From Sphingosinicella microcystinivorans (GTDB lineage: Bacteria; Pseudomonadota; Alphaproteobacteria; Sphingomonadales; Sphingomonadaceae), in contig NZ_CP116005.1 of assembly GCF_027941835.1 (NCBI RefSeq), positions 2,743,501 to 2,807,500 on the forward strand: a stretch of 64,000 nucleotides of DNA. The letters run 5' to 3'. The position numbers were made by a program, and so were the translations under genes. This document shows positions 1 through 64,000 of the stretch, piece after piece. The notes under the pieces are model-generated. The model made no database searches. It was not told the DNA's origin and saw only the letters and a list, made by a program, of their open reading frames with translations. Numbering within the stretch: the first letter of the stretch is position 1; every line of letters starts with the position of its first letter.

Positions 1-34
1 AAGCAATGTTTCGGAAGCGGACGTCATATCGGCC

Positions 35-63
35 TTGAATGTCATTTTTCTATCATAGATAGT
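35..63 (+). promoter_or_regulatory. Possible promoter and small dyad before the S9 peptidase gene
   Basis: A TTGAAT hexamer at 35-40 and GATAGT at 58-63 are separated by 17 bases, which fits a sigma-70-like layout. A perfect small inverted repeat, CTATC-ATA-GATAG, spans 50-62 and overlaps the putative -10. It could be an operator. This is pattern evidence only. Confidence 0.35.
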
Positions 64-98
64 CTGTTGTCACGCTGCAATCGCAAAGGAACGCCGTG

Positions 99-2225
99 AT
101 GATACGCCTTGCCCTGGCCTTTATGTTCCTCGCGGCGGTCCCTGTACATGCCGGAGCACGGGCCGAATCCACGCCGCTCACGGCGGCCGAGCTGCTGGAG
201 GTGCCCGATGTCACCGACGTGCTCGTGGAGTCGGGGAAGCCCGTGGCGTGGGTCGAACGCACGGGCGGCGCGTACAACATCCTGCTGCGCGGGGACGCGG
301 GCCCGACCGTCCGGCTCACGAGCAACAGTGCCGACGACGGCCAGCCGATTCGGCTGATCGCGTTCCTCACCGGGCCCGACCGCCTGCTCTTCGCATCGGG
401 CGACGCGCAGAACCCCGCGAACCTCCCCGATCCGACGACCGCCCGCCTGCTGGCGGTTCCGCTCGCGGGCGGCGCGGCGCGCGATGCGGCCGCGCTGTTC
501 GGCGGCAGCGTCGGCGATCCCGCCGTCAGCCCCGACGGCAGGCGCATCGCCTTCGTGCGGGGCAAGGACCTGTTGGTCGCGGACCGCGGCGGCGGCGTCC
601 GGCGGCTGCTCACCGCGCGCAGCCGTCTCGCGGCGCCGGTGTGGTCGCCGGACGGGTCGCGCATCGCCTATGTCGTCGATCGCTCGGACGCCGACCGCGG
701 CGTCTACAGCATGGTCGGCGTCGTCGATGTGGAAAGCCGGGAAACACGGTTCCTCAGCCCCGGCATCGGCGCCGACCACAACCCGGTGTGGTCGGCGGAC
801 GGCGCGCGGGTCGCCTTCATCCGCCTCGGTTATCAGCCGCGCACGTGGCGCTTCTCCGATCTCGGCGATCACGCCCCGTTCTCGGTTCTCGTGGCGGATG
901 CGGCGACCGGCGAGGTGCGGTCCGAATGGCGCGCGCCGCACGCGCGCGGCAGCCACTTTTCCGGCTTCGCGGCGGGCGAGGACTACGACATCGGCGCGCG
1001 CGGCAACCTGTTCTGGTCCGCGAACGGCCGTCTGGTCTTCCCTTACGAGAAAACCGGCTTCCGGGCGCTCTACGCGCTGGTGCCCGGCGGCGAGCCCGTG
1101 ATCCTGACGCCGCCGGACATCGAGGTGGACGGCGCCGTGCAGTCGCCCGACCGGCGGCGCATCCTCTACTGGTCGCCCGCGGCCGGGGACGGCGCCCGCC
1201 TCGATCTCTATCTCATCGACGGCAAGGCGGCGCCGCGGCGCCTTTCCGGCGGAGACCGGGCCGCGATCCGGTACGGCGCGCGGTTCGTGGACGACACGCG
1301 CATCGTCTGGCGCGAGGCGGGCGTGCGCATCCCCGAACGGCTCCGGACCGGCAGTCTGGACGACAGTCGGGGCGGCAAGGCCGAAACGCTCTCGACGCCC
1401 GCGCCCGCGCAGGCGCGTTTCGCCATGCTGCCCGGTGAGGCGGAGACGCTTACGCTCGCCGCGCCGGACGGCGGCGCCGTTCATGCCATCCTCTACCGGT
1501 CGCGGCAGGCGCCGGCGAACGGCCGCGCGCCGATCATCGTCCACGCGCACGGCGGCTCGCGCGACAAGGCCTATCCGGTGTGGCAGAGCTTCTTCGGTTC
1601 TCCGCCGGTGCTGCGCTATTTCCTTTCGCGCGGCTATCACGTCATGCAGGTCAACTACCGTTCCGGCACCGGCTACGGCCTCGAATTCCGGGAACCGGCG
1701 AGCTACGGCGCCAAGGGCAACGCCGACGTCGACGATTTCATCGCCGCCGCGCGCCACGCGGCCGCGCTGCCGTTCGTCGATCCCGCGCGCATGATCGCCT
1801 ACGGCCACAGTTACGGCGGGCACATCGTCGCGGCGGCGCTGGCGCGTTCCGACGTCTTCGCGGCGGGCGTCGATTCCGCGGGCGTCGGCGACTGGGTCTA
1901 CGAGATGGAAAGCGACAGCGGCGGGCCGCTGCCTTTACGGATTCCCGAGCGGCTGGAGATCGAACGCACGGCCTACGCGTCGTCCGCCGTCGCGCAGCTC
2001 GACAACTGGGGTGATGAACCCCTGCTGCTGTTGCACGGCGATGCGGACCGCTCGGCGGCGATGCAGCAGACGATCGAGCTCTACCAGCAGCTGGGTCGCC
2101 GCGGAAAGGCGGTCGACGCCGTGATCTTCCCCGGCGAGGCGCACGCGCTGCGCCTCCTCCGCAACCAGCGCCGCTACATCGGCGCCGTGGAGGCGTTCTT
2201 CCGCAAGCACGGGCTGACGCCGTGA
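99..2225 (+). CDS. Secreted S9-family prolyl oligopeptidase-like serine peptidase
   Basis: A predicted exported peptidase of about 708 residues. The N-terminus is a hydrophobic signal peptide ending near an Ala-rich cleavage site. It is followed by a WD40/TolB-like beta-propeller segment (repeated S/D-P-D-G-R-R/S-I-A and W-S-P/A-D-G motifs) and a C-terminal alpha/beta-hydrolase domain. The GHSYGG nucleophile elbow puts the catalytic Ser at about residue 571, with Asp650 (in HGDAD) and His682 (in GEAH) completing the triad. Known S9 enzymes cleave short peptides, often after proline; the substrate here is unknown. ATG at 99 is preferred over GTG at 96 because AAAGGA at 85-90 sits 8 bases upstream of it. 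The gene stands alone and is convergent with the ferredoxin gene that follows, so it is probably not part of the catabolic island. Confidence 0.9.
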   Translation: MIRLALAFMFLAAVPVHAGARAESTPLTAAELLEVPDVTDVLVESGKPVAWVERTGGAYNILLRGDAGPTVRLTSNSADDGQPIRLIAFLTGPDRLLFASGDAQNPANLPDPTTARLLAVPLAGGAARDAAALFGGSVGDPAVSPDGRRIAFVRGKDLLVADRGGGVRRLLTARSRLAAPVWSPDGSRIAYVVDRSDADRGVYSMVGVVDVESRETRFLSPGIGADHNPVWSADGARVAFIRLGYQPRTWRFSDLGDHAPFSVLVADAATGEVRSEWRAPHARGSHFSGFAAGEDYDIGARGNLFWSANGRLVFPYEKTGFRALYALVPGGEPVILTPPDIEVDGAVQSPDRRRILYWSPAAGDGARLDLYLIDGKAAPRRLSGGDRAAIRYGARFVDDTRIVWREAGVRIPERLRTGSLDDSRGGKAETLSTPAPAQARFAMLPGEAETLTLAAPDGGAVHAILYRSRQAPANGRAPIIVHAHGGSRDKAYPVWQSFFGSPPVLRYFLSRGYHVMQVNYRSGTGYGLEFREPASYGAKGNADVDDFIAAARHAAALPFVDPARMIAYGHSYGGHIVAAALARSDVFAAGVDSAGVGDWVYEMESDSGGPLPLRIPERLEIERTAYASSAVAQLDNWGDEPLLLLHGDADRSAAMQQTIELYQQLGRRGKAVDAVIFPGEAHALRLLRNQRRYIGAVEAFFRKHGLTP

Positions 2226-2237
2226 GGCGTTCGGGGG

Positions 2238-2558
2238 TCAGACCTGGCTTGCCGGAAGGTTCACGACGAGGCCCTCGAGAGCCCCGGTCATCCTGATCTG
2301 GCACGACAGGCGGCTGCTCTCCCGGACGTCGATCGCGAATTCCAGCATGTCGGTTTCCGTCTCGTCGCGCTCGGGCAGGGCGGCGCGCCATTCGTCGCCG
2401 ACGTAGACGTGGCAGGTCGCGCAGGTGCAGGCGCCGCCGCAATCGGCGAGGATGCCCGAAATGCCGTTCTTGACGGCGCCTTCCATCAGGCTCCAGCCTT
2501 CCGGGATGTCGACGACGGACTCGTCGCCCCGATGACTGACGAAACGGACCGAGGGCAT
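2238..2558 (-). CDS. 2Fe-2S ferredoxin (adrenodoxin/putidaredoxin type)
   Basis: A 106-residue electron carrier. Cys40, Cys46 and Cys49 (C-x5-C-x2-C), with a distal Cys86, form the ligand pattern of vertebrate-type 2Fe-2S ferredoxins that deliver electrons to bacterial class I P450s. Its start codon overlaps the stop of the upstream 3Fe-4S ferredoxin gene (ATGA at 2555-2558 read on the minus strand), so the two are translationally coupled. It is the last gene of the minus-strand operon running flavoprotein, P450, ferredoxin, ferredoxin. No ferredoxin reductase lies in this operon, so electrons must come from a reductase encoded elsewhere. A start further upstream is open but would run through the neighbouring gene, so ATG at 2558 was chosen. 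Confidence 0.92.
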   Translation of the reverse strand: MPSVRFVSHRGDESVVDIPEGWSLMEGAVKNGISGILADCGGACTCATCHVYVGDEWRAALPERDETETDMLEFAIDVRESSRLSCQIRMTGALEGLVVNLPASQV

Positions 2559-2752
2559 CAGTCCTCCGCGACTTCGAGGGCGCGTTCCGGGCACGAGCGC
2601 GCGCCACGCTGCGCCAGCGTCTCCTGTCCCGCCGGAACGGCGATGTCGCCCGGCAGGATGTAGCCGGAATCGTCGAGCTGGAAGATGTCGGGCGCGAGCG
2701 AATAGCAGCGCGCGTGGCCCTGGCACATCCCGTGATGGACCTTGATCTTCAT
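2558..2752 (-). CDS. 3Fe-4S-type single-cluster ferredoxin next to a P450
   Basis: A 64-residue acidic ferredoxin. Cys10-x2-His13-x2-Cys16 and Cys54 followed by Pro match the CxxHxxC...CP pattern of P450-associated 3Fe-4S or variable 4Fe-4S ferredoxins, where His replaces the usual second Cys. This type is common in actinomycetes and occurs in some alphaproteobacteria. It starts 13 bases after the P450 stop. Its presence beside a second ferredoxin of a different class is unusual: either could serve the P450, or one could serve the neighbouring flavoprotein. Confidence 0.92.
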   Translation of the reverse strand: MKIKVHHGMCQGHARCYSLAPDIFQLDDSGYILPGDIAVPAGQETLAQRGARSCPERALEVAED

Positions 2753-2765
2753 GGTGCGTCCCTCC

Positions 2766-3995
2766 TCAGTCCCACGCGAGATCGAGGTTCTCGATCCCGA
2801 ACACGTAGCCGCCGTAGGTGATCGGCGAAGACCCTGCCTTCAGCCGGAAGGTAGGGATGCGCGCCAGGAACTCCTCGAGCCCGACGATCAGCTCGCGCCG
2901 CGCGAGGTGCGAGCCGAGGCAGCGGTGCGGCCCGTAGGCGAACGCGGTGTGGCGGTTGTTGTCGCGCGCGAGGTCGATCCTGTCCGGGTCCGGGAATTCG
3001 GCCGGATCGCGATTGGCGATCATGGTGGGGCAGGAGATGAGGTCGCCCGCCCTGATCGGAATGCCCTTGTACTCGAAATCGCAAACGGCCGTCCGCAGCA
3101 TCTGGATCGTCGAGTAGGCGCGGAAAAGCTCCTCCACCGCGGGCTTGATCAGGTCCTTGTCGCCGCGCAGGCGTTGCTGGTCCTCGGGGTGCGTCGCGAG
3201 GTGATAGAGGTCGAAGCCGACCGCCGCCGCGACGGTGTCGAGGCCCGCCTCGAACAGCAGCACCGCGACGCCGAGGATCTCCTTGTCCGTCAGCGGGCGC
3301 CCCTCCACCTCGGCGGCGAGCAGGAAGCTCACGAAATCGTCGGCGGGTTCGCGCCTGCGAAGCGCGATCAGCGACTTCATGAAATCGACGACGGTGCGCA
3401 TCGCATTCAGCCGCTGCTCAAGCGTGCCGTGGAACTGTTCGTTGGCCCAGCCGAGGAACTCGTCGCGCCGGTCGTCGGAAACGCCGAGGAACTGGAGGAA
3501 GACGCCGACTGCGAACGGAAAGGCGAAATCGTTCATCACCTCGCACGTGCCCTTGGCCTTGAAGCCCTCGATGAGGCGCACCGCCCGCTCGCGCGCGCCC
3601 GCCTCCATCGCATCGACGCGCCTGGGGGAGAGCAGGGGGTTGAGCAGCGCGCGGAACTTCATGTGGTCGGGCGGATCGACCTCGAGCGGGACCATTGGCA
3701 GGTCCTCGCCCAGCGCCGCCTTGAAGATGCCGCGGTTGCTGGAGAACACCTCGGTGTTGTTGAGGACGGCGCGCTGGTCCTCCGCCTTGGTGAACACCCA
3801 CGTGCCGCGGCCGTCGTAGGTGTTGTTCGGCGCATAGAAGATCGCCGGGCCTTCGCGGTGCACGAAGCTGAGCGCCGCCTGCGGGTGGCCGCAGGGCGTC
3901 GGCTCCATCTCCGGCCCCCGGAAATAGCTGAAGTCCCGAACGAGCGACGGCGGCACGTGATCGGGAACGACTGCGCCTGCTGCCCTGGTTGCCAT
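2766..3995 (-). CDS. Cytochrome P450 monooxygenase
   Basis: A soluble bacterial class I P450 of 409 residues, the usual length. Visible landmarks are the I-helix oxygen-binding motif A250-G-L-D-T254, the ExxR motif E289-L-F-R292, and the haem-binding loop FAYGPHRCLG with axial Cys359. It should hydroxylate an organic substrate with O2 and two electrons delivered by one of the two ferredoxins encoded just downstream. The subfamily and substrate cannot be told from the sequence. The gene has its own upstream palindrome (4054-4087), 59 bases before the start codon, so it can probably be controlled separately from the flavoprotein gene upstream of it. Confidence 0.95.
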   Translation of the reverse strand: MATRAAGAVVPDHVPPSLVRDFSYFRGPEMEPTPCGHPQAALSFVHREGPAIFYAPNNTYDGRGTWVFTKAEDQRAVLNNTEVFSSNRGIFKAALGEDLPMVPLEVDPPDHMKFRALLNPLLSPRRVDAMEAGARERAVRLIEGFKAKGTCEVMNDFAFPFAVGVFLQFLGVSDDRRDEFLGWANEQFHGTLEQRLNAMRTVVDFMKSLIALRRREPADDFVSFLLAAEVEGRPLTDKEILGVAVLLFEAGLDTVAAAVGFDLYHLATHPEDQQRLRGDKDLIKPAVEELFRAYSTIQMLRTAVCDFEYKGIPIRAGDLISCPTMIANRDPAEFPDPDRIDLARDNNRHTAFAYGPHRCLGSHLARRELIVGLEEFLARIPTFRLKAGSSPITYGGYVFGIENLDLAWD

Positions 3996-4053
3996 GATGC
4001 TGAACTCCCCTCCGTGCCGATGGCTGACTGCGTCTTGCGGCAGCCGGACATAT

Positions 4054-4087
4054 CATAAAACGATTGTTGTACAACAGATGTTTTATG
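4054..4087. promoter_or_regulatory. Palindromic operator before the P450 gene, probable TetR site
   Basis: A two-layer dyad with a single centre at 4070.5. The inner 12 bp TGTTGTACAACA (4065-4076) is a perfect palindrome. The outer arms CATAAAAC (4054-4061) and GTTTTATG (4080-4087) are also exact complements. The TGTTGT half-site recurs in the 6154-6193 dyad beside the tetR-type gene, so both are probably bound by that regulator. Confidence 0.75.
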
Positions 4088-4144
4088 CCCTTCGGTGCAG
4101 ATTTATACACAGGTCGGCGCAATCCTGAAAACCGCCCGGTGGTC

Positions 4145-6100
4145 CTACAGGCGCTTGCCGAGCTGGTAGCCCTGCTGCGTGGCGAAGACGATGCGGCGCG
4201 GTGCGTAGGCGTCGCCGAGGACATGAACCTCGAACGATTCGCCTTCGAGCGCGTCCTGAAGCGCCGTGTCCGGCACGCCGCCGCACGCGAGCACGACGCT
4301 GTCGAAGCCGCCGTGCACGCGCGCGCGCTGCGAATAGACGTGGCGCGTGCGGATGTCCGGCAGGGCGATCTGCGTCACCGCCTCCATGCAGACGATGGCG
4401 ACCCCGGCCTCCGAGAGGCGGCCGAGCCACGTGCCGAGCGCGTAGCGGCTGACGATGGGGGCGGGGCTGTTCGTCTGAACGAACATCGTCACCGCATGGC
4501 CGCGGCGGGCGAGCGAATCGGCCATCGCCAGCGGCGCGACGTGATCGTCCTGCACGACGACCGCGACGGTCTTGCCGAGCGCGGCGTCGTCCCGCGCGAC
4601 CGCCTCCATATCGTGGACGTTCGCGCCGTCCGCCCCCTCGATGCGCGGGCGGCGAGGCCGCGCGCCGACCGCGAGCGCCGCGACATCGGGCGCGAACGCG
4701 CGGATCGTCCCGGGCGTCGCCCGCGTGTTCAGGCAGACCGTGACGCCCGCGTCCGCGAGGCGGCGCTCCTGGTAGCGGACGTAGTCGAGGAAGCCCTGCT
4801 GGGTCGGCATCTTGGCGGCGAGCAGGATCTTGCCGCCGAGCGCGCCGCCGGCCTCGTGGAGCGTCACCCGATGCCCGCGCCCGGCGGCCGTGACGGCGAG
4901 TTCCATGCCTGCGGGTCCGCCGCCCACCACGAGCACGCGGCGGGGCGCGTCGGCGCGCGGCAAGGGCGCGCGGTCGTTCGCCGCCAGCGCCGGGTTCACC
5001 GTGCAGGCGAACGGCAGCCCCTCGGCGAGCGGGCGGCTGATGCAGTCGTTGCAGGCGAGGCAGGGCGCGATCGACCATGTCTTGCCCGACGCCGCCTTGT
5101 TCACGAAGGCGGGATCGGCAAGGTGCGCGCGCCCGACGCCCACCATGTCCGCGTATCCCGCCGCGAGGATCGCTTCCGCCGCTTCCGGGCTGTTCACCCG
5201 CCCCGCGTAGACGATCGGCAGGCCGAGCGCGCGGCGGAACTCCCCGGCCATGTCGGCCCACGCGCCGGGCGCGAAATGGTGCGTCTGGATATAGCTCGGG
5301 AAGCCCCAGCCCGTGCCCGTCACGAGATGCAGGTAATCGACCTTGGCCGTAGCCTCGATCCACTGCGCGATCTCGAGGCCCCCGGCCTTGCCGTATCCGC
5401 CGGGCTCCGCCTCTTCCATGTTGAGACGGACGCCGACGACGAGCGACTCGCCGACCGCCTGCCGGATTTCGTCGAGGATTTCCCCGAGGAAGCGCACGCG
5501 CCCTTCGAAGCCGCCGCCGTAATCGTCGCCGCGTTCGTTGGTCAGCGGCGAGAGGAACCATTCGATGAGGTCGTCGTGGTTGGCGTGAAGCTCGATCGAA
5601 TCGAGACCGGCGCGCGCCGCCTGCACGGCGGAGAACGCGTATTCCTTGACGAACGTCCCGATCTCCCGCCGCGTCAGCGCGTGCGGCACGCTGTTGATGA
5701 CGGGTCCGCTCAGCGTGGCGGAGGGGCCGTGCGGCATTCCGCCCTGCATGATGATCTGCGTGCCCGCCCGCGCGCCCGCCGCATGGACCTCCGCCGCGAG
5801 CCGCCCCATGCGGTCCACGAAGCGCGGGTCGCGGAACACGCCCTGCCTGCGCGCGCCGACGCCGGTGGGATCGAAGCCGGGCGGAAGCTGGTTTTCGAGG
5901 AAGCCGTTCAGCGCGATCAGCCAGCCGGTGCCGCCTTCGGCGAGGCTGCGCCAATAGTCGATGTAGCGGTCGGCTTCCGCCTCGGTGCCGAGCAGGTTGC
6001 CGAGCAGCGCGGCATGGGGCGGCGCCATGATGCGGTTGCGCACCTGCATCCCGCCGATGCGAATCGGCTTGAATATGCGCGAAAGTGCCGTCGTTTCCAT
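4145..6100 (-). CDS. NADH:flavin oxidoreductase, 2,4-dienoyl-CoA reductase / BaiCD-like
   Basis: A 651-residue, three-part flavoprotein. The N-terminal Old Yellow Enzyme TIM barrel (about residues 1-335) has an ELHANH segment followed by SPLTNERGDDYGG. A cysteine cluster for 4Fe-4S (CLACNDC, then FACTVNP, about residues 345-370) comes next. A C-terminal FAD/NAD(P)-binding region begins with VLVVGGGPAGMELA near residue 385. Known relatives reduce conjugated double bonds of 2,4-dienoyl-CoA, enone or bile-acid intermediates, passing electrons NAD(P)H to FAD to Fe-S to FMN. The gene is divergent from the TetR regulator, with the 6154-6193 operator between them, and sits upstream of the P450 and ferredoxins. 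The exact substrate is unknown. Confidence 0.9.
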   Translation of the reverse strand: METTALSRIFKPIRIGGMQVRNRIMAPPHAALLGNLLGTEAEADRYIDYWRSLAEGGTGWLIALNGFLENQLPPGFDPTGVGARRQGVFRDPRFVDRMGRLAAEVHAAGARAGTQIIMQGGMPHGPSATLSGPVINSVPHALTRREIGTFVKEYAFSAVQAARAGLDSIELHANHDDLIEWFLSPLTNERGDDYGGGFEGRVRFLGEILDEIRQAVGESLVVGVRLNMEEAEPGGYGKAGGLEIAQWIEATAKVDYLHLVTGTGWGFPSYIQTHHFAPGAWADMAGEFRRALGLPIVYAGRVNSPEAAEAILAAGYADMVGVGRAHLADPAFVNKAASGKTWSIAPCLACNDCISRPLAEGLPFACTVNPALAANDRAPLPRADAPRRVLVVGGGPAGMELAVTAAGRGHRVTLHEAGGALGGKILLAAKMPTQQGFLDYVRYQERRLADAGVTVCLNTRATPGTIRAFAPDVAALAVGARPRRPRIEGADGANVHDMEAVARDDAALGKTVAVVVQDDHVAPLAMADSLARRGHAVTMFVQTNSPAPIVSRYALGTWLGRLSEAGVAIVCMEAVTQIALPDIRTRHVYSQRARVHGGFDSVVLACGGVPDTALQDALEGESFEVHVLGDAYAPRRIVFATQQGYQLGKRL

Positions 6101-6153
6101 GGCTTCCCACCCTTGATGCGATTGTTTCGCGGCCCTAGGGTCGGGCCGTCTTG

Positions 6154-6193
6154 CTATTTACAACATGTGTTGTAATACAAGTGTTGTAAATAG
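6154..6193. promoter_or_regulatory. Extended inverted repeat between flavoprotein and tetR-type gene, probable TetR operator
   Basis: Perfect 12-bp arms CTATTTACAACA (6154-6165) and TGTTGTAAATAG (6182-6193) flank a 16-bp centre. The centre contains another TGTTGT half-site (6168-6173) and the perfect TTGTAATACAA dyad (6170-6180). Overlapping half-sites suggest two regulator dimers. The position between divergent start codons (6100 minus, 6217 plus) fits joint control of both genes. The half-site is shared with the operator at 4054-4087. Confidence 0.78.
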
Positions 6194-6216
6194 CCTCTGG
6201 GAACGGAACGGCGGAA

Positions 6217-6786
6217 ATGCCCGTGGCGGTGGACAGTGACGAGCGGCGTGCGGCGGTGGTTTCCGCGGCGGCCGAGCTCATCGTCGAAGGCGGTCTGAAC
6301 GCCGTGACGTTCCGCAATATCGCGGCGCGCCTCGGGTACAGCACCACCGTCATCAGCCACTACTTCCGCGACAAGACCGATGTGCTGCGCGCGACCTATC
6401 GGCATGTCGTGGCCGAGGCCGTGGCGCACCGCGAGCAGGTGCTGGCGGGGCAGGACGCCTCGCCCGCCCGCGTGCTGGAGGAGGTGCTGCCGGTCGCGGA
6501 CACGCAGCGGCGCATCTGGACCGTATGGCTCTGCTTCTGGACGGCCGCGCTGTTCGACGAGGCGCTTCTGGAGGAGCACCGGCGCGGCCTTGCCGGCACG
6601 CGCGAGCGTCTGCGCCAGCACTTCCTCGCGGAAGGCGAGCCGGAGGCGCGGGCCGAGCAGGCCGCCGAGGATCTGGCGCAGGCGATCTTCGGCATCGCCA
6701 TGCAGGCGCTGTTCGATCCCGCCTACTGGTCTCCGGAGCGCCAGCGCGCGGCCTATCGGCGTGCGGCCGCCCGGATCGCGGGCTGA
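6217..6786 (+). CDS. TetR/AcrR-family transcriptional regulator (BetI-like)
   Basis: A 189-residue one-domain-pair repressor. Residues about 10-55 form the TetR helix-turn-helix (AAELIVEGGLNAVTFRNIAA, then YSTTVISHYFRDKTDVL). The rest is an alpha-helical ligand domain with a Trp-rich stretch (RRIWTVWLCFW). The gene is transcribed away from the flavoprotein-P450 operon, across a 40-bp dyad that shares half-sites with the P450 operator. The simplest reading is an autoregulated repressor of the P450/flavoprotein genes. The inducer is unknown; acyl-CoA or the P450 substrate are possibilities. Confidence 0.9.
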   Translation: MPVAVDSDERRAAVVSAAAELIVEGGLNAVTFRNIAARLGYSTTVISHYFRDKTDVLRATYRHVVAEAVAHREQVLAGQDASPARVLEEVLPVADTQRRIWTVWLCFWTAALFDEALLEEHRRGLAGTRERLRQHFLAEGEPEARAEQAAEDLAQAIFGIAMQALFDPAYWSPERQRAAYRRAAARIAG

Positions 6787-6854
6787 TCCTGCCGCGCGCG
6801 GCGCAAGGCCCCGCGGGCAGACTGCAACGCGCGGCTTGCGACGAACCCTAAAAA

Positions 6855-6868
6855 TATACTACAGTGCA
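6855..6868 (+). promoter_or_regulatory. Island-wide 14-bp promoter element, copy 1
   Basis: TATACTACAGTGCA followed by AAAAAG, 81 bases before the first gene of the 6950-12331 operon. It matches the consensus TRYACCNNNGTGCA seen before most transcription units of this window. Confidence 0.6.
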
Positions 6869-6949
6869 AAAAGTGCTTGCGAACGGATCGCCGTTTCGGG
6901 CAACCGGAGATGAAGCTGCGGACGATAATCAAAGCGGGACGCGTTGGGG

Positions 6950-8134
6950 ATGGTCGAGACCGGATACGAGGGTGATGAGGCATTCCGGCAGGAAGTGCGC
7001 TCCTGGCTGCGGGACAATTTCCCGCAGTCGCTCGCATACTGCAACGCGCTCGTCTACCTGAACGACGCCCGGGTTGCCGCCGAGGATGAGGCGTTTCAGC
7101 TCTGGCGCCGGCGCGTCGCCGAAAAGGGCTGGGGCGTTCCGACATGGCCGAGGATTTACGGCGGCGCCGGGCTGACCGCGGCCGAGGCGCGCGTCATCAC
7201 GCAGGAAATGGCCCGCATCGGCGCCTTCAATCCGATGCGCAGCAACGGCACGATGATGCTGGGTCCGACGCTTCTCGAATATGGCACCGAGGAGCAGAAA
7301 CGACGTCACCTGCCGGGCATCGCCGATCACAGCGAGCGCTGGTGTCAGGGCTTTTCGGAGCCGGGTGCGGGCTCCGATCTCGCCTCGCTGCAAACCCGGT
7401 GCGTCGACATGGGCGATCACTTCCTCGTGAACGGCCAGAAGATCTGGACGTCCGGCGCCGATCACGCGGACTGGTGCTTCTGCCTCGTGCGCACCGACAC
7501 GTCGAGCAAGCATCGCGGTATCAGCTTCCTGCTCATCGACATGAAGACGCCCGGCGTCGAGGTGCGCCCGATCGTGCTGATCAGCGGCGCGACGCACTTC
7601 TGCGAGGTGTTCCTGAACGACGTGAAGGTGCCGAAGGAGAATCTGGTCGGCGCGCTCAACGAAGGCTGGTCGGTCGCCAAGCGGCTGCTCCAGTTCGAAC
7701 GCGACAGCCTGTCCGAAGGGCGCGGCGAGGCGCCCGGCCTGCTGCCGCTGGCGCAGGAGCATGTCGGCGTCGATGCGGAAGGGCGGATCGCCGATCCCGA
7801 TCTTCGCGTCCGCCTGATCGCGAACGCGATGCGCTCGGATGCCTACACGCGCACGGTCCAGCGGATCGCCGCCGAGGCGAAGGCGGGCAACAGCGTTCAG
7901 GACGGTGTTTCCGCGCTCAAGAATCTCGGCTCGGGCGTCGCGCAGGTCCGCGCCGAGCTGCTGGTCGAGATTCTGGGCCACGGCGGCCTCGGCTGGTCCG
8001 GGGACGCCTACGCGCCGGATGCCTTGGAAGCGACGCGGGCGTGGCTGCACAGCAAGGCCTTCTCGATCTACGGCGGCAGCTATGAAGTGCAGAACAACAT
8101 CACCGCCAAGCGGACGCTGGGCCTCCCCGGCTGA
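6950..8134 (+). CDS. Acyl-CoA dehydrogenase, probable subunit of a heteromeric enzyme
   Basis: A 394-residue FAD-dependent acyl-CoA dehydrogenase. Landmarks are WPRIYGGAGLT near the N-terminus, the flavin-binding CQGFSEPGAGSDLASLQT segment, KIWTSGADHADWC, and a C-terminal IYGGSYEVQNNI motif. At the usual catalytic YEGT position it has YGGS, as in FadE-type subunits where the base lies elsewhere. It is followed 35 bases later by a second, shorter acyl-CoA dehydrogenase. In mycobacterial cholesterol catabolism such adjacent pairs (ChsE1-ChsE2, ChsE4-ChsE5) form alpha2beta2 enzymes acting on bulky steroid CoA esters, so the same arrangement is inferred here. ATG at 6950 is preferred to the in-frame TTG at 6944; neither has a strong ribosome-binding site. 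Confidence 0.9.
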   Translation: MVETGYEGDEAFRQEVRSWLRDNFPQSLAYCNALVYLNDARVAAEDEAFQLWRRRVAEKGWGVPTWPRIYGGAGLTAAEARVITQEMARIGAFNPMRSNGTMMLGPTLLEYGTEEQKRRHLPGIADHSERWCQGFSEPGAGSDLASLQTRCVDMGDHFLVNGQKIWTSGADHADWCFCLVRTDTSSKHRGISFLLIDMKTPGVEVRPIVLISGATHFCEVFLNDVKVPKENLVGALNEGWSVAKRLLQFERDSLSEGRGEAPGLLPLAQEHVGVDAEGRIADPDLRVRLIANAMRSDAYTRTVQRIAAEAKAGNSVQDGVSALKNLGSGVAQVRAELLVEILGHGGLGWSGDAYAPDALEATRAWLHSKAFSIYGGSYEVQNNITAKRTLGLPG

Positions 8135-8169
8135 GCGATGATGACGGAAAGGATCGGGGGAGGAGCGTC

Positions 8170-9285
8170 ATGGCGGTTTTGAGCGAAGACCAGGTCATGC
8201 TGAAGGACATGGCGGCGGCATGGGTCCGCGACCGCCTGCCCGTCTCCGCGCGCCGCGCCGTCTTCGAAGGTGATTTCGATCGCGGATACGATCCCGCCGT
8301 CTATGCCGAAATGGCGGAGATGGGGTGGACGGGCATCGTCGTGCCCGAGGCGTGGGGCGGTCTCGATTTCGGCTATCTCAGTCTCGGCCTCGTGATCGAG
8401 GAACTGGGGCGGAATCTCGTCGCCTCGCCGTTCGTCAGCGCGGCGCTCGCCGCCGCGAGCGCGCTCCGCCTCGGCGGCACGGACGCGCAGCGCGATCGCT
8501 GGCTCCGGGGCATCGCGGACGGATCGGTGATCGGCACGCTCGCCGTCGACGAGGGCGTGCGCCATGCGCCCGCCGCGCTCGGCGTCACGGCGGAAGCCGT
8601 TCCGGGCGGTTGGCGCATCCGGGGCGTGAAGCGCCCGGTGCCGGACGGAATGGCCGCCGATTTCGCGATCGTCGCCGCGTCCGCTTCCGGAGGGACGATG
8701 CTGTTCATCGTCGATCTCGCGGCGGACGGCGTGACGCGCAGCGCGCTCGACCAGATCGACGCGCGCCGTCCGGCGATGATCGCGTTCGACATCGTCGTCG
8801 GCGAGGACGCGGTGCTGGGCACGGCGGGCGAGGGGGAGGCGTTGCTCGACGCCGTCCTCGACCGCGTGCGCGCCGGGGTCGCCGCCGAGATGCTCGGCAT
8901 GGCGACGCAGGCGTTCGAGACGACGCTCGAATACCTGAAGATGCGCGTGCAGTTCGGGCAGATCATCGGCTCGTTCCAGGCGCTCCAGCACCGGGCCGCC
9001 GAGATGTTCGCCGAATTGCAGCTCACGCGCTCCGCTGTCGAGGCCGCGCTCATCGCGATTGACGCGGACGATCCCGAGCTGCCGAAGCTCGCCTCGCTCG
9101 CGAAGGCGGTCGCAGGCGATACGCTGCACCGCATCTCGAACGAGATGGTGCAGATGCACGGCGGCATCGGCATGACGCACGAGCACGACGCGGGCCTGTA
9201 CCTGAAGTCGGCGCGGGTCGCCGACCAGTCCTACGGCAACGCCGCGTATCACCGGGAACGCTGGGGACGGCTGAACGGCTACTAG
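8170..9285 (+). CDS. Acyl-CoA dehydrogenase, probable partner subunit
   Basis: A 371-residue acyl-CoA dehydrogenase with the family fold: an N-terminal helical region (WTGIVVPEAWGGLDFGYL), a middle beta domain that is less conserved than in classical members, and the C-terminal VQFGQIIGSFQALQHRAAEM and MHGGIGMTHEHDAGLYLK motifs. The C-terminus ends in SYGNAAYHRERWGRL and lacks a YEGT-type catalytic Glu, as expected for one partner of a heteromeric dehydrogenase. A GGGGGAGG ribosome-binding site lies just before the ATG. It is the second gene of the operon and is best read together with the gene ending at 8134. Confidence 0.9.
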   Translation: MAVLSEDQVMLKDMAAAWVRDRLPVSARRAVFEGDFDRGYDPAVYAEMAEMGWTGIVVPEAWGGLDFGYLSLGLVIEELGRNLVASPFVSAALAAASALRLGGTDAQRDRWLRGIADGSVIGTLAVDEGVRHAPAALGVTAEAVPGGWRIRGVKRPVPDGMAADFAIVAASASGGTMLFIVDLAADGVTRSALDQIDARRPAMIAFDIVVGEDAVLGTAGEGEALLDAVLDRVRAGVAAEMLGMATQAFETTLEYLKMRVQFGQIIGSFQALQHRAAEMFAELQLTRSAVEAALIAIDADDPELPKLASLAKAVAGDTLHRISNEMVQMHGGIGMTHEHDAGLYLKSARVADQSYGNAAYHRERWGRLNGY

Positions 9286-9297
9286 GCGGAGGGTCGC

Positions 9298-10311
9298 ATG
9301 GACGCGCGAGAGATACATCTGAAACGGCGGCCGGTCGGTATGCCGGTCGCGGACGATTTCGCCATGGTCGTCAACAGCTTGCCGGAACTCGCGGAGGGCG
9401 AGGTTCAGGTCCGCAACCTCTGGATGGCGGTCGATCCGGCGATGCGCGGGCGGATGAGCGACGCCAAGAGCTACGTGCCGCCGTTCGCGCTCGACGCGCC
9501 GATGGAGGGGCCCGCCGTCGGCACCGTCGTCGCCTCGCGTGACCCCGGCTTCGCGCCCGGCGACATCGTCTCCTCGCGGCTCGGCTGGCGCGAGGCGTTC
9601 AACGCGCCCGCGAGCGCGCTCAGGCTGCGGCCGGACACCGGGCTGCCGCCGCAGGCCTATCTCGGCTTCGCGGGCGTGACCGGCCTCACCGCCTACGCGG
9701 GCCTGCTGAAGATCGCGGCCTTGAGGCCCGGCGACGTGGTGTTCGTGTCCGGTGCGGCGGGCGGCGTCGGCTCGATCGTCTGCCAGATCGCCAGGCTCAA
9801 GGGCCACAAGGTGATCGCCGCGGCGGGCGGCGCGCAGAAGACCGCGTACCTCAGGGACACGCTCGGCGTCGATGCCGTCATCGACTACAAGGCCGAGCCG
9901 AACCTCACCAGGGCGCTCGCCCGCGAAGTGAAGGCGATCGGCGCGACCGGCATCGACGTCTATTTCGAGAACGTCGGCGGCGAGCACCTTCAGGCCGCGC
10001 TCGCGCTCGCCAATCCGTTCGCGCGTTTCGCCATCTGCGGGATGATCTCGCAGTACAACGTGACGGACGCGCCCACCGTGCCGCGCAACCTCACGCTCGT
10101 CATGGTGAAGAGCATCCGCATGGAGGGCTTCATCGCGCTCAACCACATGGACATCGAGCCGCATTTCCTCGCCGATGTGACCGCCTGGCACAAGGCGGGT
10201 TTGCTCACCGCCACCGAAACCGTGCATGAGGGCATCGACCATGCGCTGGACGCCTTCTTCGGGCTGTTCAGCGGTGCAGATCTCGGCCGTATGCTGGTGA
10301 AGCTCGGCTAG
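9298..10311 (+). CDS. NADP-dependent medium-chain oxidoreductase (enone/alkenal reductase type)
   Basis: A 337-residue zinc-independent MDR-superfamily enzyme. The N-terminal part (MDAREIHLKRRPVGMPVADD, then MAVDPAMRGRMSD) is typical of the leukotriene B4 dehydrogenase / YncB / curcumin reductase branch. The nucleotide-binding site is VFVSGAAGGVGSIVCQIA near residue 155. Relatives reduce alpha,beta-unsaturated ketones or aldehydes with NADPH. It lies 12 bases after the acyl-CoA dehydrogenase pair and 14 bases before a CoA-transferase gene, so it is part of the same operon. It may saturate an enone formed during substrate breakdown. Confidence 0.9.
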   Translation: MDAREIHLKRRPVGMPVADDFAMVVNSLPELAEGEVQVRNLWMAVDPAMRGRMSDAKSYVPPFALDAPMEGPAVGTVVASRDPGFAPGDIVSSRLGWREAFNAPASALRLRPDTGLPPQAYLGFAGVTGLTAYAGLLKIAALRPGDVVFVSGAAGGVGSIVCQIARLKGHKVIAAAGGAQKTAYLRDTLGVDAVIDYKAEPNLTRALAREVKAIGATGIDVYFENVGGEHLQAALALANPFARFAICGMISQYNVTDAPTVPRNLTLVMVKSIRMEGFIALNHMDIEPHFLADVTAWHKAGLLTATETVHEGIDHALDAFFGLFSGADLGRMLVKLG

Positions 10312-10325
10312 GCGGGAGGCAGGCA

Positions 10326-11534
10326 GTGTATGAACTTCTGAAGGGCGTGCGCGTCGTCGAGGGCGCGGCGTTCATCGCCGGGCCGTCGTGCGGCCTGCAC
10401 ATGGCGCAGATGGGCGCCGAGGTGATCCGTTTCGACCAGATCGGCGGCGGCCCGGACTTCCGCCGCTGGCCGCTCGCGCCGGACGGCTCCAGCCTCTACT
10501 GGGAGGGGCTCAACAAGGGCAAGAAGTCGGTCGCCATCGACCTCTCCCGCCCCGAGGGCCGCGAGCTCGCCGTCTCGCTCGCCACCGCGCCGGGCGAGAA
10601 CGCGGGGCTCTTCCTCACCAACTACCCCGTGCGCGGCTTCCTCTCGCACGAGGCGCTGAAGGCGCGCCGCGCGGACATCGTCACCGGCCGCGTGATGGGC
10701 TGGGCGGACGGCTCGCCCGCGGTCGACTACACGGTGAACGCCGCTGTCGGCGTGCCGATGATGACGGGGCCTGCCGACGACGACCGCCCGGTCAACCACG
10801 TGCTCCCCGCGTGGGACCTGCTCGGCGGCGCCTACGCCGCGTTCGTGCTGGTCTCGGCGCTGCTCCGCCGCCGCGCGACCGGCGAGGGCGCCGAGATCCG
10901 CGTGCCGCTGTCCGACCTCGCCGCCACCAGCCTCGGCCATCTCGGGCAGGTCGCCGAGGTGCTGACCGGCGGCGACCGCCCTCGCATGGGCAACGACCTG
11001 TTCGGCGCTTTCGGCCGCGATTTCCTCTGCGCGGACGGCAAGCGCATCATCGTCGTGGCGATCACGCCGCGCCAGTGGAAGGGGCTGGTCGAGGTGCTCG
11101 GCCTCGCCGAGCCCGTCGCGGCGATCGAGGCCGAGCTCGGCGTGCGCTTCGCAGCGGACGAGGGCGCCCGCTTTCGCCACCGTGCCCGCCTGTTCCCGCT
11201 GTTCGAGGCGGCGATCGCGGCGCGCACGGTCGCGGACCTGCAACCGGCGTTCGACGCGGGCGGCGTCACGTGGGGCGGCTACCAGAGCCTCGCCGAGGCC
11301 GTGGCGAACGACGCGCGCCTGTTCGTCGGCAACCCGCAGTTCCAGACGCTCGATCACCCGAGCGGCCTCACCTACCCGGCGGCCGGTCCCGCCGCGACGC
11401 TGGCCGGGGAAGCGCGCGAGGCCCTGCGCCGCGCGCCCCGGCTCGGCGAGCACACCGACGAGGTGCTGACGGCGGTGCTCGGCCTCGACAGCGGCGCCAT
11501 CGGCGCGCTGCACGACAAGGGGATCGTCGCATGA
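10326..11534 (+). CDS. CaiB/BaiF family (class III) CoA-transferase
   Basis: A 402-residue class III CoA-transferase. The N-terminus (LLKGVRVVEGAAFIAGPSCG, then MGAEVIRFD) and GLNKGKKSVAIDLSRPEGRELA are typical of the family. Asp134 in the VDYTVNAAVG segment occupies the position of the catalytic Asp that forms the mixed anhydride and CoA thioester. The role is probably to move CoA onto a free acid generated in the pathway. GTG at 10326 was chosen because GGGAGG (10314-10319) sits 6 bases upstream; the nearby ATG is out of frame. The stop overlaps the start of the next gene by 4 bases. Confidence 0.9.
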   Translation: MYELLKGVRVVEGAAFIAGPSCGLHMAQMGAEVIRFDQIGGGPDFRRWPLAPDGSSLYWEGLNKGKKSVAIDLSRPEGRELAVSLATAPGENAGLFLTNYPVRGFLSHEALKARRADIVTGRVMGWADGSPAVDYTVNAAVGVPMMTGPADDDRPVNHVLPAWDLLGGAYAAFVLVSALLRRRATGEGAEIRVPLSDLAATSLGHLGQVAEVLTGGDRPRMGNDLFGAFGRDFLCADGKRIIVVAITPRQWKGLVEVLGLAEPVAAIEAELGVRFAADEGARFRHRARLFPLFEAAIAARTVADLQPAFDAGGVTWGGYQSLAEAVANDARLFVGNPQFQTLDHPSGLTYPAAGPAATLAGEAREALRRAPRLGEHTDEVLTAVLGLDSGAIGALHDKGIVA

Positions 11535-12331
11535 GCATAGACGTCTGGAAGGGCTGGATCGGCAGGACCGAGAGCCGCACCGAGGTGCTTGACCCCGGCA
11601 GCCTCCGCCGCTTCGCCGCCGCCGTCGGCGAGGACCTTGACGTCGAGCGCACGCAGCCCTCGCTCGCGCACTGGGCGTTCTTCCTGCCGGTCGCCCCCGC
11701 GGACGGCCTCGGCGAGGACGGCCACCCGAAGCGCGGCGGGTTCCTGCCGCCGGTGACGCTGCCGCGCCGCATGTTCGCCGCTGCCGACATGCGCTTCGAC
11801 GGAACGCTCACGCTCGGCGCGCCCGCGACCCGCGTCTCGACCGTCACCGACGTCGCGCTGAAGTCCGGCAAGAGCGGCGACCTCGTGTTGGTGTCGGTCG
11901 AGCACCGCATCACGCAGGACGGTGCGGAGCGGGTCGCCGAGCGGCAGACCATCGTCTACCGCGACGCCGGGGCGCCGACGCCGCCCGTGGCCGCGTCCGA
12001 TCCGCCGCCGCAGGGCGACGTGGTCTGGGTGCCGAACACCGTCGACCTGTTCCGTTTCTCGGCCGCCACGTCGAACAGCCACCGCATCCACTACGACCTG
12101 CCCTATGCCACGGCGGAAGAAGGCTACCCCGGCCTCGTCGTGCACGGCCCGTTCACGGCGGCGCGACTCTTCGGCCATGCCCGCCGCAAGGGCGCGCTTT
12201 CGGCGTTTTCCTTCCGCGCGATGGCGCCGATGTTCTGCGGCCGGCCGATCGTGCTGCGGGACACGGCGGAGGGCGTCGAGGCGGTGCGCTGCGACGGCGC
12301 AGTGGCGATGCAGGCAAAATATAGCCTATAG
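11531..12331 (+). CDS. MaoC-like hydratase (HTD2 / mesaconyl-C4-CoA hydratase type)
   Basis: A 266-residue double hot-dog protein. The N-terminal half is a FAS1-type dehydratase-like hot dog (SLAHWAFFLP, GGFLPPVTLPRRMF). The C-terminal half carries the MaoC signature SNSHRIHYDLPYA followed by GYPGLVVHGPFTA. Family members hydrate enoyl-CoA thioesters or fumaryl-like esters. The start codon overlaps the preceding stop (ATGA at 11531-11534), indicating translational coupling with the CoA-transferase. The end of the gene overlaps the next promoter element at 12322-12335. Confidence 0.88.
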   Translation: MSIDVWKGWIGRTESRTEVLDPGSLRRFAAAVGEDLDVERTQPSLAHWAFFLPVAPADGLGEDGHPKRGGFLPPVTLPRRMFAAADMRFDGTLTLGAPATRVSTVTDVALKSGKSGDLVLVSVEHRITQDGAERVAERQTIVYRDAGAPTPPVAASDPPPQGDVVWVPNTVDLFRFSAATSNSHRIHYDLPYATAEEGYPGLVVHGPFTAARLFGHARRKGALSAFSFRAMAPMFCGRPIVLRDTAEGVEAVRCDGAVAMQAKYSL

Positions 12332-12335
12332 TGCA
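12322..12335 (+). promoter_or_regulatory. Island-wide 14-bp promoter element, copy 2
   Basis: TAGCCTATAGTGCA followed by ATATTC, 62 bases before the ATG at 12398. It overlaps the last codons of the preceding gene, so the 12.4-16.8 kb operon has its own control point despite the compact spacing. TATAGT within it could be the -10 box. Confidence 0.6.
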
Positions 12336-12397
12336 ATATTCGAATTGACTCGGCGCGCGAACAGGGCAAGGACGCCGGGTCTGGAGGAGAGATCGCA

Positions 12398-13552
12398 ATG
12401 GATGCAGAGACGTTCGGACTGTTCCGTTCGACCATTCGCCGTTTCGTCGACGAGCGCCTGATCCCGGCCGAGGACGCGGTCGAGGAGGCCGACACCGTTC
12501 CCGAGTCCATCGTGGACGAGATGCGGCAGATGGGCCTGTTCGGCATCTCCGTGCCGGAAGACTACGGCGGTCTCGGCTGCACCATGTCCGAGGAGGCGGC
12601 GATCATCCGCGAGTTGACGCGCGCCTCCGTGGTGTTCCGCTCGGTGATCGGCACCACCGTGGGCATCGGCAGCCAGGGCATCGTGATGGACGGCACCGAG
12701 GAGCAGAAGCAGGAATGGCTGCCGAAGTTCGCGACCGGCGAGGCCATCGCCAGCTTCGGCCTCACCGAGCCGGAAGCCGGCTCCGACGCCGCCTCGCTGC
12801 GCACCGTCGCCGTGCGCGACGGCGACACTTACCGCATCACCGGCACCAAGCGCTTCATCACCAACGCGCCGCGCGCCAGCGTCTTCACGCTGATGGCGCG
12901 CACGGAGGCGGACGTGAAGGGCGCGGGCGGCATCTCCGCGTTCATCCTGCCCGCGGATACGCCCGGCATCTCGTTCGGCAAGCCCGACAAGAAAATGGGC
13001 CAGAAGGGCTCGGTGACGACGGACGTGATCCTCGATGACGTGGTCGTGCCCGCCGCGAACATCATCGGCGGCGTGCCGGGGCGCGGCTTCAAGACCGCGA
13101 TGAAGGTGCTGGACCGGGGCCGCATCCATATCGCCGCCGTCGCGCTCGGCATGTGCGAGCGGCTGATCGGCATGGCGCTGCAATATGCGATGGAGCGGAG
13201 GCAGTTCGGCGGGCGCATCGCGGACTTCCAGCTCGTGCAGGCGATGCTCGCCGACATGAAGGTGGACATGCTGACGACCGAGGCGCTGATGCAGTCGGTC
13301 GCCGCGAAGTTCGACGCTGGCGAGCCCGTCAGCCTCGAATGCTCGGCGCTCAAGCTCCATGCCTCCGAAGCGGTCGGCCGCATCGCCGACCGCGCGGTGC
13401 AGATCTACGGCGGCGCGGGCTACATGTCCGAATACAAGGTCGAGCGCTTCTACCGCGACGTGCGCCTGCTCCGCATCTACGAGGGCACCTCGCAGATTCA
13501 GCAGACCATCATCGCCAGGCAGATGATCCGGCAGGCCGAGGCCGCCGCCTGA
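12398..13552 (+). CDS. Acyl-CoA dehydrogenase (classical type)
   Basis: A 384-residue FAD-dependent dehydrogenase introducing an alpha,beta double bond into acyl-CoA. It has MGLFGISVPEDYGGLG, the flavin-side ASFGLTEPEAGSDAASLRT motif, TKRFITNAPRASVF, ERRQFGGRIADFQLVQAMLA, and the C-terminal RIYEGTSQIQQTIIARQM with catalytic Glu362. This is the complete residue set of butyryl/isovaleryl/glutaryl-type enzymes, unlike the paired dehydrogenases upstream. It is the first gene of an operon with thiolase, CoA-transferase and SDR, which could carry out one full oxidation and cleavage cycle. Confidence 0.93.
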   Translation: MDAETFGLFRSTIRRFVDERLIPAEDAVEEADTVPESIVDEMRQMGLFGISVPEDYGGLGCTMSEEAAIIRELTRASVVFRSVIGTTVGIGSQGIVMDGTEEQKQEWLPKFATGEAIASFGLTEPEAGSDAASLRTVAVRDGDTYRITGTKRFITNAPRASVFTLMARTEADVKGAGGISAFILPADTPGISFGKPDKKMGQKGSVTTDVILDDVVVPAANIIGGVPGRGFKTAMKVLDRGRIHIAAVALGMCERLIGMALQYAMERRQFGGRIADFQLVQAMLADMKVDMLTTEALMQSVAAKFDAGEPVSLECSALKLHASEAVGRIADRAVQIYGGAGYMSEYKVERFYRDVRLLRIYEGTSQIQQTIIARQMIRQAEAAA

Positions 13553-13582
13553 CCGCCTTTCTTTTTCGCGAAGGACCCGCCC

Positions 13583-14779
13583 ATGCGCAGAGCCGCCATC
13601 GTCGCCCCCATCCGCACCGCCGTCGGCAAGTACGGCGGATCGCTGAAGTCCATGAGCGCCGGAGACCTCGGCGCGATCATCATAAGGGCGCTCGTAGAGC
13701 GCACGAAGATCGACCCGGAACGCATTGACGACGTTGTATTTTCGCAAGGGTACGGTAACGGCGAGGCGCCCTGCATCGGCCGCTGGTCGGCGCTGGCGGC
13801 GGGGCTGCCGGAATCGATCCCCGGCGTGCAGCTCGACCGGCGCTGCGGCTCCGGCCTGCAAGCCGTGATCGACGCGGCGATGCGGATCCAGACCGGCGCG
13901 GCGGACGTGGTGATCGCGGGCGGTGTCGAGAGCATGTCGAACGTCGAATATTATTCGATGGACCACCGCTGGGGCGCGCGCTCCGGCTCCACGACCTTCC
14001 ACGACCGGCTGACGCGCGGCCGCGTCATGTCGCAGCCGATCGCGCGCTACGGCATCATCACCGGCATGATCGAGACGGCGAACAACCTCGCCAAGGACTA
14101 CAACATTTCCCGCGAGGCGTGCGACGAGTACGCAGCCATGAGCCACCGGCGCGCCGCCGCGGCGTGGGCGGCGGGCAGGTTCGACGACGAGCTGGTGCCG
14201 GTGCCGGTGCCGCAGCGCAAGGGCGACCCGGTGATCTTCGCGATGGACGAGGGCATCCGCGCCGACGCGACGCCGGAATCGCTGGCGCAGCTCAAGCCCA
14301 TCGAGAAGGACGGCGTGGTGACGGCGGGCAACGCCAGCCAGCAGAACGACGCGGCGGCCGCCTGCCTCGTCGTCGCGGAGGACAAGCTCGCCGAACTGGG
14401 CCTCGAGCCGATGGGCTACCTGCACAGCTGGGCGGCGGCGGGCTGCGACCCGTCGCGCATGGGCATCGGCCCGGTTCCCGCCGTCGAGCGCCTGTTCGCC
14501 CGCACCGGCCTCGGCTGGAACGACATCGACCTCGTCGAGCTGAACGAGGCGTTCGCGCCGCAGGTGCTCGCCTGCCTCAAGGGCTGGGGCTGGGACGACC
14601 GCGACCGGCTCAACGTCAACGGTTCGGGCATCTCGCTCGGGCACCCGATCGGCGCCACCGGCGGCCGCATTCTCGCGAACCTGCTGCGCGAGCTGGCGCG
14701 GCGCGACGGGCGCTACGGCCTTGAAACCATGTGCATCGGCGGCGGGCAGGGGCTCGCCGCGATCTTCGAGCGGGCGTGA
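13583..14779 (+). CDS. Thiolase (acetyl-CoA acetyltransferase / 3-ketoacyl-CoA thiolase)
   Basis: A 398-residue thiolase with all three catalytic regions: nucleophilic Cys88 in LDRRCGSGLQA, the GISLGHPIGATGGR histidine motif, and the second Cys in ETMCIGGGQGLA. The N-terminus (AAIVAPIRTAVGKYGG) is canonical. It should cleave a 3-ketoacyl-CoA with CoA to release acetyl- or propionyl-CoA. The gene lies 30 bases after the acyl-CoA dehydrogenase and just ahead of a CoA-transferase. The precise chain-length preference is not evident. Confidence 0.94.
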   Translation: MRRAAIVAPIRTAVGKYGGSLKSMSAGDLGAIIIRALVERTKIDPERIDDVVFSQGYGNGEAPCIGRWSALAAGLPESIPGVQLDRRCGSGLQAVIDAAMRIQTGAADVVIAGGVESMSNVEYYSMDHRWGARSGSTTFHDRLTRGRVMSQPIARYGIITGMIETANNLAKDYNISREACDEYAAMSHRRAAAAWAAGRFDDELVPVPVPQRKGDPVIFAMDEGIRADATPESLAQLKPIEKDGVVTAGNASQQNDAAAACLVVAEDKLAELGLEPMGYLHSWAAAGCDPSRMGIGPVPAVERLFARTGLGWNDIDLVELNEAFAPQVLACLKGWGWDDRDRLNVNGSGISLGHPIGATGGRILANLLRELARRDGRYGLETMCIGGGQGLAAIFERA

Positions 14780-14796
14780 CGCCCTTGGAGGACACC

Positions 14797-16047
14797 ATGT
14801 CGGCGGCTGACGCCTCAACACCGGCGGCGCTTGCCGGCATCAAGGTTCTCGATCTCTCGCGCGTGCTCGCCGGGCCGTGGTGCACGCAGATCCTCGCCGA
14901 TTTCGGCGCGGACGTGCTGAAGGTGGAGGCGCCCGGCCGGGGCGACGACACCCGCCAGTGGGGACCGCCCTATCTCAAGGGGCCGGACGAGGAGGGGCGC
15001 GGCGAGAGCGCCTACTATCTCTCGTGCAATCGCAACAAGCGCTCGGTAGCCATTGATATTGCTTCCCCCGAAGGCGCGGCGCTCGTGCGGCGGCTCGCGG
15101 CCGACGCCGACATTCTCGTCGAGAATTTCAAGGTCGGCGGGCTCAGGAAATACGGCCTCGACTACGAGAGCCTGAAGGCGATCAATCCCCGCCTCGTCTA
15201 TTGCTCGATCACCGGCTTCGGCCAGACCGGGCCGTATGCCTCGCGCGGCGGCTACGATTTCGTGGCGCAGGGCATGGGCGGGCTGATGACCATCACCGGC
15301 GAGAACGGCGGCGAGCCGCTGAAGGTCGGCGTCGCCATCACCGACGTCTCCACGGGCATGTACGCGACCGTCAGCATCCTGATGGCGCTGCGCCACGCCG
15401 AGCGCACGGGCGAGGGCCAGCACATCGACGTCTCGCTGCTCGACACGCAGATGGCGATGCTGGCGAACCAGGCGCTTAGCTGGCTCGTCGGGCGGCAGGA
15501 GCCGGGGCGTCTCGGCAACCGGCACCCGACCGTGGTGCCCTACAAGACGTTTCAGGCGAAGGACGGCAGCATCATCATCGCCGTGGGCAACGACGGCCAG
15601 TACCGCCAGATGTGCAAGGTGCTCGGCGTGCCGGAACTCGCCGCCGATCCGCGCTACGTGACCAACGCCGACCGCGTGGTCAACCGCGACGGGCTGGAGG
15701 CGCGCATCCAGGAGCTGGTCGCGGACGAGGAGGTGACGCCGCTCGTCGAGCGGCTGGTGGAGGCGGGCGTGCCCGCCGGGCCGGTGAACACGCTGGAGAA
15801 GGTCTTTTCCGATCCGTTCGTCGAAGCGCGCGGCGCCGTCCACGAATTCGAGCGCGAGGACGGCATGAAGGTGCCGAGCGTCGCCTATCCCGGCAAGCTC
15901 AGCGGAACCCCCGCCACCTTCCGCCGCCGCCCGCCGTTCGTCGGCGAGCACAGCCGCGAGGCGCTCGCCGACTGGCTGGGGCTTCCCGATGCGGAACTCG
16001 ATGCGCTCGCCGGGGCTGCCGTGATCGCGCAGCGCGGCGAAGGCTGA
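14797..16047 (+). CDS. CaiB/BaiF family (class III) CoA-transferase
   Basis: A 416-residue enzyme very close to the family pattern: VLAGPWCTQILADFGADVLK, YYLSCNRNKRSVAIDI, DILVENFKVGGLRKYG, and GGYDFVAQGMGGLM with catalytic Asp154. Relatives include formyl-CoA, succinyl-CoA:dicarboxylate and itaconate CoA-transferases. It probably activates an acid intermediate using succinyl-CoA or acetyl-CoA. ATG at 14797 is used; an in-frame upstream start would overlap the thiolase gene. Confidence 0.92.
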   Translation: MSAADASTPAALAGIKVLDLSRVLAGPWCTQILADFGADVLKVEAPGRGDDTRQWGPPYLKGPDEEGRGESAYYLSCNRNKRSVAIDIASPEGAALVRRLAADADILVENFKVGGLRKYGLDYESLKAINPRLVYCSITGFGQTGPYASRGGYDFVAQGMGGLMTITGENGGEPLKVGVAITDVSTGMYATVSILMALRHAERTGEGQHIDVSLLDTQMAMLANQALSWLVGRQEPGRLGNRHPTVVPYKTFQAKDGSIIIAVGNDGQYRQMCKVLGVPELAADPRYVTNADRVVNRDGLEARIQELVADEEVTPLVERLVEAGVPAGPVNTLEKVFSDPFVEARGAVHEFEREDGMKVPSVAYPGKLSGTPATFRRRPPFVGEHSREALADWLGLPDAELDALAGAAVIAQRGEG

Positions 16048-16064
16048 ACGGAAAGGACAAGGTC

Positions 16065-16847
<783 letters not shown>

Positions 16848-16869
16848 CCCCTTGTGATCGGATCAATTT

Positions 16870-16883
16870 TGTACCATAGTGCA
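16870..16883 (+). promoter_or_regulatory. Island-wide 14-bp promoter element, copy 3
   Basis: TGTACCATAGTGCA followed by GAAATC, 32 bases before the ATG at 16916. It is an imperfect dyad (TGnAC-N4-GTnCA). A possible -35 TTGTGA lies 17 bases upstream of CATAGT, so the element would cover the -10 region. Confidence 0.65.
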
Positions 16884-16915
16884 GAAATCAATTCGACAAA
16901 GGGGAGCGCCCGGCC

Positions 16916-17788
16916 ATGACGGCAGCGGACGAGATTGTGCCGGAATTCGTCACCTACGCGGTGAATGAAGGCGTCGCATGGGTGATGCTGAACCGCCCGC
17001 AATACAGCAACGCGCAGAACTACCGCCTGCTGAACCAGCTCGACGCGGCGTTCCGCCGCGCGGTGGAGGACGACGCCGTCAAGGTCATCGTGCTCGGCGG
17101 CGAGGGCAAGCACTTCTCCGCGGGCCACGACATCGGCACGCCCGAGAAGGATTCGAACCTGCCGCGCGAGCGCGTGCATCTGTGGTGGGACCACACCAAC
17201 AAGGGCGGCGCCGAGCGGCAGTACGTGCTGGAGCAGGACGCCTACCTCGGCCTCTGCCGCCGCTGGCAGGACATCCCCAAGCCGATGATCGCGATGGTGC
17301 AGGGCGCCTGCGTCGCGGGCGGGCTGATGCTCGCGTGGGTGTGCGACCTCATCATTGCGAGCGAGGACGCCTTCTTCCAGGACCCGGTGGTGCGCATGGC
17401 GCAGCCCGGCGTCGAGTATTTCGCGCACGCCTTCGAGCTGCCGCCCCGCGTCGCGCGCGAGCTGCTCCTCCTCGGCGAGCGTATGCCCGCCGAGCGCGCC
17501 TACCAGTTCGGCATGGTGAACCGCATCTACCCGCGCGAGAGCCTGCGCGCCGAGGTGGCGCGGATCGCCGCCGAGATCGCGCAGCGCGACCGCTTCGGCC
17601 TCGCGCTCACCAAGCAGGCGATCAACTTCGTCGAGGACCTGCGCGGCAAGCGGCAGGCGATGGACGGCGTGTTCCACATGCACCACCTCGCCCACGCGCA
17701 TAACCAGCTCATGACCGGCAACCTCGTCGGCGGTCTCGACGCCAAGGCGATGGCGCAGGCGAACAAGAAGCAGGCGGGCGAAGGCTGA
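16916..17788 (+). CDS. Enoyl-CoA hydratase/isomerase (crotonase) family protein, atypical active site
   Basis: A 290-residue crotonase-fold protein: VMLNRPQYSNAQNYRLLNQL at the N-terminus, GEGKHFSAGHDIG for the first oxyanion strand, and MVQGACVAGGLMLAWVCDLI for the second. The two catalytic Glu positions of classical hydratases are not conserved: GGLMLAW stands where GGGxEL is expected, and QDPVVRMAQPGVEYF replaces the PE-x-x-LG motif. A different crotonase reaction (isomerase, hydrolase or C-C bond lyase) is therefore possible. It begins the operon that also holds the extended acyl-CoA dehydrogenase and the racemase. Confidence 0.88.
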   Translation: MTAADEIVPEFVTYAVNEGVAWVMLNRPQYSNAQNYRLLNQLDAAFRRAVEDDAVKVIVLGGEGKHFSAGHDIGTPEKDSNLPRERVHLWWDHTNKGGAERQYVLEQDAYLGLCRRWQDIPKPMIAMVQGACVAGGLMLAWVCDLIIASEDAFFQDPVVRMAQPGVEYFAHAFELPPRVARELLLLGERMPAERAYQFGMVNRIYPRESLRAEVARIAAEIAQRDRFGLALTKQAINFVEDLRGKRQAMDGVFHMHHLAHAHNQLMTGNLVGGLDAKAMAQANKKQAGEG

Positions 17789-17789
17789 C

Positions 17790-19481
17790 ATGGCGGCGGC
17801 GTTCGAGCAGGATCGGGCGCGCCTGATCCCCGATGCGTTGCCCGCCCTGCTGCGGCAGGCGGCGGACGCGGCGCAGGCGTTCGTGGCGGCGGCGCAGCCG
17901 CATGTCCGCGCGCGGCTTGCCGGCGCGGACGGCCGCATCGACCGGCGGCGCGCGGACGCCGAGCAGCACGTCGTCCACGGCTTCGGCTGGTACGCCGCCT
18001 ACGCGGAGATGATGAGCGAGGTCGCCGCGTGGGCGATCCGGCTGGAGGGCGAAGGCCGTTTCGGCGAGATCGAGGCGCTGCTCGCGCTGCTGCTCTTCGC
18101 CGAATACGGCGCGCAGATGCGCGGCGGCATCCCGATGAACCAGGGCGAGACGATCCGCCCGTCCGACCTCGCGGACGACGCGGCGGCGCTCGCCGCCCTC
18201 GACGCCCCGGCGCTCGGCGCGCTGATCCGCGCCGGTGCGCGTCAGGACGTGAAGACCGCCATCGTCGGCCACCTCGCCGATACGCACGGCCGCGCCATCC
18301 TCGAGGACGCGGGCCTCGATTCCACCACGGACATGGTGCGCGACCAGTTCTTCGCCTTCGCGCAGGAGAAGGTGCAGCCCTTCGCGCACGAATGGCACCT
18401 CGCCGACGCGCTCATCCCGCTGCCGCTCGTCGAGGAGCTCGGCGCGCTCGGCGTGTTCGGCATGACGATCCCGGAAGGCTACGGCGGCCTCGGCATGGGC
18501 AAGACGGCGATGTGCGTCGTCTCCGAGGAGCTTTCGCGCGGCTGGATCGGCGTCGGCTCGCTCGCCACGCGCTCGGAGATCGCGGCGGAGCTCATCCTCT
18601 GCGGCGGCACCGAGGCGCAGAAGGCCGAGTGGCTGCCGAGGATCGCCAGCGCCGAAACCCTGCCGACGGCGGTATTCACCGAGCCGGACACCGGCTCCGA
18701 CCTCGGCGCGCTGCGCACGCGCGCGGCGCTTTCGGGAGACGCATACGCCGTCCACGGCAACAAGACGTGGATCACCCACGCCGCCCGCGCCGACGTGATG
18801 ACGCTCCTCGTCCGCACCGATCCGGCGACGAACAACTACAGCGGCCTCTCCATGCTGCTCGCGCCCAAGCCGCGCGGCACGGTGGAGGACCCGTTCCCGG
18901 CCGAGGGCATGAGCGGCGGCGAGATCGAGGTGATCGGCTATCGCGGCATGAAGGAATACGAGATCGGCTTCGACGGTTTCCGCGTTCCCGCCGCGAACCT
19001 GCTCGGCGGCGTCGAGGGGCAGGGCTTCAAGCAATTGATGGCGACCTTCGAAAGCGCCCGCATCCAGACGGCGGCGCGCGCCGTCGGCGTCGCGCAGGCG
19101 GCGCTCGACACGGGCCTCGCCTATGCGCTCGAACGGAGGCAGTTCGGCCGCGCCATCATCGAGTTCCCGCGCGTCGCCAACAAGCTCGCGATGATGGCGG
19201 CGGAGATCATGGGCGCGCGCCAGCTCACCTATTTCGCCGCGCGCCGCAAGGACGAGGGCAAGCGCTGCGATCTCGAGGCCGGCATGGCGAAGCTGATCGG
19301 CGCGCGCGTCGCGTGGGCGGCGGCGGACAATGCGCTCCAGATCCACGGCGGCAACGGCTTCGCGACCGAATATGTGGCAAGCCGCCTGCTCGCCGACGCG
19401 CGCATCCTCAACATCTTCGAAGGCGCGGGCGAGATTCAGGCGCAGGTGATCGCGCGGCGTCTCCTCGACGAAACCAACTAG
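17790..19481 (+). CDS. N-terminally extended acyl-CoA dehydrogenase, methylsuccinyl-CoA dehydrogenase (Mcd)-like
   Basis: A 563-residue dehydrogenase, about 170 residues longer than typical. Residues 1 to about 170 form an extra helical domain (QHVVHGFGWYAAYAEMMSEV, EYGAQMRGGIPMNQGE). The acyl-CoA dehydrogenase core follows, with FGMTIPEGYGGLGMGK, FTEPDTGSDLGALRTR, NKTWITHAARADVM, ERRQFGRAIIEFPRV, and catalytic Glu544 in NIFEGAGEIQAQ. Length and architecture resemble (2S)-methylsuccinyl-CoA dehydrogenase of the ethylmalonyl-CoA pathway, though this is recalled similarity and not an alignment. With a methylacyl-CoA racemase directly downstream, a 2-methyl-branched acyl-CoA substrate is plausible. 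Confidence 0.87.
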   Translation: MAAAFEQDRARLIPDALPALLRQAADAAQAFVAAAQPHVRARLAGADGRIDRRRADAEQHVVHGFGWYAAYAEMMSEVAAWAIRLEGEGRFGEIEALLALLLFAEYGAQMRGGIPMNQGETIRPSDLADDAAALAALDAPALGALIRAGARQDVKTAIVGHLADTHGRAILEDAGLDSTTDMVRDQFFAFAQEKVQPFAHEWHLADALIPLPLVEELGALGVFGMTIPEGYGGLGMGKTAMCVVSEELSRGWIGVGSLATRSEIAAELILCGGTEAQKAEWLPRIASAETLPTAVFTEPDTGSDLGALRTRAALSGDAYAVHGNKTWITHAARADVMTLLVRTDPATNNYSGLSMLLAPKPRGTVEDPFPAEGMSGGEIEVIGYRGMKEYEIGFDGFRVPAANLLGGVEGQGFKQLMATFESARIQTAARAVGVAQAALDTGLAYALERRQFGRAIIEFPRVANKLAMMAAEIMGARQLTYFAARRKDEGKRCDLEAGMAKLIGARVAWAAADNALQIHGGNGFATEYVASRLLADARILNIFEGAGEIQAQVIARRLLDETN

Positions 19482-19493
19482 GGAGAACCCGCG

Positions 19494-20624
19494 ATGGCGG
19501 AAGGACCGCTTTCCGGCATCAGGATCGTGGAGTTCGCGGGCATCGGTCCGGGGCCGTTCTGCGGGATGCTGCTCGCCGATCTCGGCGCGGACATCGTCCG
19601 CATAGACCGCAAGGGCGCGACCACGGGCGGCGAGCCGACCAACACGACCTTCCGCGGCCGCCGCTCGATCGCGCTCGATCTCAAGAACCCGGAGGCCGTG
19701 GCGCTCTGCCTGTCGCTCATCGAGAAGGCCGACGCGCTGTTCGAGGGCTTCCGCCCCGGCGTCATGGAGCGGCTCGGCCTCGGCCCGGACGCCGCGCTCG
19801 CGCGCAATCCGCGCATCGTCTACGGCCGCATGACCGGCTGGGGCCAGACCGGCCCGCTCGCGCAGGCGGCGGGCCACGATCTCAACTACCTGTCGTTGAG
19901 CGGCGCGGCGCACGCCATCGGCCCGGCGGAAAAGCCGGTGCCGCCGCTCAACATCGTCGGCGATTTCGGCGGCGGCTCGCTCTATCTCGCGATGGGCCTG
20001 CTCGCCGGGATCATCAGCGCGCGCGCCACCGGGTGCGGGCAGGTGGTGGACGCCGCCATCGTCGAAGGCGCGGCCTCGCTGATGACGATGTTCTACGGCC
20101 TCCGCCCGACCGGGCGCTGGAAGGACGAACGCGCCGTGAACGTGCTCGACGGCGGCGCGCACTTCTACAACACCTATCGCTGCGCCGACGGCAAATGGAT
20201 TTCGCTCGGGCCGATCGAGCCGCAATTCTACGCGCTGCTGCGCGAGAAGGCGGGCCTCGACGATCCCGCCTTCGACGCGCAGATGAAGCGCGAGGCGTGG
20301 CCGGACCTCACCGCGAAGCTCGCGGACGTGATCGCGGGAAAGACGCGCGAGGAATGGTGCGCGCTCCTTGAAGGCACGGACGTCTGCTTCGCGCCCGTGC
20401 TCGGCCTCGACGACGCGCCCCGGCACCCGCACAACATGGCGCGCGGCACGTTCGTCGAGGTGGCGGGCGTCGTGCAGCCTGCGCCTGCGCCGCGCTTCTC
20501 CGAGACGCCGGGCGCCATTCAGGGGCCGCCGCCGCAGATCGGCGCGCACAACCGGAGCGCGCCGCTCGACTGGGGCATCGACGCGGAGTGCGTTTCCGCG
20601 CTGGAAGCCGCGGGCGTGCTTTGA
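19494..20624 (+). CDS. Alpha-methylacyl-CoA racemase
   Basis: A 376-residue member of the class III CoA-transferase superfamily with the racemase active site. His128 ([10 protein letters not shown]), Asp157 ([10 protein letters not shown]) and Glu242 (GPIEPQFYA) match the His/Asp/Glu set of mycobacterial MCR and human AMACR. The surrounding SGAAHAIG and [13 protein letters not shown] motifs are also characteristic. The enzyme interconverts (2R)- and (2S)-2-methylacyl-CoA so that stereospecific dehydrogenases can act. It is a strong clue that the island degrades a methyl-branched (isoprenoid or sterol-like) chain. The gene follows the extended dehydrogenase by 12 bases. Confidence 0.93.
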
Positions 20625-20650
20625 ACGAAACCACGAGGGAGGGTCATCCG

Positions 20651-21283
20651 ATGGAATCCAACGAACGCCGCAGCGCCCTTGCCATGCTGCTCGCCTTGCC
20701 CGTGGGCGCCGCCGCGCTTTCCGGCAGCGCCGCCGCCGCGCCGCGCAAGGCGAGCGCCGCCGACCGGCTCGACCGGCTGGTCTCGCATCAGGAGATCACC
20801 GACATCCTGAACCAGTACGCGCGCGGCTGGGACCGGCTCGACGAGGAGGCCCTGCGCGGCTGCTTCTGGCCGGAGGCGCAGCACCGGCACGGCGGCTTCA
20901 AGGGGCTGTCGCAGGACTTCATCACCCGGGCGTTCCCCGTGGTCGCGAAGGTGAAGGGTACGCGGCACAGCATCTCGAACATCTTCATCGAGATCGACGG
21001 CGACCGCGCCTTTGCCGAATGCTATTTCGCGGCGACGCACCGGCGCATGAACGCGGCCGGGACGGACGAGGAGGACTATTTTTCCTCGGGCCGCTATCTC
21101 GACCGTTTCGAACGGCGCGGCGGCGTCTGGAAGATCGCGCAGCGCCGCGGCCTCAACGAGTTCGAGCGCATCGAGCCGCGCGCCGACGCGACGCTCGCCA
21201 AGGCGGACCCGGAACAGCTCGGCCGCCGCAAGCCCGAAGACCCCTACTACACGATGCTCGCGGATTTCCGCGCCGGGAAGTGA
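20651..21283 (+). CDS. Exported SnoaL/NTF2-like protein with twin-arginine-style signal
   Basis: A 210-residue protein. The N-terminus NERRSALAMLLALPVGAAAL, with an Ala-rich end, looks like a Tat or Sec export signal. The mature part (from about residue 37) is a SnoaL_4/NTF2-like cone-shaped fold: a helix with HQEITDILNQYARGWDRLDE, then GTRHSISNIFIEIDGDRAFAE and SSGRYLDRFERRGGVWKIAQRR. Fold relatives include dehydratases, isomerases and ring-hydroxylating beta subunits. Asp and His residues at typical pocket positions are present, but the reaction is unknown. GAGGGAGGG before ATG 20651 supports the start. A paralogous exported copy lies at 23629-24294. Confidence 0.85.
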   Translation: MESNERRSALAMLLALPVGAAALSGSAAAAPRKASAADRLDRLVSHQEITDILNQYARGWDRLDEEALRGCFWPEAQHRHGGFKGLSQDFITRAFPVVAKVKGTRHSISNIFIEIDGDRAFAECYFAATHRRMNAAGTDEEDYFSSGRYLDRFERRGGVWKIAQRRGLNEFERIEPRADATLAKADPEQLGRRKPEDPYYTMLADFRAGK

Positions 21284-21290
21284 ACTTTCT

Positions 21291-21312
21291 CCCCTCCCCT
21301 TGAGGGGAGGGG
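21291..21312. terminator. GC-rich hairpin between convergent genes (terminator or REP-like)
   Basis: CCCCTCCCC (21291-21299) and GGGGAGGGG (21304-21312) form a perfect 9-bp stem with a TTGA loop. It lies 8 bases after the stop at 21283 and between converging genes. No clear T-run follows on either strand, so it could equally be a REP-type intergenic repeat. Confidence 0.6.
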
Positions 21313-21390
21313 CCGGGGGTGGGGCGCATCCGCAAGCCCGGCGCCGGGCAACGGAACCGCCCTCCTCAAACCCCTTCCGCTTGTTCAGCC

Positions 21391-22563
<1,173 letters not shown>

Positions 22564-22583
22564 GATCCGGTCTCTTCCAAAAT

Positions 22584-22597
22584 TTCACTTGCGAGCA
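22584..22597 (-). promoter_or_regulatory. Island-wide promoter element, degenerate copy 4 (thiolase)
   Basis: On the minus strand this reads TGCTCGCAAGTGAA followed by ATTTTGG, ending 20 bases before the thiolase ATG. The GTGAA variant deviates from GTGCA, but flank and position fit the series. Confidence 0.4.
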
Positions 22598-22616
22598 AAA
22601 TTCCATTGCGCACGCG

Positions 22617-22630
22617 TCTCGTCAAGTGCA
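22617..22630 (+). promoter_or_regulatory. Island-wide promoter element, copy 5 (LLM oxidoreductase)
   Basis: TCTCGTCAAGTGCA followed by TTATCC, 49 bases before ATG 22680. It overlaps a 27-bp sequence repeated exactly at 34882-34908, where it stands 48 bases before another start codon. Confidence 0.55.
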
Positions 22631-22646
22631 TTATCCAAATGAATTA
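22620..22646. repeat. 27-bp exact repeat, copy A
   Basis: Identical to 34882-34908, base for base. It begins CGTCAAGTGCATTATCC and ends with AAATGAATTA. Both copies lie in intergenic regions between divergent genes and cover the right half of a promoter element. This suggests a duplicated regulatory region rather than chance. Confidence 0.85.
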
Positions 22647-22679
22647 GATAAGCTCCGCACGCTCACTTGGGAGGATGGC

Positions 22680-23585
22680 ATGATCGCCGACATGCGCTTT
22701 GGCACCAACCTGTACCGGTTCCCCAGCTTCGGGCCGGAACTCCAGCCGCTTATCGAGTTCGTGAAGCTCTCCGAGGATTTCGGCTTCGAGCGGATTCGCC
22801 TGCCCGACCATGTCGTCGGCATCATCGCGGAGCGGCACGGCGGCATCGCCGAGACGCCCTACACCGACAAGAGCGTGATCCGCGAGGTGTTCACGCTGAT
22901 GGCCTATCTCTCGGCGATCACCAGCAGGATCACCTTCGTGCCCGCCGTGATCGGCCTGCCGCAGCGGCAGACGGTGCTTGCCGCGAAGCAGGCGGCGGAG
23001 GTGGACATCCTCTCTGGCGGCCGCCTCGTTCTCGGCGTCGCCATCGGCTACAACGCGCTCGAATTCCGGGCGATGGGCTTCGAGTTCTCCGACCGCGCCA
23101 AGCGTTTCGAGGAACAGATCGACGTGATGCGTAGGCTCTGGACGAGCGCGGACGTCAGCTACGAGGGCGTCTATCACAATTTCGTCGACGTCAGCCTGTC
23201 GCCGCTGCCGATCCAGCGGCCGATCCCGCTCTATTTCGGGCTCGGCCGCCGCATCGCGCCGATCCCGCCCGACGCCGTTCTGAAGCGCATCGGCCGCCTC
23301 GCGGACGGCTGGTTCCCGATCTTCAAGCCGGATGCCGAGGGCCGGAAGGCGTTCGACACGATGCGCGCCGCCGCCGTCGAGGCCGGGCGCGACCCGGACA
23401 GGATCGTGATGGAGATGACGCTCGACACGACCGGCATGGATGCGGACCGGATTCGCGACGAGATCCTGAAGCGCCGCGATTTCGGCGTCGACGTGATCAA
23501 TTTCAGCCTGCCGGGCGCGACGGCGGCCGAGCATATCGACGCGCTGAAGCGGCTCAAGGAAACGCTGGACTCGGCCGCGAACTGA
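22680..23585 (+). CDS. LLM-class flavin/F420-dependent oxidoreductase
   Basis: A 301-residue luciferase-like TIM-barrel protein. MRFGTNLYRFPSF opens the first strand. ITSRITFVPAVIGLPQRQTV, AAEVDILSGGRLVLGVAIGY and ALEFRAMGFEFSDRAKRFEE are typical of the TIGR03619-like F420-binding branch. Given the complete F420 operon 5 kb away, F420H2 or F420 is the likely cofactor, though FMN cannot be excluded. Relatives oxidise hydroxyl groups or reduce activated double bonds. ATG 22680 is chosen because GGGAGG (22669-22674) precedes it; an in-frame upstream ATG at 22626 lies inside the promoter element. Confidence 0.88.
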   Translation: MIADMRFGTNLYRFPSFGPELQPLIEFVKLSEDFGFERIRLPDHVVGIIAERHGGIAETPYTDKSVIREVFTLMAYLSAITSRITFVPAVIGLPQRQTVLAAKQAAEVDILSGGRLVLGVAIGYNALEFRAMGFEFSDRAKRFEEQIDVMRRLWTSADVSYEGVYHNFVDVSLSPLPIQRPIPLYFGLGRRIAPIPPDAVLKRIGRLADGWFPIFKPDAEGRKAFDTMRAAAVEAGRDPDRIVMEMTLDTTGMDADRIRDEILKRRDFGVDVINFSLPGATAAEHIDALKRLKETLDSAAN

Positions 23586-23587
23586 TC

Positions 23588-23624
23588 GGCGGGGGCGTGC
23601 GCGGCGGACGCGCACGCCCCCGCC
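23588..23624. terminator. Strong bidirectional hairpin terminator
   Basis: GGCGGGGGCGTGCGC (23588-23602) pairs perfectly with GCGCACGCCCCCGCC (23610-23624), a 15-bp stem with a 7-base loop. It fills the gap between two converging genes, 2 bases after one stop and 4 bases before the other. No long T-tract is present. Confidence 0.8.
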
Positions 23625-23628
23625 GGCA

Positions 23629-24294
23629 TCACTTGAAATACTGGTAGGATTCGTCGCTGCGGTCGTGCTTGCCCGCGACTTTCGCGAACGCCGGCCAGTC
23701 CTTCCAGTCGTAGCGGATTTGTCCGTAGATTTCGCCGACATAGCGGCGGTGCTGGATCGCCCAGCGGCCGTTCTTCAGCGTCCAGCGGTCGATGTAGCGG
23801 CCGCGATAGATGCTCTCCACGACCGTCCCGTCCTCGAGCGGATGATCGCGGATCACCGAATCGCCGTAGCCTTCCGAGACCGCGCGGTCGCCGTTCACCT
23901 CGATGTAGACGTTCACGATGCGGTGGTGCGTGTGCGCCTTCGAATCGACGAACGTCTGGCCGCTGTCGAGCGGCGCCGAATAGGGTCCGAGCGGGTTGTT
24001 CATGTACTGGGCGGTGGCGTCCGTGTGCCAGATCGTGTCCTGGAGTGCACGGTCGCTGCGGTCCATGGCGCGGCAGTAGCGTGCGAGGCCGTCGAGGATG
24101 GCGAGGCGGGCGGCCGCTTCATGCTGCATCTGCTTCGCGTCGATCCCGCGCGCCGCCGCGGGCGCGGCCTGCGCCTTCGCGGTGCCGGAAAGCGCCGCAA
24201 GGCCGAAGACGCCCGCCGCCAGCGCAAGGAAGCCCCGTCGCTCGGGCTGCGCGTCGGCAAGCCACGCGCGGTCGGTTTCGTCGATCATGCTCAT
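23629..24294 (-). CDS. Exported SnoaL/NTF2-like protein with twin-arginine signal
   Basis: A 221-residue protein. Residues about 15-45 contain PERRGFLALAAGVFGLAAL followed by an Ala-rich stretch, a good Tat-type signal. The mature domain is NTF2-like: ILDGLARYCRAMDRSDRAL, HHRIVNVYIEVNGDRAVSEG, and YRGRYIDRWTLKNGRWAIQH. It is related in layout to the protein at 20651-21283 and may act on the same class of extracytoplasmic intermediate. The reaction is unknown. It is the last gene of the minus-strand operon that begins with the aldehyde dehydrogenase. An in-frame longer reading frame enters the upstream gene, so ATG 24294 was chosen. Confidence 0.85.
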   Translation of the reverse strand: MSMIDETDRAWLADAQPERRGFLALAAGVFGLAALSGTAKAQAAPAAARGIDAKQMQHEAAARLAILDGLARYCRAMDRSDRALQDTIWHTDATAQYMNNPLGPYSAPLDSGQTFVDSKAHTHHRIVNVYIEVNGDRAVSEGYGDSVIRDHPLEDGTVVESIYRGRYIDRWTLKNGRWAIQHRRYVGEIYGQIRYDWKDWPAFAKVAGKHDRSDESYQYFK

Positions 24295-24316
24295 CTCTTC
24301 TTTCTCCCCTCGGGTT

Positions 24317-25294
24317 TCAGCGGAACGCGGGCAGAACGTCGCGCGCGAAGGCCTCGATCTGCTCGATGTAGACGTCAACATTGGGCATCAGCAGCCCGAG
24401 CGCGACATGGTCCGCGCCGATAACTTCGTAAGCTTTGAGCTCCGCGATCGCCTCCGCCGCGCTCATCAGCGGCTTGCTCCCCGCCCGCGCGCTCGGCGTC
24501 GCCAGCCGGATGCGATTGGGCAGCGAAACCGCGACGCGCGGCAGTTCCGTCCGCCCCATCTCCTTCGCCGTCGCTTCCAGAAGCTCGATGCCTTTCGCAA
24601 GTCCCTCGGCATCGGCGGCATTGGGTAGCCAGCCGTCGCCGAGTTCGATGGCGCGGCGGATGGCGCGCGGTCCGTTCCCGCCCGTGTAGAACGGCGGGGC
24701 AGGCGACTGGACGGGGCGGATCAGCGTCCTCAGCGGCCCGAACGAGACGAACTCGCCCTCGAACGCCGCTTCCTCGGACGACAGGATCGTGCGGATGACG
24801 CGCAGGTACTCGTCGTGCATCCGCCCCCGTTTCGAGAAGTCGATGCCGAGCGCCTTCGATTCCGCCTCGACGTGCCCGGTGCCGGTGCCGATCATCAGGC
24901 GGCCGCCTGAAAGCTGGTCGATGGTACCGATCATCTTCGCCTGCACAATCGGGTTGCGGTAGGGCAGGGTGATGATGTCACTGGCAAGCGTGACGCGGCT
25001 GGTGACACCCGCGAGAAACGCCCAGACCGCGTAAGGGTCGAGCCACCAGTCGTCGCCCGCATAATACTGGAACAGCGACACCGGCTGCGCGGGTGCGGCG
25101 GCACTTTCTCCCGCTTTCAGGAAGTTACTGGTGCCGCCCACGGAGATTTCCTCCGGCGGACCAAGCGGCGCGACGAGATGGTCCTGCACCCAGAGCGAAT
25201 CGAAGCCGAGGTCTTCCACGCATTCCGCGATGCGGCGCACCTCCGGCCCGCGGCACCACTTGCGATAGCAGGGAATACGGATGCCGATCTTCAC
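24317..25294 (-). CDS. LLM-class F420-dependent oxidoreductase
   Basis: A 325-residue luciferase-like protein. MKIGIRIPCYRKWCRGPEVR opens the barrel, GVTSRVTLASDIITLPYRNP and IDQLSGGRLMIGTGTGHVE are the cofactor-side motifs, and PPFYTGGNGPRAIRRAIELG completes the family signature. It is not closely similar to the LLM protein at 22680 and probably does a different step. It overlaps the stop of the PQQ dehydrogenase gene by 4 bases, so a periplasmic alcohol oxidase and a cytoplasmic F420 enzyme are co-expressed. F420 as cofactor is an inference from family and context. Confidence 0.88.
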   Translation of the reverse strand: MKIGIRIPCYRKWCRGPEVRRIAECVEDLGFDSLWVQDHLVAPLGPPEEISVGGTSNFLKAGESAAAPAQPVSLFQYYAGDDWWLDPYAVWAFLAGVTSRVTLASDIITLPYRNPIVQAKMIGTIDQLSGGRLMIGTGTGHVEAESKALGIDFSKRGRMHDEYLRVIRTILSSEEAAFEGEFVSFGPLRTLIRPVQSPAPPFYTGGNGPRAIRRAIELGDGWLPNAADAEGLAKGIELLEATAKEMGRTELPRVAVSLPNRIRLATPSARAGSKPLMSAAEAIAELKAYEVIGADHVALGLLMPNVDVYIEQIEAFARDVLPAFR

Positions 25295-27207
25295 TTGGCG
25301 GCGCCTTTCCGGGCTTCGAACACGAGAAGGACGTTGCCGGGCGCCTGCACGGCATAGCCGTAGCCCGAGGAGACGAAGAGCATACCGTCCTTCATCACCG
25401 GGCCGGAGCCGCCGCCGAATGCGCCGCCTTTCGCAGTTTCGCCGTTTACGGTGACGACGGGCTCGGTGGTGTCATACTGCCACAGTACCTTGCCGGTCTC
25501 GCCGTCGTGGATGCGCAGCAACCCGTCCATCGCGCCGTTCAGCACATAGCCCGGCCCCGCCGTGATCGAGCCGGACGTACCGGGATGGCAGAGCGGCTTG
25601 CCGCCGCAATTGTCGGGGACGGGATGCTCCCAGATGTAATTGCCGGTCGCCGCATCGAGCGCATAGATTCCGGGGCGCGGATCGCCTTCGTATTTCACCC
25701 CGACATTGGTGTCCGCGACCGGCACGTAGATGCGTCCGCCTTCCGCCGCCATGCTGAAATGGATGCCGCCGAGCAGGCCGCCGCGGGCGATCTTCTTCTT
25801 CCAGACGAGCTTGCCGTCGTCGGGGTTGATGCCGAACACCCAGCCGGATTTCTGGCCCGCAACGAGAATCTGCTTGCCGTCCTTCATCGTCGCGAGAATC
25901 GGCGGCGCGGCGAAATCGAAATCGGGGCCGGGTTTCTTCGGGCAGTTGGCGTCGTCGGCTGTGCCGCACGACATGTTCCAGGCATCGCCTTCAAGGCCCT
26001 GGAAATGCCACTTCTGCTTGCCGGTCTTGAGGTCGATGGCGATGATGGCATCGCTCGTCGTCGTGGCCGGATCGGAATAGTTCTCGCCGGTGCCGAAGTA
26101 GAGCAACCCGCGCTTTGCATCGACCGTGGGCGTGTTCCACACGGGTGCGCCGGAGGGACCGAAAATCTCCGTGCCCGCGCGGTTCGTCCCTTGCGAAACC
26201 GGCGTGTCCACCGTGTAGCTCTGCCAGAGCTTGCGGCCTGTGCGCGCCTCGTAGGCGGCGATCTGTCCCCGGAACGTGCAGCAGCCGTATGCGGAATTGC
26301 CTGCCGCCGCGATCTCGCCGCTCGAAACAGGGACATAGAAGATGCCGTTGTGATAGGTGGCCGCCGCGGTGATCTTCGCCGAGCTGTGCTCCTCGGGCCG
26401 GTCGCTCCACACGAGGCTGCCGTCGCGCGCGTCGACCGCATAGACCTTGCCGATACCGTCGCCGAAGATGGCGATCGGCTTCGCATTACGGTCGCCTTTC
26501 TTCCACGGCTGGACGACGATGCCGGTCTGCACCTCGCCCGCCGCGTCGAAGGTCCAGCGCACGCAGCCCGTTTCACGGTCGAGCGCATAGACGCGCCCGC
26601 TGTGACTGCCCATGATCGCTGCGCCGCCGACAAGTGCCGGCTGCGAGCGCACGCGGCTCGCATTCGGGAAGCCGAACGCCCACTTGAGCTTCAGATTGCC
26701 GACATCGGCCTTGGTGATGCCGCCACGCGAGGTAGGGACGAAACGGCTGTTGTCGGCTTCCTGTCCCCAGATCCAGCCGTCGCTGCCGTCATTGAAGTCG
26801 AACGTCTTGCGCGGTGCTTCGCACATCTTGAGTGAGGCGGCCTTCGCATCGCCGTACTTGCGCGGCGAGGTGAGATATTCGGCGACCTGAATGCGCTGTT
26901 CTTCCGTGATGGTCTCACCGATGTCGCGCATCACCCCGCTCGTCAGCGTCTGCACGATCGCCTCCGGCATCATCGCGCCCATCATGCGCGTGAGCGGCGC
27001 CTTCGGCACCGAGCCGTCGTGGCAGACGAGGCAGGTTTCGCGGAAGATCGCTGCGCCGGGCATCGATTCGCGTGCGCGCTCGGCAGCGAGGAAGGCTTCG
27101 TTAAGGGCCTTGCCGCCTTTTTCCTCAGGCTTCTGTTCCGGCGCGGCGGCGATTACGATTGCCGACAGGCCTACGAGTGCGGTGAGGGCGAGGGGGGACG
27201 TTTTCAT
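25291..27207 (-). CDS. PQQ-dependent quinohaemoprotein dehydrogenase with N-terminal cytochrome c domain (PVA dehydrogenase-like)
   Basis: A 638-residue periplasmic enzyme. A signal peptide (MKTSPLALTALVGLSAIVIA) is followed by a haem c motif C59LVCH63, then an eight-bladed PQQ beta-propeller with repeated W-x-F / ALDxETG motifs (DRETGCVRWTF, DARDGSLVW, DAATGNYIWEH). A vicinal Cys pair (YGCCTFRG) is present, a feature also found near PQQ in other quinoproteins. The N-terminal haem plus propeller order resembles polyvinyl alcohol dehydrogenases of sphingomonads. It should oxidise a secondary or primary alcohol and pass electrons to the respiratory chain. The aldehyde dehydrogenase gene upstream would handle an aldehyde product. 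Confidence 0.9.
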   Translation of the reverse strand: MKTSPLALTALVGLSAIVIAAAPEQKPEEKGGKALNEAFLAAERARESMPGAAIFRETCLVCHDGSVPKAPLTRMMGAMMPEAIVQTLTSGVMRDIGETITEEQRIQVAEYLTSPRKYGDAKAASLKMCEAPRKTFDFNDGSDGWIWGQEADNSRFVPTSRGGITKADVGNLKLKWAFGFPNASRVRSQPALVGGAAIMGSHSGRVYALDRETGCVRWTFDAAGEVQTGIVVQPWKKGDRNAKPIAIFGDGIGKVYAVDARDGSLVWSDRPEEHSSAKITAAATYHNGIFYVPVSSGEIAAAGNSAYGCCTFRGQIAAYEARTGRKLWQSYTVDTPVSQGTNRAGTEIFGPSGAPVWNTPTVDAKRGLLYFGTGENYSDPATTTSDAIIAIDLKTGKQKWHFQGLEGDAWNMSCGTADDANCPKKPGPDFDFAAPPILATMKDGKQILVAGQKSGWVFGINPDDGKLVWKKKIARGGLLGGIHFSMAAEGGRIYVPVADTNVGVKYEGDPRPGIYALDAATGNYIWEHPVPDNCGGKPLCHPGTSGSITAGPGYVLNGAMDGLLRIHDGETGKVLWQYDTTEPVVTVNGETAKGGAFGGGSGPVMKDGMLFVSSGYGYAVQAPGNVLLVFEARKGAAK

Positions 27208-27236
27208 GGTCGTGTCTCGTTCGTGTTCGTGGCCGC

Positions 27237-28730
27237 TCAGGCGGTGCGGAAGCGGATGGTTTTGGCGTAGCTGTATTCGTGCAGGCCCTCGATGCCGTAC
27301 TCGCGCCCGAAGCCGGACCGCTTGATGCCGCCGAAGGGAGCGTGCACGCTGAAATTGCCCGGGCCGCCGTTGATGCTGACGCCGCCCGTCCGCACGGCGC
27401 GCGCGATCTCGAACGCGCGGCCCATGTTTCTCGACCACACGGTGCCGGCGAGGCCGAAATCCGAATCATTGGCGATGGCCACGGCCTCTTCGTCGCTGTC
27501 GACCCCGATGACGACGGCGATGGGGCCGAAGATTTCCTCACGCACCACGGCGCTCTCGTTGGAGAGGCCGTCGAACAGCGTCGGTTCATAGAAGAAGCCG
27601 TGGTCGAACCCTGCCGGCCGCCGGCCGCCGAAAACGAGGCGCCCTCCATCAGCGTGGGCCTTCGCGACATAGGATTCCACCTTGTCGCGCTGGCTCGCGC
27701 GGATCAGCGGACCCATCGTGACGCCGGGAGCGAGGCCATACCCGATCTTCACGCCGCGCACCATTTCGGTGAGGCGTTCGAGATAGTCGGCCTTGATGCT
27801 GTTGTGGACGATGTGGCGCGTGGTGAGGCCGCAGGCCTGCCCGGCGTGCATGGTCATGCTGCGGAGGCCTGCTGCGACGGCGAGGTCGAGATCGGCGTCC
27901 GGGCAGACGATCATTGCAGACTTGCCGCCGAGTTCGAGAACGAGCCGCTTCAGCGTCGGCGCTGCCTGCGCCTGGATCAGCGAACCCACGGCGTCGGACC
28001 CGGTGAAGCTCACCATGTCGACGCGCGGGTCCGAGGTGAGCAGAGAGCCGACATCGACACCGCCGGTAACGACATTGAAGACGCCCTGAGGAAGGCGTGC
28101 GGCTTCTGCTGCCTCTGCGAGGAGCAGCGATTCGAACGGCGTGAACGGGGAGGGCTTCAGGACCACGCTGTTGCCCATCACGAGCGCCTGCATGGATTTG
28201 ACGACGCCCATCAGCAGCGGGAAATTATAGGGCGTGATGACGGAAACGACGCCGATCGGTTCGCGTACCACGACGCCCGCGCCGACATTGGCGGTGCCGT
28301 CCGGCAGCGGCACGGTTTCGAGCGGCAGGTTACGGTCGAGATCGGTGCGGGCGAGCGACAGGATCGCACGTCCGACCGCGACGGACGTGTCATAGCCGAC
28401 CGCGCGCGCAATGCCCTGCGCCACACCGGTTTCGGTGACGATCAGCCGGACGATCGCATCGCCGCGTTCGGCGAGCCATGCGACGAACGGCTCCAGGCGC
28501 GCGGCGCGCTCGGCGGTTGAAAGACGCGGCCACGGTCCGTGATCGAAGGCATGGCGCGCTGCGGCGATCGCGGCGTCCACCTCGCGCACGCCGCCGACCG
28601 GCGCCCGCCCGAAAACCGACTCCGTTGCGGGATCAGGGATTTCGTCGAATGCGCCCGTGGACGGCGCCAGCCATTCGCCACCCACATACAGGCGATGATA
28701 GCTGCTGAACGGAATCTCGGCTGAAGCCAC
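27237..28730 (-). CDS. NAD(P)-dependent aldehyde dehydrogenase
   Basis: A 497-residue ALDH-superfamily enzyme. The catalytic Cys300 lies in HAGQACGLTTRH, the general base Glu in LVLELGGKSAMIV, and the cofactor-binding PYNFPLLMGVVKSMQALVMG segment is intact. It converts an aldehyde to an acid, probably downstream of the PQQ dehydrogenase in the same operon. It is the first gene of a minus-strand operon (aldehyde dehydrogenase, PQQ enzyme, LLM enzyme, SnoaL-like protein). A matching promoter element lies 51 bases upstream at 28782-28795. Confidence 0.93.
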   Translation of the reverse strand: MASAEIPFSSYHRLYVGGEWLAPSTGAFDEIPDPATESVFGRAPVGGVREVDAAIAAARHAFDHGPWPRLSTAERAARLEPFVAWLAERGDAIVRLIVTETGVAQGIARAVGYDTSVAVGRAILSLARTDLDRNLPLETVPLPDGTANVGAGVVVREPIGVVSVITPYNFPLLMGVVKSMQALVMGNSVVLKPSPFTPFESLLLAEAAEAARLPQGVFNVVTGGVDVGSLLTSDPRVDMVSFTGSDAVGSLIQAQAAPTLKRLVLELGGKSAMIVCPDADLDLAVAAGLRSMTMHAGQACGLTTRHIVHNSIKADYLERLTEMVRGVKIGYGLAPGVTMGPLIRASQRDKVESYVAKAHADGGRLVFGGRRPAGFDHGFFYEPTLFDGLSNESAVVREEIFGPIAVVIGVDSDEEAVAIANDSDFGLAGTVWSRNMGRAFEIARAVRTGGVSINGGPGNFSVHAPFGGIKRSGFGREYGIEGLHEYSYAKTIRFRTA

Positions 28731-28781
28731 CGGCGTTCACCTCCCACGACCACAAACACGGCGATCTTCCGTCACCATTTT

Positions 28782-28795
28782 TGCATGGTGGTGCA
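28782..28795 (-). promoter_or_regulatory. Island-wide 14-bp promoter element, copy 6
   Basis: On the minus strand this reads TGCACCACCATGCA followed by AAAATG, 51 bases before the aldehyde dehydrogenase ATG. Both ends read TGCA, making it one of the most symmetrical copies. Confidence 0.62.
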
Positions 28796-28809
28796 TATTC
28801 TTGAGAGGG

Positions 28810-29394
28810 TCAAGCGAAAGCGCGAAAATCCTCTTCGGTGTCGACGTCGCGTTGAAGGCCGGGGCGGCGCACGAAGGCGACCCAGAGGTGGGCTTCCTCG
28901 GCCGCTTGCCGGTGCGCGGAGGCGCTGTTTTCCCCGTAGAGATAAGGGATTGCCGCAGGCGGCGAGACGAGGAGGGCGTTGGTGCCGAGGTCTGCGTGAT
29001 CGGGTGCGATCACGCAGACAGACGCGCCCTTTGCCGCATCGAGCATGGCCAGAACGTCGTCCGTTTCGAGCAGCGGCAAATCCGTGCTGAGCGACAACAC
29101 TGCCGCTGCACCGCGTTCCCGCGCGTAAGCCGCAGCCTGCGCAAGCGCGGCGTTCAGCGTGTGGCCGTACTCCTCCAGGAATATCGCGCCCGCCGCCTTT
29201 GCCAGATCGCGGACCTCTGCCGCACGGCTGACGACGAGGATGCGCGCTGGGGGGACGACAGCGGTGGCGATGCCCAGAACATGGGCAAACATCCGTCGAT
29301 TGAAGGCTTCGCGCTCCGCCGGGGGCAGCACGTCTGCGAGGCGGCTCTTGCCTTCGCCGAACGGGCGCACGGGGATGATGATCCACACCGACAT
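28810..29394 (-). CDS. cofC: 2-phospho-L-lactate (or PEP / 3-phosphoglycerate) guanylyltransferase for F420
   Basis: A 194-residue nucleotidyltransferase. VWIIIPVRPFGEGKSRLADV is the CofC/FbiD N-terminal signature, and LSLSTDLPLLETDDVLAM and PDHADLGTNALLVSPP hold the metal- and phosphate-binding Asp residues. It activates a three-carbon phospho-acid with GTP to give the GDP-linked precursor used by CofD. Which acid is used (2-phospholactate, PEP or 3-phosphoglycerate) cannot be decided from sequence by eye. It is the last gene of the F420 operon, 4 bases after cofD. Confidence 0.9.
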   Translation of the reverse strand: MSVWIIIPVRPFGEGKSRLADVLPPAEREAFNRRMFAHVLGIATAVVPPARILVVSRAAEVRDLAKAAGAIFLEEYGHTLNAALAQAAAYARERGAAAVLSLSTDLPLLETDDVLAMLDAAKGASVCVIAPDHADLGTNALLVSPPAAIPYLYGENSASAHRQAAEEAHLWVAFVRRPGLQRDVDTEEDFRAFA

Positions 29395-29398
29395 GTCG

Positions 29399-30328
29399 CT
29401 ATCGTGCGCTGAGGGTACGGGCGAAATCCAGCGTGATCTGTGCGAGGCGCTTGCGGTCTGCGGCGTCGCGCATCAGCGTGTCGTCGGCATGGATCGCGGG
29501 GCCGTTGCAGGGCAGGGCGGCGTCGGCGCGGTCGATGACGAGGCCGTCCAAAAAGTTGACATAGTAGTCGGCGAGGGCGGATGGCGTGGCTTCGAAGCCG
29601 CGCTCGTTCATGATCTTTGCAGCTGGCCCCTTCACCGCCTTGCCGCCGATGAAGGGCGATACGGCGACCACGGGCACGCGCCGGGCCTCCAGCGCCCGGC
29701 GGATGCCGGGGATGGCGAGGATCGGCCCGATGCTGAGGATCGGGTTCGACGGACAGATAATTATCGCCTGAAGTGCAGGATTGGAAAACGCGTCCGCGAG
29801 CGCCGGGGACGGGGCCGCCGCATCGGCGCCGCCGTAGCGGATCGACAGGAAGCGGGGTTCGCAGCGGCGGCGGACGAAATAGTCCTGAAACGCGAGCTCG
29901 CCCTCGTCCGTTTCGACGACGGAGCGGACGGGATCGTCGCTGACCGGCACGATGCGGTGACGGATGCCGAGCCGCTGCGCGAAGCGCGCGGTGATTTCGG
30001 ACAGCGTGTGCGTTTTCAGGAGCTGCGTGCGGAGCACGTGCAGCGCCATGTCGCGGTCGCCGAGGTTGAACCAGTCCTCGCCGCCGAGGGTCCGGAGCAT
30101 CGCCATGAAGTTCCACGTCTCGCCCTCGATGCCCCAGCCCTGCGCGCGGTTGGCGAGGCCCGCAAGCGTGTAGGTGACGGTGTCGAGGTCCGGGCAGACG
30201 GTGAGGCCGAGATGCTCGAAATCGTCGCCGACGTTGACGGCGATCAGAAGCTCTTCGGGCGGAAGCACGGCGGCGAGACCGGCGGCGAGCTTCGCGCCGC
30301 CGACGCCGCCCGCGAGCGCGACGATCAT
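29399..30328 (-). CDS. cofD: 2-phospho-L-lactate transferase (F420-0 synthase)
   Basis: A 309-residue CofD/FbiA family enzyme: IVALAGGVGGAKLAAGLAAV at the N-terminus, AVNVGDDFEHLGLTVCPDLD, NRAQGWGIEGETWNFMAML, and ICPSNPILSIGPILAIPGIR, all hallmark segments. It joins the phospho-acid moiety to the deazaflavin Fo to make F420-0 or dehydro-F420-0. The start overlaps the cofE stop by the ATGA arrangement (30325-30328), so cofE and cofD are translationally coupled. Length equals that of archaeal and actinobacterial homologues. Longer in-frame starts would run inside cofE. Confidence 0.95.
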   Translation of the reverse strand: MIVALAGGVGGAKLAAGLAAVLPPEELLIAVNVGDDFEHLGLTVCPDLDTVTYTLAGLANRAQGWGIEGETWNFMAMLRTLGGEDWFNLGDRDMALHVLRTQLLKTHTLSEITARFAQRLGIRHRIVPVSDDPVRSVVETDEGELAFQDYFVRRRCEPRFLSIRYGGADAAAPSPALADAFSNPALQAIIICPSNPILSIGPILAIPGIRRALEARRVPVVAVSPFIGGKAVKGPAAKIMNERGFEATPSALADYYVNFLDGLVIDRADAALPCNGPAIHADDTLMRDAADRKRLAQITLDFARTLSAR

Positions 30329-31080
30329 GGAAACAGGTCCAGCGCGCGCGGGCGCACCAGCTCCGCCGCATTGCCCTCGCGCCGCGCGTAGGAAACGCCG
30401 CGCACGATCGCGAGCGGGCGGCCCTCGCCCGCCTGACCCATCGCAAGCGAGGCGGCGGCGGCGATCTCGTCGGCAAGGCCGAGTTCGCTGGTTTCGAGGC
30501 GGCGGCCATAGATGTCGGGCGTGCCGCGCAGGTCGAGCAGCGCGGGGAGGCCCGCCGCGCCGATGGCGGTGCCGGTCGTGCCGTTCCGCCACGCGCGGCC
30601 GAGGCTGTCGATGATGAGCACGGCGACGTCGGCGCCGCTCGCGGCGCGGAGCGCATCGCGCAGCACCGCCGCGCTCGCGTCGGGGTCGCGCGGCAGCAGA
30701 AGCGCGGCGGGACGGCTATGGTCGATGTTCGACTGGTCGATCCCGGCGTTCGCCAGCACGATGCCGAGGCGGTGACGGACGATGAGCACGCCTTTCCGCA
30801 CGCGCATCACCGTGTCGGTTTCCGAAAGTACGAGTTCGACGAGGCGCGGGTCCTTGTCGCACTGCGCGGCAAGCTCCACGGCGCGCGGGGAGGGCGTGAC
30901 CGTGTCGAGGGGGACGAGACGGCCTTCGGCCTTCGAGACGATCTTCTGCGCGAGCACGACGATGTCGCCGTCTTCCGGCGTATGCGCCGCAAGGACGAGC
31001 GTCGCGAGGTCGTCGCCCGCGGCGACCTGCGGCACGCCATCCGGTGCGAACACCGTTATCGTTGCGCCGGAGCCTGTCAT
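30325..31080 (-). CDS. cofE: Coenzyme F420-0:L-glutamate ligase
   Basis: A 251-residue ligase adding the glutamate tail to F420-0 with GTP. LAAHTPEDGDIVVLAQKIVSK and VRHRLGIVLANAGIDQSNID, plus VLIIDSLGRAWRNGTTGTAIG, are the CofE signatures. It is the short, archaeal-like form: the C-terminal FMN reductase domain found in actinobacterial FbiB is absent. That domain reduces dehydro-F420-0, so either the cell uses a different acid donor or a separate reductase. The gene starts 13 bases after npdG ends. Confidence 0.93.
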   Translation of the reverse strand: MTGSGATITVFAPDGVPQVAAGDDLATLVLAAHTPEDGDIVVLAQKIVSKAEGRLVPLDTVTPSPRAVELAAQCDKDPRLVELVLSETDTVMRVRKGVLIVRHRLGIVLANAGIDQSNIDHSRPAALLLPRDPDASAAVLRDALRAASGADVAVLIIDSLGRAWRNGTTGTAIGAAGLPALLDLRGTPDIYGRRLETSELGLADEIAAAASLAMGQAGEGRPLAIVRGVSYARREGNAAELVRPRALDLFP

Positions 31081-31093
31081 GAAATGCCGTTCG

Positions 31094-31759
31094 TCAGATG
31101 CCTGTGATGCGGATACCCGATCCCGGCACCTTGTACTTGCGGTTGAGCGCGATCAACACCGAAGTCAGCCCTTCGGCCACCACGGAATTCGCGAGCGGCC
31201 CCGCGTTCCACGCCTTGAGGCCGATCGCCTCGGCGAGCGCGACCACGGTGTCCGCCGTTTCGGGATCGTCGGCGCAGACGAGGACATCGCATTCGATTTC
31301 CTCGTCGAGCTTGGTCAGGTGGTGTGCGGAGATGTTCTGGAACGCCGAGACGACCTTCACGCCTTCGCCGAGCAGCTTCTGCACGGCTTCCACCGCCGAG
31401 CCGCCCTCGGGAAGCTGCACGCGGCTCACCTTCGGCGGCACCAGCGGCACGGTGACGTCGATGAGGATCTTGCCTTCAAGCTGCGTGCGAACCTCCTGCA
31501 CGGTCGATTGCTGGGCGGCGTAGGGCACGGCGAGCACGACGATGTCGGCCTTCGCGGCGGCGTCAGCATTGGCGGCCCCGGTCACGGCCGCGCCGCCCAG
31601 CGTTTCGTTCATCGCGGCGGCGGCTTCGGCGGCGCGTTCCGCCGTGCGGCTGCCGACGATGACGGGATAGCCGCGATGCGCCCAGCGCAGCGCGAGGCCG
31701 CCGCCTTCCTTGCCCGTGCCGCCGAGGACCGCGATGGTCGGCTTCGCTTCACCCTGCAT
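31094..31759 (-). CDS. npdG: F420H2:NADP+ oxidoreductase
   Basis: A 221-residue Rossmann protein. IAVLGGTGKEGGGLALRWAH gives the NADP loop with a following SRTAERA, and the central VVLAVPYAAQQSTV, VSAFQNISAHHLTKLD and DVLVCADDPETADTVVALAE segments are typical of Fno/NpdG. It exchanges hydride between NADP(H) and F420, tying the LLM-class enzymes of this island to the NADPH pool. It overlaps the fbiC 3' end by 11 bases, consistent with an operon. Strong evidence that F420 is used here and not only Fo. Confidence 0.92.
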   Translation of the reverse strand: MQGEAKPTIAVLGGTGKEGGGLALRWAHRGYPVIVGSRTAERAAEAAAAMNETLGGAAVTGAANADAAAKADIVVLAVPYAAQQSTVQEVRTQLEGKILIDVTVPLVPPKVSRVQLPEGGSAVEAVQKLLGEGVKVVSAFQNISAHHLTKLDEEIECDVLVCADDPETADTVVALAEAIGLKAWNAGPLANSVVAEGLTSVLIALNRKYKVPGSGIRITGI

Positions 31760-34136
31760 ACTCGAACTCCTTGCCCAAGGTCTTGTCGCCGTCCTTGCGC
31801 GGCGGCGTGAGAATGATCGGCGCGAGGTCCGCGGCCTCGCGGCCCTTGCGGCGCGCGGCTTCGCTCACGTCGCCGTACAGCGTCGTGCGCTGACGCGGCG
31901 CGCGCCCGATCGAACGGATCAGCGCGTCCATCGCGGCGGGCGGCATCTCCTGCCCGTGCTGCGTGCCCGCCGCGCGCGAAATGCTCTCGTTCATCAGCGT
32001 GCCGCCGAGGTCGTTCGCGCCCGATGCGAGGCAGGCGGCGACGCCCGCCGGGCCGAGCTTGACCCAGCTCGTCTGGATGTTCGCAATCAGCGGATTGAGC
32101 GCGAGGCGGGCGACGGCGTGCATCAGCCGCACCTCGCGGAAGGTCGGCCCGCGCCGCGTCTCTCCGCGCACGCCCATCGGCGCTTCCATGTGCACGAACG
32201 GCAGCGGCACGAATTCGGTGAAGCCGCCGGTTTCGGCCTGGAGATCGCGGATAAGCAGCAGGTGGCGCGCCCAGTGCGCGTAGGTTTCGACATGGCCGAA
32301 CATGATCGTCGCGGTGGTGCGGAAGCCGACCTTGTGGGCGGTGCCGACGACGTGCAGCCATTCCGCCGTGTTCAGCTTGTCCGGGCAGATGATGCGGCGC
32401 ACCTCGTCGTCGAGGATTTCGGCGGCGGTGCCGGGGAGCGTGCCTAGGCCCGCGTCCTTCAGGCGGCAGAGGAAATCCTCGACCGACAGGCCGAGCGTTT
32501 CCGCGCCGTGGGACACTTCGAGCGGCGAGAAGGCGTGGAGGTGAATGTCCGGCACGGCGGTGCGGACGGTGCGCGCGAGCGTGAGATAGGTCTCGCCCGT
32601 GTAGCTCGGATGGATGCCGCCTTGCAGGCAGACCTCCGTGCCGCCGCGCGCCCACGCTTCTTCCGTGCGCCGCGCTACCTCGGCGAGATCGAGGTCGTAG
32701 GGCCGGCCGCGCAGCGCGTCCGACGTCTTGCCCTTGGAGAAGGCGCAGAAGCCGCACTTGTAGGCGCAGATGTTGGTGTAGTTGATGTTGCGGTTGACGA
32801 CATAGGTGACAGTGTCGCCGTTCACCGCGCGCCGGAGCGCGTCCGCGCTTTCGCAGATGTGTTCGAGATCGACGTCGCGCGCCTCGAACAGCGCGGCGAG
32901 GGCGGCTTCGTCCGGACGCTCTCCGGCAAGCGCGCGGTTCACCGTCGCTGCGATGCCGCGATCGAGCGCGGCGAGGTACGGCGCTTCGGGCGGACGGTCG
33001 GGGAGGGCGAGACCGGGAGACCAGCCGTCGGCGCGCGCGAAGCCGGAGGTGTCGGCGGCGGCGCGCACGTGGCGCTGCATCGCCGCATCCTGCCAGCGCG
33101 CGTTTTCGGCGACGTAGGCGGGATAGACCGGGAGGCGGGGGACGAGGATGCGGTTCGCGCCAGCGGTGGCTGCGCGCAGTTGCTGCACGGCGGGCCACGG
33201 CGCTTCGGGGTTCACGTGATCGGGGGTGACGGGCGACACGCCGCCCCAGTCGTTGATGCCCGCGTCGATGAGGCGCGGGAAATCGTCCGCCGAGAGGTTC
33301 GGCGGCACCTGGATGTTCATGGCCGGGCCGAGCAGGATGCGCGCGGCGGCGGCGGTCCAGAGCAGGTCGTCCATGTCCGGCTCCGGCGCGTCCGCCATCA
33401 CGGTGCGCGGCTTCGCCCGGAAGTTCTGGACGATGACCTCCTGGATATGGCCGTGGCGGGCATGGAGATCACGGATCGCGGCGAGCGCATCCAGCCGTTC
33501 GGCGCGCGTTTCGCCGATGCCGATGAGGATGCCGGTGGTGAAGGGGATCGCAAGCTCGCCCGCGATGCGGATGGTCTCGAGGCGGACCTCGGGATGCTTG
33601 TCCGGCGAGCGGTAATGCGCGCCGCCCTTTTCGCAGAGGCGGTCCGAAACCGATTCGAGCATCAGCCCCTGCGAGGCGGAGACGGGGCGCAGCATCGCCA
33701 TCTCCTCGCGGGTCATCACGCCCGCGTTGATGTGCGGCAGCAGACCCGTCTCGTCGCGGACGGCGGCGGCGACCTCGGCGAGGTAGGAGAGGGTGGTCTC
33801 GTGCCCGAGCGCGGCGAGTTCGTCGCGCGCCGCCTTGAAGCGCAGTTCCGGCTTGTCGCCGAGCGTGAACAGCGCCTCGGTGCATCCGGCCGCCTTTCCG
33901 GCGCGCGCGATGTCCAGCACCTGTTCGCGGGTGAGGTAGCACGCCTCGCCCCGGCGCGGCGGCTGGGAGAAGGTGCAGTAGTGGCAGAGGTTGCGGCAAA
34001 GCTGCGTCAGCGGAATGAAGACCTTCGGCGACCAGCTCTGGATGCGGCCGTGGCCCGCCTCGCGCAGCGCCGAGGCGCGCGCCAGCATCTCGGGAAGCGG
34101 CATCGCCAGCAGCGATTCGGGCCTGATCTCCGCCAT
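31749..34136 (-). CDS. fbiC: Bifunctional 7,8-didemethyl-8-hydroxy-5-deazariboflavin (Fo) synthase
   Basis: A 795-residue fusion of two radical-SAM enzymes. The N-terminal CofG half has the 4Fe-4S motif C47-R-N-L-C51-H-Y-C54. The C-terminal CofH half has C457-A-Y-K-C461-G-F-C464. Both are CxxxCxxC. CofH adds tyrosine-derived hydroxybenzyl to the flavin precursor and CofG closes the deazaflavin ring, giving Fo. The fused order equals the actinobacterial FbiC, whereas archaea have separate proteins. ATG 34136 lies directly after the tetR-type stop (34138-34140). Slightly longer in-frame starts exist inside that gene but are less likely. Confidence 0.95.
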   Translation of the reverse strand: MAEIRPESLLAMPLPEMLARASALREAGHGRIQSWSPKVFIPLTQLCRNLCHYCTFSQPPRRGEACYLTREQVLDIARAGKAAGCTEALFTLGDKPELRFKAARDELAALGHETTLSYLAEVAAAVRDETGLLPHINAGVMTREEMAMLRPVSASQGLMLESVSDRLCEKGGAHYRSPDKHPEVRLETIRIAGELAIPFTTGILIGIGETRAERLDALAAIRDLHARHGHIQEVIVQNFRAKPRTVMADAPEPDMDDLLWTAAAARILLGPAMNIQVPPNLSADDFPRLIDAGINDWGGVSPVTPDHVNPEAPWPAVQQLRAATAGANRILVPRLPVYPAYVAENARWQDAAMQRHVRAAADTSGFARADGWSPGLALPDRPPEAPYLAALDRGIAATVNRALAGERPDEAALAALFEARDVDLEHICESADALRRAVNGDTVTYVVNRNINYTNICAYKCGFCAFSKGKTSDALRGRPYDLDLAEVARRTEEAWARGGTEVCLQGGIHPSYTGETYLTLARTVRTAVPDIHLHAFSPLEVSHGAETLGLSVEDFLCRLKDAGLGTLPGTAAEILDDEVRRIICPDKLNTAEWLHVVGTAHKVGFRTTATIMFGHVETYAHWARHLLLIRDLQAETGGFTEFVPLPFVHMEAPMGVRGETRRGPTFREVRLMHAVARLALNPLIANIQTSWVKLGPAGVAACLASGANDLGGTLMNESISRAAGTQHGQEMPPAAMDALIRSIGRAPRQRTTLYGDVSEAARRKGREAADLAPIILTPPRKDGDKTLGKEFEYAG

Positions 34137-34137
34137 C

Positions 34138-34851
34138 TCAGCCGGCCCGGCCGTATTCGGCATCGTATTCGGGCGCGGCTTCGGCGGCGTGTGTTTCGGT
34201 GTCCGCAGGCGGCATTTCGATGATCGCGACGACGCTGCGCGCGAAATGGTCCAGCGTCTCTTCCGCGTCCCATGTCGGGTGGCGGCGGCTTTCGTCGGCA
34301 AGCGCGCGCTGGCGGGCCGAAAGCACGGCATTCAGATAGTTGCCGATGAAGATGAAGCGCTGGTTCTTGAGCGCGGGGGGCATGTCCGGCATCAGCCGCC
34401 GCAGGTGATCGAGGCAGCGCCGGTAGCCGATGTTGAGCCGGTCGGCGAGCGCATCCATCATCAGGTCGCGGTGGGTCATCGCCAGCATGGTGATGAAGCA
34501 GGTGTAGTCGCCTTCGCCGGGGTCCGCCGCCACCGCCGGGAAGATCAGCACGTCCACGACCTCGCGCACCGTGCGCGGGCCGCCGTCCTGCTCCAGCCGG
34601 TCGAGCGCGGCGTTGCGGCGGGCGTCGATCGCGGCGGCACCGTCCACGATGATCTCGCGAACGAGCGCCTCCTTCGATCCGAAATAGTAGCCGACCGCGC
34701 CGTGGTTCTTCTGCCCGGCCGCCGCCGCGATCTCGCGCACGGTGACGCCGTCCACGCCGCGCTCCGCGAACAGACGCTGCGCCACGGCCTTGATGTGCGC
34801 CGCGGAGACGTTGCGCGGCTGTTCGTCGCTGGAAATCTGGAGCCTGACCAT
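34138..34851 (-). CDS. TetR/AcrR-family regulator heading the F420 operon
   Basis: A 237-residue repressor. The HTH region (AQRLFAERGVDGVTVREIAA then KNHGAVGYYFGSKEALVREI) is standard; the C-terminal ligand domain is longer than average, with a TCFITMLAMTHRDLMMDALA helix. It is the first gene of the F420 operon, so repressor and cofactor enzymes are co-transcribed. It is a good candidate, along with the TetR at 54192, for the protein that recognises the 14-bp element found across the island, because two copies flank its own promoter. ATG 34851 is preferred; an upstream in-frame ATG at 34893 lies within the repeat and promoter region. Confidence 0.88.
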   Translation of the reverse strand: MVRLQISSDEQPRNVSAAHIKAVAQRLFAERGVDGVTVREIAAAAGQKNHGAVGYYFGSKEALVREIIVDGAAAIDARRNAALDRLEQDGGPRTVREVVDVLIFPAVAADPGEGDYTCFITMLAMTHRDLMMDALADRLNIGYRRCLDHLRRLMPDMPPALKNQRFIFIGNYLNAVLSARQRALADESRRHPTWDAEETLDHFARSVVAIIEMPPADTETHAAEAAPEYDAEYGRAG

Positions 34852-34878
34852 GCCCGGCAGATTCTCATTGCAATGGCC

Positions 34879-34892
34879 TTCCGTCAAGTGCA
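34879..34892 (+). promoter_or_regulatory. Island-wide promoter element, copy 7
   Basis: TTCCGTCAAGTGCA followed by TTATCC, 48 bases before GTG 34941. This matches the geometry of copy 5 (49 bases before ATG 22680), and both overlap the same 27-bp repeat. Confidence 0.55.
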
Positions 34893-34908
34893 TTATCCAA
34901 ATGAATTA
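34882..34908. repeat. 27-bp exact repeat, copy B
   Basis: Exact match to 22620-22646. It lies between the divergent TetR/F420 operon and the kinase operon and covers part of promoter element copy 7. Confidence 0.85.
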
Positions 34909-34925
34909 AACAGCGGGATCAATTT

Positions 34926-34939
34926 TGCATCGGAGTACC
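34926..34939 (-). promoter_or_regulatory. Island-wide promoter element, copy 8
   Basis: On the minus strand this reads GGTACTCCGATGCA followed by AAATTG, 75 bases before the TetR gene start at 34851. It probably serves the F420 operon. It also overlaps the ribosome-binding region of the divergent kinase gene. Confidence 0.5.
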
Positions 34940-34940
34940 C

Positions 34941-35963
34941 GTGGGAGGATTGCCGGACATCGAGGCGCTCTCGAAATGGATGGAAACCCAAGGGCTTGGG
35001 TCCGATTCCATCGAGGACGTGACGCCGCTCGCAGGGGGCACGCAGAACATCCTGCTGCGATTCCGCCGGGGCGGGCGCGACTATGTGCTGCGCCATCCGC
35101 CGGAGCATCCGCGCCCAAATTCGAGCGAGACCATGCGGCGCGAGGCGCAGCTCCTGGCGGCGATCGCGGATACGGACGTGCCGCATCCCCGCCTGATCGC
35201 CGCCTGCGGCGACGAATCGGTATTGGGCGCGGCCTTCTACCTGATGGAGCCGGTCGAGGGCTTCAATCCGGTCGCGGGTATGCCGGCGCTCCATGCGGGG
35301 TCCGCGGAGATCCAGCACGGCATGGGGCTTTCGCTGGTGGAGGGCATCGCCAAGCTCGGCGCGCTCGATTACCGCGCGCTCGGGCTTTCGGGCTTCGGCA
35401 AGCCGGACAATTATCTCGAACGGCAGGTCTTGCGCTGGCGCGCGCAGCTTGAAGGCTACGGCGAGTTCGCGGGCTGGGAAGGCCCGGCCGCGCTCGGCGA
35501 CGTCGAGCGGATCGGCCGCTGGCTCGACGCCAACCGGCCCGCGACGTTCGAGCCGGGCATCCTCCACGGCGACTATCACATGGCGAACGTCATGTTCCGG
35601 AACGACGGGCCGGAACTCGCGGCCATCGTCGACTGGGAACTGGCGACGATCGGCGATCCGCTGCTCGACCTCGGCTGGGTGCTGGCGACATGGCCGGAGC
35701 CGGGCAAGGAAGGCGCGGTGAGCGTGAAGCCGTGGATCGGCTTCCCGACCGCCGAGGAGCTCGTCGCGCACTACGCGGCGCGTTCGTCCCGCGACCTTTC
35801 CGCGATCGGCTGGTACCGCGTGCTCGCCTGCTACAAGCTCGGCATCCTGCTGGAAGGCACGCACGCCCGCGCCTGCGCGGGCAAGGCGCCGCGCGACGTC
35901 GGCGACCGGCTCCATGCCCGCAGCGTCTGGCTGTTCGAGCGCGCCGCCGGGTGGACGCGATGA
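34941..35963 (+). CDS. APH-like phosphotransferase (LvaA / ACAD10-11 kinase-domain type)
   Basis: A 340-residue aminoglycoside-phosphotransferase-fold kinase. It has a Gly-rich nucleotide region (TPLAGGTQNILLRF), a Lys/Glu region, the catalytic loop LHGDYHMANV with Asp211, and the metal-binding IVDWELATIGDPLLDLG with Asp231. Proteins of this branch include LvaA and the N-terminal domains of ACAD10/11, which phosphorylate the 4-hydroxyl of 4-hydroxyacyl-CoA. An ACAD11-like dehydrogenase is encoded two genes downstream, which supports that role over antibiotic resistance. GTG 34941 with GGAG at 34932-34935 is the chosen start; ATG 34980 would cut conserved residues. Confidence 0.85.
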   Translation: MGGLPDIEALSKWMETQGLGSDSIEDVTPLAGGTQNILLRFRRGGRDYVLRHPPEHPRPNSSETMRREAQLLAAIADTDVPHPRLIAACGDESVLGAAFYLMEPVEGFNPVAGMPALHAGSAEIQHGMGLSLVEGIAKLGALDYRALGLSGFGKPDNYLERQVLRWRAQLEGYGEFAGWEGPAALGDVERIGRWLDANRPATFEPGILHGDYHMANVMFRNDGPELAAIVDWELATIGDPLLDLGWVLATWPEPGKEGAVSVKPWIGFPTAEELVAHYAARSSRDLSAIGWYRVLACYKLGILLEGTHARACAGKAPRDVGDRLHARSVWLFERAAGWTR

Positions 35964-36001
35964 CGGGCAGGACTTCAGGGACGATGACGACAGGGAGCGA
36001 T

Positions 36002-36742
36002 ATGAGTGTGAACGACACGGATTTCACCGGCCACAACGTGCTGGTGGTGGGCGGCTCCAGCGGGATCGGCAACGGCATCGCGCAGGCCTTCCGCGCGCGC
36101 GGCGCGAACGTCCACGTCTGGGGCACGCGCGCCAGCGCCGCCGACTACGCGGGCGACGAAGGCTCCGACCTGACGGGGATCGGCTACACGCAGGTCGATT
36201 GCGGCAGCGTCGAGTCGATCCTGTCCGCGCCCGCGCCGTTCGAGACGATCGACGTGCTCGTCCATTCGCAGGGCGCCGTCCTCTACAAGCGGCAGGAGTT
36301 CCAGCCCGAAGGCTGGGACAAGGTGATGGCGGTGAACGTGGGCAGCGTCATGCACATCTCGCAGCGTTTCCACGACGCGCTCGCCGCCGCGAAGGGCAAC
36401 GTCATCGTCATCAGCTCGATCGGCGCGTTCCGCGCCACGATGGGGAATCCCGCCTACGCCGCATCGAAGGCGGCCGCCGTGAACCTCGTCCGCGCGCTCG
36501 CGCAGGCGTGGGCGGCGGACGGCATCCGCGTGAACGGCATCGCGCCGAGCCTCGTCGACACCAAGATGACCAAGGTGACGATGGACCACGAACACCGCCG
36601 CGAGCGCGCGCTCGCAAAGATTCCGCTGGGGCGCTTCGGCAGCGTCGAGGACATGGCGGGCGTCGCCGTGTTCCTCGCCTCGCCGCTCGCCGCCTACGTC
36701 TGCGGCCAGACGCTGGTCGTCGACGGCGGCATGACGCTCTGA
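36002..36742 (+). CDS. Short-chain dehydrogenase/reductase
   Basis: A 246-residue classical [22 protein letters not shown] for cofactor binding, [14 protein letters not shown] at the NAG-equivalent strand, [20 protein letters not shown] with the catalytic Ser, Tyr and Lys, and a standard [14 protein letters not shown]-terminus. It lies between the kinase and the ACAD11-like dehydrogenase and may oxidise or reduce a hydroxyl/keto group on the same CoA ester. ATG 36002 has GGGAG 4 bases upstream. An in-frame ATG at 35960 overlapping the kinase stop would add 14 residues; it is possible but gives an unusually long N-terminal tail. Confidence 0.88.
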
Positions 36743-36767
36743 ACACCATAACGCGAGGAGACAGGAC

Positions 36768-37994
36768 ATGGACTTCGAATACTCGGACAAGGTGAAGACA
36801 CTGCGCGAGAAGCTGACGGCGTTCATGGATGCCCACGTCTACCCGACGGAGCAGGACCGCATCGACTTCCAGCACGACCACGCCAACCTGTGGAAGCCGT
36901 GGCCGGGGATCGAGGACATCAAGGCGAAGGCGAAGGCGGAAGGACTCTGGAACCTGTTCATGCCGCACGAATACGGCGAATGGAGCCCCGGCCTCACCAA
37001 CCTCGAATACGCGCCGCTCGCCGAGCTGATGGGCCGCGTGGTGGGGGCGTCGGAGTTCTTCAACTGCGCGGCGCCCGACACGGGCAACATGGAGGTGCTG
37101 GCGAAGTACGGCACGCCCGAGCAGCAGGAGAAGTGGCTGAAGCCGCTGCTCGCGGGCGAGATCCGCTCGGCCTACGTGATGACGGAGCCGGAGGTGGCGT
37201 CGTCCGACGCGACCAACATCGCCACCACGATCATCGCCGACGGCGACGACTATGTCATCAACGGCCGCAAGTGGTGGATCTCGGGCGTGATGGACCCGCG
37301 CTGCAAGGTCTATATCCTGTTCGGCCGCACGCCCAGCGACGGCCCGCGCCACCGCCAGCATTCGCAGATCATCATCCCGGCGGACACGCCCGGCATCGAG
37401 ATCGTGCGCCCGCTCCCCGTGTTCGAATCGCTGCATTCGCCGGGTGGCCACTGCGAGATGCTGTTCAAGGACGTGCGCGTGCCGAAGGAGAATCTGATCC
37501 TCGGCGAAGGCCGCGGTTTCGAGATCGCGCAGGGACGTCTTGGGCCGGGCCGCATCCATCACTGCATGCGCCTCATCGGGCAGGCGCAGCGCGCGGTGGA
37601 ATACATGGCGCGCCGCGTCGAGAACCGCGTCGCGTTCGGGCGCAAGCTCTCCGAGCAGTCAAGCATCCGGCAGGACATCGCGCGCTCGTTCTGCGAGATC
37701 GAGCAGGCGCGCCTGCTGACGCTGAAGGCCGCCGACGCGATGGACCGCCACGGTAACAAGGTCGCGAAGGACCTGATCGCCGCGATCAAGATCGTCGCGC
37801 CGCAGATGGCGCAGACGGTCGCCGACCGCGCGATCCAGGCGCACGGCGCGATGGGCCTCACGGGCGATACGCCGGTGGCGCAGATCTTCGTCTCGGGCCG
37901 CTTCCTGCGCATGGCGGACGGGCCGGACGAGGTGCATCTCTCGCAGCTCGGCAAGCTGAAGATCGCGGAATACAACGCGGCTCCCTTGCGCTGA
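36768..37994 (+). CDS. ACAD10/11-type acyl-CoA dehydrogenase
   Basis: A 408-residue dehydrogenase of the ACAD10/11 branch. [18 protein letters not shown] and [17 protein letters not shown] are typical, and the C-terminal [15 protein letters not shown] places Asp384 where classical enzymes have the catalytic Glu. ACAD10/11 proteins act on phosphorylated 4-hydroxyacyl-CoA, eliminating phosphate to isomerise 4-hydroxy to 3-hydroxyacyl-CoA. In mammals the kinase is fused to this domain; here the kinase is a separate gene in the same operon (34941-35963). The pair would allow degradation of gamma-hydroxy acids, for example from lactones. Confidence 0.9.
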
Positions 37995-38022
37995 TAAAGG
38001 TCTGTTCGGGGAGGGTCGGAAC

Positions 38023-39372
38023 ATGGCGGCGCTGACGGAAACATCCGCACGAAAGCCGGGCGAGGCCGCCGCATGGTGGATGGTCGCCGTGCTGTTCCTG
38101 ATCTACGTGCTCGCGTGGCTCGACCGGCTGGTGATCTCGATGCTGGTCGAGCCGATCAAGGCCGACATGGCGCTCAGCGATTTCCAGATGAGCATCATCC
38201 TCGGCCCGGCCTTCGCGATCTCCTATGCGGTGTTCGGACTTCCGCTCGGCTGGGCTGCGGACCGGTTCCCGCGCCGCACCGTGATCTTCTTCGGCGTGCT
38301 GACATGGGCGCTCGCAACCGTCGCCTGCGGCTTCGCGCGCACGTTCGAGACGCTGCTGCTCGCGCGCATCGTCGTGGGCGTGGGCGAGGCGGCGTTGCTG
38401 CCGTCCGCCTACTCGCTGATCTCCGACGGTTTCCCGCGCGAGAAGCTGACGCTCGCGACCTCGACGTTCCAGATGGCGGGCAAGGTCGGCTCGGCGACCG
38501 CGTTCGGCCTCGGCGGCATCGCGATCGCCTTCGCCGTCGGGCTGAAGGGCGTGGACCTGCCGATCCACGGCCCGGCCGAGCCGTGGCAGATCGTCATGAT
38601 GCTCGTCGGCCTGCCGGGATTCCTGTTCGCGCTCCTGCTGTTCAGTTTCCGCGAACCGGCGCGCCGCGATCTCGGCGCCGCCGATCCGAAGGCGGGCTCG
38701 GTCGCCGCGACCGTCGCCTTCGTGCGCGCCAACTGGCAGCTCATCGGCCTGATGCTGATCGCCTTCTCGGCGCTCGCTGTCTGCGGCTACTCGATGACGG
38801 CGTGGGTGCCGACCTTCATCGGCCGCGAATACGGATGGGAGCCGGTCGCCTACGGACCGGCGCTCAGCCTGATGAACCTGCTCGCCGCCGCCTCGCTCGT
38901 CGTGAACGGCAAGATCGTCGACACGTTGTTCTCGCGCGGCATGAAGGACGCGCACCTGCGCTTCTACGGCTGGCTGATCCTCGCGCTCGCGCCTGCGATC
39001 CTCTACATGTTCTTCACGCCGAACCCGTGGGTGTTCCTCGCGCTCTACGGTGTCGTGCAGTTCGTCACCGTGCCGTTCATGGTCTACCTCTCGTCGGTGA
39101 TCGCGCTGCTCGCACCGAACGCCGTGCGCGGCCAGATGATCGCCTTCTTCATGTTCGTGTTCACGATGCTCGGCATGGGCGCCGGGCCGGCCGTGGTCGG
39201 TGCGCTCACCGATTTCGTATTCGCGAGCGAGGACCGGCTGGGCGATTCGCTGGCGATCGTCGTTATCGCCGGGGCCGGCATCGCGCTTGTCGCGCTCAGG
39301 CTCTCACTCCGATACCTCGGCCCGGCGATTGCCCGGCGCGAGGCGCTCGCCGCGGACAGCGTTCATGGCTGA
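38023..39372 (+). CDS. Major facilitator superfamily transporter
   Basis: A 449-residue inner-membrane carrier with about 12 hydrophobic spans. The first helix ends in LAWLDRLVISMLVEPIKADM, followed by the loop GLPLGWAADRFPRRTVIF that matches the MFS signature between helices 2 and 3. It belongs to the Spinster-like/ACS-type group often linked to organic anion uptake. A similar transporter is encoded at 56619-57962, sharing the EPIKADxxLSDFQ segment, and another on the minus strand at 60234. The substrate is unknown; its operon position suggests import of the acid activated by the adjacent acyl-CoA synthetase. Confidence 0.9.
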   Translation: MAALTETSARKPGEAAAWWMVAVLFLIYVLAWLDRLVISMLVEPIKADMALSDFQMSIILGPAFAISYAVFGLPLGWAADRFPRRTVIFFGVLTWALATVACGFARTFETLLLARIVVGVGEAALLPSAYSLISDGFPREKLTLATSTFQMAGKVGSATAFGLGGIAIAFAVGLKGVDLPIHGPAEPWQIVMMLVGLPGFLFALLLFSFREPARRDLGAADPKAGSVAATVAFVRANWQLIGLMLIAFSALAVCGYSMTAWVPTFIGREYGWEPVAYGPALSLMNLLAAASLVVNGKIVDTLFSRGMKDAHLRFYGWLILALAPAILYMFFTPNPWVFLALYGVVQFVTVPFMVYLSSVIALLAPNAVRGQMIAFFMFVFTMLGMGAGPAVVGALTDFVFASEDRLGDSLAIVVIAGAGIALVALRLSLRYLGPAIARREALAADSVHG

Positions 39373-39402
39373 GCCTTCACCCGGTTTTGAAAGGGATGCA
39401 CG

Positions 39403-40938
39403 ATGTCTGTGACGGTAGAGGCGATTGATCCGGCGAACCGCGGCGCGCTGGCGCTGGCCGACGAGCGCGTCGAATACAGCTGGAACGATCTCGATCCGAT
39501 CCTGAACCGTGCCGCGAATGCGCTCCACGCCGCCGTGGACGCGCGCCGCCGCGCGGCGGTGTTCGCGCCGAACAGCGCGGAGACGGCGCTCGCCTATGTC
39601 GCGTGCCTCGAGGCGGGCGTGTCGAGCGTGCCGGTGAACTTCCACCTGACCGTTCAGGAACTCGTCTACATCCTTCAGGACTCGAACGCCTCCGTGCTGT
39701 TCGTGGGGCCAGAAACGGCCGAGGTCGGCCTGGCGGCGGCGCGCGAGGCGGGCGTCACGCAGGTCGTCGGGTGGCGCTGCGAGGCCCGCGAAGGGCTCAC
39801 GCTCTGGGAGGACTGGCTCGCCGCAGCCTCCGCCGGGGCGCTGCCCGCTGATCTGAAGCCGTTGCCGCACCTGCACTACACCTCCGGCACCACCGGCAAG
39901 CCGAAGGCGACCGAAACGCCGCCGAGCTATTTCCCGGCCGCGGACACCGTGCGGGCGTTCGCGGAAATCCTGCGACCAAAGGTCACGCCTTCTCCGGGTA
40001 TCGCCGTGGGGCCGCTCTATCACACGGGCCCGCTCGGCATGGTGCGCAACCTGTTCGCGGGCATGTCGCTGGTGACGGTGCAGGCGTTCGATCCCGAAAA
40101 GGTGCTGGCGCTGATCGAGCGTTATCGCGTGGCGGGTTCGGTGATGGTGCCGACGCATTTCCAGCGGCTGCTTTCGCTGCCCGAGGAGGTGCGCGCACGC
40201 TATGACGTGTCCAGCATGAAGCGCCTCGCGCACACGGGCGCGGCCTGTCCGCGCGACGTGAAGAAGGCGATGATCGACTGGTTCGGGCCCGTGCTCGTCG
40301 AAGCCTACGGCGGCACCGAAGCGGGATCGACGACGTTCATCACGTCGCCCGAGTGGCTGGAGCGGCCGGGTTCGGTCGGGTGCGCGCTGCCGCCGTTCGA
40401 ACTCGTCATCATCGGCGAGGACGGCAAGGAATGCCCCGCGGGTGAAGTCGGGCAGGTGTATTTCCGCGACACGACCGGGCGCGGCATCGTCTATCACGGC
40501 GACCCGGTGAAGACGGCGGAGGCGCACATCGCGCCCGGCGTCTTCACGCTCGGCGAGATGGGCTATGTCGACGCCGAGGGCTACCTGTTCATCACCGACC
40601 GCGTTTCCGACATGATCGTGAGCGGCGGCGTCAACATCTACCCGGCCGAAGCGGAGCATGTGCTGCTCTGCCATCCGGACGTCGCGGACGTAGCGGTGAT
40701 CGGCGTGCCGAACGCGGAGATGGGGGAAGAGGTGAAGGCGCTGGTGATCCCGGCGGACCCCGCGAACCCGCCGTCGCCGGAAGCGCTGAACAGTTTCTGC
40801 CGGGAGACTCTTGCCGGCTACAAATGCCCGCGGTCCTACGATTTCGTCGACGACATCGGCCGCAATGCGATGGGCAAGGTCAACAAGCGCGCGCTGCGGC
40901 AGAACTATTGGCCTTCCGATCGCACGATCGGCGGATGA
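39403..40938 (+). CDS. AMP-forming acyl-CoA synthetase (class I adenylate-forming enzyme)
   Basis: A 511-residue ligase. The ATP loop LHYTSGTTGKPKATE, the AYGGTEAGSTTF motif, ITDRVSDMIVSGGVNIYPAE hinge, and the C-terminal lysine in NAMGKVNKRALRQ are all present. It activates a carboxylic acid to its CoA thioester via an acyl-adenylate. It is the only complete adenylating ligase in the window and therefore the likely entry enzyme for the pathway, working with the class III CoA-transferases. It closes the kinase operon; the TonB receptor operon follows after a 338-base gap. Confidence 0.93.
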   Translation: MSVTVEAIDPANRGALALADERVEYSWNDLDPILNRAANALHAAVDARRRAAVFAPNSAETALAYVACLEAGVSSVPVNFHLTVQELVYILQDSNASVLFVGPETAEVGLAAAREAGVTQVVGWRCEAREGLTLWEDWLAAASAGALPADLKPLPHLHYTSGTTGKPKATETPPSYFPAADTVRAFAEILRPKVTPSPGIAVGPLYHTGPLGMVRNLFAGMSLVTVQAFDPEKVLALIERYRVAGSVMVPTHFQRLLSLPEEVRARYDVSSMKRLAHTGAACPRDVKKAMIDWFGPVLVEAYGGTEAGSTTFITSPEWLERPGSVGCALPPFELVIIGEDGKECPAGEVGQVYFRDTTGRGIVYHGDPVKTAEAHIAPGVFTLGEMGYVDAEGYLFITDRVSDMIVSGGVNIYPAEAEHVLLCHPDVADVAVIGVPNAEMGEEVKALVIPADPANPPSPEALNSFCRETLAGYKCPRSYDFVDDIGRNAMGKVNKRALRQNYWPSDRTIGG

Positions 40939-41029
40939 GGCCTTCCGCGTGCCCGGTGTGTCGCGAATGTCGCGCCGGGCATGATTTGAAACCTGCACAG
41001 CGGATTAATAATTGACATGGCCATAAAAC

Positions 41030-41043
41030 TGCATTTAAGTGCA
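41030..41043 (+). promoter_or_regulatory. Island-wide 14-bp promoter element, copy 9
   Basis: TGCATTTAAGTGCA followed by GAAATT. TGCA-N6-TGCA ends make it symmetrical. TTGACA at 41012-41017, 17 bases before TTAAGT, gives a near-consensus promoter overlapped by the element, 233 bases before the TonB receptor start. Confidence 0.68.
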
Positions 41044-41046
41044 GAA

Positions 41047-41075
41047 ATTGCAAGGAATCGTGTATTCCTTGCAAT
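41047..41075. promoter_or_regulatory. 29-base perfect dyad just downstream of the receptor promoter
   Basis: Arms ATTGCAAGGAAT (41047-41058) and ATTCCTTGCAAT (41064-41075) pair perfectly over 12 bp with a CGTGT centre. It begins 4 bases after promoter element copy 9, so it lies at or just after the transcription start. It could be a second operator or an mRNA 5' hairpin affecting stability. Confidence 0.7.
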
Positions 41076-41276
41076 GTTGAGCGCCTGAAGGGCGTGCGAC
41101 GGGCCGTCGGTAAGAACGGCAAGAGGGAAGATCGTCATGGGTGTCAGCAGCACTCCAGTCATGCCTCTTGGGTTCGATCCGCAGCCCGGCGCCCGGCGTC
41201 GGGAACGCTGTACGCAATGGAATTCTTCGTCAGCCGCAAGGTTTCGGCAGCCAACGTATTTTTCGGGGGAGGATAT

Positions 41277-43724
41277 ATGAAGACGATTCGAATGAAGCAC
41301 CTGGGTCTTTCGACGGCGCTTTGCAGTGCGGGCGCCCTGCTCGTGGCGGCGCCTGCCGCGGCGCAGGAAGCGGCGCAGGCACCTGCCCAGGACAGCGTCA
41401 CGGTCGGCGGTCTCGATGAAATCGTCGTGACGGCGCAGCGCCGCGCGCAGAACCTGCAGGACGTGCCGCTGTCGATCGTCGCGGTCGGCGCCGACACGCT
41501 GTCGCGCACGGGCGTGGCAACCATCGAGGCGCTGAACACGCTGATCCCCAACGCGGTCATCGAGCACGTCGGCCTGTTCCCCGGCGTCGCATCGCTGTCC
41601 ATCCGCGGCGTCGGCGTCAGCGGCATCGAGAGCTTCGCCGACCCGCAGGTCGCGGTCTACATCAACGGCATCTTTCAGGCGCGCAACGTCAACGCGCTCT
41701 CCAGCACGGTCGACGTGTCGTCGATCGAGGTTCTGCGCGGGCCGCAGGGCACGCTTTACGGCCGCAACGCCTTCTCGGGCGCCATCTCGCTGCGCACCAA
41801 CCGGCCGGACCTGAACGAGACCAGCGGTTCGGCGATGGCGACGATCGGCAACTACGGCAAGATCGACGTCGATGTCGTCGGCAACGTGCCGATCGTGGAA
41901 GGCAAGGTCGCGGCGCGTCTCGCCGTGCGGTCGCACAACTTCGACGGGTTCTGGAAGAACCACGGCATCGTTGCGCCAAGCGTTGTCGATTCGACGCTCG
42001 AGGGCAAGTCGATCGGCAAGGAGCAGAGCCTCTACGTGCGTCCGACCCTGCGCCTCACGCCCAATGACGCGTGGGACATCAACATCATCGGCGAAATCAT
42101 GCGCGAGCGCAGCGAGGCGTATTCCGCCGGGCAGATCGTCCTGCCGGGCAGCACGCTTTCCAGCCTCGGCTTCCCCGGTTTCAATCCGTTCGGCGACAAG
42201 CGTTTCGGCATTTCGTCCGACGGCACCAACCCGCTGCGCGCGGGCACGAACTTCAGCGGCAAGCCGACCGACAACGACCAGTGGAACATCACCACGGATG
42301 CCGCCTACACGACCGATCTCGGCACGTTCCGCGCGCTTGTGAACTACAACCGCGCCACGTCCGAGATCTGGACCGACACGGACGGCACCAACATCAACTC
42401 CTATTCCACCGTCCGCTGGGAAACCTATCGCGCATTTTCCGGCGAGCTTCAGTTCGCTTCCGATTTCTCGGATTCGATCAACGTGGTCGCCGGCCTGTTC
42501 TATCTCTGGGATCACTACAATACGTCGCAGCTCAGCTTCACGGACTTCACGGCACCGTTCGTGTCGGAATTCTCGATTGCCGACACGACGCAGAACCCAG
42601 GCTATGTGAACAACACCGGCAAGCGCAAGACATGGTCGGCCTACGCGCAGGTGGAGTACAACTTCACGCCGGAACTCGCGCTCGTCCTCGGCGGCCGCTA
42701 CAGCTACGAGAAGAAGTACGGCTATCGCGGCACGAACTCCACGTTCAACACCACCGGGCTCGCGCGCGACATTGACTTCAGCGATCACATCTGGCCGACC
42801 AACACGGCGATCATCTTCGGCCCGGCGAAGAAGGCCTGGGAAAGCTTCTCGCCGCGCGTCGGCGTGAACTACAAGGCGAACGACGACGTGATGCTGTTCG
42901 GCTTCTGGCAGCGCGCGTTCAAGTCGGGCGGCTTCAACGCCAACTCCTCCGACCAGACGGCGTTCATGACGCCTTATGGACAGGAGCGGGTCGACAACTA
43001 CGAAGTCGGTATCAAGAGCGACTGGTTCGATCGCCGTCTGCGTCTCAACGTCAACGCCTTCTACAGCAAGTTTGACGGCCTGCAGCGCAGCCTCGTGACG
43101 CCGACCCCGTCCTCGCCGAACGGCGTGACCACGGTCAACCAGAACCTTGCGGACATGAAGAGCTACGGCATCGAGGCGGAAATCTCGGCGCGTCCGGTCG
43201 ACCAGCTGACGCTCTATGCGAACATCGGCTGGAACAAGGCGTCGTACACCTCGTACTGCGCGGACCTCGATGGTGCGGAGACGACGACGACGCCCGCGAA
43301 CGGCCGCGCGGTTTGCGGCCCGATCACCACGGTGACGTCGGGCGGCGTGGACCGCTACCTCGTGCCGACCGACTTCTCCGATCTGAAGCCGATGCGTGCG
43401 CCGCGCTGGGACCTCACGGCGGGCTTCACCAAGGACTTCACCGCGGGCTCGGGCACGATCTCGGTGAACGGCAGCGTCAACTATCGCAGCTCGGTGTTCG
43501 TGCAGCTGCTGAACGTGCCGTATTCGTACCGCCCGGCGATGACGCTGGTGGATGCCAGCATCAGGTGGACGCCGGATAGCGACGCCTACGAAGTCACGCT
43601 CTGGGGCAAGAACCTCACCAACCAGATCGAGATCCTGAACTACCTGCCGGTCGGCAACTTCTTCGCGGACTATCATGTTACCAATCCGCGGACGTATGGT
43701 GTTACGGTCGGCGTGAAGTTCTAG
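41277..43724 (+). CDS. TonB-dependent outer-membrane receptor
   Basis: An 815-residue receptor. Signal peptide residues 1-30 end in AAPAAAQ. A TonB box (EIVVTAQRR, about residues 48-56) leads into the plug domain (LQDVPLSIVAVGAD, SIRGVGVSGIESFADPQVAVY, VLRGPQGTLYGRNAFSGAI). A 22-strand barrel follows and ends in an aromatic residue (VTVGVKF), as needed for outer-membrane assembly. This subtype is common in sphingomonads for uptake of hydrophobic organics rather than siderophores. It stands at the head of the operon with two PQQ dehydrogenases, so substrate import and periplasmic oxidation are linked. Confidence 0.94.
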   Translation: MKTIRMKHLGLSTALCSAGALLVAAPAAAQEAAQAPAQDSVTVGGLDEIVVTAQRRAQNLQDVPLSIVAVGADTLSRTGVATIEALNTLIPNAVIEHVGLFPGVASLSIRGVGVSGIESFADPQVAVYINGIFQARNVNALSSTVDVSSIEVLRGPQGTLYGRNAFSGAISLRTNRPDLNETSGSAMATIGNYGKIDVDVVGNVPIVEGKVAARLAVRSHNFDGFWKNHGIVAPSVVDSTLEGKSIGKEQSLYVRPTLRLTPNDAWDINIIGEIMRERSEAYSAGQIVLPGSTLSSLGFPGFNPFGDKRFGISSDGTNPLRAGTNFSGKPTDNDQWNITTDAAYTTDLGTFRALVNYNRATSEIWTDTDGTNINSYSTVRWETYRAFSGELQFASDFSDSINVVAGLFYLWDHYNTSQLSFTDFTAPFVSEFSIADTTQNPGYVNNTGKRKTWSAYAQVEYNFTPELALVLGGRYSYEKKYGYRGTNSTFNTTGLARDIDFSDHIWPTNTAIIFGPAKKAWESFSPRVGVNYKANDDVMLFGFWQRAFKSGGFNANSSDQTAFMTPYGQERVDNYEVGIKSDWFDRRLRLNVNAFYSKFDGLQRSLVTPTPSSPNGVTTVNQNLADMKSYGIEAEISARPVDQLTLYANIGWNKASYTSYCADLDGAETTTTPANGRAVCGPITTVTSGGVDRYLVPTDFSDLKPMRAPRWDLTAGFTKDFTAGSGTISVNGSVNYRSSVFVQLLNVPYSYRPAMTLVDASIRWTPDSDAYEVTLWGKNLTNQIEILNYLPVGNFFADYHVTNPRTYGVTVGVKF

Positions 43725-43748
43725 TCGGGAAGAGTGGAGGCGCGGGAC

Positions 43749-45920
43749 ATGCGGCTTGCCGTGTGTCCCGCGCCGGTTTCCGGTGCGATGGAGAGGTGGA
43801 TGCGCGGCGTCGTGAAAGTCGTGAAAACGGACAGGTTGCCTGCCCTGCTGGTCTCGGCCGCGATGCTGATGACGCTCGGCTTTTCCGATAATGCCGCGGA
43901 CGCGACGGGCGCCAAGCGTTCTCCTGCCTACGACGAGGCCGACGGCAGCAACTGGCAGGCCTTCGGCCGCACCTACAGCGAGACGCATTTCAGTCCGCTC
44001 AAAGAGATCAACGAAGCCAGCATCGGGCGGCTCGGACTCGTCTGGGCGCACGATCTGGAGCCGACGTTCAACAGCTTCTCGGCGCCGCTCGCGGTTGACG
44101 GCGTGCTCTATTTCGCGACCGGCTACAGCGTCATCCACGCGATGGACGCGCGCACCGGCGAGCTGCTCTGGAAATATGATCCCGAAGTCCACAAGCACGC
44201 CGGGCACAAGATGCGCGCCGGCTGGGGCATCCGCGGCATCGCCTTCGACAACGGCAAGGTGTTCACCGGCACGCTGGACGGGCGCCTGATCGCGCTCGAC
44301 GCCAAGACCGGCACGCTGCTGTGGAGCGAACTCACGCTCGATCCGAAAGACGAAAGCTACATCACCGGGCCTCCCTGGGTCTTCAACGGCAAGGTGGTGA
44401 TCGGCAGCGGCGGCTCGGACTACGGCCCCGTGCGCGGCTATGTGACCGCCTACGATCAGGCGACCGGCAAGCAGGCGTGGCGTTTCCACACCGTACCCGG
44501 AAACCCGGCGGACGGCTTCGAGAACAAGGCCATGGAAATGGCCGCGAAGACGTGGACGGGCGAGTGGTGGAAACACGGCGGCGGCGGCTCCGTCTGGCAC
44601 GCCATGGCGTTCGATCCGAAATTCAACCGCATCTATCTCGGCGTCGGCAACGGTGCGCCGTGGAACCAGAAGATCCGCAGCCCGCAGGGCGGCGACAATT
44701 TGTTCCTCGCCTCCATCGTCGCGCTCGACGCCGACACGGGCGAGTACGTCTGGCACTATCAGGCGAATCCCGGCGAGACGTGGGACTACAACAACACGAT
44801 GGACATCCAGCTCGCCGACCTGAAGATCGGCGGCAAGGTGCGCCCGGTGATCATCCACGCGCCGAAGAACGGTTTCTTCTACGTGATCGACCGCAAGACC
44901 GGGAAACTGGTCTCGGCGGAGAAATTCTCCAAGGTGACATGGGCCGAGCGGATCGACCTGAAGACCGGGCGGCCCGTGGAAACGCCGGACGCCCGCTATC
45001 CGGACGGCAAGGCGGTGATCATCTATCCGTTCCCGAACGGCGCGCACGGCGTTCAGGCGATGGCGTTCAGCCCGCAGACGGGCCTTGCCTACATACCGGC
45101 GAACGAGGGCGGACGCGTCTATGTGGACGCGCCGGGCGATTTCTCGAAATGGCAGCACCGGCCGGGCATGTACATCAACACGGGCCTCGGCGCCGCGCCG
45201 CCCGGAATGACCGTGCCGCCGCCGATCAGCTTCCTGCAGGCATGGGACCCCGTGAAGCAGAAGGAAGCGTGGCGCGTGCCCATGAAGGGCGCGTTCAGCG
45301 GCGGCGTGTTGACGACGGCGGGCAACCTCGTCGTGCAGGGCAACGCCGAGGGCAAGCTCGTCGCCTATGAGGCGAACAGCGGCAAGCCGCTGTGGTCCTT
45401 CGACGCGCAGAACGGCATCCTCTCGAACCCGATCACCTACACGGTGGACGGGCGCCAGTACCTGACGGTCATCACCGGCTGGCGGTCGAGCTACGGCACG
45501 GCGCCGACATGGGACTATTACGGCCAGAAGCGGCGCGTGCTGACGTTCGCGCTGGACGGCAAGGCCGCGCTTCCGGACGACGAGCCGGTGGAGATGCCCA
45601 TTGCGGACGACGAGAGCTTCGTGGTCGATGCCGAAAAGGCGAAGCTGGGCAGCGCCATCTACAACACGGCCTGCATCGTCTGCCACGGCGTCGGCATGAT
45701 GGCGGGCGGCGCGGCGCCGGACCTGCGCAAGGCGGGGGCGCCGATGGCGTTCGAATCGCTGGCCGCCGTGGTGCGGGACGGCGAACTGATGCAGAACGGT
45801 ATGCCCCGCTTCGAGCAGCTGACCGATGCCGAGATCGAGGGGCTTCAGCATTTCATCCGGCAGCGCGCGCGCGAAGCGCTCGCGTCCGTGGAGGCAGCGC
45901 CGCAGGCGTCTCCCAAATGA
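43749..45920 (+). CDS. Quinohaemoprotein (PQQ) alcohol dehydrogenase, copy 1
   Basis: A 723-residue periplasmic type II PQQ dehydrogenase. A signal region (ALLVSAAMLMTLGFS) is followed by the PQQ propeller with HTVPGNPADGFENKAME, GVGNGAPWNQKIRSPQGG, and IVALDADTGEYVWHYQ, and a C-terminal cytochrome c domain (C642IVCH646). The vicinal Cys pair normally touching PQQ (RCCDVVNRG in related enzymes) is replaced by MRAGWGIRGIA. It should oxidise an alcohol or hydroxy-acid side chain. ATG 43749 has GGAGG 8 bases upstream; downstream ATGs at 43788 and 43800 are possible. A paralogue follows after 16 bases. Confidence 0.9.
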   Translation: MRLAVCPAPVSGAMERWMRGVVKVVKTDRLPALLVSAAMLMTLGFSDNAADATGAKRSPAYDEADGSNWQAFGRTYSETHFSPLKEINEASIGRLGLVWAHDLEPTFNSFSAPLAVDGVLYFATGYSVIHAMDARTGELLWKYDPEVHKHAGHKMRAGWGIRGIAFDNGKVFTGTLDGRLIALDAKTGTLLWSELTLDPKDESYITGPPWVFNGKVVIGSGGSDYGPVRGYVTAYDQATGKQAWRFHTVPGNPADGFENKAMEMAAKTWTGEWWKHGGGGSVWHAMAFDPKFNRIYLGVGNGAPWNQKIRSPQGGDNLFLASIVALDADTGEYVWHYQANPGETWDYNNTMDIQLADLKIGGKVRPVIIHAPKNGFFYVIDRKTGKLVSAEKFSKVTWAERIDLKTGRPVETPDARYPDGKAVIIYPFPNGAHGVQAMAFSPQTGLAYIPANEGGRVYVDAPGDFSKWQHRPGMYINTGLGAAPPGMTVPPPISFLQAWDPVKQKEAWRVPMKGAFSGGVLTTAGNLVVQGNAEGKLVAYEANSGKPLWSFDAQNGILSNPITYTVDGRQYLTVITGWRSSYGTAPTWDYYGQKRRVLTFALDGKAALPDDEPVEMPIADDESFVVDAEKAKLGSAIYNTACIVCHGVGMMAGGAAPDLRKAGAPMAFESLAAVVRDGELMQNGMPRFEQLTDAEIEGLQHFIRQRAREALASVEAAPQASPK

Positions 45921-45936
45921 GCGGCGTATCCTGCTG

Positions 45937-48021
45937 ATGCGGAAAAGGGCAGGGCCGGTCTTCGCGGCGATTCTCGCGGGCGTGCTCCTCAGCGGATGCC
46001 TCGGCGATCCGCCCGCCGCCAGCGGGGCGGACTGGCCGGGCTACGGCGGGCCGGTCGATGAAGCGCACTACAGCCCGCTGAGGGAAATCAACGCGGGCAA
46101 TGCCGCGAAGCTGGGGCTTGCCTGGTATCACGACATCGACGTCGGGCCGAGCAGCCTGTCCGCACCGGTGGCGGTTGACGGCGTGCTCTATTTCGCGGCC
46201 GGTTACAGCGTCGTCCACGCGATGGACGCCGCGACCGGCAAGGAATTGTGGCGGTACGATCCCGAAGCCCCGAAGGCGGCGGGGCGCAAGCTGCGCGCCG
46301 CATGGGGAAGCCGCGGCATCGCCCATGCGAACGGGCTGATCTTCACCGGCACCATCGACGGGCGGCTGATCGCCATCGACGCGAAGACCGGCAAGCCGCG
46401 CTGGAGCGCGATGACGATCGAACCCGACGACAGCCGCTACATCACCGGCGCGCCGTGGGTGTTCGGCGACAAGGTGGTGATCGGCCACGGCGGCGCGGAT
46501 TTCGGCCCCGTGCGCGGCTACGTGACCGCCTATGACCAGAAGACCGGCAAGCAAGCGTGGCGTTTCCACACCGTGCCCGGCAACCCGGCGGAGGGCTTCG
46601 AGAACAAGGCCATGGAAATGGCCGCGAAGACGTGGACGGGCGAATGGTGGAAGTACGGCGGCGGCGGCACCGTGTGGAACGCCATGGCCTACGATCCGAA
46701 GCATAACCGCATCTATATCGGCGTTGGCAACGGCGCACCGTGGAACCAGAAGATCCGCAGCCCCGAAGGCGGCGACAACCTGTTCCTCTGTTCGATCGTG
46801 GCGCTCGACGCCGACACGGGCGAATATGTCTGGCACTACCAGACGAACCCCGGCGAGACGTGGGACTTCAATTCGGCGATGGACATCGAACTCGCCGAGC
46901 TGGAGATCGACGGCAGGAAACGCGAGGTGCTGCTGCACGCGCCGAAGAACGGTTTCTTCTACGTGCTCGACCGCGAGACGGGGAAGCTGATTTCCGCCGA
47001 GGCGATCGTGCCGGTGAACTGGGCCGAGCGCATCGACGTCGAGACCGGACGCCCGGTCGAGCGCCCGGAGGCGCGCTATCCGGCGGGCAAGACGGCGATC
47101 GTCTACCCGTCGCCCTACGGTGCGCACAACGTGGAGGCGATGTCGTTCAATCCGGGCACGGGCCTCATCTACATCCCGGTTCTCGATCAGGGGCGGGCGT
47201 ATACCGACCCGAGCGGCCCCCTCGCAGAATGGAAGCATCTCGATGGCCAGCGGCTCAGCGTCGGCACGGGGACGCCGCCCGCCGATCTGAAGCTCCGGCC
47301 GGCGTCGAGCGCCCTGCTGGCGTGGGACCCGGCCCGTCAGCGCGAAGTCTGGCGGCAGTCCTATCCCGGGATGCGCGGCGGCGGCGGCACCGCGACGACG
47401 GCGGGCAACCTGCTGATGCAGGGCCGCGCGACGGGCGCGTTCGTCGTCATGGCGGCGGATACGGGCAAGACGCTCTGGTCGTTCGACGCGCAGACGGCGG
47501 TGATGGCGCAGCCGATCACCTATCTGGCGGGCGGGAAGCAGTACGTCACGGTGATCGCGGGATCGCGCTTTCAGGGCGCGGCGGGCCTCGAGCGCGAGTG
47601 GAACTATCACACGCAGCAATGGCGCGTGCTGACGTTCGCGCTGGGCGGCACCGCGAAGCTGCCGCCCGCCGAACCGGTGGACGTCCCGATCGCCGACGAT
47701 CCGGCGTTCAAGGTGGTTCCGGCGCGCGCGTCGCTCGGCGAGACGGTCTACGGCCAGCGTTGCTCGATCTGTCACGGTCCGACGGCGCTTTCCGGCGGCG
47801 CGGCGCCTGACCTGCTGCGCTCGGCCATGCCTCTGGATTTCGACGCCATGAACACGGTATTGCGCGAGGGCGTGCTCCTCGAGCGCGGGATGCCGCGCTT
47901 CGAGGAACTGTCCGACGACGAGATCGCCGGGCTCCAGCACTTCATCCGTAAACGTGCGCGCGAGGTGCAGGCCGCCGATCCGCGCGCTTCGGTCAGCAGA
48001 GGTCACAATGAAGGTCAATGA
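45937..48021 (+). CDS. Quinohaemoprotein (PQQ) alcohol dehydrogenase, copy 2, predicted lipoprotein
   Basis: A 694-residue paralogue of the preceding enzyme, sharing long near-identical blocks (for example WRFHTVPGNPAEGFENKAME and GVGNGAPWNQKIRSP). It has a lipoprotein signal: hydrophobic stretch and lipobox LLSGC with Cys21, so it is probably membrane-anchored. The haem motif is C609SICH613. As in copy 1 the vicinal Cys pair is missing (LRAAWGSRGIA). The ribosome-binding site is weak, which suggests translation coupled to copy 1. Tandem duplication followed by change of location and perhaps specificity is inferred. Confidence 0.9.
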   Translation: MRKRAGPVFAAILAGVLLSGCLGDPPAASGADWPGYGGPVDEAHYSPLREINAGNAAKLGLAWYHDIDVGPSSLSAPVAVDGVLYFAAGYSVVHAMDAATGKELWRYDPEAPKAAGRKLRAAWGSRGIAHANGLIFTGTIDGRLIAIDAKTGKPRWSAMTIEPDDSRYITGAPWVFGDKVVIGHGGADFGPVRGYVTAYDQKTGKQAWRFHTVPGNPAEGFENKAMEMAAKTWTGEWWKYGGGGTVWNAMAYDPKHNRIYIGVGNGAPWNQKIRSPEGGDNLFLCSIVALDADTGEYVWHYQTNPGETWDFNSAMDIELAELEIDGRKREVLLHAPKNGFFYVLDRETGKLISAEAIVPVNWAERIDVETGRPVERPEARYPAGKTAIVYPSPYGAHNVEAMSFNPGTGLIYIPVLDQGRAYTDPSGPLAEWKHLDGQRLSVGTGTPPADLKLRPASSALLAWDPARQREVWRQSYPGMRGGGGTATTAGNLLMQGRATGAFVVMAADTGKTLWSFDAQTAVMAQPITYLAGGKQYVTVIAGSRFQGAAGLEREWNYHTQQWRVLTFALGGTAKLPPAEPVDVPIADDPAFKVVPARASLGETVYGQRCSICHGPTALSGGAAPDLLRSAMPLDFDAMNTVLREGVLLERGMPRFEELSDDEIAGLQHFIRKRAREVQAADPRASVSRGHNEGQ

Positions 48022-50086
48022 CGTCACCACCTACGAAGAGGACGGCCGGGTTGCGGTCGTCACCGTCGATTCGCCGCCGGTAAACGCGCTCTCGAACGCC
48101 GTGCGGCAGGGGATCGCCGCCGCGGTCGAAAAGGCGATGGCGGACGACGCGGTGGGCGCGGTCGTCCTGATCTGCGAGGGGCGCACTTTCTTCGCGGGCG
48201 CGGACATCACGGAGTTCGGCAAGCCGCAGGTGGAGCCGTCGCTTCGGAACCTCCAGAAGATCGTGGAGAACGCCACCAAGCCGATCGTGGCCGCGATCCA
48301 CGGCACGGCGCTCGGCGGCGGGCTGGAGCTTGCGCTCGTCGCGCACTACCGCGTCGCGGTTCCCTCGGCGAAGTGCGGCCTTCCCGAAGTGAAGCTCGGC
48401 CTGCTGCCCGGCGCGGGCGGCACGCAGCGCCTGCCGCGCGTGGTGGGCGTGCAGAAGGCGCTCGAAATGGTGACGAGCGGCAACCCGATTTCAGCGAGGG
48501 AGGCGCTTTCGATGGGCCTTCTCGACGCGCTGGCGGAGGAGGGCGGGCTGCGTGCCGCCGCCGTCGCTTTCGCGAACAAGGTTCTCGACGAGGGGCTGCC
48601 GCTGCTGAAGGTGCGCGACCGCACCGAGAAACTGGAGGAGGCGCGTGCCAATCCCGGCATCTTCGACGAATTCCGCAAGGCGAACGCGCGCCAGTTCCGC
48701 GGCTTCCTCGCACCCGAGTACAATATCCGCTGCATCGAGACGGCGGTGAGCGACCTGCCGTTCGAGGACGCGCTGGTCCGCGAGCGCGCACTGTTCGACG
48801 AACTGATGAAGGACAGCCAGTCGGCGGCGCAGCGGCACGTGTTCTTCGCAGAGCGTCAGGCCGCGAAGGTGGACGACATTTCCGCCGACACGCCGACGCT
48901 GCCGATCGCGAAGGTCGGCGTGATCGGCGCGGGCACGATGGGCGGCGGCATCGCCATGAATTTCCTGAACGTCGGCATCCCCGTCACCATCGTGGAGACG
49001 GCGCAGGCGGGCCTCGACCGCGGCCTCGGCATCATCCGCAGCAATTACGAGACGACCGCGAAGAAGGGGCGCCTGAAGCCCGAGGACGTCGAGACGCGCA
49101 TGGGCCTGCTCACCGGATCGCTCGATCTCGGCGACCTTGCCGACTGCGACCTCGTCATCGAGGCGGTGTTCGAGCAGATCGACGTGAAGACGGACGTGTT
49201 CGCGCGGCTGGATGCCGTTGCGAAGCCGGGCGCCATCCTTGCGACGAACACCAGCTATCTCGATGTCGATGAAATCGCCGCCGCAACGAAGCGTCCGGAA
49301 AGCGTGCTCGGGCTGCACTTCTTCTCGCCTGCCAACGTCATGAAGCTGCTGGAGATCGTCCGCACCAAGGACACGGCGCCGGAGGTGGTGGCGACGGCGG
49401 TGAAGCTCTCGAAGACCATCGGCAAGATCGGCGTGACGGTCGGCAACGGCTTCGGTTTCGTCGGCAACCGTATCCTCGCCGCGCGCAACACGCAGGCGGA
49501 CGCGTTGATCCTTGAAGGCGCGACGCCACAGGACGTCGACCGCGTCCTCTACGATTTCGGCTTCCCGATGGGGCACTTCCAGATGCGCGATCTCGTCGGC
49601 CTCGACGTGGGCTGGGACCGCAATAAAACGAGTTCCTCCACCGTGCGCGAGATCCTGAACGAGATGGGGCGGCACGGCCAGAAGTCGAAGGCCGGTTATT
49701 ACGACTACGACGAGAACCGCAAGCAGACGCCCTCGCCGGTGGCGGCGAAGGTGATCGAGGATTTCGCGGTGCGTCAGGGAATCGCGCGCCGCGCCGTCAG
49801 CGACGACGAGATCCGCGACCGCATCCTCTACGCGATGGTGAACGAAGGCGCGCGAATCCTCGACGAAGGCATCGCCGCGCGGTCCTCCGACGTCGATATC
49901 GTCTGGATCACCGGCTACGGCTGGCCGCGCTACCGCGGCGGCCCGATGTTCTGGGCCGACCTCGAAGGCCCGGCCAAGGTGCTGGAAACGCTGAACGCGC
50001 TTCGCGCCGCGCACGGCGACGATTTCACGCCGTCGCCGCTCATCGAACGGCTGGCGGCGGAGGGCAAGGCGTTCAAGGACGCGTGA
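48008..50086 (+). CDS. Bifunctional enoyl-CoA hydratase / 3-hydroxyacyl-CoA dehydrogenase (FadJ-like)
   Basis: A 692-residue fusion. Residues 1-190 are a crotonase with both catalytic Glu positions kept (GTALGGGLELALVAHYRVA; CGLPEVKLGLLPGAGGTQ). Residues about 295-690 are 3-hydroxyacyl-CoA dehydrogenase: VGVIGAGTMGGGIAMNFLNV for NAD, LGLHFFSPANVMKLLEIV with the catalytic His, and a C-terminal RYRGGPMFWADLEG. It performs hydration and NAD-dependent oxidation of enoyl-CoA. It overlaps the end of the PQQ enzyme gene by 14 bases. Together with acyl-CoA dehydrogenases and thiolases elsewhere in the island it completes beta-oxidation. Confidence 0.93.
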   Translation: MKVNDVTTYEEDGRVAVVTVDSPPVNALSNAVRQGIAAAVEKAMADDAVGAVVLICEGRTFFAGADITEFGKPQVEPSLRNLQKIVENATKPIVAAIHGTALGGGLELALVAHYRVAVPSAKCGLPEVKLGLLPGAGGTQRLPRVVGVQKALEMVTSGNPISAREALSMGLLDALAEEGGLRAAAVAFANKVLDEGLPLLKVRDRTEKLEEARANPGIFDEFRKANARQFRGFLAPEYNIRCIETAVSDLPFEDALVRERALFDELMKDSQSAAQRHVFFAERQAAKVDDISADTPTLPIAKVGVIGAGTMGGGIAMNFLNVGIPVTIVETAQAGLDRGLGIIRSNYETTAKKGRLKPEDVETRMGLLTGSLDLGDLADCDLVIEAVFEQIDVKTDVFARLDAVAKPGAILATNTSYLDVDEIAAATKRPESVLGLHFFSPANVMKLLEIVRTKDTAPEVVATAVKLSKTIGKIGVTVGNGFGFVGNRILAARNTQADALILEGATPQDVDRVLYDFGFPMGHFQMRDLVGLDVGWDRNKTSSSTVREILNEMGRHGQKSKAGYYDYDENRKQTPSPVAAKVIEDFAVRQGIARRAVSDDEIRDRILYAMVNEGARILDEGIAARSSDVDIVWITGYGWPRYRGGPMFWADLEGPAKVLETLNALRAAHGDDFTPSPLIERLAAEGKAFKDA

Positions 50087-50125
50087 CGCGTCTCTTTTGC
50101 ACTGGATCGGCGCGCCGGAAAAATA

Positions 50126-50139
50126 TATACCTCGGTGCA
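50126..50139 (+). promoter_or_regulatory. Island-wide 14-bp promoter element, copy 10
   Basis: TATACCTCGGTGCA followed by GAATTT, 21 bases before ATG 50161. It starts the operon of the Ltp2-like protein, DUF35 protein and double CoA-transferase. Confidence 0.62.
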
Positions 50140-50160
50140 GAATTTGGGTGAGGGTCCGAT

Positions 50161-51309
50161 ATGACAAGCGCCACCGCCGCGATCGCGGGCATAGGAGAAA
50201 CGGCATTCGTGCGGGCGACGCCGCGCACGACGCTGGACATGACCGCGGAAGCGGCGCGCAGGGCGGTTGCGGACGCGGGGCTCGGCATCGCCGACATCGA
50301 CGGCTTCGTGTCGTGCGGAAGCGCCGATCACGTCGACGAGCTGGTTTTCGCGCTGGGTGTCGCCGATCGGGGCTTCAGCGCCGCCACCTCCGTCGTTGCC
50401 GGAACGGCGACGGTGGGGAGCGGGCTTCAGCTCGCGCAGCTCGCGGTGCAGGCGGGCCTCGCGAGGCATGTGCTCGTCTACTACGCGATCAAGTGCTCGA
50501 AGCCCGGTGGCCCGCGCACCACGCACCTCGCCGAGCCGCTGAAGGTCGACCTCGAAATGCCGGTCGGCTATTTCGGCCAGCCCGCCTATTTCGCGGTACT
50601 CGCCAACCGCTATGCCCACGAATTCGGGCTTTCCGAGGAAGAGCTGGCCTCGGTGGCGCTCACCTACCGCAAATGGGCCGTGCTGAACCCGGACGCGCAG
50701 AAGCGCGAGCCGATGGACATGGAGGGCTACCGCAAGAGCCCGATGGTGGCGCGGCCGATGCGCGTCGCCGACTGCTGCCTGATGACGGACGGCGCGGGCG
50801 CCTATCTGGTGACGACGCTGGAGCGCGCGCGCGATCTCGCGAAGCCCCCGGCGGTGGTCGCGGGCATCGGCATCGCGTCGAACCCGGAGCCGATGTCGAC
50901 CGTGCTGACGCAGCGCCGCGACCTGCTCGACCTGCCGGGGCGGCGGTCTGCTGCCGCGGCTTATGCGGCGGCGGGCATCACGGCGGCGGACGTGGACGTC
51001 GCGCAGGTGTACGACTGCTTCAGCATCTCCGCGATCCTGCAAACCGAAATGCTCGGCTTCTGCGAAAAGGGCGAGGGCGGGCGCTTCTATCACGCGGGCC
51101 ATGCCGCGCCGGGCGGCAAGATGCCGGTCAACACGAGCGGCGGCCACATGTCGGGCGGCTATGTGCCGGGCATCAACCTCCTCATCGAAGGCGTGCGGCA
51201 GCTTCGCGGCGAGCGCGGCGCGGCGCAGGTCGAGGGCGCGGCCGTCTGCGCGGTCGCCGGGCTCGGCGGCAACACGCACGCGACCACCATACTCACCCGG
51301 GATCAGTGA
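50161..51309 (+). CDS. Thiolase-fold lipid-transfer-like protein (Ltp2-type aldolase candidate)
   Basis: A 382-residue thiolase-superfamily protein of the SCP-x/Ltp group: AAIAGIGETAFVRATPRTTL, VAQVYDCFSISAILQTEMLG, NTSGGHMSGGYVPGINLLIE. The classical nucleophilic Cys region is absent: VVAGTATVGSGLQLAQLA has no Cys. In sterol side-chain degradation Ltp2 proteins lacking normal thiolase chemistry act as retro-aldolases when bound to a DUF35 partner, and a DUF35 gene follows after 2 bases. A C-C cleavage (aldolase) role is therefore inferred, releasing acetyl- or propionyl-CoA from a tertiary hydroxyacyl-CoA. A non-cleaving acyltransferase remains possible. Confidence 0.87.
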   Translation: MTSATAAIAGIGETAFVRATPRTTLDMTAEAARRAVADAGLGIADIDGFVSCGSADHVDELVFALGVADRGFSAATSVVAGTATVGSGLQLAQLAVQAGLARHVLVYYAIKCSKPGGPRTTHLAEPLKVDLEMPVGYFGQPAYFAVLANRYAHEFGLSEEELASVALTYRKWAVLNPDAQKREPMDMEGYRKSPMVARPMRVADCCLMTDGAGAYLVTTLERARDLAKPPAVVAGIGIASNPEPMSTVLTQRRDLLDLPGRRSAAAAYAAAGITAADVDVAQVYDCFSISAILQTEMLGFCEKGEGGRFYHAGHAAPGGKMPVNTSGGHMSGGYVPGINLLIEGVRQLRGERGAAQVEGAAVCAVAGLGGNTHATTILTRDQ

Positions 51310-51311
51310 CC

Positions 51312-51719
51312 ATGGGCGTTCCGAATTTTCCGCCGCGTTTCGATACCGACCTCTGCAAGCCCTTCTACGAGGGGCTCGCGGTGGGCGAGCTCAGGATCAC
51401 GGCCTGCCCGGAATGCGGAACCTTCTACTGGTATCCGCCCGAGGTGCTGCCCTGCCACCCGGAAAGCCACGCGGTCTGGAAGCCGCTTTCGGGTGAGGGC
51501 ACGATCTATTCGTTCACGAAAGTCGAGCGCAGCCTGCTGCCCGGCGCCGATCCGGCGAGCGTGCCGCACACCATCCTGCTCGTCGAGCCGGTGGAAGCGC
51601 CGCAGGCGCGGATCATTTCGCTGCTGGTCGGCGATGCGGAGCCCGCGTGCGGGATGCGCGTGAAATTGTCGCCCGTGCCGGCGGGAGAGCATGTGCTGCC
51701 GGGCTTCGCGCCGGCCTGA
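51312..51719 (+). CDS. DUF35 OB-fold / zinc-ribbon partner protein
   Basis: A 135-residue protein. A short N-terminal helix (LCKPFYEGLAVGELRITA) precedes a rubredoxin-like zinc ribbon, then an OB fold (GEGTIYSFTKVERSLL, PHTILLVEPVEA). Only three of the usual four ribbon cysteines are visible (CPECG and LPCHPES), so a His or other residue may replace the fourth ligand, or zinc may be lost. DUF35 proteins bind acyl-CoA and form complexes with thiolase-fold partners such as Ltp2. The 2-base spacing from the preceding gene fits a 1:1 complex. Confidence 0.87.
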   Translation: MGVPNFPPRFDTDLCKPFYEGLAVGELRITACPECGTFYWYPPEVLPCHPESHAVWKPLSGEGTIYSFTKVERSLLPGADPASVPHTILLVEPVEAPQARIISLLVGDAEPACGMRVKLSPVPAGEHVLPGFAPA

Positions 51720-51741
51720 AGAAGACTCGGGAGATCAAGGA

Positions 51742-54099
51742 ATGTCCGGACCGCTTGTTGGATTGAGGATTGTCGACGCCTCGCGCGTGATGGCGGGGTC
51801 GATCGCCGGCGTCCTGCTGGCCGACCACGGCGCGGAGGTCATCCGCATCGAGCCGAAGGGCGGCCTCGCCTTCTCGCACCTGCCGCTGCGCAAGGGCTGG
51901 GAACGCGGCAAGACGAGCGTGGAACTCGACATCGCGGCCGACAAGGACGCGTTGCTCGGCCTGCTGGCGACCGCGGACGTGTTCATCCACTCGCTGGAAG
52001 ACGCCGAGGCGAAAAGGCTCGGTCTCGATGCCGAAACGCTCGGCGCGCAGTTCCCGGCGCTCATCGTCTGCGCGCTCACCGCCTACGGCGCAAACACGCC
52101 GTTCGCGGACCGTCCCTACGGCGAGTCGCTCGCCGCCGCGCGGCTCGGCGCGATGGTGGAGAAGGGCAATCCGCACCGGCCGGACACGCCCTTCTACCTC
52201 GGCCATCCGGGGCTGCACTACGGGCAGGCGTTCCTTGCCGCGATCGACATCCTCTCGGCGCTGCGCGCACGGCATGAAACCGGGCTGGGGCAGGGCGTCG
52301 AGGCGTCGCTGCTCGACAGTTTCCTCGCCCAGTCCTCGATGAACTGGTGGTATCACCCGGAGGGCAAGTCCTACATCGCGCGCGGCGGCAAGGCCTCCAC
52401 GAAGGGCACGCCGTTCGGCTACACGCGCCTCATCACCGGCCTGTTCCAGTGCGGCGACGGCGAGTTCCTGCAAGTGCACAGCGGCGGCCCCGGCGCGTTC
52501 AAGGTGCTGACCGACCTGCTCGGTTTCGGCGACCGCGTGAAGGCCGTGAACGGCCCGGAAATGGCGATCCCGCTCGACGAGGAGGAATACAAGGCGGTGC
52601 GCGTCGACATCTACGACGCGTTCAGACAGAAGCCGCGCGCCGAATGGCTGGAGCTGTTCTACGCGAACGACATCGCGACGCTGCCGGTGCTGCGCCCAGC
52701 CGAGGCGCTGCTCGATCCGCAGGTGGAGCACATGGGCCAGCGCATCGAGATCGCCGATCCCGATCTCGGCACGGTGCATCAGGCGGGCCCGGCGATCCGC
52801 TATCGCAGCGCGGGCGCCGCGCGCATCGCCGCCGCGCCGAAGGTCGGCGCCGACAACGGCAGGCTCCCGGCGCTGCTCGCCGCGCCGAAGCGCACCGCCG
52901 CGCCCACCGGCAAGCGGCTTTCGCACGCGCTCGAAGGCGTCAGGGTGCTGGATTTCAGCTCGTTCTTCGCCTGCGGCTACGCGGGCAAGCTGATGGCGGA
53001 CATGGGCGCGGACGTCATCAAGGTGGAAACCCCGACGGGCGACCAGATGCGGCCGCTTCCCGACCCGTTCGAGGCGTGCCAGCGCGGCAAGCGCGGCATC
53101 GCGCTCAACATCAAGTCGGCGGAAGGGCTGGAGATCGTCCGCAAGCTCGTGGAGACCGCCGACGTCGTCATGCACAACTGGCGGCCCGGAAAGGCCGAGA
53201 AAGCGGGCATCGGCTACGACGACCTCGTCAGGATCAAGCCGGACCTGATCTATGCCTACCTGCCGGGTTACGGCTCTTCGGGTCCGAAATCGAAGCTGAA
53301 GAGCTTCGCGCCGCTCATCTCCGGTTTCTGCGGCCTGCTCTACGAAGGCGGCGGCGAGGGCAACGACCCGGTGCCGAGCGTGTTCGGCAACGAGGACTAC
53401 AACAACGGCTTCCTCGGCGCGGTCGGCGTTCTGATGGCGCTCGAGCGCCGCTACAGGACCGGCAAGGGCGATCAACTCGAATGTCCGCAGGTCCATTCCA
53501 GCCTGTTCACGACCTCCGAGCATTTCCTCGACAGCAAGCGCGACATCGTCTGGGGCCTGCGGCTCGACCAGCAGCAGATGGGCTTCAGCGCGCTCGACCG
53601 GCTGTTCCGCACGAAGGACGGCTGGCTGGCGATCGCCTGCGAGGACAATGAGCGCTTCGCGGCGCTGGCGGGCGCCATCGGCAAGCCGGAGCTCGTGGAC
53701 GATGCGCGCTTCGCGAGCCCGCAGGCGCGCACCGAAAACCGCAAGGCGCTGGAAGCCGAGCTGGAGCCGGTCTTCGCCGGGCTGACGAGCGCGGAGGCGT
53801 TCGCGAAGCTGGACGCGGCGGGCGCGCCCTGCGAGATCGCGGTCGAGGACCCGTGGCTGCCGGGCTTCTTCCACGAAGGCTGGGCGGAGACGAGCGGACG
53901 CGTGTTCGATCAGGCGGATTCGATCCACGGACCGATCCGCGAGATCGGCCTCGTCACGCACCTCAAGGGCACGCCGGGGCTGAAACGACCGACCGCGCCG
54001 CGGCTCGGCGAGCACAGTCGGTCGCTGCTGGTGGAACTCGGCTATGCGTCCGACGCCATTGAAAAGCTGGTCGGTGAGAGGGTCGTGATCGCCGCCTGA
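51742..54099 (+). CDS. Tandem (double) CaiB/BaiF-family CoA-transferase fusion
   Basis: A 785-residue protein with two class III CoA-transferase units. Unit 1 (about residues 1-380) opens SGPLVGLRIVDASRVMAGSI; unit 2 (about 395-785) opens LEGVRVLDFSSFFACGYAGK and includes GADVIKVETPTGDQ. The catalytic Asp is not obvious in either unit: unit 1 has PYGESLAAARLG and unit 2 has KSFAPLISGFCGL at that position. Class III transferases are normally interlocked dimers, so the fusion may be a single-chain dimer. The substrate is unknown. AAGGA just before ATG 51742 supports the start. Confidence 0.88.
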   Translation: MSGPLVGLRIVDASRVMAGSIAGVLLADHGAEVIRIEPKGGLAFSHLPLRKGWERGKTSVELDIAADKDALLGLLATADVFIHSLEDAEAKRLGLDAETLGAQFPALIVCALTAYGANTPFADRPYGESLAAARLGAMVEKGNPHRPDTPFYLGHPGLHYGQAFLAAIDILSALRARHETGLGQGVEASLLDSFLAQSSMNWWYHPEGKSYIARGGKASTKGTPFGYTRLITGLFQCGDGEFLQVHSGGPGAFKVLTDLLGFGDRVKAVNGPEMAIPLDEEEYKAVRVDIYDAFRQKPRAEWLELFYANDIATLPVLRPAEALLDPQVEHMGQRIEIADPDLGTVHQAGPAIRYRSAGAARIAAAPKVGADNGRLPALLAAPKRTAAPTGKRLSHALEGVRVLDFSSFFACGYAGKLMADMGADVIKVETPTGDQMRPLPDPFEACQRGKRGIALNIKSAEGLEIVRKLVETADVVMHNWRPGKAEKAGIGYDDLVRIKPDLIYAYLPGYGSSGPKSKLKSFAPLISGFCGLLYEGGGEGNDPVPSVFGNEDYNNGFLGAVGVLMALERRYRTGKGDQLECPQVHSSLFTTSEHFLDSKRDIVWGLRLDQQQMGFSALDRLFRTKDGWLAIACEDNERFAALAGAIGKPELVDDARFASPQARTENRKALEAELEPVFAGLTSAEAFAKLDAAGAPCEIAVEDPWLPGFFHEGWAETSGRVFDQADSIHGPIREIGLVTHLKGTPGLKRPTAPRLGEHSRSLLVELGYASDAIEKLVGERVVIAA

Positions 54100-54191
54100 G
54101 CCGCCGCGCGGTTGACGCAAGCGGCAAGAGCGGTCATGAATTTTCGTCTGACGCGCAGTTTATGCGCCTCATGGGGGATGTTTGAGGGATC

Positions 54192-54914
54192 GTGCGTTTG
54201 CTGAACGAAGTCACCGAGAGACCGCAGACCTATTCGAGCCCGGCCATTCGCGCGCGGCGAAGCCGTATTCTTGACGAAACCCGCAAGATGATCTCCGAGC
54301 AGGGCGTTTCGGCGCTCAGCATGAACGAGATCGGCAAGCGGGCCGGCGTTGCGAAGCGGACGCTCTACAACGCCTTCCAGACGCGCGAGCGGATGATCGC
54401 GGCCGCCATCCAGGAATATTTCGACGAGTATCTGGCGCGCATCCCCTACAACAGCGACCCCGGCACGCTGATGCACAACCTGGAGCGCATCGTCGCGGTG
54501 GTGCAGCGCAACCGCAAGATCCGTAACTACATCCGCGCCATCATGGGGCTGTATTTCAGCCCGGACACCGATCCCGACATCTGGACGGCGATGCAGTCCA
54601 TGGGAACGCGGCCGAACCTCGGCTGGATCCGCAACCTGCAGACGCGCAAGCATCTCCAGCCGTGGGTGGACGTGGAGAAGCTGGCTGACGACATCGTCCG
54701 TTACGAATATGCGACGATCAACGACTGGGCGCGCGGCCGCATTGGCGACGACGAGATCGTGCCGCGACTGGTGCGCAGCTATCTGACCTTCATGAGCGGC
54801 GCGACACGCGGCGCGGCGCGCAAGGAGATCGAGGAACTGCTGGGGCGCATCGACGTGGAAGGGTTGTCGGCGATCCCGGTTTTCGCGACGCCGCGCAAGG
54901 CGTCGGCCGCTTAA
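54192..54914 (+). CDS. TetR/AcrR-family transcriptional regulator
   Basis: A 240-residue regulator. The HTH is in residues about 25-70 (ILDETRKMISEQGVSALSMN, IGKRAGVAKRTLYNAFQTRE), with a Lys-Arg-rich recognition helix. The C-terminal ligand domain is large (RNYIRAIMGLYFSPDTDPDI). It is a monocistronic plus-strand gene inside the island with no promoter element of the shared type before it; a TTGACG at 54112 may be a -35 box. It is one of three TetR genes in the window and one of two candidates for the island-wide regulator. GTG 54192 follows GAGGGA (54184-54189). Confidence 0.87.
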   Translation: MRLLNEVTERPQTYSSPAIRARRSRILDETRKMISEQGVSALSMNEIGKRAGVAKRTLYNAFQTRERMIAAAIQEYFDEYLARIPYNSDPGTLMHNLERIVAVVQRNRKIRNYIRAIMGLYFSPDTDPDIWTAMQSMGTRPNLGWIRNLQTRKHLQPWVDVEKLADDIVRYEYATINDWARGRIGDDEIVPRLVRSYLTFMSGATRGAARKEIEELLGRIDVEGLSAIPVFATPRKASAA

Positions 54915-54917
54915 TTC

Positions 54918-54931
54918 TATCCCGCGATGCA
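54918..54931 (+). promoter_or_regulatory. Island-wide 14-bp promoter element, copy 11
   Basis: TATCCCGCGATGCA followed by AAATTT, 64 bases before ATG 54996 and immediately after the TetR stop. Confidence 0.52.
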
Positions 54932-54995
54932 AAATTTCTTGCACTTTCCCTGAGACGAGGGCTTTGTGCGGGAAAGGCTTGGGGAAGGATTGATC

Positions 54996-55808
54996 ATGGC
55001 CGAATCGGACGCCGCAACTGAGCGGGAGCTGATTTTCGAGCGCAGGGACGACGATGTCGCCGTGCTGACGCTCAACCGCCCGAAAGCGCGCAACACGGTG
55101 TCGTTCGCGATGTGGGATCAGTTCTCGCAGGCGCTCGACACGCTGGAGGTCGATCTGCCGCGCGCGGTCGTGCTGTGCGGGGCCGGCGGCTATTTCAGCA
55201 GCGGCGGCGACGTGAAGACGCCGCCGTCACGCGGCGACGGGGCGCAGCGTCTCGCGGCGCGGCTCGAAATGGGGCAGCGCATCATCGCACGCGTGCGGGC
55301 GCTGCCGGTGCCGGTGATCGCCGCGGTGGAAGGCGGCGCGTTCGGCGTGTCGTGGAGCCTCGCCATGGCCTGCGACATGATCTTCGCGTCGAAGACCGCG
55401 CGCTTCGGCGCACCGTTCCTGTCCTTCGGGCTTGTGCCCGACGGCGGCGCGGCATGGTTCCTTTCGCGGCAGCTCGGGCGGCATCGCGCGGCCGAGATCA
55501 TCTTTTCGGGCCGTTATCTCGATGCCGAGGAGGCGCTTGCGGCGGGCCTCGTCAGCCGGCTGGAGCCGGAAGGCACGGTGGTCGAGGCCGCGCTCGCCTT
55601 CGCGTCCGACATCGGCAGCGGCAACCGCCATGCGGTCGAGCTGACGAAACGCCTGCTCCAGACCTCGGACACGTCCGACCTCGCGGTGAGCCACGCGCTC
55701 GAGCTCTCCTATTGCCACACCTGTCAGGCGGGCGACGAAGTGGTGCGGGCGCGCGAGGCCTTCATCGCCCGGGCTGCCGCCGCGAAGGCGGGCAAACCCG
55801 CCGGCTGA
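54996..55808 (+). CDS. Enoyl-CoA hydratase/isomerase family protein (isomerase-like)
   Basis: A 270-residue crotonase. VLTLNRPKARNTVSFAMWDQ, AGGYFSSGGDVKTPPSR and AVEGGAFGVSWSLAMACDMI are family motifs. The first hydratase Glu is replaced (SWSLAM), and the second site reads LVPDGGAAWF with Asp, as in delta3,delta2-enoyl-CoA isomerases and PaaG-like enzymes. Double-bond isomerisation is thus more likely than simple hydration. ATG 54996 is chosen over an upstream in-frame start because GGGGAAGGA (54981-54989) precedes it. The flavin reductase gene follows after 10 bases. Confidence 0.9.
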   Translation: MAESDAATERELIFERRDDDVAVLTLNRPKARNTVSFAMWDQFSQALDTLEVDLPRAVVLCGAGGYFSSGGDVKTPPSRGDGAQRLAARLEMGQRIIARVRALPVPVIAAVEGGAFGVSWSLAMACDMIFASKTARFGAPFLSFGLVPDGGAAWFLSRQLGRHRAAEIIFSGRYLDAEEALAAGLVSRLEPEGTVVEAALAFASDIGSGNRHAVELTKRLLQTSDTSDLAVSHALELSYCHTCQAGDEVVRAREAFIARAAAAKAGKPAG

Positions 55809-55818
55809 AAGGGCGATC

Positions 55819-56463
55819 ATGCAGTTCGACATGCGCAACCTGCCGATGCCGGTGAACTACAAGATCGTGAATTCCACGATCACGCCGCGCCCGATCGCGT
55901 GGACGACGACGCTGTCCGCCGACGGTGTGCTCAACGTCGCGCCCTACAGCTTCTTCAATTGCGTGGGCGTCGAACCGCCGCTGGTGGCGCTGGGGCTGCT
56001 GAAGGACGAGGCCTGCGCCCTCAAGGACACGGCGACGAACATCATCGCGACGGGCGAGTTCGTCGTGAACCTCGTGTCGGAAGACGACGCGGCGCGGATG
56101 AACGAGACCAGCGTGTCCGCACCGCCCGAGGTGAACGAAGCCATTTACGCGGGTGTCGAAACGCTGCCCTCGGTGTTCGTGAAGCCGCCGCGCATCGCGA
56201 CCAGCCCCGTGAGCTTCGAATGCCGCAAGGTTGCCGCACTCGACATCGGCGTGCGGCAGACCATCGTGATCGGCGAGATCCTGATGGCGCATATCGGGGA
56301 TGAATTCATCACGGACCCGGAGAAGCTCTACCTCGATACGCCTGCCATGAAGTTGATCGGCAGGACGCACGGTGCGGGCTGGTATGTGCGGAACTCGGAC
56401 CAGTTCCAGATGAACCGCACCCCCTACGATTCCGAAAAGGCGAAGACGCTGGGCGCGATCTGA
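55819..56463 (+). CDS. Flavin reductase family protein (FMN-binding split barrel)
   Basis: A 214-residue flavoredoxin-like protein: ITPRPIAWTTTLSADGVLNV, APYSFFNCVGVEPPLVALGL, and GEFVVNLVSEDDAARMNETS match the flavin_reduct domain. Such proteins bind FMN and either supply reduced flavin to monooxygenases or reduce substrates directly. No two-component monooxygenase is seen nearby. The split-barrel fold is also used by some F420-binding proteins, so the cofactor is worth testing in this F420-producing context. It forms a two-gene operon with the crotonase upstream. Confidence 0.88.
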   Translation: MQFDMRNLPMPVNYKIVNSTITPRPIAWTTTLSADGVLNVAPYSFFNCVGVEPPLVALGLLKDEACALKDTATNIIATGEFVVNLVSEDDAARMNETSVSAPPEVNEAIYAGVETLPSVFVKPPRIATSPVSFECRKVAALDIGVRQTIVIGEILMAHIGDEFITDPEKLYLDTPAMKLIGRTHGAGWYVRNSDQFQMNRTPYDSEKAKTLGAI

Positions 56464-56527
56464 CGCCCGGCCGGCTTGTCACCGCCGAAGATAGACATTG
56501 CATGTCCGGCGGCTCTCCGGCATAAAT

Positions 56528-56541
56528 TGACCTGCGGTGCA
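56528..56541 (+). promoter_or_regulatory. Island-wide 14-bp promoter element, copy 12
   Basis: TGACCTGCGGTGCA followed by ATAATG, 77 bases before ATG 56619. It begins the last operon of the island (transporter, crotonase, aldehyde dehydrogenase). Confidence 0.55.
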
Positions 56542-56618
56542 ATAATGAGTTTGGCGTCGAACGGCCTTCGCAGGCGCGCGCGGGACAGGCTCGACAGCGA
56601 AGGTTCGGGGAGGTCACC

Positions 56619-57962
56619 ATGCCAGAGGACGCGTCACGGGGGGCGAATGTGCCGCAGGAGGCGGATTATCCGAAGCCCGCGACCGGCTGGCTGACGGTTT
56701 CCGTCCTGTTCCTGCTCTACATCCTGTCGCTGACCGACCGCTACATCATCGCGCTCCTCGTCGAGCCGATCAAGGCGGACCTCGGGCTTTCGGATTTCCA
56801 GATCAGCCTGCTGCAAGGCCCGGCCTTCGCGCTGCTGTTCTGCCTGTGCGCGATCCCCGTGGGTGTCGCGCTCGATCGCTACAGCCGCCGCTGGGTGCTG
56901 TTCGTCTCGATCACGGTGTGGAGCATCGCCGCAGCCGCCTGCGGCCTCGCGCGCAACTTCGGCGCGCTGTTCGTGGCGCGCGCGGCGGTGGGCGCGGGTG
57001 AATCCGGCTTCGGCACCGGCAGCTATTCGATCATCGGCGACAGCTTTCCGCCGCACAAGGTGTCGCTCGCCATGTCCGTGTTCGTGATGGGCGGCGTGAT
57101 GGGGGCGGGCATCGTGTTCCTGCTCGGCGGGCCGATCGTTGCCGCCGTGATGAAGGCCGGGCCGGTCGAATGGCCCGTGCTCGGGATGCTGGAGCCGTGG
57201 CAGCAGGTGTTCATCATCACCGGCGCGCCGGGCATCGCGATGGCGTTCCTCGTCTTCCTGTTCCGCGAGCCGAAGCGCCGCGCCGCGCGCTCCGCACAGT
57301 CCGGCGCGGGATACGGCGAGGCGATTCAGTTCCTGAAGCAGCGCGCGCGCCTGTTCACGGCGATCTTCCTCGGCTTCGGCCTCACCTATTCGGTGACGAT
57401 CGGGCTGCAACTCTGGACGCCGACCTATCTGGTGCGCGCGCACGGCTGGGAACCGGCGCGCATCGGCGTCGTGCTCGGCATCGCGCAGATTCTCTCCGCC
57501 GCGACGCTGCCGGTCCACGGCTGGATCGTCGACCGGCTGTTCAAGGGCGGACGCAGGGACGCGCACCTCTTCTGGTGCATGGCGACCGCATTCCTCGCGA
57601 TTCCCTGCGGCGTCGCGGCGTTCCTGATGACGAACGCGTGGGCGACGGTCGTGCTCTACGGTCTCTACATGACCTTCATCCTCTCCACGGCGAGCATGGG
57701 ACCGGCGGTGGTGCAGGTGGTGACGCCGCAGCGTCTGCGCGGGCGCGTGTCGGCGCTCTATGTGCTGAGCACGGGGCTCGTCGCGATGGCGGGCGGCCCG
57801 GCGGTCGTCGGGCTCATCACCGACATGATCCTCCGCGACGAGCAGAAGGTCGGCATCTCGCTGATCGCGACCGTGCTGTGCGTGCTGGTGCCCGCCACGC
57901 TGCTGTTCGCCTTCGGGCGGCGCGGAATGCGCGATGTGATGGAACCCGCCAATGCCGCATGA
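56619..57962 (+). CDS. Major facilitator superfamily transporter
   Basis: A 447-residue membrane carrier with 12 probable helices. ILSLTDRYIIALLVEPIKAD and the helix 2-3 loop AIPVGVALDRYSRRWVLF match the MFS pattern, and the C-terminal half includes the repeated signature LPVHGWIVDRLFKGGRRDAH. It is a paralogue of the transporter at 38023-39372. The gene leads the operon, and its last 11 bases overlap the crotonase start. Probable role: uptake or efflux of an organic acid related to the catabolic substrate. Confidence 0.9.
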   Translation: MPEDASRGANVPQEADYPKPATGWLTVSVLFLLYILSLTDRYIIALLVEPIKADLGLSDFQISLLQGPAFALLFCLCAIPVGVALDRYSRRWVLFVSITVWSIAAAACGLARNFGALFVARAAVGAGESGFGTGSYSIIGDSFPPHKVSLAMSVFVMGGVMGAGIVFLLGGPIVAAVMKAGPVEWPVLGMLEPWQQVFIITGAPGIAMAFLVFLFREPKRRAARSAQSGAGYGEAIQFLKQRARLFTAIFLGFGLTYSVTIGLQLWTPTYLVRAHGWEPARIGVVLGIAQILSAATLPVHGWIVDRLFKGGRRDAHLFWCMATAFLAIPCGVAAFLMTNAWATVVLYGLYMTFILSTASMGPAVVQVVTPQRLRGRVSALYVLSTGLVAMAGGPAVVGLITDMILRDEQKVGISLIATVLCVLVPATLLFAFGRRGMRDVMEPANAA

Positions 57963-58743
57963 GACGATCCTCTGCGAGGTTTCGAACGGCGTCCAGCGGA
58001 TCGTGCTGAACCGGCCCGACACGCTCAATGCCTTCAATGTGCGGATGCACGAGGACCTCGCCGATGCGATCGCGCGGGGCGCGGACGATCCCGATGTGCG
58101 CGTGCTGCTGCTGACCGGTGCAGGGCGGGCGTTTTGCGCGGGGCAGGACCTCGGCGACCGCAAGCCGGCGGCGGACGGCTCGCCGCCCGATCTCGGCCAT
58201 TCGCTCGAAACGTACTACAATCCGCTGATCCGGCGGCTGACAGGCCTTCCGAAGCCGATCGTGTGCGCGGTGAACGGCGTCGCGGCGGGCGCGGGCGCGA
58301 ACATCGCCTTCGCCTGCGACATCGTGGTCGCCGCGCGCAGCGCCCGCTTCATCCAGTCGTTCGCGAAGATCGGGCTCATTTCGGACAGCGGCGGCACGTG
58401 GATATTGCCGCGCCTCGTCGGGCAGGCGCGCGCGCTCGGCCTTGCGCTCACCGCCGAGCCGCTCTCGGCCGAACAGGCCGCCGACTGGGGGCTGATCTGG
58501 AAAACGGTCGACGATGACCGTCTCGCCGAGGTTGCCGGAGAGATCGCGGCGGGTCTCGCAGCGTCCGCGCCGCTCGGGCTCGCCGCAATGAAGCAGGTGA
58601 TCCGGGGAGCGTGGTCGCGGACGCTGGGCGAGCAGCTCGATCATGAGCGTGATACCATGCGTGCGCTCGGCTGCACCGGGGATTACCGCGAAGGGGTCGC
58701 CGCGTTCAGGGAAAAGCGGCCGGCGCAATTTCACGGAAGGTAG
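57952..58743 (+). CDS. PaaG-like enoyl-CoA hydratase/isomerase
   Basis: A 263-residue crotonase: RIVLNRPDTLNAFNVRMHED, GAGRAFCAGQDLGDRK, and AVNGVAAGAGANIAFACDIV. The segment KIGLISDSGGTWILPRLVG carries the Asp of PaaG-type ring-1,2-epoxyphenylacetyl-CoA isomerases and delta3,delta2-enoyl-CoA isomerases, in place of the hydratase Glu. Start ATG 57952 overlaps the transporter end by 11 bases. It probably moves a double bond or handles an unusual enoyl-CoA. A true phenylacetate pathway is not encoded in the window. Confidence 0.9.
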   Translation: MPHETILCEVSNGVQRIVLNRPDTLNAFNVRMHEDLADAIARGADDPDVRVLLLTGAGRAFCAGQDLGDRKPAADGSPPDLGHSLETYYNPLIRRLTGLPKPIVCAVNGVAAGAGANIAFACDIVVAARSARFIQSFAKIGLISDSGGTWILPRLVGQARALGLALTAEPLSAEQAADWGLIWKTVDDDRLAEVAGEIAAGLAASAPLGLAAMKQVIRGAWSRTLGEQLDHERDTMRALGCTGDYREGVAAFREKRPAQFHGR

Positions 58744-58745
58744 GG

Positions 58746-60230
58746 ATGATGACTGGAACGCCAACGATGCCGGCCTCTCTTTCCGGCGGCCCGAAGAAAT
58801 TGCTGATCGGCGGCGAATGGGTCGACGCGCTTTCCGGCGAGACGTTTCCGACGCTGAACCCGTCGACGGGCGCGGTGCTCGCGCAGATCGCGATGGCGGA
58901 CGAGGCCGACGTCGACCGCGCCGTCGCGGCGGCGCGCGCCGCCTTCGAGGGTCCGTGGAGCCGCTTCAAGCCCGCCGAGCGCCAGCGCATCCTGCTGCGC
59001 CTTGCCGATCTCGTCGAGCGCGACGGCGATGAACTCGCGATGCTCGACACGCTGGAGATGGGGCGGCCGATCACCGATTCCGTGCGCGTGGCGGGCATCG
59101 TCGCGCGCGGCCTCCGGCATTTCGCGGGCATGGCGACGGCGATCCACGGCGAGACGCTGGCGAATTCCCATCCGCTCGACGTGCTCTCCTACACGCTGAA
59201 GGAGCCGGTGGGCGTCGTCGGTGCGATCATCCCGTGGAACGGGCCGCTGTTCAGCGCGGCGTGGAAGATCGCGCCCGCGCTTGCGACGGGCTGCACCGTG
59301 GTGCTGAAAGCTGCGGAGGACGGATCGCTGACGCCGCTGCGCTTCGGCGCGCTCTGTCTCGAAGCGGGCGTTCCGCCCGGCGTCGTCAACGTGCTGACCG
59401 GCTTCGGCGCGGTCGGCGCGGCGCTCTCCCGCCACCCCGATGTCGACAAGATCACCTTCACGGGATCGGGCGAAACCGGGCGCAAGATCATCGAGGCCTC
59501 CGCCGCCACCGCCAAGCGCGTGACGATGGAACTCGGCGGCAAGTCGCCGAACATCGTGTTCGCAGATGCCGATCTCGACCTCGCGGTGCAGGGCGCGGCG
59601 ATGGCGGTGTTCTCGAATTGCGGACAGGTGTGCGCTGCGGGCACGCGCCTGTTCGTCGAGCGTTCCATCCACGACGAATTCGTCGCCCGCGTCGCCGAGT
59701 TCGGGAAGACGCTGAAGATCGGCATCAGCAACGATCCCGAAACGCGGCTGGGGCCGATCGTTTCGTCGCGCCAGTTCGACCGGGTGACGTCCTATATGGC
59801 GCTCGGCCCGGAAGAAGGCGCGCGGGTGGTCTCGGGCGGCACGCGCGTCACCGAAGGCGAACTCGCGAACGGCTGGTTCGTCACGCCGACCGTGTTCTCC
59901 GAGGTGAAGGACGACATGCGTATCGCGCAGGAAGAGATTTTCGGTCCGGTGATCTGCGCGTTCCCGTTCGATGATTTCGACGAGGTGATCACGCGCGCCA
60001 ACGCCACGCGCTTCGGTCTCGCGGGCGGCGTGTGGACGCGCGACATTACCAAGGCGCACGCGGCGATCCGGCGCATTCGGGCCGGGTCGATCTGGGTGAA
60101 CCACTATATGGCGATGGACCCGGCGGTGCCCTTCGGCGGCTACAAGCTGAGCGGCTACGGCCGCGAAGGCGGCACCGAGCATATCGAGGCGTACCTCAAC
60201 ACCAAGGGCGTCTGGATCCGCACGGGTTGA
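58746..60230 (+). CDS. NAD(P)-dependent aldehyde dehydrogenase
   Basis: A 494-residue aldehyde dehydrogenase with catalytic Cys296 in SNCGQVCAAGTRLF, general base Glu in MELGGKSPNIVF, and the GSGETGRKIIEASA cofactor turn. It resembles gamma-glutamyl-gamma-aminobutyraldehyde/betaine aldehyde dehydrogenase-type enzymes but the substrate is open. It is the last plus-strand gene of the island; its stop is 3 bases from the stop of the converging transporter. A second aldehyde dehydrogenase of the island is at 27237-28730. Confidence 0.93.
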   Translation: MMTGTPTMPASLSGGPKKLLIGGEWVDALSGETFPTLNPSTGAVLAQIAMADEADVDRAVAAARAAFEGPWSRFKPAERQRILLRLADLVERDGDELAMLDTLEMGRPITDSVRVAGIVARGLRHFAGMATAIHGETLANSHPLDVLSYTLKEPVGVVGAIIPWNGPLFSAAWKIAPALATGCTVVLKAAEDGSLTPLRFGALCLEAGVPPGVVNVLTGFGAVGAALSRHPDVDKITFTGSGETGRKIIEASAATAKRVTMELGGKSPNIVFADADLDLAVQGAAMAVFSNCGQVCAAGTRLFVERSIHDEFVARVAEFGKTLKIGISNDPETRLGPIVSSRQFDRVTSYMALGPEEGARVVSGGTRVTEGELANGWFVTPTVFSEVKDDMRIAQEEIFGPVICAFPFDDFDEVITRANATRFGLAGGVWTRDITKAHAAIRRIRAGSIWVNHYMAMDPAVPFGGYKLSGYGREGGTEHIEAYLNTKGVWIRTG

Positions 60231-60233
60231 GGA

Positions 60234-61589
60234 TTATGCCGCGGCGTCCCGCGCCTTCGCCTCGGCGATCATGCCGCGCATCGGCGCCAGCGCGCGCGAA
60301 AGCACGAGAGCTGTGAGCGGCAACCCGGTGGCGAGGCAGATCAGGATGGCGCTGCCGACCCGCTTTGGATCACCGAAGCCGTAGTCCGTGATCAGCGCGA
60401 CGACGAGCGGACCGAGGATGGTGCCGCCCATGCCGATGATAAGCAGCATGATCGACGATGCCTTGCCGCGCAGGTCGCTCGGCACGATCGCCTGAACCGC
60501 GACGATCGACAGGCCGCCGTAGGTCGAGATCACGAAGAACAGCAGGCCGATCAGCAGCACCGCGAGATAGGGATCGCCGACCATGAACGCGGTGACGCCG
60601 ATCGGCCAGCCGATGACGGCCGAGATCGCTGTGTAGCGCAAATGGATGTCCGTGACGCCGCGCTGGAAGAAACGGTCGGCAAGGTAGCCGTGGAGCGGCA
60701 TACCCGTGCATGTGCCGACGAGGAGCGCCGTGCCGAGCCAGAGGCCGATCCGGCTCTCCTCCCAATCGTGGGCGCGGCCGAGATAGGCGGGTGCCCATGT
60801 GATCACCGACAGCGCCGTCATGCCGTAGACGAGGATACCGAGATGGTGGCTGATGTAGAAGCGCAGATGCTGCCGCACGAATTCCAGATAGACGGCGAAG
60901 CCCGCGGGCTTGTCGTCGGTCTGGACGCTTTGCCGAGAGCGGCGCTTCGGTTCGGGAATCAGGAAGATCAGGAACGCCATCAGCATACCCGGCGCGCCGA
61001 CGACGATGAAGATCAGGTGCCAGCCGCGCAGGTCCCCGATGAGCGGCAGCGTGTAGAGCTTGTCCGGCACGAACAGCGTGGTGAGCGCGCCGCCGATCAG
61101 CAGTGCGAGGCCTTGCCCGACCTTGATGCCGAGCGCCGAGACGGACATCGGCATCGCCATCTTCTCGCGCGGGAACAGATCGCCGATGATCGAGTGCGAT
61201 CCGGGCACCAGAACCGCCTCGCCGGCGCCCACGACCGCGCGCGCCGCAAAGAGCGCGGCGTAGCTGCGCGCGAACCCGGTCATGAGCGTGGCGAAGCTCC
61301 ACACGATCACGCCCCAGAAGATCACGACGCGGCGCTGGAACCTGTCGATCATCCAGCCCGAGGGCAGGCCCATCACCGCATAGAAGATCGCGAAGGCGAG
61401 GCCGTAGAGCAGGCTGAGCTGAACATCGGAAAGTCCGAGATCAGCCTTGATCGGTCCCACCAGAAGCGTGAGCAGGTTGCGATCGAGAACGGACAACACC
61501 GTGAACAGGAACAGCACCGCGACGGCGGTCCATCCGACGCGCACGGGAGGATAGTCGTGCCGCGGGGCGGCGGGCCGATTCTGCTCCAT
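60234..61589 (-). CDS. Major facilitator superfamily transporter
   Basis: A 451-residue carrier with about 12 membrane spans: VLSVLDRNLLTLLVGPIKAD and the loop GLPSGWMIDRFQRRVVIFWG. It is related to the other two MFS proteins of the window but on the opposite strand. The 95 bases upstream show no copy of the island promoter element, so it may be outside the regulon, or its product may be regulated differently. Substrate unknown. Confidence 0.9.
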   Translation of the reverse strand: MEQNRPAAPRHDYPPVRVGWTAVAVLFLFTVLSVLDRNLLTLLVGPIKADLGLSDVQLSLLYGLAFAIFYAVMGLPSGWMIDRFQRRVVIFWGVIVWSFATLMTGFARSYAALFAARAVVGAGEAVLVPGSHSIIGDLFPREKMAMPMSVSALGIKVGQGLALLIGGALTTLFVPDKLYTLPLIGDLRGWHLIFIVVGAPGMLMAFLIFLIPEPKRRSRQSVQTDDKPAGFAVYLEFVRQHLRFYISHHLGILVYGMTALSVITWAPAYLGRAHDWEESRIGLWLGTALLVGTCTGMPLHGYLADRFFQRGVTDIHLRYTAISAVIGWPIGVTAFMVGDPYLAVLLIGLLFFVISTYGGLSIVAVQAIVPSDLRGKASSIMLLIIGMGGTILGPLVVALITDYGFGDPKRVGSAILICLATGLPLTALVLSRALAPMRGMIAEAKARDAAA

Positions 61590-61684
61590 GATTGATCTTG
61601 CGGCCCTTGTTCACGAGCGTATAAATTCCATGAGTAGCCTTGTTCCGGCGCCTGTCAAATCGGCACTGACATGCGCGTAGAAAT

Positions 61685-62398
61685 CTAGTCCTTCACCGGG
61701 TCCGGACGAGAGAATTCCTCGAGCGCTGTGCGATCGGCGATCCGGATGCGCGCGCCGTCGACGATGACGCCGTGCCGGGCGAGCGTGCCGAATGCGCGCG
61801 AGAGATTCTCGGGGGTCATTCCGAGCAGGGACGCCAGCAGGCGTTTCTCGGCGCGGAGCTGCACCTCGCCCGTCCGGCCCTGCCGGCGGTCCTGTTGCAG
61901 GATCAGATTCCCCAGCCGCTCCGCCGACTGGCGCAGCTTCATGTCGATGAGCGCGCGCACGAGGTCGCGGTAGCCCAGCGCCAGTTCGTGCATCGTCGCC
62001 TGCATCAGCGCGGTGTCCCGCTTGATCACTTCGCGCACCAGCGCCGCAGGCACCAGCAGGATGCGCGACGGTGCAAGGGTACGGGCCGACATCAGGTACG
62101 GCATGTCGGTCACGACCGCGGCAAGAATGAAGCTGCTGACCGGCTCGACGATCCGCATCGTCGTGTCGCGGCCCGCGCTGGTGGCGTAAAGCTCGGCGAG
62201 GCCATCCACGAGGACGTGGAGGAAGTCCGCGTGCTGGCCGGATTCGAACAGGACGAGCTGCGGCGGGAATGTTTGCAGGAAGGACCCGGAGAAGATCCGG
62301 TCCCGTTCCGCCTCGTTCATCTTCGAGAACAGCGGCAGACGCGCAATTTCAGGTCTTTCACCGGAACGCACCGAACCCGGACTCCTCCCACCCGCCAA
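61685..62398 (-). CDS. Crp/Fnr-family transcriptional regulator (Dnr/NnrR-like, no Fe-S cysteines)
   Basis: A 237-residue regulator with an N-terminal cyclic-nucleotide-fold domain (LFESGQHADFLHVLVDGLAE), a dimer helix, and a C-terminal winged HTH (LLASLLGMTPENLSRAFGTL). No cysteines are present, so it cannot be an Fe-S FNR; it resembles Dnr/NnrR-type sensors of nitric oxide or redox state. It is divergent from narK with two FNR-type boxes in between, fitting control of nitrate transport or respiration. The start is uncertain: the open frame begins at TTG 62398, and GTG 62371 is an alternative. Confidence 0.87.
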   Translation of the reverse strand: MAGGRSPGSVRSGERPEIARLPLFSKMNEAERDRIFSGSFLQTFPPQLVLFESGQHADFLHVLVDGLAELYATSAGRDTTMRIVEPVSSFILAAVVTDMPYLMSARTLAPSRILLVPAALVREVIKRDTALMQATMHELALGYRDLVRALIDMKLRQSAERLGNLILQQDRRQGRTGEVQLRAEKRLLASLLGMTPENLSRAFGTLARHGVIVDGARIRIADRTALEEFSRPDPVKD

Positions 62399-62415
62399 GC
62401 CATTTGGCAGTGTGG

Positions 62416-62429
62416 TTGATATATGTCAA
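62416..62429. promoter_or_regulatory. FNR/Dnr-type box 1
   Basis: TTGATATATGTCAA has the TTGAT-N4-(A/G)TCAA layout of FNR/NNR operators. It lies 18 bases upstream of the regulator's putative start, in the gap between the divergent regulator and narK. Confidence 0.8.
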
Positions 62430-62508
62430 TTGTAGGCTTGATCTGCAACTGGCTCGGAATGGGTTTGGATCAGGCCGTTTTTGTTTTCCCGAATAAGGCG
62501 GCGCCAGT

Positions 62509-62522
62509 TTGATCCCAATCAA
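62509..62522. promoter_or_regulatory. FNR/Dnr-type box 2
   Basis: TTGATCCCAATCAA is a perfect FNR-consensus dyad (TTGAT-N4-ATCAA), 62 bases before the narK start. It probably activates narK under low oxygen or nitric oxide. Confidence 0.85.
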
Positions 62523-62584
62523 GCTTGCGTGTATCAGACAAGGCATGTCGGTCTCCACCACGCCCGTAAGGCAGAGAGCACGTC

Positions 62585-64000
62585 ATGCCGTTGCAGAAAG
62601 CCGTAAGTGAAGGTGAGCAGAACCGGGCCCTCGGGCTCAGCACGTTTGCCTTCACCATATGTTTCGCCGTCTGGACGATCTTCGCGATCATCGGGATCGA
62701 GATCAAGACGGAGCTGGGGCTGAACGAAACGCAGTTCGGCCTGCTGGTCGGAACGCCGATCCTGACCGGATCGCTGGTCCGCCTGTTCCTCGGCGTCTGG
62801 ACCGATCAGTACGGCGGCCGGATCGTCTTTCCGCTGACCATGCTCGCATCGGCGGCCGCGACCTGGCTTCTCTCCTATGCCGACAGCTACGGGCTGCTGC
62901 TGCTTGCCGCGCTCGGGCTCGGGCTGGCGGGCGGCGGGTTCGCCGTGGGCGTCGCCTATGTCTCCAAGTGGTATCCGCAGCAGAAGCAGGGGGCCGCGCT
63001 CGGCTTTTTCGGCATGGGCAATGTCGGCGCCGCGGTTACCAAGTTCGTCGCGCCGTGGGTCATGGTCGCGTTCGGCTGGACGGCGGTCGCGCAGATCTGG
63101 GCGGCCGTGCTCGCCGTGGTCGCGGTGCTGTTCTTCCTGTTCGCCAAGGACGATCCCGAGCTTGCCGCGCGCAAGCTCAGCGGTGAAAAGCCCATGGGAC
63201 TGATGGCGCAGCTGGAGCCGCTCAAGAGCGAGCAGGTCTGGCGCTTCTCGCTTTATTACTTCTTCGTGTTCGGCGCGTTCGTTGCGCTGGCGCTGTGGCT
63301 GCCGCAGTACCTGATCGGTGTTTACGGCGTGGACGTGAAGGTCGCCGGTATGCTGGCGGCAACCTTCTCGCTCTCGGCCAGCGTCTTCCGCGCTTACGGC
63401 GGCGTCCTTTCGGACAAGTACGGTGCGCGCAAGATCATGTACGCGACCTTCGGCGTTTCGATGATCTGCCTGTTCATGCTGTCGTATCCGGCAACCGACT
63501 ACACGATCCACGGGATCGAGGGCGAGATCCGCTTCTCCACCTCGATGAGCCTCGTGCCCTTCGTGTTCACCGTGTTCGTCCTCGGGTTCTTCATGTCGCT
63601 GGGCAAGGCGGCGGTGTTCAAGCACATCCCCGTCTATTACCCCGACCACGTCGGTTCGGTCGGCGGCCTTGTCGGCCTGGTCGGCGGGCTCGGCGGTTTC
63701 GTGCTGCCGATCGTGTTCGGCGCGGTGAGCGATCTGACCGGCATCTGGACCAGCTGCTTCATGGTGCTGTTCGGCCTCGTGGCCGTCGCGCTCGGCTGGA
63801 TGCACATCGCCATCCGCCAGATGGAGCAGAAGGCGAGCGGAATCGATCCGCGCGCGCTGCCGCAGTTCCCGGAAATGGCGGACCTGCACGACGAGGTCCG
63901 GCACGGGCACGTCCCGCCGGCCAAGGTCCTCACCGAGTGGCGGCCGGAGGACCCGGCGTTCTGGGAGGCGACGGGCCGGCGCGTCGCCCGGCGCAACCTG
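62585..64000 (+). CDS. narK: NarK-type nitrate/nitrite transporter, 3' end outside window
   Basis: An open reading frame of 472 codons running off the window edge with no stop. The protein has 12 probable helices and NarK hallmarks: GTPILTGSLVRLFLGVWTDQ, YVSKWYPQQKQGAALGFFGM, and the second nitrate signature GGLVGLVGGLGGFVLPIVFG. After the twelfth helix it continues with a cytosolic stretch ending WEATGRRVARRNL. This tail resembles the linker in fused NarK1-NarK2 proteins of denitrifying alphaproteobacteria, so a second transporter domain may follow. Two FNR-type boxes lie upstream. The gene is unrelated to the catabolic island. Confidence 0.9.
   Translation, partial: MPLQKAVSEGEQNRALGLSTFAFTICFAVWTIFAIIGIEIKTELGLNETQFGLLVGTPILTGSLVRLFLGVWTDQYGGRIVFPLTMLASAAATWLLSYADSYGLLLLAALGLGLAGGGFAVGVAYVSKWYPQQKQGAALGFFGMGNVGAAVTKFVAPWVMVAFGWTAVAQIWAAVLAVVAVLFFLFAKDDPELAARKLSGEKPMGLMAQLEPLKSEQVWRFSLYYFFVFGAFVALALWLPQYLIGVYGVDVKVAGMLAATFSLSASVFRAYGGVLSDKYGARKIMYATFGVSMICLFMLSYPATDYTIHGIEGEIRFSTSMSLVPFVFTVFVLGFFMSLGKAAVFKHIPVYYPDHVGSVGGLVGLVGGLGGFVLPIVFGAVSDLTGIWTSCFMVLFGLVAVALGWMHIAIRQMEQKASGIDPRALPQFPEMADLHDEVRHGHVPPAKVLTEWRPEDPAFWEATGRRVARRNL

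What the first reader, a model, noticed from the sequence alone, without database searches (positions are those of the whole stretch)
6855..56541. A shared 14-bp promoter element marks one large regulon across 50 kb
Twelve intergenic sites, at 6855, 12322, 16870, 22584(-), 22617, 28782(-), 34879, 34926(-), 41030, 50126, 54918 and 56528, read approximately TRYACCNNNGTGCA followed by an A/T-rich run such as AAATT. The best copies are TGTACCATAGTGCA, TATACCTCGGTGCA and TGCACCACCATGCA. Orientation follows the downstream gene and most lie 20-80 bases before a start codon. No copy was seen before the S9 peptidase, P450/flavoprotein, 60.2-kb transporter, Crp/Fnr or narK genes. The element could be a TetR-type operator overlapping the -10 box, and it draws the outline of a single catabolic island. 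I know of no description of this motif.
Basis: seen in the sequence. Interest (0 to 1): 0.88.

Follow-up and report, generated by a model that had tools for sequence, protein, structure and literature searches.

The report
Conserved operator of a sterol-type catabolic regulon
A 24-base palindrome repeated in front of many operons of a roughly 55-kb sterol-like degradation gene island in a sphingomonad-type bacterium is very probably the DNA switch read by a TetR-family regulator encoded inside the island, because the same switch is found beside that regulator in many other bacteria.

Summary
The motif is real, but it is a 24-bp palindrome, AATTnTGCAC-N4-GTGCAnAATT. Nine of the 12 listed sites belong to it; 22617 and 34879 are two copies of a different 27-bp repeat, and 34926 is a poor half-site. 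A matrix trained only on two other genomes' islands finds 10 hits in the 64-kb window against 2 in 400 kb elsewhere in this genome. A genome-wide pattern puts 7 of 8 best matches in the window; the eighth precedes a 3-ketosteroid-dehydrogenase-like gene. The motif tracks the TetR at 54192, not the one at 34138: 21 of 22 loci with 54192 orthologues carry it, 20 of 22 just 3' of the TetR gene. With no matrix at all, TGCAY-N4-RTGCA occurs 36 times in those loci and never in 840 kb of control loci. Most likely it is the operator of a KstR-like repressor of a sterol side-chain-type regulon. Across genomes, sites sit in two registers relative to a -35-like TTG, so dual control is possible. A new member of a known kind; nothing was tested at the bench.

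The parts
   Evidence: held-out score 24.3; copies at or before the orthologous P450 gene in G088 (6645, overlapping the called start) and G015 (80858)
6850..6873 (+). operator before the acyl-CoA dehydrogenase genes at 6950
   Evidence: held-out score 28.1; G088 equivalent at 8234
12317..12340 (+). operator before acyl-CoA dehydrogenase 12398, overlapping the 3' end of gene 11531
   Evidence: held-out score 27.2; G088 equivalent at 13586
16865..16888 (+). operator before enoyl-CoA hydratase 16916; best copy in the window
   Evidence: held-out score 33.8; G088 equivalent at 18553
22579..22602 (-). operator between thiolase 21391 (minus) and the LLM oxidoreductase (plus)
   Evidence: held-out score 23.7; G088 has a copy at 22382 before the orthologous thiolase
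28777..28800 (-). operator before aldehyde dehydrogenase 27237-28730 (minus)
   Evidence: held-out score 22.6; TTG at -13, class B register
40989..41012 (+). weaker second copy upstream of the TonB-dependent receptor
   Evidence: held-out score 18.7
41025..41048 (+). operator before the TonB-dependent receptor (start 41094 or 41217)
   Evidence: held-out score 31.2; TTGACA at -13, class B register
50121..50144 (+). operator before the lipid-transfer-type thiolase 50161 and its ChsH2-like partner
   Evidence: held-out score 28.8
54913..54936 (+). operator directly 3' of the TetR gene, before an enoyl-CoA hydratase; the most widely conserved copy
   Evidence: held-out score 25.6; a copy 3' of the TetR gene in 20 of 22 orthologue loci; TTG at +26, class A register
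56523..56546 (+). operator before MFS transporter 56619
   Evidence: held-out score 23.6
54192..54914 (+). TetR-family regulator, the proposed cognate regulator
   Evidence: TetR_N E 5.4e-13; orthologues stand beside the motif; V53-A61 of the HTH region invariant in 24 of 24 aligned sequences
22620..22646 (+). NOT this motif: copy 1 of the exact 27-bp repeat, proposed operator of TetR 34138
   Evidence: motif score -8.5 at the listed place
34882..34908 (+). NOT this motif: copy 2 of the exact 27-bp repeat, at the TetR 34138/phosphotransferase promoter
   Evidence: related element at the same place in G015, G007 and G005; motif score -4.7 at the listed place
   Evidence: orthologues in G007 and G005 without the 24-bp motif around them

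Best explanation
The element is the operator of the TetR-family protein encoded at 54192. Shown by sequence: a 24-bp palindrome (AATTnTGCAC-N4-GTGCAnAATT) lies before ten gene starts of the island, is found before orthologous genes in other genomes although gene order has changed, and co-occurs with 54192 orthologues. Inferred: a homodimer binds each copy through its helix-turn-helix and represses transcription until a CoA thioester or other intermediate of the pathway (sterol or isoprenoid side-chain-like) binds its C-terminal domain, as KstR does for cholesterol. Where the operator is centred on the -10 box (class B) it should block RNA polymerase directly; where it ends 2 bp upstream of the -35 (class A) it may repress or activate.
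For: Unsupervised discovery. Cross-genome held-out enrichment, 10 hits in 64 kb against 2 in 400 kb. 7 of the 8 best whole-genome matches in the window. 21 of 22 orthologue loci have a hit of 18 or more and 20 of 22 have one within 200 bp 3' of the TetR match; 61 hits of 22 or more in 391 kb against 8 in 840 kb of controls. Spacing test without a matrix: N4 36 times in those loci, each other spacing 0-12 at most 3 times, N4 0 times in controls and once in 400 kb of the own genome. 34138 orthologues in G007 and G005 have no copy of 18 or more in the 60 kb around them, and G088 has no 34138 hit but has the motif. HTH segment invariant. Nearest solved relatives include Mce3R and KstR, and KstR is the first fold match. 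Targets look sterol-like: acyl-CoA dehydrogenase next to Tcur3483 and 4x28, lipid-transfer-type thiolase, KstD-like gene at the distant site.
Against: No binding or expression data. No strong site lies directly 5' of the TetR gene in the window, so classic autoregulation is not seen there. Novosphingobium sp. Chol11 (L089) keeps a 62% orthologue with no site above 14.4 in 20 kb; its neighbourhood has lost the island apart from one gene. L088 has no 3' site. The 22 loci are not independent (several close Sphingobium and Novosphingobium). In G015 only 6 of 11 best pattern matches lie in the island, 5 elsewhere. The whole-genome pattern has control matches too: 19 against 8 at 2 mismatches in this genome; and AT-rich genomes of the order match often, mostly as their controls do. 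Similarity to KstR and Mce3R is mostly in the DNA-binding domain; Foldseek TM for the 50 best is about 0.36-0.61.
Confidence: 0.78

Rival explanations
1. The operator belongs to the TetR at 34138, which binds it and autoregulates.
For: A poor half-site (34921) and, in G015, a weak copy (63046, score 20.0) lie at the promoter of this TetR. In G027, whose 34138 orthologue is 58% identical, 5 hits of 18 or more lie in 60 kb; in G007 a second, 45% relative has one hit (22.6) 8 kb away inside a called gene.
Against: G007 and G005 (60 and 50% orthologues) have no hit of 18 or more in 60 kb. The G027 hits lie in AT-rich DNA (51% G+C) at least 12 kb from the TetR gene. G088 has no 34138 hit at E 1e-20 but has the motif. 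A different element is conserved at the 34138 promoter in G015, G007 and G005.
Confidence: 0.06
2. It is a general core promoter of this genome, not an operator.
For: TATAC-like left halves and TTG boxes at fixed distances.
Against: 9 hits in 2,414 intergenic bases of the window against 2 in 36,715 elsewhere; the palindrome with fixed N4 spacing; co-occurrence with one TetR.
Confidence: 0.02
3. It is the site of a known alphaproteobacterial regulator with a TGCA-rich palindrome, such as PhaR/AniA or NtrC.
For: PhaR/AniA sites of Sinorhizobium also have TGCA halves and AT-rich arms (PMC12542648, passages read).
Against: PhaR halves are YGCR-N-YGCR; TGCA-N-TGCA occurs 0 times in the three islands and once in the 22 orthologue loci, against 36 copies with N4. 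The NtrC spacing is recalled as longer than N4; no longer spacing is enriched in those loci.
Confidence: 0.03
4. A different regulator, encoded outside the island, reads the motif; 54192 merely travels with the island as one of its genes.
For: No direct biochemical link exists, and Chol11 keeps the TetR without the motif nearby.
Against: That regulator would have to be present in hosts as distant as Luteimonas, Terricaulis and Emcibacter; the site 3' of the TetR gene and the HTH segment are both conserved.
Confidence: 0.11

Closest known systems
KstR regulon of mycobacteria (TetR repressor of cholesterol catabolism; PMC1995591, passages read)
   Same: One TetR-type protein and one palindrome before many sterol catabolic genes; at its own promoter the KstR palindrome overlaps the -10; KstR is the first fold match.
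   Different: KstR palindrome is TnnAACnnGTTnnA (14 bp); here TGCAC-N4-GTGCA within 24 bp. Sequence similarity covers mostly the DNA-binding half. No autoregulatory site seen in the window.
KstR2 regulon (PMC3068626, passages read)
   Same: TetR repressor of cholesterol catabolic genes with clustered sites.
   Different: Motif AnCAAGnnCTTGnT; only three promoter regions.
EdcR of Caenibius tardaugens (PMC8700777, passages read)
   Same: TetR repressor of a steroid pathway in a sphingomonad; a long palindrome overlapping the -10 box.
   Different: Palindrome TnnCnnTACnAnTnGTAnnGnnA: 23 positions, odd symmetry, another core; oestradiol cluster; relation to 54192 not tested.
PhaR/AniA of Sinorhizobium meliloti (PMC12542648, passages read)
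   Same: TGCA half-sites with AT-rich arms.
   Different: Half-sites one base apart; a different protein family (recalled).
Mce3R of Mycobacterium tuberculosis (PMC11667970, passages read)
   Same: Best sequence match of 54192 among solved structures (E 5.7e-10); a sterol-linked repressor.
   Different: Double TetR protein, non-palindromic 25-bp sites.

Membership tests
TetR-family regulator (54192) | N-terminal TetR_N helix-turn-helix domain above the Pfam cut-off | tested here: met
   PF00440, 48.9 bits against cut-off 24
TetR-family regulator (54192) | all-helical fold of the family | tested here: met
   model pLDDT 87.6; the 50 matches shown are TetR-type regulators by title, with low TM
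TetR operator | palindromic site in promoters of the regulated genes | tested here: met
   palindrome and position only; regulation itself untested
TetR operator | binding by the cognate protein | not testable with these tools
   only co-occurrence
KstR orthologue | passes the curated NCBIfam KstR cut-off (280 bits) | tested here: not met
   37.8 bits
KstR regulon | motif TnnAACnnGTTnnA | tested here: not met
   the motif found is TGCAC-N4-GTGCA
PhaR/AniA site | YGCR-N-YGCR half-site spacing | tested here: not met
   TGCA-N-TGCA 0 times in the three islands
EdcR operator | TnnCnnTACnAnTnGTAnnGnnA | tested here: not met
   compared by eye only with the sites: even symmetry and a TGCAC-N4-GTGCA core

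The most novel reading that the evidence does not exclude
One TetR-family protein uses one operator in two promoter registers to give opposite outputs: it represses promoters whose -10 box sits at the operator's centre (class B) and activates weak promoters whose -35 lies 2 bp downstream of the operator (class A). It thereby couples substrate uptake and oxidation, ring attack and, in at least one genome, F420 supply in a mobile sterol-type pathway.
Probability: 0.22. Interest if true: 0.65.

Novelty: new member of a known kind. Interest (0 to 1): 0.5.

Why it matters
It turns a roughly 55-kb island without a known regulator into a defined, testable regulon with a candidate regulator and operator, found in at least four orders of Pseudomonadota (Sphingomonads plus Caulobacterales, Emcibacterales and Lysobacterales). 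It gives a marker for finding further members (the KstD-like gene about 390 kb away is the first) and an operator/regulator pair that could serve a sterol-type biosensor. In one genome (L067) it places F420 biosynthesis genes under the same operator.

Tried and rejected
TetR 34138 as the cognate: rejected. PhaR- and NtrC-like spacing: rejected. Degenerate pattern over 148 relatives: among the 89 genomes of the own family, the three with close 54192 orthologues rank first by excess over control (+10, +6, +6; next +4; on numbers typed), but the pattern was built on those three, so this is partly circular; many AT-rich genomes of other families match as often as their control, and some (for example G111, 14 against 3) more often, which I did not follow. 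Better half-site facing the gene: 50 against 23 on all 73 oriented sites (p 0.002, not independent) but 29 against 18 (p 0.14) on 47 non-redundant ones, so not claimed. In some searches minus-strand segments were misaligned by 10 bases; one search corrects this and only it is used. Literature: searches showed no description of this operator or regulon among the papers listed (lists were cut, for example 12 of 204); papers other than those cited were seen as listings only, except passages of PMC13273656 (PheR, an IclR regulator) and PMC12882949 (bile salts in C. tardaugens, other proposed palindromes).
Full report
What was checked. The window is bases 2743501-2807500 of a 4.53-Mb genome held as one contig. 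I called genes with a hexamer model of my own and ran an unsupervised motif search on the 19 of 29 intergenic regions of 36 bases or more. Refined on 30 sites of three genomes (11 window, 11 G015, 8 G088) it is a palindrome, AATTnTGCAC-N4-GTGCAnAATT.

Which listed sites are real. Against a matrix built only from the islands of two other genomes, 9 of the 12 listed sites score 22.6 to 33.8; 22617 (-8.5), 34879 (-4.7) and 34926 (5.2) do not fit. 22617 and 34879 lie in two copies of an exact 27-bp repeat, 23 bases of which were searched with up to 3 mismatches and found only twice in the genome. A related element is conserved at the promoter between TetR 34138 and the phosphotransferase gene in G015, G007 and G005, so it is probably that TetR's own operator.

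More than chance. With the cross-genome matrix at score 20 or more there are 10 hits in the window and 2 in 400 kb of 20 other stretches of the same genome, half of which flank the window. In intergenic DNA the figures are 9 in 2,414 bases and 2 in 36,715. A whole-genome search with AWWWNTRYMCNNNNGKRYANWWWT gave 8 places with at most 1 mismatch (reversed control pattern 2), 7 of them in the window (binomial p 9e-13; the pattern was derived partly from these sites), and 19 with at most 2 (control 8), of which the listing shows 16, 9 of them in the window. The eighth good place, 3189544, lies before a flavoprotein whose best solved relative is a 3-oxosteroid 1-dehydrogenase (E 5e-91). In G088, 11 of 12 matches fall on one contig between 1621726 and 1669143; in G015 only 6 of the 11 best do (10 of 30 at 2 mismatches), so confinement differs by genome.

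Which regulator. Among the proteins scanned the window encodes three TetR proteins: 6217, 34138 and 54192. G088 has no 34138 hit at E 1e-20 but has the motif; G007 and G005 have 34138 orthologues (60 and 50%) and no copy of 18 or more in 60 kb. G027 (58% orthologue) has 5 such hits in 60 kb, in a 51% G+C region and at least 12 kb from the gene; a second, 45% relative in G007 has one hit 8 kb away inside a called gene. One scan of named genomes with the 54192 family brought 80 loci. Of 22 loci with at least 57% identity, not counting near kin of the window, G015, G088 and one fragment, 21 have a hit of 18 or more and 20 have one within 200 bp 3' of the TetR match, with a matrix trained on the window alone; hits of 22 or more number 61 in 391 kb against 8 in 840 kb of 44 control loci. 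They include Sphingobium, Novosphingobium, Sphingomonas, Sandaracinobacteroides and Luteimonas; more distant ones (Emcibacter, Terricaulis) carry it too. Several of the 22 are close relatives of each other. The exceptions are L088 (a copy 5' instead) and L089, Novosphingobium sp. Chol11 (none). Around the Chol11 gene only one island gene remains, so there may be nothing left there to regulate; this is an inference. Its whole genome has 17 pattern matches at 2 mismatches against 9 for the control. Without any matrix, TGCAY-N4-RTGCA occurs 36 times in the 22 loci, each other spacing from 0 to 12 at most 3 times, N4 never in the control loci and once in the 400 kb of the own genome. The segment V53-A54-K55-R56-T57-L58-Y59-N60-A61, most of it the second HTH helix of the model (55-62), is invariant in 24 of 24 sequences, as a conserved operator would demand.

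What it controls. By Pfam, NCBIfam and PDB comparison the genes behind the sites encode an acyl-CoA dehydrogenase whose closest solved relatives are Tcur3483 and 4x28 (that these are sterol side-chain enzymes, 4x28 being FadE26-FadE27, is recalled), a lipid-transfer-type thiolase with a ChsH2-like partner, CoA transferases, hydratases, aldehyde dehydrogenases, PQQ dehydrogenases, a TonB receptor, MFS transporters and a P450 nearest the CYP101 group. Operons are inferred from layout. Together with the KstD-like outlier this suggests a sterol or isoprenoid side-chain pathway; the substrate is inferred, not shown. F420 biosynthesis genes (28810-34136) lie inside the island; in L067 they follow a 34138-like gene that stands directly after 54192 and a strong site.

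How it probably works. 54192's best solved relatives by sequence are Mce3R and, among others, KstR and KstR2; its model (pLDDT 87.6) matches KstR, NalD, AvaR1 and FadR first, with TM of about 0.36-0.61. I therefore propose a repressor released by a CoA thioester or other intermediate. Two promoter registers stand out: a TTG starting 26 bases after the operator's first base in 36 of 73 oriented sites (15 of 47 non-redundant; about 0.6 expected per position), and a TTG at -13 in 12 of 73 (9 of 47). In the second class, 19 of 99 sites when divergent promoters are included, an assumed 17-nt spacer puts the -10 hexamer on the operator's centre, which should block transcription. In the first class the operator abuts a weak -35; this is compatible with repression or with activation. 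In the window itself, of ten oriented sites one (54913) is exactly in the first register, three have a TTG 1 or 2 bases off it, and three (16865, 28777, 41025) are in the second, so the two classes rest mainly on the other genomes.

Limits. Everything rests on sequence. Matrix scores depend on training sites, which is why held-out and matrix-free tests were run. The non-redundant set was cut at 62% identity over 64 bases, so some relatedness remains.

Known or new. KstR (TnnAACnnGTTnnA, PMC1995591), KstR2 (AnCAAGnnCTTGnT, PMC3068626), EdcR (TnnCnnTACnAnTnGTAnnGnnA, PMC8700777), PhaR/AniA (YGCR-N-YGCR, PMC12542648) and Mce3R (non-palindromic, PMC11667970) have other motifs (passages read). Eight searches of the held library listed no paper that I could recognise as describing this operator or regulator; the lists were cut. 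It is a new member of a known kind, a TetR regulon, with a well supported operator.

Noticed in passing
22620-22646 and 34882-34908: Two copies of an exact 27-bp repeat (23 bases of it searched: only these two in the genome); related elements at the TetR 34138/phosphotransferase promoter of G015, G007 and G005. Probably the operator of TetR 34138, which would also control the LLM oxidoreductase gene.
   Followed up: partly
about 4055-4080 and 6150-6195: A third palindrome family, TTGTACAACA / ACAACATGTGTTGT, lies next to site 4081 and before the TetR gene 6217; similar stretches stand beside the 24-bp site in L082 and L086. Possibly the operator of TetR 6217.
   Followed up: no
28810-34136 (minus): A set of F420 biosynthesis genes (CofC, CofD, CofE, a CofG/CofH-like radical SAM protein) with an F420-dependent NADP oxidoreductase-like gene inside a proteobacterial catabolic island.
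   Followed up: partly
L086 (Luteimonas saliphila contig): A contig named as a gammaproteobacterium carries island genes, the TetR (61%) and the operator: probable horizontal transfer, unless the contig is contamination.
   Followed up: partly
L075 10001-10681: The 54192 orthologue of Sphingobium faniae has an in-frame stop in the matched stretch although operator copies stand around it.
   Followed up: no
G001-G004: None of the four congeneric genomes searched has a hit for either TetR at E 1e-20, so the island looks accessory in this genus.
   Followed up: no
G015:C12:813821-813875: Two motif-like sites 31 bp apart, away from the island in G015; neighbouring genes were not read.
   Followed up: no
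G015:C7:151680-151703 (L064:9833): A pattern match without mismatch lies about 150 bp 5' of the match to a 37-39% identical paralogue of 54192, suggesting that the paralogue reads a similar operator.
   Followed up: partly
window 7278: A motif-like hit (15 or more) inside the coding sequence of the acyl-CoA dehydrogenase at 6950.
   Followed up: no
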